IMG/VR virus record: IMGVR_UViG_3300044646_002838
Coordinates: 1-37,392 of that record
Strand: one strand, 5' to 3'
From: a virus
DNA: 37,392 bases
The position numbers and the translations under genes are program-made. Below the pieces are notes generated by a model, which saw only the letters and a program-made list of their open reading frames with translations, made no database searches and was not told where the DNA came from. Below are positions 1 through 37,392 of the stretch, one piece after another. Numbering within the stretch: position 1 is the stretch's first letter; every line of letters begins with the position of its first letter.

Positions 1-501
1 CGCCGACGGGGCTGGGACCGCATCACCGAGTTCAGCGATGTGATCAGCGGGGCCAAGACCGCCCGTGCCGGTCTGGATGCGTTGATGCGGGGTGTGCGCA
101 AGCATCACTTTGATGCGGTTCTTGTGGCCAAGCTCGACCGCCTTGGGCGCAGTTTGCCGCACTTGGCGCAGGTCATCGCCGAGATGGACGCCCACAAGAC
201 GGCTCTCGTTGTCACCACACAGGGAATCGACACGACCGAGAGCAATCCGGCTGGCCGGTTGCAGATGCACGTTCTCATGGCGGTGGCGGAGTTTGAGCGG
301 GAGATGATCCGTGAGCGCACCAAGGCTGGGCTGAAAGCGGCTGTGGCGCGGGGAAGCGCCTTGGGGCGGAAACGCAGGGCATGGACGGCAGCCGAGCTTG
401 CAATGGCCCAAGCCCACCAAGGGACTGTCAAAGAGCTCGCTGCGCTTCTCGGGTGTAGCGCCGGCACGGCCCATGCCATGATGAAAGCGGAAACGATTTG
501 A
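1..501 (+). CDS. Serine recombinase (resolvase/invertase family), N-terminus cut by window
   Basis: The reading frame is open from base 1, so the gene begins outside the window; 166 residues are visible. They match the back half of the resolvase/invertase catalytic domain: KLDRLGRS (around residues 44-51), the segment ending in AEFEREMIRERTKAGL that forms the long E helix, then a short C-terminal helix-turn-helix (TVKELAALLGCSAGTAHAMMK). The catalytic serine lies upstream and cannot be checked. The visible length fits a small resolvase or DNA invertase of about 200 residues rather than a large serine integrase. Enzymes of this family cut and rejoin DNA at short paired sites for cointegrate resolution, inversion or sometimes integration. 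It sits just before the terminase, and its TGA stop overlaps the -35 box of the terminase promoter. Which reaction it carries out here is unknown. Confidence 0.9.
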   Translation, partial: RRRGWDRITEFSDVISGAKTARAGLDALMRGVRKHHFDAVLVAKLDRLGRSLPHLAQVIAEMDAHKTALVVTTQGIDTTESNPAGRLQMHVLMAVAEFEREMIRERTKAGLKAAVARGSALGRKRRAWTAAELAMAQAHQGTVKELAALLGCSAGTAHAMMKAETI

Positions 502-526
502 CAGCGAAAGCCTGCCACGGCAACCA
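498..526 (+). promoter_or_regulatory. Promoter P1 (TTGACAGCG family), upstream of terminase
   Basis: TTGACA at 498-503 continues as the family 9-mer TTGACAGCG (498-506). A 17-base spacer leads to a weak -10 position, CAACCA, at 521-526. This is the poorest -10 of the five family members. The terminase ATG lies only six bases past the -10 position, so a transcript from here would be nearly leaderless. Confidence 0.5.
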
Positions 527-536
527 TGATCCATGG
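524..536. repeat. 13-base palindrome (5-3-5) overlapping P1 -10 and terminase start
   Basis: CCATG-ATC-CATGG: perfect 5-base inverted arms around a 3-base centre. It starts three bases into the -10 box and includes the terminase start codon. Palindromes of the same geometry but different sequence lie at 2432, 23571 and 31642. Confidence 0.6.
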
Positions 537-2392
537 ACATGAACGACATGGTGCGATCAAACCCAGGCGCATGGTTTGAGACTTTCGGGCGCATCCGCGA
601 TACATCGGGCAAGCAGGTGACGCCGCGCATGAATGTGCTGCAACGCCGGATCAACGCGCTCTATGTGCAGCGGCTTTTGGAGCAGCGGCCCCTTCGGGCA
701 ATCGGCCTCAAGCCTCGCAAGCGGGGATTCTCGACGATGGTGGCCGCGATCCACTATGCGCAGATGCAGAATTTCGCCCACCAAGGCGTTGTCATCGGAG
801 ACAAGCTGGAGACGGCGGATGTCGTTTACCGCATGATGCAGAATTTTGCGGACAACGATGGATTCCGGAAGCATTGGGGGAGCAAACCGGATGCGACAAG
901 CGAGCGGATGCGCTTCCCGCACGGGTCGTTGCTCCTGCAAGCCACGGCGCGAGGGAAGGCTACGGCGCGCGGCATGACGCCGCAGTTCATCCACGGCACA
1001 GAGGTGGCGCACTGGGAAAGCCCCGAGGAGGCGATGGATGCTTCGATGAACGCCGTGCCGGATTCAGGGTTCAACACGGTCTTTTGGGAATCGACCCCGT
1101 TTGGCGCGGGCGAGCCGTTCGCGCAGACATGGGAAGCAGCGCGATGGCCCACGGCAGCGGAGTGTCCTGATGGGCATGAGTATTGGCGGGGATGGGAGGC
1201 GGTGTGCCCAGACCAGCCACCAAGCGGATTACGCGACCGGCTGTTCGTGCGGGTGTTTGCCGCATGGTATGAATTTGACGAGAGCGTGGTGCGTTTGACT
1301 CCCGACCAGAAGCGGGAGATTCGCGACAGCATGGACTCGGAGAGTTGGTATCGGGGCGAGCGGCGTTTGATCGAGCTCTACGGCAACGAAGGCCCAGCGG
1401 GTCAGCGATTGGGGACCGAGGTCGTGGATGCGGATGTATGGGAGCAGCTGGCATGGCGCAGGCTCACGATTAAGACCAAGTGCCGAGGGAGCGTGAGGAT
1501 TTTTGACGAGGAGCATCCGGCTGATCCGAAGTCATGCTTCCTCGCAAGCGGTCGGCAGGTGTTCGACGAAGACGGCCTGACCCACATCCAGCTGCTTTGC
1601 CGCGAGGCCCCGGCTTATGGGGATGTGAACGACCAGAGCGGGCGGGCGACTTGGAGGCCCACGACTTTGGACGCAGCGACCGTGTGGCGCTGGGAGCCGC
1701 CGAAGGTGGGTTGCCGGTATTTGATCTCGGCGGACTTGGCCGAGGGGGAAGACCAGACAAAGGGAGACAACCCGGATGCCCACTCGGCGCTTGTCTGGCG
1801 TGACGAGTATCTTGACGAGCGAGGCGTGGTGTGGCCGATCAAGCTGGCAGCGCGGGTGCGCCCACCGAACCGCATGCCCATGATCCCATTTGCAAGGCTG
1901 GTGCGGGCGCTGGCGTGGTATTACGGGAATTGCATGATCATTCCCGAGATGAACAACTCGGGCATGTCATTCATGACGGCGTTGCGGATGATGGATGGCG
2001 GGCCATGCCCCCCGATTTGGCAGCGGAGGGAACGTGATCCGCACAGCGGCACCGAGCGAGCATGGGATGGATGGAGGACTACCGATAGCTCGGAATACAA
2101 GGGAGTGAGGGCGACGATCATTTGGCACATGCACGAGTTGCTGCGGAACAAGGCGGTGGAAATCCGTTGCCCGCACATAGCGACGGAGCTGGCCGACTTC
2201 GTGGACAAGGGCGGGCGGATGGAAGCCGGGAGCGGGCACGACGACGATGTGATGAGCACGGCGATCGGGCTCTACAATATCGGGAGTGCCACAGAGTATG
2301 CGCTGGCAGTCCGGAGCGATTTCATGCCTCGGGATGTGGCCTTGCTGGAGGCTATGGATACAAGGGGCGCGATGTTGGCGATGAAATGGTGA
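533..2392 (+). CDS. terL: Terminase large subunit
   Basis: 619 aa, the size of a typical TerL. The enzyme is the ATP-driven motor and nuclease that packages DNA through the portal. A Walker-A-like loop appears near residue 60 (KPRKRGFST), an atypical form lacking a GKT. A probable Walker B region follows near 155-185 (HGTEVAHWESPEEAMD, then FWESTPFGAGEPF). The C-terminal RNase-H-like nuclease carries the expected acidic residues: ISADLAEGEDQTKGDNPDAH near residue 400, IIPEMNNSG near 465 and GSGHDDDVMSTAIG near 580. The ATG at 533 was chosen because the region from here is gene-like and promoter P1 lies directly before it. An ATG at 526 is out of frame. No small terminase is visible; it may be upstream. 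Confidence 0.9.
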   Translation: MDMNDMVRSNPGAWFETFGRIRDTSGKQVTPRMNVLQRRINALYVQRLLEQRPLRAIGLKPRKRGFSTMVAAIHYAQMQNFAHQGVVIGDKLETADVVYRMMQNFADNDGFRKHWGSKPDATSERMRFPHGSLLLQATARGKATARGMTPQFIHGTEVAHWESPEEAMDASMNAVPDSGFNTVFWESTPFGAGEPFAQTWEAARWPTAAECPDGHEYWRGWEAVCPDQPPSGLRDRLFVRVFAAWYEFDESVVRLTPDQKREIRDSMDSESWYRGERRLIELYGNEGPAGQRLGTEVVDADVWEQLAWRRLTIKTKCRGSVRIFDEEHPADPKSCFLASGRQVFDEDGLTHIQLLCREAPAYGDVNDQSGRATWRPTTLDAATVWRWEPPKVGCRYLISADLAEGEDQTKGDNPDAHSALVWRDEYLDERGVVWPIKLAARVRPPNRMPMIPFARLVRALAWYYGNCMIIPEMNNSGMSFMTALRMMDGGPCPPIWQRRERDPHSGTERAWDGWRTTDSSEYKGVRATIIWHMHELLRNKAVEIRCPHIATELADFVDKGGRMEAGSGHDDDVMSTAIGLYNIGSATEYALAVRSDFMPRDVALLEAMDTRGAMLAMKW

Positions 2393-2406
2393 CAGCTAAA
2401 AACTTC

Positions 2407-2435
2407 TTGACAGCGTGATTTCGCGAGGTTAGTTG
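2407..2435 (+). promoter_or_regulatory. Promoter P2 (TTGACAGCG family), upstream of 439-aa and giant genes
   Basis: TTGACAGCG at 2407-2415, 17 bases from the -35 hexamer to TAGTTG (2430-2435). It lies in the 66-base gap between terminase and the next gene, giving a leader of roughly 15-20 bases before the ATG at 2459. No Shine-Dalgarno sequence is seen there. Confidence 0.65.
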
Positions 2436-2444
2436 CGAAGCAAC
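2432..2444. repeat. 13-base palindrome (5-3-5) on P2 -10
   Basis: GTTGC-GAA-GCAAC, beginning at the third base of the -10 hexamer. The register is identical to the palindromes at promoters P3 and P4. Confidence 0.65.
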
Positions 2445-2458
2445 CCACCGACTCAACT

Positions 2459-3778
2459 ATGGCATTCACACTCAATAGCAGCGAAGAAGAATTTTCCGAT
2501 CTACAGGCGCAAGAGAGTAACTACACTCCCAAAAAGCTACTTAGGCAGCAATCAGCCGCCGATGAAGAAGGTAGCAGGATGAAGGCTGCTAATGTTGAGA
2601 TCGCAAGGCAGCAAGCGGACATGACGGCGGAAGACCGGGCCATCGATAACGAATACAAAAAAGCGCAGACGCTGGCTATCCAGGCAAAATTACCGGAAAG
2701 CTACAAGCGGAAGATAACCCCTAAAAAGATCGTGCATCGCGGTTTAGATGGGAAGATAAAGGACGAAGGCGCAGACGGGCGGCAGTCGCAAGCGTTTTGG
2801 GATCAGTCAAAGCCTGGCACTCAGGCATACGGGGAGCGTATGGCACGCGCCGAGAAATTTGCCCAAGAAGACAAGGCGAGGTTTCAAAAACGAGACTCGC
2901 TGATTAAGCCCGTAAGAGACCAAGCTCTTGCAAGGAAGAAGGTTGAAGATCAAAAGCAACTTGCGATAGCTCAAGACCCCAATCGGCGATTGTCTGAGAT
3001 GCGAATGAGCGGGGTAGGTCGTCCCGGCAGGCTGAATTATGCAGAGGTGACAGGCGCAAATGGGCAAAAGGCGAGTTACACCGCGCCGACCGTTGAAGGC
3101 GGCAGAGCATATGCGGCGCAGCAAGATGCGAGGGCAGAAAAAATGGCAAGCCGAGCAGACGAGCAAATGCAATCGAGCCGACCGCAGTCGCCCATCGCTC
3201 CGAAATTTGATCCCTCAAGTGCCTTGGATCAGCAAATGGGAGCACAGGCCGCGCAAGCCATGGGGCCGACGCCTCAAATGTTGCCGAGTAGAAGCATGAT
3301 AAATCCCCAGTTGAATCCCGCTTCAACGATGGTTTCTGGATCGCAAGTTCCGCTCATGCCGCAACCCGCGCCGGTTGCAGACCCGAACGCTTCGGCAGCG
3401 ATTGCCAGTTTTAATCAGACTCAACAAAACATCACGCGGCCCTCGTCTCCTGCTCAAAACGCAAATTTGCAAAAATTGAAAGCAGGCGACAACGTGCCGA
3501 CGGTGCTTAATGTGCCAGGGCAAGTAGCAACGAGCGCCGCAGCGGGAGTGGTATCTGGAGCCAAGTCGGTTGCAGGCGCTATACAAAACACGCGCCTGAT
3601 AAATCCGAACGCAGGTCGCATAAATCCGGTGAGGCCGACTTTTGAGAGCACGACGATTGGCGGAAGCCCGATTGCCACGAGAGTGAACCCAAGCGCAGCG
3701 ACCCCTGCGAAGCCAACTGTTGCGCCAAGATTGGCTGCGCAAAGAAAAGTCAGCGGCAGCAACCCCATGGTAAATTGA
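2459..3778 (+). CDS. Uncharacterised 439-aa protein, probable virion-associated
   Basis: I do not recognise a family. Residues 1-250 are charged, helical and rich in K, Q, R, A and E, probably coiled coil. Residues 250-439 are rich in P, Q, S, A and N with low complexity. A weakly hydrophobic Ala/Gly/Val segment lies near 360-375. There is no signal peptide and no catalytic motif. It is first in the transcription unit from P2, and its stop TGA is separated from the giant gene's ATG by one base. This suggests coupled expression and possibly a joint role, such as a structural or ejected partner of the giant protein. That role is inferred from position only. Confidence 0.75.
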   Translation: MAFTLNSSEEEFSDLQAQESNYTPKKLLRQQSAADEEGSRMKAANVEIARQQADMTAEDRAIDNEYKKAQTLAIQAKLPESYKRKITPKKIVHRGLDGKIKDEGADGRQSQAFWDQSKPGTQAYGERMARAEKFAQEDKARFQKRDSLIKPVRDQALARKKVEDQKQLAIAQDPNRRLSEMRMSGVGRPGRLNYAEVTGANGQKASYTAPTVEGGRAYAAQQDARAEKMASRADEQMQSSRPQSPIAPKFDPSSALDQQMGAQAAQAMGPTPQMLPSRSMINPQLNPASTMVSGSQVPLMPQPAPVADPNASAAIASFNQTQQNITRPSSPAQNANLQKLKAGDNVPTVLNVPGQVATSAAAGVVSGAKSVAGAIQNTRLINPNAGRINPVRPTFESTTIGGSPIATRVNPSAATPAKPTVAPRLAAQRKVSGSNPMVN

Positions 3779-3779
3779 T

Positions 3780-6700
3780 ATGGCTGATTTTTTTGAAGAC
3801 GAGGAGAGTTTTGTGCCCGGCAGCAGCGCGGAAGATTATGTGGATGCAGGCGCGGAACAGGAGCCCACAGCGATCGATACTTTTTCAGGCAATACTGGGA
3901 GCGATGATTTTGCAACCATGCCGGAGCCTTCGCCGCAGCGGCGTGTGGTGGATATTGCGCCTACTCCGCCGCGAAAGCCAAGGTTGAGCGGCAATCCGGA
4001 GAGGCTTGAAGAAGACATCGCTCGGGTGGACGATTGGGTGGAGCGCACGCACCAATGGGAGGCACGGGAAGAGGCCAAGGTGCAAAAAGCGGAGTTTGAA
4101 AAGTCCCGTCGGGCGCATAATGTCCAAGCGCGACAAATCAGTGCTGCGACTGGCGCGCAGTTCAACTACGATGCGGATGGGGTGGCGCAGCCGAGGGTGA
4201 ATCCGCAGACCGGAGAGCAGGCGTTTACAAAACGCACAAGTCCGGTTCGCTACGATGATCAAGGTCGCCCATTTCAGATCATCCAAAACGAGCAAGGCAC
4301 ACAAAGCGAGCGGATCGCTGATCCTGATGCAAATGCAGACATCGGCCCCAACCCGGAAGACCCCGAAGACAGATTCATTTACCGGAAAACCAAGTTTCAA
4401 CCATGGAAAGCCATCGACCCCGAGGAGGGAATCAATTCGACAGATGGCCGAGTGGTTCGCGCCAGTGGCAAAGCGCTTTTTGATCGCGAAAAAACCACGC
4501 TCAAGCGTGAGCGCGATGAGATTTCTTTGAGCCTGCGCGACCCGGCTCGCCCTCGCCGATTGAGTCCCGAGGCCAGGCAGCAAGTGGAATCCGAATTGCA
4601 GGGGCTTTCACAAGCCGCACCACCGCCAGCGCAGGTGAAAGGCATGTTCGGTGGTGTGAATGTTGAAGCCACGGAAGCCGCAAAGCAAAAGTGGAAGGAA
4701 GGTGAGGCCTTTCGCGCCGGCCTGTTGGCCGAGAAGCAATCGTTGCTGGCAGCGGACGACGAGCGCGCCGGATTGGAGACCCGAGCCTACGAACTCGACC
4801 AGAATTTGTTCGGGCTGGAGAAAATGCCCCTCTCGCAGTTTGTGCAAGATCGCCGCCAAAAAAAAGCGCAGAGCTTGGCGGACCTTGCTCCCGAGGCAGC
4901 GCGGGCGGAAATGGAAAACCGAGGTGCGGCAATCGCCGAGGAAGACGCATCAACGGAATCGGCTATGCAAGATTTGCAGCGCCGCAGCGCCGCGCTGAAC
5001 GAGCGGACGAAAAAAGGCATCACGATTCAAGAAATGGAATCGGTCGCCGCCGAGCGCGCCGCAATCGAAGCCGACGCAGCTGGGATCAAGGAGCGCATTG
5101 CCAATCGCAACGCCGCCGCAGGGGAAATGATGCGTGGCGTGGAGGCGATCAAGGCGAAAGAAAGCTCGAAGCGCGAAGAATCCTTTGCCGAACTCGACAG
5201 GCAGGCCGCCAAGTATCCCGAGCTGGCAGAGGATGCAAAAGCTTTCCGATCCGTGGACGCGGATTACCGCAACCGCATGGCTGCAGTGCAGGAGCAACCC
5301 GAAGGTCCAGGTAAACAAGCCGCCGTCGATGCGCTCAACTCCGAATTTCAAACCAAACGCAAGGAAACCGGCTCGGCTTATGTTTCCAAATTGGAAAAAC
5401 GCATTTCTGGCGATGTCGGCGCCGCGATTGAAAAGGTGGCCGGCCCAGGTGGGGCATTAGGCTTCAAAAGCCAGATCGCTGCACTGGAAAAAGACGCAGA
5501 AATTGATCCCGACATCAAAAAAATTGCCGTAGAAGTCATCCGCAACCAAGCGGTCGATGCGTTGATTCGCTCTAACAATCTGGCCGCAGTCAAACCTGCC
5601 GTAAACCGGCCGGAGGGGCAAGATTTCAGCGACGCTTACAAAGCGGCGGGATACCTTAATCCGGAAAACCTCGAAGATCGAGCCAAGGCCGCTCAAATAC
5701 TGGAGCAAGACCCGGGATTGGGAGCCAAACTTTTTGACGGATTTGATCGCGCCATGAGCACATTTGGCGCGAGGATTTTCGGCGCAGTTTCTGTAGTTGG
5801 GAAGGCTATTTCTTACAGGCTTGGACTTGATCCCGACAATGCTTTCCGTGAAGCGTCGGAAGCCGGATACCAAGTGAAGCTCGATACGGAGAAATATCGC
5901 GAAAAATTTCGCGACCCGCGATTGGAGACCGACGACGCGCTGAACCGCTGGATTATGCCGGCCGTGTCCGAGGCTTTGCCCAACTTGGCAGGCATGGCGC
6001 TCACTGCCATTCCAGCAGTTGGCCCCGCATTGGCCGTTACTTACAATATCGGGCAACTTTACGACGAAGCCTATTCGCAGGCCTCTCAAGACGCTTCTCT
6101 TACAGAAGATCAAAAACATAACGCTGCCTCCATTTACGCGGCATTGGCTTTGCCCGCTGAGACGATTGGCGACATTGCAAGCGGCGGCATTTTTACTTCG
6201 CGCATGATCCCCAAGGCGGCAAAGCGGCAAAGCGTCGAAGCTGCTGCAAAATTCTGGTCGAAGTTTACCAATGTGGGCGAAGTGTGGGACAAGCTCCCAC
6301 CTATATTGAAACGAGGCGTGGCGATTGTTGCAGCAGGAGGCACCGAGGGGCTTACCGAAACAGCACAAGACAAAATCCTCAATGCCACCATCGAGACGAT
6401 CAAAACCGGTAACATCGGCGACTCGGTAAGCAAGGCGCTTGCTGATAACCGAGGCGCGCTGGACACTTTTATCGTTGCGTCAATAAGCGGCGGAGGCATC
6501 AAGACGCTCGAAACTGCCACGCGCACGCTCATCGAGCGCGGGCAAAACCCCGAAGAGATGGCGCGCCGATACAATGGCGTCGCCAATTCCTTCCGCTTGG
6601 AAAATGTTCTGGCATTTGCGCAGCAAACCCAATCGTCGTTTGACACTAAGGAATACAACACTCTCACTCAAGCCAGCGAGGGGTTGCTTATGCGGCTTGA

Positions 6701-7160
6701 TCGCATAAATCCAAACGACAAGGTAGCCCGCAACGATGTGGCCCGCGAATTGGCTCAGGTTGAGGCTCGCCGCCTCACGATGATTTCCGAAATTCTCGGC
6801 AAGGGCACCGTGGACCAAGCGATGGGAAGAACTCCGCAGCAGCGATCCGCAGGCACTACCCCGCCCCAAATCCGGCCCGAAAACTTTGCTGCCATGCAAG
6901 CAGAAATCGGCCAAGCCGCCCCGGAGCGCCAGGCACCACTCGCCACGGCCATCAAAATCCTTTCCGGCGCACCGATGCAGAGCCTCACAAAAGCCGAGCA
7001 AGACGCCATCAAGCCGCATGTGGCCAAGATCGGCGGGCAGACCGTGCTCACGGACGATATTTTGACGGAGCTTTCTCAAGCCTCCCCGCAGGCTGCCGCG
7101 CTTATGCAGCAGGGGAGCATCCGCGACGAGGCCACGCGGAGGCTGGAAATTCTTTCAACA
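3780..7160 (+). other. Giant protein N-terminal region: coiled coil plus hydrophobic helices
   Basis: Residues 1-660 are charged and helical with E/A/R/K heptad-like stretches. Hydrophobic segments follow: LAGMALTAIPAVGPALAV near 735-752, GVAIVAAGGTEGLTETAQ near 846-863 and FIVASISGGG near 898-907. Similar segments with a G-x-E-x-x-T-E-x-x-Q pattern are common in large phage ejection proteins. A role in crossing the cell envelope is an inference. Confidence 0.55.
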
Positions 7161-10100
7161 GAGAAAGAAGGAGGTGAAAACAATGAAAACCAAATCCTGC
7201 AACAAAGCCCCGAAAATGCCGGCCAAGGCATCCAAGGCTACCAAAACGCCGGTCAAGATGACCAAGGCGTCGGGAAGGGGCCGCTAACCCCCGGCGGAGC
7301 GGCGGGACTCCCAGCGCTCCCGCCGCTCCCAGTGGGCCGTGGCGGCGAGCTCATTTCCAAGAAAGAACGCAAGGTGGCTGATGTTATTGCCGCCCGGCTG
7401 GCCCAAGGAGGAGCCGAGCAAAATGCTGCCCGAGCTTTTTCCAATTATTTTATCAAGCGCGAGACGCTGCGGGGCTGGGGGGGCGAGAAACTGAATGCGG
7501 CCGTGAGCGAGTTTCAGAAAGCTGGAGGGTTTGAAAATCCTCAAGCGATCCTTGCCAGCGTGGATGCCTCAACCCAAACGCAACGCGCGGAGATCGACAA
7601 TTTCACGAACGAAGTTCTCAAAGGGCTCGACGCCGATCCCAAGGCCGCCGGCATCCAGCCGCAAGAGCGCGCCAAAGTGGCGAGCATTATTCGCAATCAA
7701 ATCGCGCCGTCGCTTCTCCGCTACCGCCCCGTCCTGCGAGGCATCGTTTCGTTTTTTGACAAAACCAGCGATTCCGATTTTCAAGTCAACCGCACTGAAA
7801 AGCTCTTGATCAATTCGGCGGCCATCCTTACGGCTCGCGGCAAGGATTTCTGGGCCGACACGGAAAACGCCGATCTCATCATCGATGAGGAAATCGCCCA
7901 CATCAGCCAGATCAAAGTCATTGCGGAAATCCGCCGCGAGCGCACAGGCGAAGTCGGGGCAGAAGACATGGATTTGGCGATTCGCGAAGCCGAGGAGGTT
8001 TTTTTGCAATTGCCCCAGTCTCTCCAAGAGGCCTCCCGAAAAATTTACGGCGACGAAAAAGCCACCCCAGGCCAGAGCGGCATGGAGTTCTTCCGCCAGA
8101 TGCTTCAAGGCGACATCGCCATCTCCGAAGGCCGCGTGCTCGATAGAAACGGCAAAGTGATCTCTGAGCTCGCAGTCAATGATCGTCCTTGGGTCGAAAA
8201 AATGAAGGCGATGTTTGAGCGCCTTTTCAAAGTTTTCACAAACCTTCGCGGCAACTTGGGCGCTATGCTCCGCGACGAAGGCCGTTCCGATGCCGAGGTC
8301 GAGGCCATCACCGCCCGCGTCGAGCGCATCCGCAAAGACAGCCTAAAATTTTTCCAGAATCTTAAAAAAGAGGGTGACCGCATTCGCGGTGAGGCGTATG
8401 GGCAAGAATATGCGAGGCAAACCGCTCAATACACCGCTGCCCAGCCCGGAGGAAGAGAAGGAACAGGACGAGCTACTTCTGGAGGTCTATTACCAACAGC
8501 AGCAGACGGACGCCCTGCGCCGACGCCGGGCGGAGCCTCTGGCCAGCTATCTCCTGCTCAATCACCTCTTGGACCAGATCAGGCCGCCAGGCTTGCAGAG
8601 TTAGAGAGCCGTGAGGCCGAGCGCCAAGCCCGCGAGGAGCGTGCCAAAGAGCGCCGCGCCGAGTATGTCGCCAAGCGCGCCGGAGACCTCAAAGATTACG
8701 ACAAAGTGGTGGAATCCACCCCCGAGGACGCCCGCGAGCCCGTGCGCGAACTTCTCGCACAGGCACCTTCCGGCAAAGCCGGGTATGTGCTTGCCGTCAA
8801 CCAACGCCGCCTGCCTTCCACTTGGGTGGCACTGCCCCCCGGCGTGGTGCAGACCAGCCATATCGGGCCGACTTTCCAGAAAAACCCCGAGTATGCCGGC
8901 CAAAACACCCGCGCCTACGACACCGACCCCGCCGAGCAGAACAAAGTGCGCGCCGGCGCCCTGCCAGGCGCGCTCAACGAGGATATCCTGACCTCCACCG
9001 ACCCGAGCAGCGCAAACAGCGCCCCGCAGGTCGCCATCGTCATCGATGCCGCTCCCGACGGCCAGCCCCGCGCCCGCTGGCAAGCGGCCGGAGGCAATGC
9101 CCGCGAGATGATGAGCAACCTCGCCCCGCAAGAAGATCAAGACCGATTAAGCCAGACATGGAGCGAAAAAGGCGCGCAGTTTGGATTTGAGGCTATGCCC
9201 GAGGGGTTCCGTGGCTACCGGTTCCTTGGCGTGTTTGACATCCGCACCACAGCAGGCGCGAGCGATTACCAAAAGCTTGTCGATGATTTGAACCCCGCGA
9301 CCGGCGTCGTGCAGGATGTTTCCGACCGCGCCGACTTGGATGCAAAAAACATCCCGCTCGACTTAGTCGCCGACCTCCCCGTCATGATGAGCGGCAAGCA
9401 GGCCACAGAGGCGCTTTCCCGCATCCTCACCGCTCCGGGAAACATCGTCGAGCGCAACCGCATCGAGCCGATGGTAAAAAACCCTGCGCAGGCCCAAGCC
9501 TACATGCAACGCATGATGTTTACCGCCGGACTCGGCCAGCCCAAGCTCACCAGCAAGATCGCCGATTACCAGTTGCAAAACCGCAACGCTGCCTTTGTCG
9601 AGATTGCCGCCGACGCTGCCAAGTCTGCTATCGCCCTGCGCCAAAGCGGCAGCCCAGGCATTGCCGATGCGTTTGGCGGGTTGCTTTCCAATGTCGCCGA
9701 TTACTTGGATCAAGATCGGTCGCTGAAAAGCGCGCTCGAATTGGCCGCCAGCCAGATTGAGATGGACGCCCTGGTCGGCGACACCGCGCCCGCCGTGGAA
9801 ATCACCAAGCGCCTCGTGGAATTGGTCGTCGTGGACAAGCGCGGCCGCATAAACAGCGACGCCACCAGCGAGGCCATGAAAGATTACATGGTTGCCCTTG
9901 CCAGCGGCATTTCCCGAGCGAGCGAAGACGCCGCCATGGGCGATATATTCAACGAGCAGCCCATGACGATGGCCGAGCGCATCGCCGCGATCAATGCCGC
10001 CCATCGCCGCAACGCCCAGCCCGACAGCGAGACGACGCTTTCGGCTCCCAAAAATACAAGTGCCAGAAGGATGCGCGAATTGGAGCGCAAGCGTCGCCAA

Positions 10101-13100
10101 GAGGGGCTGAACCGATACGAGAGCGACGAGCTTGCCCGATTGGAGCAATCGGCCGGCCAGCAGTTCATGGATTTCTTTGAGGACACCCGCGACCAGCGTT
10201 TCGAGTTGGAGCAGGAGGTTGAGCGCCGAGGCATCGAACGCGCGCCCGTGGAGCAAATGAGCTTTGTGCTTAATGCCCCACCCAGCCAGCAGCGTATCGA
10301 CGCAGCGGCCGCCATCAAGTCTCCTGCGGCAGTCACGCAGCAAGCCCAACAAAAAGCCCCGATCCCAGCTGAAGACGATCCTTCCAGAAAAAAATTCCAG
10401 CGCTTTTCCTCAGCGGCTTTTCAAATTCTCCAAGACGGCTTCAAAAAAGCAGTCGATGAGGATGCCTCCAACGGTTATCCGGGATTGCCAGGGTTTATGC
10501 CCACTAAGGGGCTTACGCGAGAAGAGCGGATCATTGAGGCGCATTTTGCGCAGCAAATCGCCCGCGATCCTCAAAAAACTTTGGAGGACTACATTGCGCT
10601 TTCCATTTCGGATTTTGGCGAAGAAGCCGAAGGCCGATATTTGAATGCCGACTTGGCGCGCGATGTTTACGCGCCCTATCGAAACGATCCCTCGATGCGC
10701 CCGGCTATGGAACGAGCAACGATCTCTCCCGCAGGCTACATTGCGCTCAACTTAGGGTGGAACCATTGGTTGAAAAACACCAACGCGGAAGAGCGCGGCA
10801 CCGTTGTGTTTATGGCCGGTGGCATGGCAAGCGGGAAAACCACCGCCGTGCAAAAAGCTTTCAGTTCGATAAATAAAAAAGAAAGCGCCATTTTCTTGGA
10901 TTCCGTTTTAGGAAATTTTGATCGAGCCGAGCAAATGTTAGCGCAAGTCGAAAATGCCGGATTTTCCCCATACATGGCATTTGTATTCAGGCCATTTGAA
11001 AGCGCTGCGCAAGCTGCCATCAAAAGGTTGCAATCCACAGGGCGACCCGTGCGCTTGGAGCAACTGGGCGTAGCTCACTACGACTCGCAAAAAACTTTTT
11101 TGAAGCTGTATCAAAAATACGGGCAAAGCATTCCTTTTGTTACAATTCTAAATGAAGGTTCGCTGGAGGATATTCGCCGTGAAAAAGGCGTTGACCCGTT
11201 GAGGGCCCGCGCGTATGTCAATATTGAAGATGAAACAAGAAACCAAAGAGCCACCGAAACCGAAACCCAAGGGCCCAGCGGGGGAAACCTGGGAAGAGCA
11301 ACTCGCCAGCCACAACCGGGGGATGGCGGAGTGGAAAGCCAAACACGGGGACAAAGCGCCCAAGGTCCACTAAGCGCCCTGCCGGAAGCTGCGGCCAAAA
11401 CCCGCCTCACCCAAGTTTACGCCGATTTGATCGAGTCGGCAAAGATTACAGATTGGGAAAAAACGGCCGTCCTTTATGGTTTTATCCCACCAGCCCAAAC
11501 CACCCTCTCCGCCGCCCGCTCGCGCCGGAAAGCCAGCGACAACCAGCTGGATTTCGATTTCTCCGCGCCTGCCGTGCAGGATTACAAGGCCGCGTTGGAG
11601 GCCGACGGTATCACCCACCCTGTTGCCCAAGCAGCTGCCGCCCAACAAGACATCGGCCTGCCTGCCACTGAGGCACTGGACCTTTTCGACTACAAACCCA
11701 ATGCGCCAGCAGCAAACCCGTTGACCGCGCCCGAACTCGCGCGTAGGGAAGAACAATCCGAACCGACCAATGAACAACCCGTCAACACACCCGCTGTCCG
11801 AGGAAACGCGACTCCTCGCAAACCAAATGACCCCCGAGGAACGCAAAAACCTGCGCCAGACACCGGCTTGGGAGAGTTGTTTCAATTCGTGGCTGGAATC
11901 CGAAACGCCGAGCGTGATTCAGCGGAAACTCCTTCTCGATCCGGTGTTGAGGGAGGAAGCGGAGGAGGAATTCCTGCGGTGGATGGACGGCAAGGCGATC
12001 CTGCTGTTCAACGCTCAACTCAAGGGAGCGGACGAAGTGGAAATGATGCAGGAACTCTTCCCGTATCCGGAGGATTGGGAGGACAGGGAGGACGAGGTGA
12101 TTCCAAGCGCGCTCCGCGAAGCCGCCCAAGAATTTCTCAGCCGGGTAACGGGCAACGAGTAGAGCGCCCGCCGGTCGGCAGTCCCGAGCGGAACATTTCC
12201 CTTTCCCGCGACCAAGCCCTCGCCCCGCGCGGCACGGTGGGCAAACTCCGCGCCAATCTCGCAGCGATCCGCATCATTCAAGCGCTCGACAGTGAAAAAC
12301 GGCTCGCCACCGCCGAGGAAAAGCAGGAGTTGGTGAAGTTCTCCGGCTGGGGCGCGCTTTCGCAGGTATTCGACGAAGACCGCGCGAATCAGATCGAACG
12401 CGGCGAGATCGAGCAGTTGAGAAACCAAGCCGCGAAATACCGCAGCTACGGAAACGACGAATACTACGCCAACATCGTCAAGGACTACGAGGACCGCGCC
12501 CAAGCCCTCGAAAACTGGAAGTCGAAATGGTTCGAGGCCCACAAGGAGGTGAAAGCCCTCTTGAGCGACCAAGAATACCGCGACGCCCGCCGCAGCACGA
12601 TCAATGCCCACTACACCAGCCCTGAAATCGTCGCAGGAATGTGGGACATCGTGAAGTGGATGGGATTCAAGGGCGGCAACATTCTCGAACCGGGCGCAGG
12701 TATCGGCCACTTTTTCGGCCTCATGCCAGAGGACATCGCCGACCGCAGCAAACTTTTCGGCGTGGAACTCGACGCCTACACCGCAAAAATCCTGAAGGCG
12801 CTCTACCCCGAGGCCGACATCCAGAACACAGGATTCCAGACCGCCGACCTCGCGGACAATTCCATAGACCTCGCCATCTCCAATGTGCCCTTCGCCAATG
12901 TGCCGGTGAAAGACCCCGCCTTGGAAGCCATGGGCGGCCCGGTGGGAAACCTCCACGACTACTTTTTCGGAAAAACCCTTACCAAGCTCAAGCCGGGTGG
13001 AATGCAGGTTTTCATAACCAGCGCGTTCACCATGGACAAGGGGAATCCCGAAATCCGCAAGTGGCTCTCCGAGCGCGCGGACCTCGTTGCCGCCTACCGT

Positions 13101-16100
13101 TTGCCCAACGACGCTTTCCGCGAAAACGCAGGAACCGATGTCGTCACCGACATTATCATCTTGCGCAAAAAAGACGGGAAGCCATTCCCCCACGCGCAAG
13201 CATGGACCAACCTCGACGACGCCAAAACCCGCCGTGGCGAGGACATCCGGATCAACGAGTATTTCGCCGCCCATCCGCAAAACATCCTCGGGCAACTCGA
13301 CAACGACGGCAGCATGTATGGGGACAAGAAGGAAATGACCGTTCACGGCGATCCGGCCCGCCCGCCGGACATCGCCATGCAGCAAGACCTCGCCCGCCTG
13401 CCGCAAGGCATATTGGGCGACATTGATGCCGCTGGCCCCGTGCGCTCGAACGCCACCGGCGTGGTGAAGGTGGGCAACATCGTCGAACGCGACGGGCAAT
13501 TTTTCCGGCAAGGCCAAAACACTCCGGATGCCGAACTCAACAACGCGAAGACCGTCCCCCGTGTGCGCCGTTTCCTATCTGTGCGCGATGCGTTGAACCG
13601 CCAATACGACCTCGAACTTTCCGAGACCGCCACGCCCGAGGAGATCGAGGCAAACCGCCGCGAGTTGAACGCCGCCTACGACCGCTTCATTTCGTCGGAC
13701 GGGTATTTCCACGACATCAAAAACCGGAAGCTTTTCATCGACGATCCCGACTACTTCCGGATTCTCGGGGCCGAGGTGGAACCCAAGGTAAACAAAGGCA
13801 CCTCCGCCACCGTCGAGGAAATCGCCGCCGTCGCCAAGGGATCGAAAAAGAAAATCTACACGAAGGCCGACATCTTCGCCCGCCGCGTGTTGGAGCCACG
13901 CAGTGAGCCGACCCAGGCAAACACCATTGAGGACGCATTCGGCATCAGCCTTGGATGGCGCGGGCGCGTGGATTCGCAGTTCATGGCCGGGCTTCTCGGC
14001 AAAACCCCCGAGCAAGTGGAGACGCAACTTCTCTCGCAGGAGATCGCCGTGCGCGAGCCTGGCACCGGGCGGATTTTTTCCCGCGAGCAATACTTGAGCG
14101 GCAATGTGCGCAAGAAACTCGCCATCGCCCGCGCCGCCGGTCCCGAATACGCCCGCAATATCCGGATTCTTGAGGAGGTCCAACCCAAGCGCGTCTCGGC
14201 AGAGGACATTCGCTTTGGCGTCGGAGCCACATGGATTCCGGCGCAAATCTACAACCGTTTCCTGCAAAGCCTCGGCGTCAATTCCGCGCGATTCACCTAC
14301 ATCACCGCGAACCAGCGAAGCAATTGGGACATGGAACGCACTGGCGGCGGAGTGAGCGGCGTGGCCTATAAGGATTACGAGACCAACCGCGTGCCCCTCA
14401 CGCAAATGATGGACTCCTTGCTCAATCTCAAAGCCATCACGCTTCGAATGCCGGAAAAAGACGGCGGAGGCATCGACATGAAGGCCACCACCGCCGCGCG
14501 CGAGAAGGCCAAGAAACTCGACGCCCGGTTCCAACAATGGGTGCGCGAGACCCCGGATGTGAAAGCCGAGGTGGAGGAAATCTACAACAACGAGGTGAAC
14601 GCTTTCGTCCAGCGCACCTACGACGGCCAATTCCTCCAATTCCCGTGGGCGAACAAGGATTTTGACATCTACCCGGACAAGAAAAACACGATTTGGCGCG
14701 CGCTGCAGGAAGGATTCGGCCTCATCGCGCACGGCGTCGGCGGCGGGAAAACTATCATCGGCAGCGCCATCGCGCTCGAAATGCGACGCCTCGGCATGGC
14801 CCGCAAACCCATGATCGTCGTCCACAATTCCACACTCGAAGGCTTCGCCAAAGAAATCGCCAAGATGGCCCCCACAGCCCGCGTGCTGGTGGGCCGCAAA
14901 GACGAACTCGCCGGGGAAAAGCGCAAGGAATTCTTGATGCGCATCGCGGCAGGCGATTGGGATGCTGTGGTTATCGCCCACTCGACATTCGGACTGATTG
15001 AAAACGATCCCCAAGTGGAAATTCGAACCTCGAACTCGCTCAAGGACGAAGCCGAGGCCACGCTGCGCGAGAGAGGCTACAAGTCGGTGGCGGCGGCCAA
15101 GGAGGACCGCAGAAAATCACCCAGCGTCAAAGCGCTAGTGAAACACATCGAGCGCCTGGAAACCATCATCAGCGAAGCCAGCAAGCGACGCACAGATACC
15201 GGCCTTCTCAATTTCCAACAACTCGGCGTGGATGCCCTCATTGTGGATGAGGTTCACGAGTTCAAAAAAATGCCTTTTACCACGCAACTGGAAGCCAAAG
15301 GCATCGACGGCAGCACCAACGAAAAAGCCTACAACCTTTTCATGCGAGCCCGCCAGATTCAGGAAAAGACCGGCGGGAAAAATGTGTTCAGCATGACTGG
15401 AACGCCCGTCACGAACACCCTCGGGGAAATCTGGAACATGGCCCGCTTGGTCGCGCCGAATGTGCTTCGCGAGCACAATATCGAACTTTTTGACCAATTC
15501 GTGTCCCGTTTTGCACAAGTCACGACAGAGGCCGAAATGGGAGCCTCGGGCGAATTCAAAAATGTGGATCGCCTATCTCGTTTTGTAAATCTGCCGGAGT
15601 GGAACACTTTCCTGCGTTCCGCCGCCGATGTGAAACTCGGCGACGACCTCGTGGTGAAAAACCGCCCCGGCATCAAGGGCGGGCAGCCCGAGTTGGTCGC
15701 CGTGCCGCGCACGCAGGGCGTTTCCTCGTGGGTCGCCTACATTCGCCGCGTGCTGGAGGATTTTTCCAACCTTTCCGGGGACAAACTGGCTGAAAACCCA
15801 AAACTGACCGCCGTGCCCGTGCAGGCTTACATGGCAAGCCGCGCCGCGGCCATCGACATCCGACTCATCGATCCCCGCGCCAAAGACGAACCCGGCAGCA
15901 AGGTCAATCAAATGATCGAGCGCCTGATGGGTCTTTACCAAACCAGCACCCCCTACAACGGGACGCAGGTGGTTTTCGCCGACAGCTTCAACAGCGTGCG
16001 CACTTCGCTTTTTGATGCAGTCACGAGCGCCAAAGTGAATCTTGAACTCGATCCCGCCAAGGAACCTGGCACAACCTTTAACCTCTACGAGGACATCCGC

Positions 16101-19100
16101 CAAAAACTCATCGCCAGCGGAATCCCCGCCAGCGAGATCGCCGTCATCACGGATTCCGCGTGGAATTCAGACAAGAAAAAGCAGGCGCTCTTCGATGCTG
16201 TGAACGAAGGGAAAATCCGCGTCGTCCTCGGCAGCACAAAAAAACTCGGCACCGGCGTCAACATGCAGCGCCTCATGATCGCCGCGCACCACCTCGATGT
16301 CCCGTGGACTCCGGCGGAGCTTGAGCAACGCGACGGACGCGTCTTCCGCCAAGGCAACATCCACGGCGAACTCGGGACCGACATCGAACTTATCCGCTAC
16401 GGCATGAGCGACACGCTCGACGCCGCCCTTTGGCAGAAACTCGAAACCAAGCAGCGGTTCTCCAACGCCGCCCTTTCCGGAAAAGTCACCGGACGCGAAC
16501 TCTCCGAGGACAAGGCGATCTTGAATCTCGAAGAGCAGCGCGCCGTGCTCTCCGGCAAATACGGACGCCGGATGTGGGAGATCAAGTCCCGCCTGGAGGA
16601 ACTGGACCGCAGCCGGGGAGCGCAGCAGGACGACGCCGCCCGCCGCCAAGCCGAGATCGACAGCGCCCGCAGCCACCTCCGCTACCTCGAAGCCGCCAAC
16701 GAGCGCATCCGCCCATCCATCGCCAAGATGGAATCCCTCGCCAGCGACATCGCCGCGAACGGCACTCGTATCACCATCGACGGACAGGCTTTCAACACCA
16801 AGACGGAAACCGCCGAGGCGATCAAAGCTGCCCTCGATGCCTCCCGATCCAGCTTGAAACTTTCCTTCGACGGCAAGCAAACCGCCGAGTCCGTGACCAA
16901 CATTTCCGTCAACGGCATCCCGATCCTCTTGGAAACCACAATCCGCGTGGATGATCAATGGAATGAAGAAGCGCAGCGCATGGAGCAACGCAGCAGCGTT
17001 TCCTTTGAACTCCTCGCTTTTGCGGCGGATGCCGAGAATTTCATTTCCTTCGGCAGCGTCACGAGCCCCGCCACTTTGCTTTCCCGCTTGGAGGAACTCG
17101 GGGACACCGCCAAAGGGCTTGCCGCCAGCCGCGAAAACAATCTCGCCCGCACCCGCGCCATCGCCAACATGGCCCAAGTCGAAACCTGGCCCTACCAAGC
17201 CGAATATGATGCTCTCACCGCCGAGCGCGTGGAAGTGGAAAAACTCTACAACGCCGACCTGAAAGGCAAAACAGACGCAGTATCGGATGATACTACGCTC
17301 TCCGCCGCGCGCACTCAACCCTCGCCCCGCGTGCGTTTCGCCAATGCCGAGATCACCGCAGAGCCCACCAATATCACGCTGGGAGCCGCCCGAGCCTACC
17401 ACGGCACGCCGCACAAGGTGGACCGCTTCAGCGCCGACAAAATCGGCACAGGCGAGGGCGCGCAGGCTTATGGGTGGGGGTTATATTTTGCAGAGAATAA
17501 AGGGGTAGCCGAGCAATACCGCAAAGGTCTCACAGAAAAAGATTTCATCCGCAAAGTCCGCAATGTGTTTAGTGAGTTTGATGATTTGACTGAGCAGGAG
17601 GAAGCGTTGCTTGAGCTGCCTTTGAGCGAGGGCCAACGCAATCTCCTCGATGTGCTCAAGAAGGAAGACTGGTGGGGTTTTGATTACCCACACCAAGCGG
17701 TGCAGGCCGCGCTGCGTGAGCCGGAGAATTTCGACACATCGCCCGAGCTATACGAGGCGTTAAGGACCTTTGGAAATATCTACACCGTCGAACTCGATGT
17801 CGAACCGGAAGACCTGCTGGACTGGGACAAGCCGCTTTTTGAGCAAAGTGAGAAAGTAAAAAAGGCTTTAGCCAAATTATCAGCCAACAAAAAGCATCCT
17901 GCATACAAAGCAACGAGTGGAATGTTGCTCTATGGTGGGGCAAGAGAAATCCCGGCGTCAGAATTTTACAAAACCGTAGTCAAAGCAGTTGGAACACCAG
18001 AACAAGCCTCCAATTTCATTCAAGGCCTCGGCATCCCCGGCATCCGCTACCTCGATGAAGGGAGCCGCGTCGGGTTTGGAAAAGTCACGCTCAAGGCAAC
18101 TGTCCGGCAAATGTTTACCGAGGGATATTGGGTGGCTCAAGACGGAGCAGGCAATCGTTTAGCCAAAGGAACAGAAGAAGAAGCGAGAAAAGCAGCAGCA
18201 GACTACGACGCTAAAAAAGAAACCGCCGGTAACGAGCCCACATACAACTATGTGGTCTTCGACGAGAGCCTTATCAAGATTCTCGCTGAGAACGGCGAGC
18301 AGGTAGGTAATGCTGCATCCGCCAGCACCCTCTCTGCCGCTCGCCGCCAAGTCTACGACCCCAACCAACTCGAGCTCGATTTCGACGCCGCCCCGCGCGA
18401 CCAAGCAGCCGCTCAGGAAGATGCCGAGAAATCCGCCGCCGCCCGCTTCCAATCCGGCCTCGATGGCGTGATGGCCATGGCCTCCACCTACTCAAACATT
18501 CCCGGCGTGGACATGGACGAAGTGCGCCAGACAGCCCGCATTGCGCTGGCCAATGCCGCGCGCGCTTTTGATCCGCAGCGGGGCGTGCCCTTTGGCCCCT
18601 ACTCCTCGATTGTTGTGCGCAACAAGCTCAACGCCCTCTACCGGCGCGAAAGTCTCCGCCGCGAGCGCATCCCGCAGAGCCTTGACGAGCCGCTGCCCGG
18701 CGATTTTGACGAGACCCGCCAAGACTACACGCCCGACACCGCTACGCCCGACGCCCCCACGATGACCTCGCGCCATGAAGCCCGCATTCTCATCGACGGG
18801 CTCATTGCAACGCTCCCAGAGCGCATGCGCGTGGCGGTAGATGGCTACTTGCAACAACGCCAGCAGGAAGAAATTGGCGGATACTTTGGTATCAGCAAAC
18901 AGGCCGTGTCCCGCTTGCAGCAAGAAGGCTTCAAGCGCCTGCGCCAAAAAATGACCGAACGAGGCATCGGCAGCGTCGGCGAAATTCTTTCGGCAGCTCA
19001 AAAAAATCCGATGACTGGCACGCTGGGCGAAAGTATAGCCGAGTATGGAATATCCGGAGCCATACCACTCGACACCGATACAGCAATGGGCAGCATTGGA

Positions 19101-22100
19101 AACAGACCCAGTGCGCAACCCTCGCCAAATACCGCGCCCGTTCAGTCCCTTGATCCTGGACAAACCCGAATCGGCATCCCCGCCGAAGACGCATTTTCCA
19201 AAATCTCCTACGCCCCGGCGAGGGTTTGGGGTGTTCGTCGTCTCGCCGAGCGATTCGAAGCCCTCCGCAACAGCGTAGGCGGGTATCCGATCCAAGCGCC
19301 GATTTATCGCGCCGACTACGACGCCCACCAAGCGGCATTTCGCGAAGCCGCACAAGCCGCCGAGAGGCTCTACCGCGACACGCTAGACGCGGTGGATGCA
19401 GCCAACACCCGCCGCCGTGGCACGGCAGATTACCTCCTGCCGCGCCTCCCCGAAGTGCGAGAGCTTTTCACCGATGCCAACGGCCAAGTGCAACTTCTCG
19501 GCAGCCGTCCCGCGCAGTTGGAACCCGGCGAACCCCTCTTTGCCGCCTCCGGCAACCCGCAGGACGACGGCGATTTCATCGAGCCCGGCGAGTCGTTTGA
19601 TAACGACTTAAAAAATCTCCTCAACGACCTCAACGGCGTGCCTGCCGATCTCGACAACGCCGCGGCCAAACAGGAGCAGGCCGCGCTCGAAGAGGGTGGG
19701 GGGCAAAGCTACCAGGTCGGACGCCCCGATCTTGCGTTTGGAGCCAACAACCCCGATGTGCGCGGGCTGGATCAATTCTACACCGAGCGCTTCCTGCCAG
19801 AGGCCGAAGCCCAATGGGAAACCGCCGCCCGCGACATGGTGGCGAAAGATTTTGAGGGCACACGCCGCTCGATCGAGCAAGCCGGTCTCTCGGGGCAAGC
19901 GATTTCTCCGGAACTCACCAAGGCCGCCGACCAGATCGCCAACACGCTTCGCCAGAAAATGCTCCAGACGGGCAAGGATGCAGACCGGAAGGCGTTCAAT
20001 GTTTTCTGGTATTCCTATCGCGCCACCGGCACCGAGGCTGGCCGCGCGCTGGCCGCACGCCGCGACCCTTTCAAGACGCCGGCCATGCGCCACCGCGAAT
20101 TTCTCCTCGATCTCATGCTCACACCGGGCAAGAAGGACAAGGCCCGCATCGACGCCGAGCCGGACCCTGCAAAAAAAACAGCTATCATCGACAGCGTGAC
20201 CGCTGCGCTTCTTAAAAAGCTCAAAGATGCCGGAATCACGCCCGAAGACATTTTAGGCAACCGCGTGGTGGTGGGCTTGAACAACGCGGAAATTCAACGC
20301 CAGTTCCGCGCCGGCCTCACGCCCAAGCAGGCCGAGGTCTTCGATCTCCTCTTGCGCAAAAACCAGACGCCCGCGCAAATTTCCCAGCGCACCGGCATGA
20401 AGCCTGATGCGGTGGAAGCCGTTTTCACCGCATTCAAAAACCGGATGCGCCAGCAACACCTCGCCAAATTCAAAGCCGGTATCCACAAGCAGGGCGAAAC
20501 CACCTTGGGAGCCGCTCCTGCGCAGTCCGGCTTGTTTGGCGGGCAAGTCTCCGACGCCGAGGCCGAGGCTGCGTTTGACCAATGGCTCAGCGGCATGGTG
20601 GGCACGAGCGACACCAAGAAAATAGGCCGTCCCAAATTCCGCATCGACGACCCCGCTCATGTCATGCGGCTCGCCCGAGCGATCCAGAGCGCCCGAGGGG
20701 AAGCCGGTTTGGGCGATATGGCCTACGAGTGGTGGATCATGAACATTCTTTCCGGTCCGCAGACGCAAGTAACAAACATCGCGAGCAATGCGGGATTCAT
20801 CGCACTCGACAGCACGCTGCAACGCGGCATGGAGGCGTTGGTCAATGTGTTTGTGCGCGACAAAAAAGCGGCGCAGCTTGGCGAATTCAAAGCGCTCGCC
20901 CGAGGCATCCTGCCAGGCATCACCAAAGGGCTCGCCATGGCTGCCAAGGCGTGGAGCGCAGAGCAGGACTTCTACGAACACACCGTTCTCGGCACCCCGA
21001 TGGAACTTGGCCAATGGGATAAACTCGGTAACACCAGCGCCGCAATACCCGGCCAAACGGGGCGCACTGTGCGCATACCGGGCAGAGCGCTCCTGTTCGC
21101 GGATTCCTTTTTCAAGCAACTCAGCGGGCAAATGAATGTCGCAGCTTTTGCCTACCGTATGGCCAAGGCCGAGGGCCTGCGCGGGCAGGCGCTCACGACC
21201 CGCGTGGCGCAACTCTCAAAAACCCGTGGCGAGATCGTAAGCGAAAACCTGCCTTCAGCCTCCCCCTCGCAGGAGATGGTGGAATACTTTGCCCGCCAGT
21301 TGGCTCGCCGAGACCCCTCGCTCGACCCTGCCGCGCTCATGGCCAACCGCAGTAGCGAGGCGTGGGAACTCGCCCGCGAGCAAGCGGCCTACGACAGCGC
21401 TAAAAATGCGGGATGGACGGAAGACGCTTGGATTCGCGCCGTCGAAAAATCCAAGGAGATGACATTCCAGCAAGACCTCAAGCGCAGCAGCGAGGGCGGA
21501 AACCTCTTCGAAGATGCCACAGCCAAGCTCCAAGACGCACGGCTCAACAACAAGCTCATTGGCTTTTTCTTTCCGTTTGTCAGAACGCCCTACAACATTT
21601 TCCGCACCGGCATCCGCAAATCCCCAATCGGGGCCGCAAACTTCGCTTGGCAGGCCGGCAAGGGCTTTCTCGCCATGAAAGACGGCAAGGCCTTTCTCGA
21701 TGGAGACCCCACACTTGTGCGCGACATGAGCGAGCAGCTTATTGCCTGGACAGCCATGGCTCTCATTTTTGGAGCCGTGCAGGGAGATGATGATGACGAT
21801 GACAAGATGCTCCTTATTACGGGCAGCCAGCCTCGCAGCGAAGCCACGGCAGGCCTGCGCGACCTCAACACCCGCGCCACGGGAGGCGAGTATATGATCC
21901 GCATCGGCGGGCGCAACGGCATTACAATCCCCTACGGGCGCTTCGATCCGATTGCCACCGTATTGGGAACAACGACGGATTTGATCCGCTCGATCAAACG
22001 CAACGGCACCACCACCGAAAACCTCGCCAGCGTGTGGAACTACATGGTCGCGCAGACCAACTCGAAAACCTTCCTGCAAGGCATCGCCAACATTTCCACA

Positions 22101-22658
22101 ATCCTTGAAGGGAAGTCCGACCCCGTGGGCGCAACCAAGCGCACCGTGTTGCAGGCTCTCGTGCCAAACATAATCCGCCAACCGCTTCGCAACCTGGACG
22201 ACTATGTGCGCGACACCAAGTCCGCCCCGGCCACCTACACCCTCTTCCCCTCCGGCGACCTGGCCGAGCCGAAGGTGGATGTTTACGGAAACGAAATCCG
22301 CAAAGGCAGCAACCCTGTGCTGCGTTTGTTCTTCAACAGCGCCTTGGCCACAGAGCCCGTGCTGGAGGCCACTGACCGCCTTCTCATGAATTGGAACCGC
22401 GCCAACCCCTCGATGGCCTACGCCCCCGAGCAGGCCAAGGCAGTCTACAAGGGCCGCGACGGGAAAGAGGTGGAAATGACAGCCGAAGAAACCCGCCGAT
22501 TCCGCCTGGCCTCCGGTCGCCTTGCCAGCGTGAAACTCCGCGCCGTAGCGACACCGGCCCGCGTTGCCAACCCTACCGAAGACGACATCCAAGCAATCCG
22601 CAGCGCGTTCTCCGATGCCCGCCGCGAGGTGCGCGAGCGGATGTTTGCCGGCAGGTGA
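3780..22658 (+). CDS. Giant polyvalent phage protein (6292 aa): ParB-like, zeta kinase, methyltransferase, helicase, ART, sigma-like, virion C-terminus
   Basis: One uninterrupted frame covers half of the window. It belongs to the class called polyvalent proteins in phages and conjugative elements: many defence- and host-takeover domains on one chain, thought to be delivered into the cell with the DNA. Domains in order: coiled coil (1-660) and hydrophobic helices (730-910); an unassigned helical block (1170-1527); DdrB/ParB-like (1671-1880); zeta-toxin-like P-loop kinase (2201-2480); N6-adenine methyltransferase (2808-3141); SNF2-type DEVH helicase (3621-4240); ADP-ribosyltransferase (4539-4837); sigma-70-like (4881-5066); extra HTH (5511-5556); C-terminal virion-associated region (5604-6292). 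A motif T-L-S/G-A-A/P recurs at most borders. Low-complexity Gly/Pro/Gln/Arg linkers coincide with small genes in the +1 frame. Base composition varies between blocks, being more AT-rich in the kinase and ART. No Shine-Dalgarno is seen; the start follows the 439-aa gene by one base. It could be processed into pieces, but the sequence cannot show this. Confidence 0.9.
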   Translation: MADFFEDEESFVPGSSAEDYVDAGAEQEPTAIDTFSGNTGSDDFATMPEPSPQRRVVDIAPTPPRKPRLSGNPERLEEDIARVDDWVERTHQWEAREEAKVQKAEFEKSRRAHNVQARQISAATGAQFNYDADGVAQPRVNPQTGEQAFTKRTSPVRYDDQGRPFQIIQNEQGTQSERIADPDANADIGPNPEDPEDRFIYRKTKFQPWKAIDPEEGINSTDGRVVRASGKALFDREKTTLKRERDEISLSLRDPARPRRLSPEARQQVESELQGLSQAAPPPAQVKGMFGGVNVEATEAAKQKWKEGEAFRAGLLAEKQSLLAADDERAGLETRAYELDQNLFGLEKMPLSQFVQDRRQKKAQSLADLAPEAARAEMENRGAAIAEEDASTESAMQDLQRRSAALNERTKKGITIQEMESVAAERAAIEADAAGIKERIANRNAAAGEMMRGVEAIKAKESSKREESFAELDRQAAKYPELAEDAKAFRSVDADYRNRMAAVQEQPEGPGKQAAVDALNSEFQTKRKETGSAYVSKLEKRISGDVGAAIEKVAGPGGALGFKSQIAALEKDAEIDPDIKKIAVEVIRNQAVDALIRSNNLAAVKPAVNRPEGQDFSDAYKAAGYLNPENLEDRAKAAQILEQDPGLGAKLFDGFDRAMSTFGARIFGAVSVVGKAISYRLGLDPDNAFREASEAGYQVKLDTEKYREKFRDPRLETDDALNRWIMPAVSEALPNLAGMALTAIPAVGPALAVTYNIGQLYDEAYSQASQDASLTEDQKHNAASIYAALALPAETIGDIASGGIFTSRMIPKAAKRQSVEAAAKFWSKFTNVGEVWDKLPPILKRGVAIVAAGGTEGLTETAQDKILNATIETIKTGNIGDSVSKALADNRGALDTFIVASISGGGIKTLETATRTLIERGQNPEEMARRYNGVANSFRLENVLAFAQQTQSSFDTKEYNTLTQASEGLLMRLDRINPNDKVARNDVARELAQVEARRLTMISEILGKGTVDQAMGRTPQQRSAGTTPPQIRPENFAAMQAEIGQAAPERQAPLATAIKILSGAPMQSLTKAEQDAIKPHVAKIGGQTVLTDDILTELSQASPQAAALMQQGSIRDEATRRLEILSTEKEGGENNENQILQQSPENAGQGIQGYQNAGQDDQGVGKGPLTPGGAAGLPALPPLPVGRGGELISKKERKVADVIAARLAQGGAEQNAARAFSNYFIKRETLRGWGGEKLNAAVSEFQKAGGFENPQAILASVDASTQTQRAEIDNFTNEVLKGLDADPKAAGIQPQERAKVASIIRNQIAPSLLRYRPVLRGIVSFFDKTSDSDFQVNRTEKLLINSAAILTARGKDFWADTENADLIIDEEIAHISQIKVIAEIRRERTGEVGAEDMDLAIREAEEVFLQLPQSLQEASRKIYGDEKATPGQSGMEFFRQMLQGDIAISEGRVLDRNGKVISELAVNDRPWVEKMKAMFERLFKVFTNLRGNLGAMLRDEGRSDAEVEAITARVERIRKDSLKFFQNLKKEGDRIRGEAYGQEYARQTAQYTAAQPGGREGTGRATSGGLLPTAADGRPAPTPGGASGQLSPAQSPLGPDQAARLAELESREAERQAREERAKERRAEYVAKRAGDLKDYDKVVESTPEDAREPVRELLAQAPSGKAGYVLAVNQRRLPSTWVALPPGVVQTSHIGPTFQKNPEYAGQNTRAYDTDPAEQNKVRAGALPGALNEDILTSTDPSSANSAPQVAIVIDAAPDGQPRARWQAAGGNAREMMSNLAPQEDQDRLSQTWSEKGAQFGFEAMPEGFRGYRFLGVFDIRTTAGASDYQKLVDDLNPATGVVQDVSDRADLDAKNIPLDLVADLPVMMSGKQATEALSRILTAPGNIVERNRIEPMVKNPAQAQAYMQRMMFTAGLGQPKLTSKIADYQLQNRNAAFVEIAADAAKSAIALRQSGSPGIADAFGGLLSNVADYLDQDRSLKSALELAASQIEMDALVGDTAPAVEITKRLVELVVVDKRGRINSDATSEAMKDYMVALASGISRASEDAAMGDIFNEQPMTMAERIAAINAAHRRNAQPDSETTLSAPKNTSARRMRELERKRRQEGLNRYESDELARLEQSAGQQFMDFFEDTRDQRFELEQEVERRGIERAPVEQMSFVLNAPPSQQRIDAAAAIKSPAAVTQQAQQKAPIPAEDDPSRKKFQRFSSAAFQILQDGFKKAVDEDASNGYPGLPGFMPTKGLTREERIIEAHFAQQIARDPQKTLEDYIALSISDFGEEAEGRYLNADLARDVYAPYRNDPSMRPAMERATISPAGYIALNLGWNHWLKNTNAEERGTVVFMAGGMASGKTTAVQKAFSSINKKESAIFLDSVLGNFDRAEQMLAQVENAGFSPYMAFVFRPFESAAQAAIKRLQSTGRPVRLEQLGVAHYDSQKTFLKLYQKYGQSIPFVTILNEGSLEDIRREKGVDPLRARAYVNIEDETRNQRATETETQGPSGGNLGRATRQPQPGDGGVESQTRGQSAQGPLSALPEAAAKTRLTQVYADLIESAKITDWEKTAVLYGFIPPAQTTLSAARSRRKASDNQLDFDFSAPAVQDYKAALEADGITHPVAQAAAAQQDIGLPATEALDLFDYKPNAPAANPLTAPELARREEQSEPTNEQPVNTPAVRGNATPRKPNDPRGTQKPAPDTGLGELFQFVAGIRNAERDSAETPSRSGVEGGSGGGIPAVDGRQGDPAVQRSTQGSGRSGNDAGTLPVSGGLGGQGGRGDSKRAPRSRPRISQPGNGQRVERPPVGSPERNISLSRDQALAPRGTVGKLRANLAAIRIIQALDSEKRLATAEEKQELVKFSGWGALSQVFDEDRANQIERGEIEQLRNQAAKYRSYGNDEYYANIVKDYEDRAQALENWKSKWFEAHKEVKALLSDQEYRDARRSTINAHYTSPEIVAGMWDIVKWMGFKGGNILEPGAGIGHFFGLMPEDIADRSKLFGVELDAYTAKILKALYPEADIQNTGFQTADLADNSIDLAISNVPFANVPVKDPALEAMGGPVGNLHDYFFGKTLTKLKPGGMQVFITSAFTMDKGNPEIRKWLSERADLVAAYRLPNDAFRENAGTDVVTDIIILRKKDGKPFPHAQAWTNLDDAKTRRGEDIRINEYFAAHPQNILGQLDNDGSMYGDKKEMTVHGDPARPPDIAMQQDLARLPQGILGDIDAAGPVRSNATGVVKVGNIVERDGQFFRQGQNTPDAELNNAKTVPRVRRFLSVRDALNRQYDLELSETATPEEIEANRRELNAAYDRFISSDGYFHDIKNRKLFIDDPDYFRILGAEVEPKVNKGTSATVEEIAAVAKGSKKKIYTKADIFARRVLEPRSEPTQANTIEDAFGISLGWRGRVDSQFMAGLLGKTPEQVETQLLSQEIAVREPGTGRIFSREQYLSGNVRKKLAIARAAGPEYARNIRILEEVQPKRVSAEDIRFGVGATWIPAQIYNRFLQSLGVNSARFTYITANQRSNWDMERTGGGVSGVAYKDYETNRVPLTQMMDSLLNLKAITLRMPEKDGGGIDMKATTAAREKAKKLDARFQQWVRETPDVKAEVEEIYNNEVNAFVQRTYDGQFLQFPWANKDFDIYPDKKNTIWRALQEGFGLIAHGVGGGKTIIGSAIALEMRRLGMARKPMIVVHNSTLEGFAKEIAKMAPTARVLVGRKDELAGEKRKEFLMRIAAGDWDAVVIAHSTFGLIENDPQVEIRTSNSLKDEAEATLRERGYKSVAAAKEDRRKSPSVKALVKHIERLETIISEASKRRTDTGLLNFQQLGVDALIVDEVHEFKKMPFTTQLEAKGIDGSTNEKAYNLFMRARQIQEKTGGKNVFSMTGTPVTNTLGEIWNMARLVAPNVLREHNIELFDQFVSRFAQVTTEAEMGASGEFKNVDRLSRFVNLPEWNTFLRSAADVKLGDDLVVKNRPGIKGGQPELVAVPRTQGVSSWVAYIRRVLEDFSNLSGDKLAENPKLTAVPVQAYMASRAAAIDIRLIDPRAKDEPGSKVNQMIERLMGLYQTSTPYNGTQVVFADSFNSVRTSLFDAVTSAKVNLELDPAKEPGTTFNLYEDIRQKLIASGIPASEIAVITDSAWNSDKKKQALFDAVNEGKIRVVLGSTKKLGTGVNMQRLMIAAHHLDVPWTPAELEQRDGRVFRQGNIHGELGTDIELIRYGMSDTLDAALWQKLETKQRFSNAALSGKVTGRELSEDKAILNLEEQRAVLSGKYGRRMWEIKSRLEELDRSRGAQQDDAARRQAEIDSARSHLRYLEAANERIRPSIAKMESLASDIAANGTRITIDGQAFNTKTETAEAIKAALDASRSSLKLSFDGKQTAESVTNISVNGIPILLETTIRVDDQWNEEAQRMEQRSSVSFELLAFAADAENFISFGSVTSPATLLSRLEELGDTAKGLAASRENNLARTRAIANMAQVETWPYQAEYDALTAERVEVEKLYNADLKGKTDAVSDDTTLSAARTQPSPRVRFANAEITAEPTNITLGAARAYHGTPHKVDRFSADKIGTGEGAQAYGWGLYFAENKGVAEQYRKGLTEKDFIRKVRNVFSEFDDLTEQEEALLELPLSEGQRNLLDVLKKEDWWGFDYPHQAVQAALREPENFDTSPELYEALRTFGNIYTVELDVEPEDLLDWDKPLFEQSEKVKKALAKLSANKKHPAYKATSGMLLYGGAREIPASEFYKTVVKAVGTPEQASNFIQGLGIPGIRYLDEGSRVGFGKVTLKATVRQMFTEGYWVAQDGAGNRLAKGTEEEARKAAADYDAKKETAGNEPTYNYVVFDESLIKILAENGEQVGNAASASTLSAARRQVYDPNQLELDFDAAPRDQAAAQEDAEKSAAARFQSGLDGVMAMASTYSNIPGVDMDEVRQTARIALANAARAFDPQRGVPFGPYSSIVVRNKLNALYRRESLRRERIPQSLDEPLPGDFDETRQDYTPDTATPDAPTMTSRHEARILIDGLIATLPERMRVAVDGYLQQRQQEEIGGYFGISKQAVSRLQQEGFKRLRQKMTERGIGSVGEILSAAQKNPMTGTLGESIAEYGISGAIPLDTDTAMGSIGNRPSAQPSPNTAPVQSLDPGQTRIGIPAEDAFSKISYAPARVWGVRRLAERFEALRNSVGGYPIQAPIYRADYDAHQAAFREAAQAAERLYRDTLDAVDAANTRRRGTADYLLPRLPEVRELFTDANGQVQLLGSRPAQLEPGEPLFAASGNPQDDGDFIEPGESFDNDLKNLLNDLNGVPADLDNAAAKQEQAALEEGGGQSYQVGRPDLAFGANNPDVRGLDQFYTERFLPEAEAQWETAARDMVAKDFEGTRRSIEQAGLSGQAISPELTKAADQIANTLRQKMLQTGKDADRKAFNVFWYSYRATGTEAGRALAARRDPFKTPAMRHREFLLDLMLTPGKKDKARIDAEPDPAKKTAIIDSVTAALLKKLKDAGITPEDILGNRVVVGLNNAEIQRQFRAGLTPKQAEVFDLLLRKNQTPAQISQRTGMKPDAVEAVFTAFKNRMRQQHLAKFKAGIHKQGETTLGAAPAQSGLFGGQVSDAEAEAAFDQWLSGMVGTSDTKKIGRPKFRIDDPAHVMRLARAIQSARGEAGLGDMAYEWWIMNILSGPQTQVTNIASNAGFIALDSTLQRGMEALVNVFVRDKKAAQLGEFKALARGILPGITKGLAMAAKAWSAEQDFYEHTVLGTPMELGQWDKLGNTSAAIPGQTGRTVRIPGRALLFADSFFKQLSGQMNVAAFAYRMAKAEGLRGQALTTRVAQLSKTRGEIVSENLPSASPSQEMVEYFARQLARRDPSLDPAALMANRSSEAWELAREQAAYDSAKNAGWTEDAWIRAVEKSKEMTFQQDLKRSSEGGNLFEDATAKLQDARLNNKLIGFFFPFVRTPYNIFRTGIRKSPIGAANFAWQAGKGFLAMKDGKAFLDGDPTLVRDMSEQLIAWTAMALIFGAVQGDDDDDDKMLLITGSQPRSEATAGLRDLNTRATGGEYMIRIGGRNGITIPYGRFDPIATVLGTTTDLIRSIKRNGTTTENLASVWNYMVAQTNSKTFLQGIANISTILEGKSDPVGATKRTVLQALVPNIIRQPLRNLDDYVRDTKSAPATYTLFPSGDLAEPKVDVYGNEIRKGSNPVLRLFFNSALATEPVLEATDRLLMNWNRANPSMAYAPEQAKAVYKGRDGKEVEMTAEETRRFRLASGRLASVKLRAVATPARVANPTEDDIQAIRSAFSDARREVRERMFAGR
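7183..7287 (+). CDS. Embedded 34-aa basic peptide gene, +1 frame inside giant gene
   Basis: The frame reads MKTKSCNKAPKMPAKASKATK and then TPVKMTKASGRGR, a Lys/Ala/Pro/Thr-rich peptide resembling histone-H1-type or nucleoid-binding tails. It has the best ribosome binding site in the window: AAGGAGGTG at 7168-7176, six bases before the ATG. In the giant frame the same bases read as an atypical Asn/Gln/Gly/Pro linker. No promoter-like sequence was found just upstream, so it would be translated from the giant mRNA. Function is unknown; nucleic acid binding is a guess from composition. Confidence 0.6.
   Translation: MKTKSCNKAPKMPAKASKATKTPVKMTKASGRGR
7290..8397 (+). other. Giant protein residues 1171-1539: unassigned helical block
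   Basis: This is gene-like sequence without a recognised domain. LIIDEEIAHISQ near residue 1364 resembles an HExxH zinc-peptidase helix, but the first histidine is replaced by glutamate or aspartate, so a catalytic metallopeptidase is not supported. Confidence 0.4.
8398..8604 (+). CDS. Embedded 68-aa gene, +1 frame inside giant gene
   Basis: The product starts MGKNMRGKPLNTPLPSPEEE and continues as a helical, Glu/Gln/Leu-rich chain (DELLLEVYYQQQQTDALRRR, SYLLLNHLLDQI). Codon choice in this frame is ordinary for the phage (GAG, CTG, CTC, CAG). The giant frame over the same bases uses many GGA, CGA and CCT codons and gives a Gly/Pro/Gln/Thr linker. The ATG at 8398 has a weak GTGAGG ahead. A GTG at 8374 in the same frame would add eight residues. 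Function is unknown. Confidence 0.6.
   Translation: MGKNMRGKPLNTPLPSPEEEKEQDELLLEVYYQQQQTDALRRRRAEPLASYLLLNHLLDQIRPPGLQS
8790..9420 (+). other. Giant protein domain: DdrB/ParB-like (residues about 1671-1880)
   Basis: The layout matches the ParB-fold domain of phage Ddr/polyvalent proteins: a leading SHIG, then NPEYAGQNTRAYDTDPAEQ, then RARWQAAGGNAREMM near residues 1764-1778 in place of the usual S-G-N-G-R motif, then RFLGVFDIRTTAG. The substitution of SGNGR by GGNAR is notable and may alter activity. A helical segment continues to about residue 2080. Confidence 0.6.
10380..11220 (+). other. Giant protein domain: zeta-toxin-like P-loop kinase (residues about 2201-2480)
   Basis: VVFMAGGMASGKTTAV has a perfect Walker A (GGMASGKT, residues 2347-2354). 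It is followed by FLDSVLGNFDRAEQML and an Arg-containing block (VFRPFESAAQAAIKRL), as in zeta-toxin-like kinases. Family members phosphorylate small molecules such as UDP-N-acetylglucosamine; the substrate here is unknown. The DNA is visibly more AT-rich than the flanks, suggesting separate origin. Confidence 0.7.
11191..11219 (+). promoter_or_regulatory. Promoter-like sequence before embedded 47-aa gene
   Basis: TTGACC (11191-11196), exactly 17 bases, then TATGTC (11214-11219). The ATG at 11230 follows ten bases later. The spacing equals that of the TTGACAGCG family, but the GCG extension is absent. It lies within coding sequence, so chance is possible. Confidence 0.35.
11230..11373 (+). CDS. 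Embedded 47-aa gene, +1 frame inside giant gene
   Basis: The product begins MKQETKEPPKPKPKGPAGET, then WEEQLASHNRGMAEWKAKHG, and ends DKAPKVH: a charged peptide with two tryptophans and a Pro/Lys-rich start. The amino acid composition is protein-like. The giant frame here reads a Gln/Gly/Thr/Arg linker just after the kinase domain. A promoter-like pair with 17-base spacing lies upstream. No Shine-Dalgarno is seen. Function is unknown. Confidence 0.6.
   Translation: MKQETKEPPKPKPKGPAGETWEEQLASHNRGMAEWKAKHGDKAPKVH
11721..11749 (+). promoter_or_regulatory. Promoter-like sequence (one mismatch to family) before embedded 130-aa gene
   Basis: TTGACCGCG at 11721-11729 differs from TTGACAGCG at one base. 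The -10 candidate TAGGGA (11744-11749) follows the -35 hexamer by exactly 17 bases, and the ATG at 11770 lies 20 bases further on. No 5-3-5 palindrome is present. Confidence 0.45.
11770..12162 (+). CDS. Embedded 130-aa acidic protein gene, +1 frame inside giant gene
   Basis: This is the most convincing overprinted gene. It is a full-length acidic helical protein (MNNPSTHPLSEETRLLANQM at the start; later EEAEEEFLRWMDGKAILLF and ELFPYPEDWEDREDEVI). Codon usage is normal for the phage (CTG/CTC, GAG/GAA, GCG, ATG). Over the same bases the giant frame is a repetitive Gly/Ser/Arg/Gln/Pro linker full of GGA and CGA codons, between the kinase block and the methyltransferase. A near-match of the phage promoter family lies upstream; no strong Shine-Dalgarno is seen. 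I do not recognise a family. Its size and acidity would suit an inhibitor or adaptor protein, but that is a guess. Confidence 0.72.
   Translation: MNNPSTHPLSEETRLLANQMTPEERKNLRQTPAWESCFNSWLESETPSVIQRKLLLDPVLREEAEEEFLRWMDGKAILLFNAQLKGADEVEMMQELFPYPEDWEDREDEVIPSALREAAQEFLSRVTGNE
12200..13200 (+). other. Giant protein domain: N6-adenine DNA methyltransferase (residues about 2808-3141)
   Basis: Motif I is ILEPGAGIGHFFG (residues 2968-2980), with NAHYTSPEIVAGMW just before it. Motif IV is SNVPFANV with Asn at 3035, an N-x-P-F variant of the adenine methyltransferase N/D-P-P-Y/F. This module placed ahead of a SNF2 helicase is a recurrent arrangement in phage and plasmid polyvalent proteins. It presumably modifies incoming or host DNA; target unknown. 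Confidence 0.8.
14640..16500 (+). other. Giant protein domain: SNF2-type DEVH helicase (residues about 3621-4240)
   Basis: Walker A HGVGGGKTIIG (GVGGGKT at 3652-3658), Walker B DEVH at 3823-3826, motif III MTGTPVTN at 3872, motif V KKLGTGVNMQ near 4154 and motif VI QRDGRVFRQG starting at 4183. All core helicase motifs look intact, so an active ATP-dependent DNA translocase is likely. A coiled coil follows to about residue 4500. Confidence 0.88.
17394..18290 (+). other. Giant protein domain: ADP-ribosyltransferase (residues about 4539-4837)
   Basis: AYHGTPHKVDRFSADKIGTG (from residue 4539) and AYGWGLYFAENKGVAEQYRK are hallmarks of the ART domain of polyvalent proteins, which transfers ADP-ribose from NAD to protein targets. 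IPGIRYLDEGSR and YNYVVFDESLIKIL near the end complete the fold. A low-GC insertion of helical sequence lies between. The target is unknown. Confidence 0.8.
18420..19005 (+). other. Giant protein domain: sigma-70-like regions 2 and 4 (residues about 4881-5066)
   Basis: A region-2-like block reads VRQTARIALANAARAFDPQR then PFGPYSSIVVRNKLNALYRR (near 4915-4957). A region-4-like HTH reads LPERMRVAVDGYLQQRQQEE then IGGYFGISKQAVSRLQQEGF (near 5011-5050). The order and spacing match a small sigma factor lacking regions 1 and 3. It could redirect host RNA polymerase after delivery of the protein; a link to the TTGACAGCG promoters is inference. Confidence 0.75.
19045..19278 (+). CDS. Possible embedded 77-aa gene, +1 frame inside giant gene
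   Basis: The product starts MEYPEPYHSTPIQQWAALET and is Pro/Ser-rich. The first 50 codons look gene-like, while the giant frame there is a Thr/Ser/Pro/Gln linker after the sigma-like domain. The last 25 codons overlap normal giant coding sequence. ATGACT, 17 bases, TATAGC (19034-19039) sits five bases before the ATG, compatible with a leaderless transcript. This is the weakest of the five embedded candidates. Confidence 0.42.
   Translation: MEYPEPYHSTPIQQWAALETDPVRNPRQIPRPFSPLILDKPESASPPKTHFPKSPTPRRGFGVFVVSPSDSKPSATA
20310..20445 (+). other. Giant protein: second sigma-region-4-like HTH (residues about 5511-5556)
   Basis: LTPKQAEVFDLLLRKNQTPA followed by QISQRTGMKPDAVEAVFTAF has the helix pattern of a sigma region 4 or LuxR-type HTH. 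It stands alone with no region 2 nearby, and a TTLGAAP junction motif follows at 20499. Confidence 0.5.
20590..22655 (+). other. Giant protein C-terminal virion-associated region (residues about 5604-6292)
   Basis: WWIMNILSGPQTQVTNIASN opens the region, followed by SFFKQLSGQMNVAAFAYRMA, FFFPFVRTPYNIFRTGIRKS and ITIPYGRFDPIATVLGTTTD. This order is typical of the C-terminal block of large polyvalent phage proteins (LPD38-like by recollection). One hydrophobic segment (IAWTAMALIFGAV) is followed by a run of six aspartates. Confidence 0.6.
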
Positions 22659-22665
22659 GATGCGC

Positions 22666-23493
22666 TTACGGCTTGCCCGTGGGCTTGAGCCCAAGACTCA
22701 GTGCGGCCATCTCGTAGACTTTGAATGGCGCGTCCGGATCGTTCAGCAATGCGTGACCGGTATCCTCGATGTTTTTCCAGATTTTTTCCGCTGCCTCATG
22801 GATCGGGTGGCTGGGATCTACGGATTCAGGATACACGCGATCCTTCTTTGCTTGGCTTTCCGCAACTTGTTGTTGGAATTTTGCCTCTAATTCTGCTTCC
22901 GTAGGCGAGACCGATGATTTCGTGAAATTCTTGACCGCTTCATTAAAAATTGACGGGTTCTTTTCTGCCAGCTCTTTCAGTGGTGCCTGATTGGTCTCAA
23001 TTCGAACAACCAATCCCTGTGAAACAACTCGAATAAGCCATCCATAAAATTTGCTCCCCGCTATACGTTGAGTGTAAGTTAGAGTTCCACGAAAACTGCC
23101 TCCGCCGACAAAAAAACCTTTAACTGGAAGACTGAGCCAGCGTGATCCACTCCCATCAAGTGGAGGGGCTTGAAATTGCAGCGAATCGAATTGAGCGGTT
23201 GATTCCTGACGCTGAACATCATAGATGTAGTTTGTCTCATTGGCTTCAGACCTGGCGACGAAAAAGCATTGAACATCGTATGCTTCTTTTGGTGCTCTGA
23301 AGGAACTAAGATCCACAGCAACACCAATGTTTCTGACATCTTGAGACTGCCTCCATCCGGTATCAGTAGTGCTTCGTTCTTTATTTTTACTCTGGTTATC
23401 AGTGCGGGCTCGAATACTTGGAGTCTCAGCGGCGCGAATGGCAGTAATCAAAATGACGCTTATCACTATAAATATTGCAGTTTTTGGTTTCAC
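22666..23493 (-). CDS. Secreted protein with scaffold-like C-terminal domain (275 aa)
   Basis: A GTG start at 23493 gives a clear signal peptide (KPKTAIFIVISVILITAIRAAETP, hydrophobic core then R-A-A). Longer in-frame starts upstream exist but add a non-signal extension. Residues about 30-185 (including YDVQCFFVARSEANETNY, FYGWLIRVVSQGLVVRIETN and LAEKNPSIFNEAVKNF) resemble secreted proteins I associate with Verrucomicrobiota. The last 70 residues match the scaffold protein at 31653-32777 (FQQQVAESQAKKDRVYPES and DPDAPFKVYEMAALSLG against FQQQVSESWAKADSVYP and DADAPFKVYQMAANALG). About half of roughly 65 aligned residues are identical by eye. The gene opposes its neighbours, is more AT-rich, ends eight bases from the giant gene's stop and lacks a TTGACAGCG promoter. 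It looks like a cargo gene fused to a phage domain. Function is unknown. Confidence 0.75.
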   Translation of the reverse strand: MKPKTAIFIVISVILITAIRAAETPSIRARTDNQSKNKERSTTDTGWRQSQDVRNIGVAVDLSSFRAPKEAYDVQCFFVARSEANETNYIYDVQRQESTAQFDSLQFQAPPLDGSGSRWLSLPVKGFFVGGGSFRGTLTYTQRIAGSKFYGWLIRVVSQGLVVRIETNQAPLKELAEKNPSIFNEAVKNFTKSSVSPTEAELEAKFQQQVAESQAKKDRVYPESVDPSHPIHEAAEKIWKNIEDTGHALLNDPDAPFKVYEMAALSLGLKPTGKP

Positions 23494-23545
23494 GGTGATG
23501 AGTGTTGAGTGCTTAACGATTTTTTGGAAAGCAAAAAGAAAATAC

Positions 23546-23574
23546 TTGACAGCGAAAAACAGACGACTTAGTTC
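23546..23574 (+). promoter_or_regulatory. Promoter P3 (TTGACAGCG family), upstream of tail/glycosylation operon
   Basis: TTGACAGCG at 23546-23554 and TAGTTC at 23569-23574, spaced 17 bases. It lies upstream of, and divergent from, the minus-strand secreted-protein gene, giving a leader of roughly 30 bases before the ATG at 23613. Confidence 0.65.
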
Positions 23575-23583
23575 CAAGGGAAC
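23571..23583. repeat. 13-base palindrome (5-3-5) on P3 -10
   Basis: GTTCC-AAG-GGAAC, starting at the third base of the -10 hexamer, exactly as at P2 and P4 but with different arm bases. Confidence 0.65.
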
Positions 23584-23612
23584 GCGTTTTTTAAACATCG
23601 CAGCCCACTGCC

Positions 23613-24098
23613 ATGGCAAAAATCCTACTCGCCAACTTGAATACCGCAATCGCAAGCGTCATTGGAAAGATCAATGATGGCGTGGTGGCGGCGAGAGCTA
23701 CCGGCATCGCTTGGGCGAGGGTGCCGGAGAAGGTGGATTTTCAGGTGGAAGTGGTCACGGCCACGGAGCGCTTTACCCGCGCGCAGACCGTGAGCGGCGG
23801 CGGCGTAACCCGCGTAAGCGAGGAAGGCGAGCAGCTCACCGTGCAAGAGCAAGATCCGGCTGAAACGGTCGTGGTGGAATCCAACTTGGAGGCCACGGCG
23901 CGCGTTGAAATCTCTGCCGAATCCACTTCAGACCTTAGCACCGAGACGGGAACGGAGACGGGGACAGAGAGCGCGACCACTACAGAGACACAAACGCAAA
24001 CCCAGACTTCACAAACAAGGACATGCGATTTGTATGCTTATTATAGCCTGAGCGGGGGGTCTTTCTCAGTCCAGGACGGGAACCAAAACTTTAGCTAA
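23613..24098 (+). CDS. Uncharacterised 161-aa Thr/Glu-rich protein, probable virion component
   Basis: First gene of the operon from P3. Residues 1-110 look like a small folded domain with beta-strand-like stretches (KVDFQVEVVTATERF, ATARVEISAES). Residues 110-140 are a Thr/Glu/Gln repeat (TETGTETGTES, TQTQTQT), followed by a short Tyr/Ser-rich tail. No known motif is recognised. Five bases separate it from the next gene. The Thr-rich tail would suit O-glycosylation by the downstream glycosyltransferases, which is inference from position. Confidence 0.7.
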   Translation: MAKILLANLNTAIASVIGKINDGVVAARATGIAWARVPEKVDFQVEVVTATERFTRAQTVSGGGVTRVSEEGEQLTVQEQDPAETVVVESNLEATARVEISAESTSDLSTETGTETGTESATTTETQTQTQTSQTRTCDLYAYYSLSGGSFSVQDGNQNFS

Positions 24099-24103
24099 CA
24101 ACT

Positions 24104-24445
24104 ATGGCGCTTGATGATTTAAATGGAATGCAGGCAAGAGTGAGGGGGTCTCACTCCAACTCTGGCAGCTCGTCGCAGTCCAGCTCCAGGTCGCAAAGTT
24201 CCAGCCGATCTTCGTCTCGATCTTCCAACACATCGCGCAGCGGCAGCACGAGCAGATCAAGCAGCGCGTCGGATAGCCGCAGCGCGTCCCGCCGACAAGC
24301 CACCACGGAACCGCTTCGCACCAGCCGCACTACTAGCGGCGAGAAAACCACTACCACCACGGAAACTCCGAGCCAACAGCAAACCGTCACTTTTGAAGAC
24401 GAAAGTGTGGTCGTTTCGTTTTCCGTTCCAATCAAAGCCTCATGA
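24104..24445 (+). CDS. 113-aa Ser/Arg-repeat protein
   Basis: About half of the chain is Ser/Arg repeat (SSSQSSSRSQSSSRSSSRSS), then a Thr-rich stretch and a short hydrophobic end (VVVSFSVPIKAS). No fold is recognisable. Its stop overlaps the start of the GT-B gene (ATGA at 24442), indicating translational coupling. The density of hydroxyl residues makes it a candidate substrate for that enzyme. An alternative is a structural or nucleic-acid-binding tail, given the arginines. Confidence 0.65.
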   Translation: MALDDLNGMQARVRGSHSNSGSSSQSSSRSQSSSRSSSRSSNTSRSGSTSRSSSASDSRSASRRQATTEPLRTSRTTSGEKTTTTTETPSQQQTVTFEDESVVVSFSVPIKAS

Positions 24446-25533
24446 TCTCGTTTTTTGGCATCATCCACCAGTCTGGAGGTTGTGGGGCCGAGCTTCTCGG
24501 AGCAATCCATTTGCTTCGTAGAAAAGGCGTGAAGGTGCGATGTATCGTGCCGATTGATGATCCCGTGTCGCACGGCTCGCGTGCAAAGTGGCTCCGCTCG
24601 CTGGGCGTGACGGTGGTGAACTACCGCCCGGGCATGTTTGAGAGCTGCCCGGTGCTCGTCTCTTTCGGCGAGGATCAATGCTTCGACTACATGCGCGAGT
24701 ATGCCGACCGCCCGAAGCACATGCTATGGACGAGCGGCATGTCGTTTGGTGTCGATGTCGAATACGACGCCCTGCGGGACGGGCTCATCGACGAATTCTT
24801 TTTCCAGACTCCGGAAAATGCCCAACGAGTGGCCCCGCAGATTTTAAAAGGCTGCGGGCGCGACCCAATCCAAATCAAAGCCCGCCAGAACTATGTTCCC
24901 TTTATCGACCCCGATTGTGAGTTCATGCCACTGGCTATCGAAGCCCGCTCGGAAAATGAGTTTGTGGTCGGGCGGGCTACTCGCGATGAGCCCGATAAAT
25001 GGCACGACGAGAGCTGGCGCATGTATGGGAATATACTCGTTCCGCATTCCAAATCCCTGCTTGTGAGAGTCGCGGGGTGGGGGCCAAATGCTTTGGGCAA
25101 AGTGGGGAGCCCGTGCGACCCCACCAGCAAATGGGCGGGGTATATGAATTTGCAGTTGCACGGCCATATCTACGATCCGCAAGAAATGGCGGGGTTTTAC
25201 AAAAACCTCCATGTGCTCCTGCATTACTACCCATTCGTAGAGTCGTTTGGTTTTTCCACAGTGCAAGCCATGCTCGCCGGGGCGATTCCCGTTGGAGCAG
25301 ATGAAGGCGGCTTTCAGGCTTTAATCCAACACGGGGAAACTGGGTTCTTGGCCCACAGCCCCGATGAAGCCACCTACTACGCTTCCTCGCTGGCATTTGA
25401 TGAGCCCCGCCGCCAACGCATGAGCGAGGCCGCCCGTCGTTGGGTTATCGAAGAAGGCCCCGGAAGCGTAGAAAAAGCGTGGCCGTGGTGGCGCGACTTA
25501 CTGGATATTTTAGGCATCCCCATACCGAATTGA
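24442..25533 (+). CDS. Glycosyltransferase, GT-B fold (GT4-like)
   Basis: 363 aa, normal for the family. The diagnostic C-terminal donor-binding block is clear: PFVESFGFSTVQAMLAGAIP followed by VGADEGGFQALIQHGETGFL (residues about 260-300), with the E-x-F-G-x-x-x-x-E/Q-A-M layout. The N-terminal half begins MISFFGIIHQSGGCGAELLG, the usual first strand and Gly-rich loop. It transfers a sugar from a nucleotide-sugar donor; the acceptor is unknown. It is coupled by start/stop overlap to the Ser-rich protein upstream and sits among virion genes. Modification of virion proteins or of a host surface glycan are both possible. There is no signal peptide, so it acts in the cytoplasm. Confidence 0.85.
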   Translation: MISFFGIIHQSGGCGAELLGAIHLLRRKGVKVRCIVPIDDPVSHGSRAKWLRSLGVTVVNYRPGMFESCPVLVSFGEDQCFDYMREYADRPKHMLWTSGMSFGVDVEYDALRDGLIDEFFFQTPENAQRVAPQILKGCGRDPIQIKARQNYVPFIDPDCEFMPLAIEARSENEFVVGRATRDEPDKWHDESWRMYGNILVPHSKSLLVRVAGWGPNALGKVGSPCDPTSKWAGYMNLQLHGHIYDPQEMAGFYKNLHVLLHYYPFVESFGFSTVQAMLAGAIPVGADEGGFQALIQHGETGFLAHSPDEATYYASSLAFDEPRRQRMSEAARRWVIEEGPGSVEKAWPWWRDLLDILGIPIPN

Positions 25534-25535
25534 TT

Positions 25536-26090
25536 ATGGACATAGAGCCTTTCCGCCAAATAAACCTCCTGCCGGACATTGCTTCGGGGGCTAAGCCCCC
25601 GGCTCCTCGCATGCATCGGCAGGCGATGATTAAGGATCGGGACAACAACATCTATGCGGTGTATGGGGATAGGCTGAAGAAAGGCACGCCGGACTTGGGG
25701 CCTTGGGATGTCTATTTTATAGAAGCAAATAGAGTAAAGGTAGCCCCCGGGTTAGTCGGAGGTGTTTTGCCAAGCAACTGGGATGCCGAGTTTACAGTCG
25801 GTAGCGGGCTTAGTTACATGGTGGTTGACTGCCAATCCGATGGCAAGGTGGTTACAACGGCTTCTATTTCCAATTCCACCAGCGCCCCCCAGCAACAAAC
25901 TCCCGGTCTGAACACGGCTCCAAGTAGCTTCAAAATACTTTTTGCGGTAATAAAAGACGGCGCGGCGATCAGGACAATGCGCGGGGGGCATATTGCGATC
26001 AATCCTGTCATTTCTCTGAGCCTGTCGAAGCCAAGCCCCACTCCGGGGCTCAATGTGCTGGACCGTTATTATGTCTGGGGACTGCTATGA
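25536..26090 (+). CDS. Uncharacterised 184-aa protein, probable virion component
   Basis: The ATG at 25536, two bases after the glycosyltransferase stop, is preferred to earlier in-frame codons that lie inside that gene. The chain (MDIEPFRQINLLPDIASGAK onward) is mostly beta-like with Ser/Thr/Gln/Pro runs (ASISNSTSAPQQQTPG). It resembles minor tail or fibre-associated proteins only in general composition. Its stop overlaps the ATG of the next gene (ATGA at 26087). A strong inverted repeat lies inside its early coding sequence at 25585-25601. Confidence 0.7.
   Translation: MDIEPFRQINLLPDIASGAKPPAPRMHRQAMIKDRDNNIYAVYGDRLKKGTPDLGPWDVYFIEANRVKVAPGLVGGVLPSNWDAEFTVGSGLSYMVVDCQSDGKVVTTASISNSTSAPQQQTPGLNTAPSSFKILFAVIKDGAAIRTMRGGHIAINPVISLSLSKPSPTPGLNVLDRYYVWGLL
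25585..25601. repeat. 17-base palindrome with 3-base centre in coding sequence
   Basis: CGGGGGC-TAA-GCCCCCG: perfect 7-base arms. It lies about 50 bases inside the 184-aa gene and could form a stable mRNA hairpin. It has the same 3-base centre as the promoter palindromes but no promoter next to it. Confidence 0.5.
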
Positions 26091-27856
26091 TTGAGTCGCG
26101 CTCTGCCAGCATTTTATCTTTTACATTGGACGACCGCTACTCAGCTAGCAGGTCTGCGTCTTACATGGACAAAATAACTTCTGGGGGGTTTGGGGGCTTT
26201 AAAAGCTCAATGAAATCAAGCGAAACTGGTTCGAGAAATTATTATTTTGCCAGCGTGGAGCAAGGGACAACTGTCTCAGAAATCACATGGACTGGATCAG
26301 GAGCCAACCGTGGTTCAGCAACAACTTCTTGGGTAAGGTATCAGTCACAAGAAGACCTCCGTTCTACAGACGCCAATGGAGCGCAACATGTGTATTTTAA
26401 TCGGTCTGTTTTAGGGCGCACAGATCAAAACTACAGTTATTCTACGTCTACTATTCCTCAGTATACTTATCAAAAACAGTTGCCAGTCACTAGACTTAGC
26501 ACATGGGAAGAATACCTCTACACATACACTACACAGACTACCACCTGTGAAGAAGCGCGCCTCACTACTACTGCGAGCCAGTTGGGATGGACTACTTCTA
26601 CTTCCACGACTATAGGGACAGCCACAGTTATTTCAAGTGATGATGTTGCTACAACCTTTAGCGACATCGAATGGGACCCCGACGCGACCGCAACAGCTTC
26701 AAGCCCGGGGTCTCTAGGCAACGGGCGTTATATTTTAGTAAATGATGCAGTAACTGCTCATGCAGGGCTTGCCGAACTTTTAGTTTATGCCAGCGATAAA
26801 CAGCGGTTAAACGGAAAAACTTTCAAATCGATAGCTTATACCGTTACTTATTCTACTCGTGGGTATAGCATAGAGGCGCTAACTGGGTGGGGGAAAGAAA
26901 TAATTTGGGGCACTACTTTAGGAACGATTGCCGTGCCGCTCAACTCTTGGGATAGCACCGCTTCTGTGACAAGCGCAGAACTGGTGACTATGGTGAGCGT
27001 TACTTCTTCATCATCTCTAAATACGGACTATTCTGGAGTTTTTTCTGATTCTGCACAAGGGTCACAAGATGAGCAAGATGAGTATAGGATTTACCAAGGG
27101 GCGACTGCAAGCGCGTCAGGACGAACAATCGACGTATGGAGAGACAGTAGCTACACCGTAGCCCCCAACGACTATTATGAAGAGGATGGAATGGGGTATG
27201 GGCATGGTTATCCTTATCCTGGGGGTTACGCCTATGTTGTCGCTACTACCCAAACCGGGTGGGTAATTCCAGACCAAGGGTTCCACACCCGGGCCCCTGC
27301 GTCAACTTTGGCGGAGACCTTTCCTTTCTTCAATGTCGGGCAGGCGAGGCCGGGGGTAAACCTTTACCCCCCGCTTGGGGCGGCTACGCCAATTTACCCG
27401 ACAGTAGTAAAAACTTTGTTTGCGGGGCCCCCGCCTCTTATGAGGCAAGGGGCAGAAGAGTTTTCAGAAGCAACCATGACCCTCGCATTTACGCAATCAG
27501 TAGATCAACCCCCGGGCTTTTCAGTGTCCCCCAGTGTTTTTCAAATCAGCCGTATTGAGGCGACTTCGGCAGAAACTAGCACAGTGCGGGTTCAGGGGCA
27601 GGCGGGCTCGTATGGAGGGGGCGAATTCAGCTATATCGGAGGGTATGGGAGCGACATGCCTGTGACATGGACGTTAGTTGTAGGTGGCCCGGGGGTAATT
27701 GTAACTTACAACACAACCTCTGGAACAAAGTTATTTACAGCCCCAACCAGCACAACATACGCAGGAAGTGAAGGTAGTTATATTTTATATGTGCCAAATT
27801 TAAACGGCTTTGAGCGAGTGTTTTCGATCCCCCTATACCACTACGACGAATTTTAA
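26087..27856 (+). CDS. 589-aa Ser/Thr/Tyr-rich beta-type protein, probable tail or spike protein
   Basis: No known domain is recognised. The chain is rich in Ser, Thr, Tyr and Gly with beta-strand patterns throughout (YTYTTQTTTCEEARLTTTAS, TSTSTTIGTATVISS) and a Gly/Tyr loop (MGYGHGYPYPGGYAYVVAT, near 370-390). The C-terminus has an immunoglobulin-like feel (MPVTWTLVVGGPGVIVTYNT). There is no signal peptide. Codons end in A or T far more often than in the neighbours, a sign of separate origin, common for receptor-binding genes. It overlaps the preceding stop by ATGA and abuts the GT-A gene, whose ATG follows immediately. Confidence 0.7.
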   Translation: MIESRSASILSFTLDDRYSASRSASYMDKITSGGFGGFKSSMKSSETGSRNYYFASVEQGTTVSEITWTGSGANRGSATTSWVRYQSQEDLRSTDANGAQHVYFNRSVLGRTDQNYSYSTSTIPQYTYQKQLPVTRLSTWEEYLYTYTTQTTTCEEARLTTTASQLGWTTSTSTTIGTATVISSDDVATTFSDIEWDPDATATASSPGSLGNGRYILVNDAVTAHAGLAELLVYASDKQRLNGKTFKSIAYTVTYSTRGYSIEALTGWGKEIIWGTTLGTIAVPLNSWDSTASVTSAELVTMVSVTSSSSLNTDYSGVFSDSAQGSQDEQDEYRIYQGATASASGRTIDVWRDSSYTVAPNDYYEEDGMGYGHGYPYPGGYAYVVATTQTGWVIPDQGFHTRAPASTLAETFPFFNVGQARPGVNLYPPLGAATPIYPTVVKTLFAGPPPLMRQGAEEFSEATMTLAFTQSVDQPPGFSVSPSVFQISRIEATSAETSTVRVQGQAGSYGGGEFSYIGGYGSDMPVTWTLVVGGPGVIVTYNTTSGTKLFTAPTSTTYAGSEGSYILYVPNLNGFERVFSIPLYHYDEF

Positions 27857-28921
27857 ATGCTATCCATCACCGTCGCCGCAACAAAATCCTACCTTCACGC
27901 ATGGCCCCAATGCGTCCGCGCCATCGCAGCAGCCGCATCTCACCACGAGGAGGCCCATTTTATTCTTGCAACCGACGAGAGCAAGGAAGCCAAGGCGGCG
28001 GCAGAACTTGCAAAACAAGAACTGCCCGAGGGCTGGAAAGTAAGCGTTCTTGCCATGCCGATGAAAGACGACTCCAGCACCCGCTACAAGGAGGAAGCCC
28101 AAATGCGTATCGCCGCTCTCCAAGGGGCTTGTTTTTCCTTTGCGCGAAAGATACGCTCCTCTCGTTGCCTTGTGGTGGAAAGCGACACGATTCTTCCGGC
28201 GAATGCGTTGCGTGTGCTGGAATGGACGCTCGATATGCCGACAGCGGATGGATCGCCGCACTACGACATCGCCGCCGCCACCTACCCAAACGGGCTTTTC
28301 TTGGGGGGCTTTGGCTCCCCCCAACACCAGATTGCCGAGGATTTCCTGCCAGCCGAGCGAAAACTTTCTCCTCGCCTAAAACTTTGCTTAGAAAAATGTG
28401 AAGAACGCTTAAAGGCAATCAAGCCCCCAACTAACGCCGAGGAAGCCCAAGCCGCGCAAAAGATCGGCGACAAAGAAGGCAAGCGCATGGGCAGGCTCCG
28501 AGAACGAGTGAAACACTCGCCGCCAGACGGAAACATTTGGGAGGTTACGGCAAAGCACGGATGGCGTCGTCGCGGGTGGATGGACTTCGCGTATCCGGGC
28601 ATCGGGTATGGAGCAATCGTCCCCTCCGATTGGTGCGGGTTGGGGTGCACGCTTCTATCGAAGCGCGCCCTCGCCCATGCAGACTTCACTGGCTATGAGG
28701 GCAAGGGGACACAAGACCTCTTCCTCTGCTGGTCACGCTGGCACCCAGCGGGCTTAAAAATCGCCTGCGTGCCGCACATCGCCTGCGACCACATAAAGCG
28801 CAAATCTGCCGACGATCCCAAGGACGCGCCAAACATCATCCATTACCGCGCCTACCATGAAACCGAGGGCGAGTGCCGAGGACATCTACGAGTGCGGCAT
28901 CAAGCCTTTGTTTCGGTATAA
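27857..28921 (+). CDS. Glycosyltransferase, GT-A-like
   Basis: 354 aa. The N-terminus (MLSITVAATKSYLHAWPQCV) and following AHFILATDESKEAKAAAE fit the nucleotide-binding half of a GT-A fold. SSRCLVVESDTILPANALRV near 100-120 carries an acidic E-S-D-T in the place of the metal-binding DxD. WCGLGCTLLSKRAL and IACVPHIACDHIKRK are consistent with acceptor side and late metal-binding histidine. It is likely a sugar transferase acting on an unknown acceptor, with the GT-B enzyme in the same operon. It begins directly after the 589-aa gene with no gap. Confidence 0.65.
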   Translation: MLSITVAATKSYLHAWPQCVRAIAAAASHHEEAHFILATDESKEAKAAAELAKQELPEGWKVSVLAMPMKDDSSTRYKEEAQMRIAALQGACFSFARKIRSSRCLVVESDTILPANALRVLEWTLDMPTADGSPHYDIAAATYPNGLFLGGFGSPQHQIAEDFLPAERKLSPRLKLCLEKCEERLKAIKPPTNAEEAQAAQKIGDKEGKRMGRLRERVKHSPPDGNIWEVTAKHGWRRRGWMDFAYPGIGYGAIVPSDWCGLGCTLLSKRALAHADFTGYEGKGTQDLFLCWSRWHPAGLKIACVPHIACDHIKRKSADDPKDAPNIIHYRAYHETEGECRGHLRVRHQAFVSV

Positions 28922-29030
28922 GCGCGGCTCCCGACCATACGACTTACCATGGGACTTCGCATGGGACTTCGCATGGGACTTACCATGGGACTTCGCAGTG
29001 GGAGTCTTTCCGGCCGCATCAAATCAATGA
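28857..29030 (+). CDS. 57-aa protein with WDFA/WDLP tandem repeats, overlapping GT-A gene end
   Basis: An ATG at 28857, in a different frame from the overlapped GT-A gene, opens MKPRASAEDIYECGIKPLFR, a natural-looking start. It runs into PYDLPWDFAWDFAWDLPWDF and stops at 29028. The first 20 codons overlap GT-A coding sequence by 65 bases. The tetrapeptide repeats are encoded by the 12-base tandem repeat at 28941-29001. Function is unknown. The same bases in the GT-A frame, after that gene's stop, read MGLR repeats. Confidence 0.55.
   Translation: MKPRASAEDIYECGIKPLFRYKRGSRPYDLPWDFAWDFAWDLPWDFAVGVFPAASNQ
28941..29001 (+). repeat. 12-base tandem repeat, five units
   Basis: Units GACTTACCATGG and GACTTCGCATGG alternate in the order A-B-B-A, then a degenerate B (GACTTCGCAGTGG) with one extra base. 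The units are in frame with the 57-aa gene. They are directly adjacent without spacers, so this is not a CRISPR array. Confidence 0.9.
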
Positions 29031-29297
29031 AAGCGCATCTTTTTCCAACCCCAGCAGCGAGCGGCAACCGGCGGCATCGGAATCGAGCAGCCCGCGCACG
29101 GCGTAAAGCTCCTCGAGGGCGGCTTTGGCTGTGGCAAATTTGGGTTCGGGAAAATTTGGGCTGAGGATGTAAGCCTCGCGCGCTAGAATCGTCTCGTTGA
29201 GTCGCCGCAGGAAATAGCCGGTAAAATCGGAATTGCGCGACAGACGGTCGATGGCTTCCAAGTCGCGCTGGGCGCGGGCGATTTCCTCGGGCGTCAT
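29019..29297 (-). CDS. Uncharacterised 92-aa helical protein
   Basis: The product begins MTPEEIARAQRDLEAIDRLS and is wholly helical and charged, with no known motif. It follows the portal gene and tRNA on the minus strand. Its ATG lies two bases after the tRNA's encoded CCA, so tRNA 3' processing would leave an almost leaderless message. Its 3' end overlaps that of the 57-aa plus-strand gene by 12 bases. The position next to the portal suggests a small head or packaging accessory protein, but this is only inference. Confidence 0.75.
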   Translation of the reverse strand: MTPEEIARAQRDLEAIDRLSRNSDFTGYFLRRLNETILAREAYILSPNFPEPKFATAKAALEELYAVRGLLDSDAAGCRSLLGLEKDALSLI

Positions 29298-29299
29298 AG

Positions 29300-29373
29300 T
29301 GGTAGCAGGACATGGAATCGAACCATGAACTTCTCGTTATGAGCGAGACGAGATACCATTTCTCTATCCTGCA
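29300..29373 (-). tRNA. tRNA-Met (anticodon CAT), with some initiator-like features
   Basis: The minus-strand 74-mer folds as a complete cloverleaf. Acceptor: TGCAGGA with TCCTGCT, six pairs and a T1-T72 mismatch. Then T8 A9; D stem GAGA/TCTC around AATGGTA; anticodon stem TCTCG/CGAGA with loop CTCATAA; variable AGTT; T stem CATGG/CCATG with loop TTCGATT; discriminator A; encoded CCA. The 1-72 mismatch and A11-T24 pair are initiator traits, but the three G-C pairs of the initiator anticodon stem are absent (only two of positions 29-31 are G-C or C-G). It could be elongator Met, an initiator-like tRNA or tRNA-Ile2 (CAT with lysidine). It lies 18 bases after the portal stop and is probably co-transcribed with it. 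Confidence 0.9.
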
Positions 29374-29391
29374 GTTTGGAGGTTGCAAAAA

Positions 29392-31557
29392 TCATTGGGG
29401 TGGTGGGGACCCAGGCGCGGGTTGAGGAGCCAATAACGCGGGATCAAGCGGCTCGATGATGGAATCGGGCTGCGGCACCTTGAGGCTCTTGAGGCGCGCG
29501 CGGGAATACGGGGCCGTGCGCTCCTGAAGCGGCAGCGGTCGTGCGTAGAAATTATTGATAATGCCATCGGCAATGTTGCCGGCTTCGAGAATCTGCCGGT
29601 CGCGCGCTTGGGTGATCGAGAGGCGGATATTAAGCGAGAGGTCGCGCACATCGTCGGGCGTGAGCTCCAAAATCTCCTGCGCGCTGCCATTGAAGTAGGT
29701 GAAAACCTGCCGCTCGTTGAGATTGGTGAACGCGACTTCAACCACAGATTGCAGAGCCTCGTGGAGCGAGGGGTAGAGGCGCAAAAGGAACATGTCGAAC
29801 ATCTCCGCTCCACTGTCGCGCACTTCGTTGATGCCGGTGGCGGTATCTGCCGTGGGCAGGCCGGAGATTTGTTGGTCCGCGCCGTTGACCACGCCGCTCT
29901 TGATCTGCATGAACTGCATGAAGAGTTCCATGAGCTCGCGCAGGCCGCCGCCCTTGGTTTCAGGCAGGGTGACATAGGAAAGCGCATCTTGGGCTTTCCT
30001 GCCCTCGCGCAGCGTGTAGGTGCGCCCGTGGTTGAGCTTGAGCGCAGGATCTCGCTGGCCTTCGAGCGTGGCCCACGGCGACCAGAAGGTGACACGGCCC
30101 GACGCGCCTTCCGAAAAATTCTGCCGGTTCAGTTGCAGGTCGATAAAATCCTGCTCTGGCTCAAAATGCTCCATCGCGCCAATTCCATACCAACGGCCAT
30201 CGACTTCCATGGGGCGGATCACCGTAAAAGGCCGCAGACCACGCAGCGTGACATTGGCCGTGTAGTCGTAAAAAATAGGGGCCTTGTTGCGCCGGTCGAG
30301 CACTAGCATGATTTCCTCTTGTATGCCGTCGCCGTCGGCATCGTAGGTCAACCAACACTCGGCCAACTGCACTTTGGGATTGTTCACGCTGCCTTCGGTG
30401 TCGCGCTCGCCAAAGTCAGGCCGAGGCTGATCCTCCGCGCTCTTGGGCATATTGGAATCGCTCACCATGTTGCGCAGCAGTTCCACGGCACCTTCGATTT
30501 CCTGCCGGCGCGCATCGCCTTCGCCAAACTGGCTGCCAAACATTTGAGCAAGGTCCATCACGCTTTTGTCGTAGAGGTGCGCGACCATGTCGGCCTCGCC
30601 GGGCTGCACGCCAGGCGCGTCGAGAGGGCAAACGAAATCTTTGTAATAGCAAATGCGAGAGTCCGGCCCGCTCCAAGTTACCAGCCGCCGCACGATCTCC
30701 CCCGTGGTGTAGAGGGGCTGCGGAGGCAGAATGGTCACGCCGTCGCGCTTGAGAACCATGTTGCCGGTTTCGACGACCTGCACATCCTGAATCGGCATGC
30801 CCATTTCGTCCTGCAGTGTGACTGGTTGCTCGGCTGTTTCTGGAACGAACAAGTCGGTGTCGAGGATGTAATCGCCGTATGCGTCAAGCAAGGGCTCGCC
30901 TGCCTCATCGATCAAATAGGTGGCCGTGCGCTTGTAGACTTGGAAGCGTTCTTGGTGGGTGGTCTTCAACACGGCTTCTCCCCGCACCCACGCAAATTCC
31001 AGCGCTTGCACATGGCGTTCCTTCACCTTGCATCGCTTGGCGATATGGCGGGCATATTTTTTCACCTTGTCGGCAAGCGTGTCATCCTCCAACCCCACGC
31101 CTTCGGCGGTGAACCAGTCGTCGTCATCGGGACGCCCATAAAAAAACGTGCTGCTCTTGGCGATCATCTGCCCGCAAATGCGCTGAGAGAGCGACGCTGT
31201 GAGGTTGCTGTGCTCAAAAATCGTATCCTTCTCCACGCGGTCGGACACATGGTTGTAATACCTCGCCGTGTATTTCTCGCGCTTACCCAAAAAACTCCCC
31301 GGCTCGCATTGGATGCTGAAATCGTCGCCTGGTATCGTGCCGTGGCTGCTCACAGCCTGCCGCTTGCCCATTTGCTTCTCGATTTGATCGAGTCTTAAAA
31401 TAGCGTGCGCCACCAAAGCCTCCTCCTGGTCGCGTGTGAGCTTGTAGCCGCTCTTGAACGGCATCCGAGGACTGGAATCGCTCAGCCGCTTGGGGGCGGG
31501 TAGATTCTCTTCCAGCTTCTGCACTTGAAAACTGTCGGCGGCGTTGGTCGTGGTCAT
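29392..31557 (-). CDS. Portal protein
   Basis: 721 aa, the size of podovirus-type portals. The portal is the dodecameric ring at the head vertex through which DNA passes. Recognisable portions: the early DFSIQCEPGSFLGKREKYTA and RVEKDTIFEHSNLTASLSQR; WYGIGAMEHFEPEQDFIDLQ with LNRQNFSEGASGRVTFWSPW (near 455-495); ISGLPTADTATGINEVRDSG (near 575) followed by helical wing sequence; and a Pro-rich C-terminus. It is transcribed from P5, divergently from the scaffold gene, whereas portal is usually co-oriented with scaffold and capsid. The start at 31557 lies 17 bases past the P5 -10 box. Confidence 0.88.
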   Translation of the reverse strand: MTTTNAADSFQVQKLEENLPAPKRLSDSSPRMPFKSGYKLTRDQEEALVAHAILRLDQIEKQMGKRQAVSSHGTIPGDDFSIQCEPGSFLGKREKYTARYYNHVSDRVEKDTIFEHSNLTASLSQRICGQMIAKSSTFFYGRPDDDDWFTAEGVGLEDDTLADKVKKYARHIAKRCKVKERHVQALEFAWVRGEAVLKTTHQERFQVYKRTATYLIDEAGEPLLDAYGDYILDTDLFVPETAEQPVTLQDEMGMPIQDVQVVETGNMVLKRDGVTILPPQPLYTTGEIVRRLVTWSGPDSRICYYKDFVCPLDAPGVQPGEADMVAHLYDKSVMDLAQMFGSQFGEGDARRQEIEGAVELLRNMVSDSNMPKSAEDQPRPDFGERDTEGSVNNPKVQLAECWLTYDADGDGIQEEIMLVLDRRNKAPIFYDYTANVTLRGLRPFTVIRPMEVDGRWYGIGAMEHFEPEQDFIDLQLNRQNFSEGASGRVTFWSPWATLEGQRDPALKLNHGRTYTLREGRKAQDALSYVTLPETKGGGLRELMELFMQFMQIKSGVVNGADQQISGLPTADTATGINEVRDSGAEMFDMFLLRLYPSLHEALQSVVEVAFTNLNERQVFTYFNGSAQEILELTPDDVRDLSLNIRLSITQARDRQILEAGNIADGIINNFYARPLPLQERTAPYSRARLKSLKVPQPDSIIEPLDPALLAPQPAPGSPPPQ

Positions 31558-31574
31558 CGAAAAGGGTGCTTCGC

Positions 31575-31603
31575 TTCATAGCTTGTGTTTTTTTCGCTGT
31601 CAA
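31575..31603 (-). promoter_or_regulatory. Promoter P5 (TTGACAGCG family), minus strand, upstream of portal
   Basis: On the minus strand TTGACAGCG occupies 31603-31595 and TATGAA (31580-31575) follows the -35 hexamer by exactly 17 bases. It is the only one of the five family members without a 5-3-5 palindrome on the -10. It faces away from P4. Confidence 0.65.
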
Positions 31604-31625
31604 ATTAAAAAAATGCTTGACAGCG
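31595..31625. repeat. 9-base inverted repeat formed by divergent P4 and P5 -35 boxes
   Basis: CGCTGTCAA, 13 mostly A/T bases, TTGACAGCG. The two promoters are placed back to back. This may be simply a consequence of two divergent promoters or a shared regulatory site. Confidence 0.75.
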
Positions 31626-31645
31626 TTTCGATGCCAGGCTAATGG
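31617..31645 (+). promoter_or_regulatory. Promoter P4 (TTGACAGCG family), upstream of scaffold/capsid
   Basis: TTGACAGCG at 31617-31625 and TAATGG at 31640-31645, spaced 17 bases. The scaffold ATG (31653) begins eight bases later, so the transcript would be leaderless or nearly so. Confidence 0.65.
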
Positions 31646-31654
31646 CTTCGCCAT
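31642..31654. repeat. 13-base palindrome (5-3-5) on P4 -10 and scaffold start
   Basis: ATGGC-TTC-GCCAT, starting at the third base of the -10 hexamer and ending within the scaffold start codon. Confidence 0.65.
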
Positions 31655-32777
31655 GCCCACTAACGATCAGGCGCAAGCCGACCAAACATTGGACACCTCA
31701 ACGGCGGACGGGAATGCCAGTGCCTCCGAGGCACAAGCCACCGCGTCCGATAATCAACCCGCGACAACCGCCAACACCGCTCCGGCTACGGAGGGAGTGG
31801 CGGCCATGGATGATTACATGAAGAGGCTGCAGGAAGCCTTGGAACCGGCCACCGATGAGGATGCCGCACACGCTCTAGAGCTGGCAGGGGACAACCCGCC
31901 CGCCACCAAAGGGAACGATGCGCCACCCGCCAACGACGCCAGCCAAGATACCCCGCCAGCCACGGACGCCGTGAAGGACACACTTCCCGCCTCCGAGGAC
32001 GACACCGCTCAAGGCAAACGCGAATTCCGCCCGCGACTCTCCGGCTTGGACGACCGACAGAAAGAAGCGATCCTTCTTGTGAAGGAACTCAAGGACAAGG
32101 GGCAAACCCTTTCCCTTGCCGAAGCCGAGGCCCGCGTAAACGCAAAGTATGGGGTAGCTGCTGAAAGCGAAAAGCAAACAGAAGCCGCCCAGCCAGCGCC
32201 TGCGCCACAAGACCTCAAGGCTCAGATCGACCAGTTGAAGGCCGATCGCCGCAAGGCCGCCGCAGAAATGGACACCCTCAAATATGCCGAATTTTCCGAG
32301 CAAATCGAGGATCTGCAAATGCAGTATCTCGATGCCCGGGAGTCTGCGAAAAACGCCGATCTTACTGCCGAGCAGCAATTCCAGCAGCAAGTCTCGGAAA
32401 GCTGGGCCAAGGCCGATAGCGTTTACCCTGCTGCCGCAGACCACGCGATCCACGCCGAGGCCGAGCGTATCTGGGCTGTCATGCAGGAGCAGAAAAACCC
32501 GATCATCTCGGACGCAGACGCTCCTTTCAAGGTGTATCAAATGGCGGCAAACGCTCTTGGCATCGCCCCGTCCTCTTCATCTCCCAAATCATCCCCGGCC
32601 CCCACTCCACGCCCGCAAGCCGTGCAGCAAAGCGCGGTGGTTCGTCGCACAAACCCGCAGTCGCCCGTCGCTTCCGGCGGCGACCGCACATTCACACCGA
32701 CGACCGCCTCGCCCCTGCCCAACGGCTTTCCGCGCTCCACCTTCGAATACGAGCAAATGATCCATAGTATCACTTAA
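31653..32777 (+). CDS. Scaffold-type head assembly protein
   Basis: 374 aa from the ATG at 31653. An earlier GTG (31566) would include the promoter and is rejected. Residues 1-120 are disordered, rich in Ala, Thr, Asp and Pro. 125-235 are helical and charged (FRPRLSGLDDRQKEAILLVK, LKAQIDQLKADRRKAAAEMD). A compact domain follows (about 240-305, EQQFQQQVSESWAKADSVYP to DADAPFKVYQMAANALG), then a Pro/Ser-rich tail. Acidic, helical, low-complexity composition directly before the major capsid gene is the standard profile of scaffold proteins, which shape the procapsid and then leave. The 240-305 domain is shared with the secreted protein at 22666-23493. Confidence 0.8.
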   Translation: MPTNDQAQADQTLDTSTADGNASASEAQATASDNQPATTANTAPATEGVAAMDDYMKRLQEALEPATDEDAAHALELAGDNPPATKGNDAPPANDASQDTPPATDAVKDTLPASEDDTAQGKREFRPRLSGLDDRQKEAILLVKELKDKGQTLSLAEAEARVNAKYGVAAESEKQTEAAQPAPAPQDLKAQIDQLKADRRKAAAEMDTLKYAEFSEQIEDLQMQYLDARESAKNADLTAEQQFQQQVSESWAKADSVYPAAADHAIHAEAERIWAVMQEQKNPIISDADAPFKVYQMAANALGIAPSSSSPKSSPAPTPRPQAVQQSAVVRRTNPQSPVASGGDRTFTPTTASPLPNGFPRSTFEYEQMIHSIT

Positions 32778-32817
32778 CAGTCGAGAACGGACATTCTTGT
32801 TTTGAGGGTGCGGAGTT

Positions 32818-32837
32818 CGCCAGCGATGTAGCTGGCG
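32818..32837 (+). promoter_or_regulatory. Hairpin between scaffold and capsid genes
   Basis: CGCCAGC, loop GATGTA, GCTGGCG: seven perfect pairs in the 101-base gap. There is no T-run after it. TTGAGG at 32802-32807 lies 17 bases before GATGTA, so a weaker capsid promoter with the -10 in the loop is possible but unproven. The remainder of the gap shows nothing else. Confidence 0.45.
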
Positions 32838-32878
32838 GCGTTTAGCAGGCACAGGCGGTCACAACCAGACCAAAGCTT

Positions 32879-34375
32879 ATGCCATACGAAATCACAGCGC
32901 CCATCACGGGCACAAAACTCGCCACCATGGCTCCGGACGCCGTCCGGAGGATGTGGCAATCGGGAATCGACCTGTTCGAGCAATCCGAAGACTTCTTCGC
33001 GCCCATGGAAGGAGGCCCCAACTCGATCATTTTCGAGAAAACGGACCTCTCCAAAGGCCGGGGGCAAAAAATCACCTTTACCGTTGGGAGCGGCTTCTAC
33101 GACGAACCGCACATCGGTGAGCAGATTTTTGAGACCGCAGACGACTATGAGGAATTCCTCATCAACACCCACGACCTTGTGGTTGATTGGGTGCGCCACG
33201 GCGTGCGCGTCTCGGAGCGCTCCGAGGAGATCATGGGTATGCGCAACGAAATCCAGACCGGTTTCAACACCCAGCAGGGCTCGTGGGCCGGACGCTTGAA
33301 GAGCGAGCAGCTTTTCATGATGTTTCGCGAATCCCTGCCGATGGACAACATCCTCTACGCAAACGGCAAGACAGCCAACACGCTTGTCAGCGCCGACACG
33401 CTCGATTGGGACGAGATCATCAGCCTGGGTGCAATCCTGAAAACCAAGGGCGGAGAACCCGCCCAAGTTGGCGCGCTCAAGAACGGACAGCCCGTATTCC
33501 GCAACGCCGTGGTCGCCGCGAGCGATGCGCTTTTTAGCCTGGACATGGACCCCAGCTACAAGCAAATCCTCCGCGACACAAAGGTGGAGCAATACGCGAA
33601 GATGCTCTTCGAGGGCGGATACTCCGCACCGAAAGGGCACATCATCACGGAATACACGCCCATCGACCACGACGGCGAAGGCGCAATCGGCAGCCCGCTC
33701 AACCCGCAGGCCCGCTTGGGCACAGCCATCGCGGCTGGCACGGCGACTTTTGCCGTGACTGGCGGAGGCAATGCGACCAGCGCAGCGAAGACCAAAAAGA
33801 AATACTTCAAGTATTTTGAGAACTTCCAATACAAGTTCATCGGCAACCTCGATGCGACGGCCGGTGGGTCCACCACCTTGGCGCAAGACGCCAACACCCA
33901 CTACCTGCTCATCATCAATCCGGCCAACGCCGCGACCGATCCCGGCAAGATCGGCATGTATTCCTACACCACGGGAAACGACGGCAACCGGATCACTATC
34001 ACCAAGCGCCTCGGAGCAGCCGCCGCCGGCGACCGCGTAACCACGCTTGGCAATGTGGTGTGGAACACCGGAGCTTGGCTCAACAGGCACACGGACACGC
34101 ATCCCGCAGGTTCGCTTGTGGTGCAGTGCAACGCCAACGGCGTGCCAATCGGCCATAGCTTCATGCTCGGCAAGCGCGCCGCTTACCGTGGCTACGGCAA
34201 GCACCGCAACCAGCGCGTGCAGGATGATAAAGAGGGAGGGTTCTTGATGGAGCGTTACATCGTCTCCGTCTTCGGCCAATCCCTCCGCAGGGACCGCCTT
34301 GGCCGCGTGCCAAGCGCCGTGCGCCTCACCCACGCCATCGCGATCCCAGGCGTGAGCCTGCCGACGATCAGCTAA
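32879..34375 (+). CDS. Major capsid protein (N4 gp56-like family)
   Basis: 498 aa. The N-terminal half matches this capsid family: IIFEKTDLSKGRGQKITFTV, then SGFYDEPHIGEQIFETADDY, then VVDWVRHGVRVSERSEEIMG (residues about 50-120). VSERS-type spine residues and later ILYANGK and FGQSLRRDRLGRVPSAVRLT fit as well. Residues 270-400 are a Gly/Ala/Thr-rich insertion that may form a surface domain. It forms the icosahedral head. It directly follows the scaffold gene, and inverted repeats on both sides (32818 and 34394) may set its expression apart. No Shine-Dalgarno is seen. Confidence 0.82.
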   Translation: MPYEITAPITGTKLATMAPDAVRRMWQSGIDLFEQSEDFFAPMEGGPNSIIFEKTDLSKGRGQKITFTVGSGFYDEPHIGEQIFETADDYEEFLINTHDLVVDWVRHGVRVSERSEEIMGMRNEIQTGFNTQQGSWAGRLKSEQLFMMFRESLPMDNILYANGKTANTLVSADTLDWDEIISLGAILKTKGGEPAQVGALKNGQPVFRNAVVAASDALFSLDMDPSYKQILRDTKVEQYAKMLFEGGYSAPKGHIITEYTPIDHDGEGAIGSPLNPQARLGTAIAAGTATFAVTGGGNATSAAKTKKKYFKYFENFQYKFIGNLDATAGGSTTLAQDANTHYLLIINPANAATDPGKIGMYSYTTGNDGNRITITKRLGAAAAGDRVTTLGNVVWNTGAWLNRHTDTHPAGSLVVQCNANGVPIGHSFMLGKRAAYRGYGKHRNQRVQDDKEGGFLMERYIVSVFGQSLRRDRLGRVPSAVRLTHAIAIPGVSLPTIS

Positions 34376-34393
34376 CCGCATTTGGGGACGATC

Positions 34394-34420
34394 CCCCCGG
34401 AGGGCCTGCGCCTCCGGGGG
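34394..34420 (+). terminator. Strong hairpin after capsid gene, possible terminator or processing site
   Basis: CCCCCGGAGG, loop GCCTGCG, CCTCCGGGGG: ten perfect pairs, very GC-rich. The following bases are CTTCCCCCC, not a T-run, so classical intrinsic termination is doubtful. It would still stabilise the capsid message 3' end or attenuate read-through to the next genes. Confidence 0.5.
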
Positions 34421-34440
34421 CTTCCCCCCAACACCCGATT

Positions 34441-34725
34441 ATGCCCGCTTACATTATCGCCCTAAATATCAAGAGTCGCTACCGGAGGCCCGATGTCGGT
34501 GCGTTCCGATGGATGGATGCCTACAACCGCCATGTCTGGAAAGAGACAGTGGCCGAGGACGCCGACACGCTGGCCCGCCTCACCAACGAAGCCCTCGCCT
34601 TCATGCGGGCGTGGGACCAAGTGGACATGCACATCGAGGTAGTGGCCGTCTCGACCGCCTCCGCCGACTTTCCAGAAATGCCTCCCAAAAAGCAGCGCAA
34701 GCTCTTAGCCGCACTGCCCGAGTAA
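34441..34725 (+). CDS. Uncharacterised 94-aa protein
   Basis: The product begins MPAYIIALNIKSRYRRPDVG. A strand-helix start and a charged C-terminus (PPKKQRKLLAALPE) make a small folded alpha/beta protein likely. No family is recognised. It lies 20 bases after the capsid 3' hairpin and five bases before the connector gene. Position suggests a head-accessory role; nothing in the sequence proves it. Confidence 0.7.
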   Translation: MPAYIIALNIKSRYRRPDVGAFRWMDAYNRHVWKETVAEDADTLARLTNEALAFMRAWDQVDMHIEVVAVSTASADFPEMPPKKQRKLLAALPE

Positions 34726-34730
34726 ACGAT

Positions 34731-35450
34731 ATGCTCACTCTTCCCGCACTCTACGCCGACGCCTTGGCTGTCGTGGGTCTTTACAACCCCGCCGGGGCGC
34801 CTTTGTTTATGAGGGACCGCGCGCTAGCCGACATAAACGGCGCACTGCAACTCATGCAACTCGCGGGCGAGGATTTTTACTCCCGCGAGGATCTTGCAAT
34901 AACCATTCCCGCCTCGACCGTGTCTGTGGCGCTTCCGGCCTCCGTGCAACGTGTGCTGGAGCCTGTGCGAATGAACAACCGGCCGCTCATACGGCTGGAA
35001 ACGCGCAGCCAGTTTCAAGATTTCGGCGCGCTCTATTTGGGCACTCTCACCACACTCGTTCCTGCCCCGCCAGTGGCCTATTTTATCGAGGGCACACGCG
35101 CCGCAGGCGACGAGCTGGTGGCTTTGCGACTCTATGTGGTGCCCATGCCCGATGCCGCTGTCGAGCTCACTGTGCCGGTCGTGCAAGAGCCACCAGCCTA
35201 CGCCGTGGCAGACCTCACAAACGCAACCATTATCCCGCCCGTGCCGCACAAATACCACGAGAGCATCTTGCGGCCGCTCGTGCGCTACGGCATGGCTACC
35301 TCTTCATTCTACAGCGAGAGCGATGCCGGGCGGCTGCCGGACCTGCGGGCCGACTACCAACGCGCCCTCTCGCTACTCGGCTTGGCCGCGCCTGCGGCAC
35401 CCGCCCCGACGGCTGCGGAGATTGCAAATACTCAAGGAGGATCACGATGA
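34731..35450 (+). CDS. Head-tail connector/adaptor-like protein
   Basis: 239 aa from the ATG at 34731. The frame is open further upstream, but there it would overlap the 94-aa gene and reads an Arg/His-rich non-protein sequence. Residues 1-110 (RDRALADINGALQLMQLAGE, TIPASTVSVALPASVQRVLE) show the helix-then-strand layout of adaptor (gp6-like) proteins, which join the portal to the tail. KYHESILRPLVRYGMATSSF and DLRADYQRALSLLGLAAP form the C-terminal helices. Ala/Pro-rich end. Its stop overlaps the next gene's ATG. Assignment rests on pattern and position. Confidence 0.6.
   Translation: MLTLPALYADALAVVGLYNPAGAPLFMRDRALADINGALQLMQLAGEDFYSREDLAITIPASTVSVALPASVQRVLEPVRMNNRPLIRLETRSQFQDFGALYLGTLTTLVPAPPVAYFIEGTRAAGDELVALRLYVVPMPDAAVELTVPVVQEPPAYAVADLTNATIIPPVPHKYHESILRPLVRYGMATSSFYSESDAGRLPDLRADYQRALSLLGLAAPAAPAPTAAEIANTQGGSR
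35434..35440 (+). promoter_or_regulatory. Strong Shine-Dalgarno before 294-aa connector gene
   Basis: AAGGAGG six bases before the ATG at 35447, one of only two strong ribosome binding sites I saw in the window (the other is at 7168). It lies inside the end of the preceding gene. Confidence 0.75.
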
Positions 35451-36331
35451 ACACTCTGCAACTCGCCCGCGCCGCCGCCAGGCACCTCGGGGTTCCCGAT
35501 CCCGCCGACTTGGGCGGCAATGCCCTCCTCGATGTGATTGCCGCTTGCAACAGCGGCCTTCAGCAATTTTACCGCGAAGCCCCGCCACTTCTGAAGCGCA
35601 GCACCATCTCTACCGCTTTTCGCGCCCCGCTGCCAGTCGCGCTCCATTTTTCCGCCAAATACGACAACCACCTCGAGGGCGAGCCATTTGATCTGGCTTG
35701 GATTGGCTGTGGATTGCGTGTGCCCGGACAGTCGCCAGACAATGAAATCTCCGGAGCCAACACCGTGCTCGACTCGTGGCTGGGAGAGAGCCTGAGCACG
35801 ACCGGCTTGGTTCTTTTCGACAGCGTTTCTCTCCCCGGCAGCATAGAGCGTCTCACTTCGCCGCCTCGACTCTACTACGGCAGCAACCGCCCGATTGAGC
35901 TCCGCCCCGAACGCGACGGCTTGATCCGCAACCGGCGCGAACTCACACTTCTTTCCCCAGCCCTGCCTACCCACTATGCGGTGGATAGCTTCGGGATCGT
36001 GCTTGGCGGGCAGACGGCGAGCCTCTTACGCATACACCCCGCGCCGATGCAGGATTGCACCGTGCGGTTTGAAGCAGAACTCGCCGCCCTCGTATTAAAC
36101 GCAGGCCACATCGCCACCCCCGTCGAACTTCCAATTTTAAACCACTACGCTGAGGAACTTCTGGCCCCGCTCGTGGAGGCCGCATTGACCACCAGCCCGC
36201 TCTGGCGGACCCCCGATACGATCCGGCTCGTCGCCGACCGCGCCGCCGATGTACTTGCAAACAAAATACCCCGCCTCGCCCACACCCATGGGCCAGCTGA
36301 ATACCCGTTAGGAACACCAATCGGTTTTTAA
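35447..36331 (+). CDS. Second connector/tail-tube-like protein
   Basis: 294 aa. MNTLQLARAAARHLGVPDPA opens a helix; DVIAACNSGLQQFYREAPPL then KRSTISTAFRAPLPVALHFS begins the beta domain. The C-terminal half (LPILNHYAEELLAPLVEAAL, DTIRLVADRAADVLANKIPR) is helical and resembles the closing helices of the preceding gene, so the two may be distant relatives or partners. It probably belongs to the neck or tail. The start has a strong Shine-Dalgarno and overlaps the previous stop (ATGA). Confidence 0.6.
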   Translation: MNTLQLARAAARHLGVPDPADLGGNALLDVIAACNSGLQQFYREAPPLLKRSTISTAFRAPLPVALHFSAKYDNHLEGEPFDLAWIGCGLRVPGQSPDNEISGANTVLDSWLGESLSTTGLVLFDSVSLPGSIERLTSPPRLYYGSNRPIELRPERDGLIRNRRELTLLSPALPTHYAVDSFGIVLGGQTASLLRIHPAPMQDCTVRFEAELAALVLNAGHIATPVELPILNHYAEELLAPLVEAALTTSPLWRTPDTIRLVADRAADVLANKIPRLAHTHGPAEYPLGTPIGF

Positions 36332-36335
36332 TGCC

Positions 36336-37392
36336 ATGAATTCCCTGAACAATAATGCTTTTTCTGGACCCACAAGCGAGCGATTTGAGGCAACTAAAGC
36401 CACCCAATCCGAGGCCGTGGCTGGAAGCGACAACAAAAAATACATGACCCCCCTGCGCACCTTCCAGGCTGTAGCCGCTTGGATCGCGCAAAATCTCAGC
36501 ACATTCCCGCCCGCCGCACACGGCCACCCGACTTCTGAGGTGACGGGGCTCGACACCGCGCTTGCGGGCAAAGCCGCCGCTGCGCACACGCACAGCAGCG
36601 ATGTGATCACCGAGGGCACGACGAACCTATTTTTCACGGCAGCACGTGCCGTCGCCGCGCTAGCGTCAACGCTTTCATCCTACGCTACGCAGGCGTGGGT
36701 CGTCGCGCAGGACTACGCCACCACCACCGCGCTCAACTCCGCGATCAGTGGGCTCGCCTCAGTCTATACGACCACGGCGGCGGTAGCCTCGCAGATCACA
36801 GCCTACGGCTACCAGACAGCCGCGCAGGTTTCCTCTGCGATTTCCTCCGCGCTCACCAGCTACGCCACCACAGCCAGCGTAAACACGGCACTGGCCGCAA
36901 AACTCAACCTCTCCGAAAGCAGCTACATCATAGCCAAACTCGGCGACGACCTTGCAGCTAAATATACCGCAGCAAAAGCCCTGACTCCAAGCGGTGCGGC
37001 AAAATCTGCCACGAACCGCGCCCACCTCATCATTTTTCCCGGCACCTACACGCTCACCGCCGAACTTGCGATTGACGCCGAGTGTGTCGATGTGATCGGG
37101 CTTGGCGCGCAGACGCGAACTCCTGCTGTGCTCATCGCTGGCAACACCTTAAATGTCAGCGCCAACAATGTGCGCGTGAGCGGCCTTTCTGTTGGCGCTC
37201 AGTCTTTCAAAATCACAGGCGACAAACCCTTGCAGGTTTTTGAGAACTGCGTCGGGGGCGCTTCTAGCTTTGGCGGCGGCGCTCTAATTAGCACCGCAAG
37301 CGGGACATTTACAGACTGCTCCGGGGGAGTCGATAGCTTCGGCGGCGTAGGCGTGGCCAGCGGGATTTTTGCAAATTGCAGGCTCACGACTG
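36336..37392 (+). CDS. Tail fibre/spike protein, C-terminus beyond window
   Basis: The ATG at 36336, four bases after the previous stop, opens a frame that runs off the window end (352 codons visible). Residues 1-75: MNSLNNNAFSGPTSERFEAT with a conserved-looking YMTPLRTFQAVAAWIAQNL, as in phage fibre N-termini, then VTGLDTALAGKAAAAHTHSS, a repeat common in tail fibres. Residues 100-210 are an Ala/Ser/Thr/Tyr heptad region, probably a trimeric coiled coil. From about 235 (HLIIFPGTYTLTAELAID, then NVSANNVRVSGLSVGA) the pattern is a right-handed beta-helix as in pectate-lyase-like spikes. It is expected to bind or cut host surface glycans. Confidence 0.8.
   Translation, partial: MNSLNNNAFSGPTSERFEATKATQSEAVAGSDNKKYMTPLRTFQAVAAWIAQNLSTFPPAAHGHPTSEVTGLDTALAGKAAAAHTHSSDVITEGTTNLFFTAARAVAALASTLSSYATQAWVVAQDYATTTALNSAISGLASVYTTTAAVASQITAYGYQTAAQVSSAISSALTSYATTASVNTALAAKLNLSESSYIIAKLGDDLAAKYTAAKALTPSGAAKSATNRAHLIIFPGTYTLTAELAIDAECVDVIGLGAQTRTPAVLIAGNTLNVSANNVRVSGLSVGAQSFKITGDKPLQVFENCVGGASSFGGGALISTASGTFTDCSGGVDSFGGVGVASGIFANCRLTT

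Follow-up and report, generated by a model that had tools for sequence, protein, structure and literature searches.

The structural genes of an uncultured phage are preceded by a family of promoters, proposed in an earlier note on this DNA and now strongly supported, because all relatives retain, at the starts of orthologous genes, the nonamer TTGACAGCG and the 17-base spacing from its TTGACA hexamer to a TA. The points of greater interest are a second dyad, which overlaps the -35 element, and a sigma-factor domain within a giant protein of the same phages.

Five promoters and their orthologues

The window, by which we mean the whole stretch of DNA analysed, is an entire phage record in IMG/VR (37,392 bases) and probably derives from an uncultured podovirus-like lineage with Verrucomicrobiota as the likely host. 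It encodes a truncated serine recombinase, a terminase, a 6,292-residue protein, a glycosyltransferase, an SU10-type portal and a probable scaffold/capsid block. All structural genes fall into five units, each headed by one of five TTGACAGCG sites: the terminase; gene B with the giant gene; the gene downstream of promoter C with those after it; the portal, on the minus strand; and gene D with the capsid candidate and two more genes.

498-526, plus strand: promoter A, of the terminase large subunit gene; TTGACAGCG at 498-506, weak -10 CAACCA at 521-526
533-2392, plus strand: terminase large subunit gene (PHROG 2, E 1e-13)
2407-2435, plus strand: promoter B; TTGACAGCG at 2407-2415, -10 TAGTTG at 2430-2435
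2459-3778, plus strand: gene B, 439 aa, without a family match; promoter B lies upstream of it, and the giant gene follows one base further
23546-23574, plus strand: promoter C; TTGACAGCG at 23546-23554, -10 TAGTTC at 23569-23574
23613-24098, plus strand: gene downstream of promoter C
29392-31557, minus strand: portal protein gene, 721 aa, SU10 portal family (Pfam PF23899, E 2e-15; PHROG 1216)
31575-31603, minus strand: promoter E, of the portal gene; TTGACAGCG at 31603-31595, -10 TATGAA at 31580-31575, GCGAAGC next
31617-31645, plus strand: promoter D; TTGACAGCG at 31617-31625, -10 TAATGG at 31640-31645
31653-32777, plus strand: gene D, 374 aa, preceding the major capsid candidate; probably scaffold-type, a function assigned by position only

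The earlier note had listed five exact copies of the nonamer, at 498, 2407, 23546 and 31617 on the plus strand and at 31603 on the minus strand. All were recovered, against 0.36 expected from dinucleotide shuffles of the window, and none of 100 shuffles reached five. The -10 positions that it had placed 17 bases past TTGACA were likewise found at every site (CAACCA, TAGTTG, TAGTTC, TAATGG and TATGAA, in the same order). CAACCA, at the first site, is a poor -10, and the corresponding position in relatives reads TAGCCT, TAGGCC, TAGGGC or TAGGGA. Every one of the five sites precedes a gene and is a predicted promoter.

Relatives were gathered through terminase, sigma-region, portal and capsid searches and have portal identities of 53-97%; portal and sigma searches among named phages returned no close relative. 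Throughout the relatives with portal identity of at least 53%, the core at orthologous starts reads TTGACAGC[G/T], 17 (sometimes 18) bases and TA. Base counts were taken over 41 promoter sites compiled from the window and these relatives, and they overstate independence because the sites are orthologues. TTGAC and the GC at positions 7-8, directly behind the hexamer, are invariant (41/41 for both), and the -10 element has T1 in 36 sites, A2 in 38 and T6 in 3. TTGACA with a spacer of about 17 bases is a -35 arrangement of sigma70 type, and a sigma70-type -10, TATAAT with conserved A2 and T6, is not seen at these sites, given the rarity of T6. A long -35 combined with a minimal -10 is unlike sigma70, and an alternative sigma factor would fit better than the vegetative one.

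We have also considered that these are ordinary host promoters, in which case the primary sigma of the host would read TTGACA-17-TA, the extension of the nonamer would be the site of a phage regulator, and the phage sigma domain would have some other function. TTGACA is the universal -35 consensus and, at the standard 17-base spacing, is read by many host vegetative sigmas; moreover, the dyad at the -35 (O1, below) overlaps the hexamer as a regulator site would. We nevertheless consider this reading somewhat unlikely, as 38 of the 41 sites are without T at -10 position 6, and TTGACA-17-TANNNT does not exceed the reversed control columns (30 versus 37) in 11 genomes of the linked MAG's family, a weak test whose host assignment hangs on one 3.2-kb contig. 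The host-linked MAG itself has no enrichment of TTGACAGCG (10 matches versus 5 reversed). That contig, binned as Spartobacteria, is the sole cellular link, which leaves a Verrucomicrobiota host likely yet weakly supported. The literature gave nothing usable on Verrucomicrobia promoters or leaderless genes. Promoter data are scarcely available for this phylum, and the sites compiled here define a promoter set for its phages.

At the A and D promoters the ATG lies 6-9 bases past the -10, a leaderless-gene arrangement, and the position of many start codons at this distance suggests leaderless mRNA. The terminase large subunit gene is probably leaderless, its ATG lying 6 bases past the -10 position, as is gene D, with an ATG at 7 bases. 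At one promoter of the relative G034 (L059:1161), the downstream sequence is a tRNA-Met, followed by the portal gene; since this promoter drives a tRNA, the element is transcriptional and not translational.

Dyads over the -35 and -10 elements

When all dyad centres were scanned over the 41 sites, counting from the start of TTGACA, only +10 and +31 stood out; every other centre is found in at most 3 sites (arms of at least 4). The centre at +10 corresponds to O1, GnCAGCG-N3-CGCTGnC, which the earlier note had overlooked and whose left half is TTGACAGCG itself. Its pairs are kept at 25, 28, 31, 16, 33, 8 and 35 of the 41 sites. O1 lies upstream of the second dyad (O2), at a centre-to-centre distance of 21 bp or two helical turns. 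The O1 arms covary in two relatives: GCT...AGC replaces GCG...CGC at four promoters of G050, and G053 has TTGACTGCG-AAG-CGCAGTC. Several G053 sites are full 7-3-7 O1 dyads, some of them without TA, and in the window the right half is mostly eroded, with only traces within the window clade. Two overlapping duties of the nonamer, as -35 element and as O1 half-site, would explain its extreme conservation.

The centre at +31 corresponds to O2, which lies over the -10 and the start.

524-536: O2 at promoter A, CCATG-ATC-CATGG; right arm overlaps the start codon at 533; window clade only
2432-2444: O2 at promoter B, GTTGC-GAA-GCAAC
23571-23583: O2 at promoter C, GTTCC-AAG-GGAAC
31642-31654: O2 at promoter D, ATGGC-TTC-GCCAT; right arm reaches into the start codon at 31653

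These are the four 13-base palindromes of 5-3-5 form that the earlier note had described at the plus-strand sites, recovered here with starts at -10 base 4, 3, 3 and 3; promoter E is without a 5-bp palindrome and has GC-GAA-GC only. Exact 5-3-5 palindromes occur in the window at a background rate of one per 505 positions, and at one per 723 when the first relatives are included. The 66 bases after each nonamer were shuffled 100,000 times, allowing any centre and a slack of +/-1. Palindromes aligned at four of the five sites were never obtained and at three sites were obtained once, so the shared register, called striking in the note, is not due to chance.

The same result makes it quite unlikely that O2 is a by-product, in which separate constraints on the -10 and on the start-codon context make them complementary by accident and the rest is owed to inheritance plus chance. 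In keeping with such an origin, the start codon lies within the right arm at D and A, and the A and C palindromes are confined to the window clade; it is harder to reconcile with promoter B and the tRNA promoter, which have no start codon in an arm, or with arms that stay constant while flanking spacer and loop bases vary.

Palindromes are also enriched in this register among the relatives, a check suggested in the note: at +31, arms of at least 4 occur in 14 of the 41 sites and arms of at least 5 in 11. The geometry that the note regarded as constant is so at the four plus-strand sites of the window and not among relatives, where O2 is concentrated at the B and D promoters. The promoter B orthologues keep the arms TTGC/GCAA in 7 of 8 cases around loops GAA, GCA, GGGA, GGA, AGA and TTC, and the palindrome is kept in L010 even though the gene B product there is only 36% identical. 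At promoter D, ATGGC/GCCAT is kept in 7 of 9 cases with loops TTC, AGA, AAA and TAC; G034 has ATGCC-GTA-GGCAT, a compensatory pair change, and G050 has lost O2. The proposal that structure and not sequence is conserved thus applies to B and D only, where arms are kept, loops vary and one change is compensatory.

Of 11 portal promoters, 10 have no 5-3-5 palindrome, and the same is true of terminase promoters from beyond the window clade (G048 has a 4-3-4 form) and of the C-type promoters of G003 and G010 (TATGTG); all of these keep the -35 and -10. Judged by this sequence comparison, O2 is a real gene-specific element outside the core promoter, since most portal and non-clade terminase promoters keep the core and are without O2. 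Within the promoter set lies a ready test of the importance of a palindrome in the melting region.

Dependence on a hairpin or cruciform, raised in the note, is not supported as a general rule, given the many promoters that have no 5-3-5 palindrome and keep the -35 and -10; at B and D a hairpin may play a part. An N4-early-like promoter, at which O2 would extrude under supercoiling and open the region to be melted, is in our view unlikely. O2 covers the -10 to about +3, its loop varies in size (3 bases; 4 in G005; 6, with the same centre, in one G053 promoter), and one arm change is compensatory. In addition, GNA/TNC loops, a class of stable mini-hairpins needed at N4 promoters (PMC4496689), account for 8 of 13 distinct triplet-loop states in a post hoc hand count, compared with 13-16% of other 5-3-5 palindromes. 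However, most portal promoters and many others without O2 keep the core promoter, and the loops AGA, AAA, AAG, ATC and AAT violate the N4 loop rule in its strict GNA form. N4 hairpins, furthermore, form on the template strand between -17 and -5 and are used by a single-subunit polymerase, a domain not found in Pfam and PHROGs scans of the giant protein here.

Alternatively, O2 may be the operator of a putative dimeric repressor or activator, a reading that we hold tentatively and at less than an even chance. The half-sites are alike in B, D and the G034 portal promoter (T[T/G]GC-N3-GC[A/C]A), with free centres, and O2 stays in the -35 register in the distant clade (G034, G047 and G048), where TA is shifted by one base and the distance of O2 from the -35 is unchanged. 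Less expected of an operator are the different arms among promoters of one genome (GTTGC, GTTCC, ATGGC and CCATG in the window) and the tolerance of centre-length changes of one and three bases. An mRNA hairpin at the translation start is unlikely, as start codons 6-9 bases past the -10 at A and D would leave the palindrome mostly outside the transcript, and one of the promoters drives a tRNA. The A and D transcripts probably begin at the start codon, and O2 would therefore act at the DNA level there. We infer that the palindromes act at particular genes, as operators or as DNA hairpins that can be extruded, and the evidence is split between the two.

A sigma-factor domain within the giant protein

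The gene behind promoter B and gene B, two genes from the terminase, encodes, close to virion genes, a single chain that combines several enzymatic domains of different kinds, the makeup of a polyvalent protein, and PHROG 10089 ('DarB-like antirestriction') matches it across about 1,750 residues.

3780-22658, plus strand: giant polyvalent protein, 6,292 aa, with a DarB-like methyltransferase/helicase region, a Zeta-toxin-like kinase, ART-PolyVal and a sigma domain
18342-18992, plus strand: sigma-factor domain in the last third of the giant protein; region 2 at about 18462-18653, region 4 at about 18804-18947

The sigma domain matches Pfam region 2 and region 4 above cut-off and TIGR02937 with 60.9 bits (cut-off 42.9). 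Its PDB sequence matches are to RpoS/SigA, and the matches listed from a Foldseek fold search are sigma factors (model pLDDT 75.6). Homology to the sigma70 superfamily extends over the members, with PF04542 in 10 of 10 and PF04545 in 9 of 10. The domain is present in all ten relatives whose record spans the region, at identities as low as 38-40%; in G053 it is only weakly detected. Its region 2 is without the tryptophan pair that melts the -10 DNA in sigma70, which weighs against the explanation proposed below.

Nine records with related giant proteins have neither a sigma match nor these promoters. Sigma domain and promoters occur together along lines of phage kinship, which makes this one correlated observation, suggestive and confounded with that kinship; the phages may bring their own reader of these promoters. 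As for sigma domains in other giant phage proteins, the three faecal-phage matches considered belong to genes of about 250 codons that are either free-standing or partial. Pfam and PHROGs, which can miss divergent versions, detected no N4-type virion polymerase or single-subunit RNA polymerase domain in the giant protein.

Proposed transcription of the structural genes and known systems

Our proposed explanation, which we rate as evenly balanced between right and wrong, is that these promoters form a class peculiar to this lineage, probably active late, which host polymerase reads with the help of the phage sigma domain, the palindromes being operators or hairpins; we infer all of its functional steps. 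Host core RNA polymerase carrying the phage sigma domain would transcribe the structural genes from these promoters. By analogy with DarB and with polyvalent proteins (PMC5512222), the giant protein would be packaged and injected; the first sigma molecules would perhaps be delivered by the virion, followed by a positive loop via promoter B, self-reinforcing as in phiEco32-type phages (PMC4331800) because the giant gene is downstream of promoter B. A putative dimeric regulator at O1, overlapping the -35, would help or gate polymerase recruitment, and O2, spanning the -10 to about +3, would regulate B and D as an operator or a short extruded DNA hairpin. A more specific form, in which injected sigma and a dimeric partner on the -35 dyad read TTGACAGC-17-TA and selected starts are supercoiling-sensing hairpins, is very unlikely to be right in full.

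In lambdoid late promoters, the spacer separating the -35 from the -10 carries a Q-binding element. O1 is comparable as a putative regulator site within such a spacer of a late phage promoter; unlike that element it is symmetric, a dyad that overlaps the -35, and no Q-like protein was identified here.

N4 and its virion RNA polymerase (PMC4496689) offer a parallel in a giant protein that controls transcription, as the giant protein here, probably injected, would do, and the N4 promoters in a short inverted repeat with a three-base loop, frequently of GNA type. Unlike in N4, no T7/N4-type polymerase domain was detected here and sigma-type -35 and -10 elements are present; the hairpin register differs and the hairpin is optional, the three-base-loop inverted repeat being absent at most portal promoters and so not a feature of every promoter. 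If the proposed explanation is true, the N4 principle of a transcription apparatus carried in the particle would extend to sigma factors, with a phage injecting promoter specificity instead of a polymerase.

The P1 DarB-like and polyvalent injected proteins (PMC5512222) likewise unite methyltransferase, helicase, ART and Zeta-toxin-like domains within a single polypeptide. The word sigma is absent from that survey, and a sigma domain in a polyvalent protein thus appears to be undescribed there.

The phages phiEco32 and 7-11 (PMC4331800) are related to the SU10 portal family, which the portal here matches. Their sigma factor is free-standing and their promoter sequence is another, whereas here the sigma domain is part of a polyvalent protein of 6,292 residues and the promoters read TTGACAGC[G/T]-17-TA with dyads. 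Like the present lineage, they are podovirus-type, encode their own sigma factor and have few, well-conserved, low-copy promoters, with promoters upstream of the sigma gene itself.

Promoter variants in related phages

In the more distant relative G053 (L121-L124), about ten TTGACAGCG-N3-CGCTGTC sites are found (for example L122:8748-, L123:19414-, L124:542-), several of which carry GTGTGA at the -10 place without TA; these last possibly constitute a second promoter class. The promoters of the related phage G050 (L085, L093) have TTGACAGCT in place of TTGACAGCG.

Genes near terminase, promoter C and the portal gene

40-501, serine-recombinase piece, gene preceding terminase, start cut off by the window edge
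22666-23655 (-), ORF close to promoter C; see also L062:15990-16202
29300-29373 (-), tRNA-Met, after the portal gene

The match between the serine-recombinase piece and its counterpart in the related phage G034 (L061 991-1116) is limited to 42 residues near the C-terminal end, and because only these residues match, the gene might encode a DNA-binding protein, e.g. a small terminase subunit. The minus-strand ORF resembles residues 240-308 of gene D (probably scaffold-type by position), a sequence likeness suggesting a degraded duplicate. The tRNA-Met follows the portal gene in the window, but in G034 (L059:1200-1276) it comes after the promoter and ahead of the portal gene, and has therefore moved.

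Giant polyvalent protein

3780-22658, DarB-like polyvalent protein, 6,292 residues, with Zeta-toxin-like, methyltransferase, helicase, ART and sigma domains

This gene occupies half of the record. Two sigma-region-4-like matches are present in the G050 giant protein (L085, L093).
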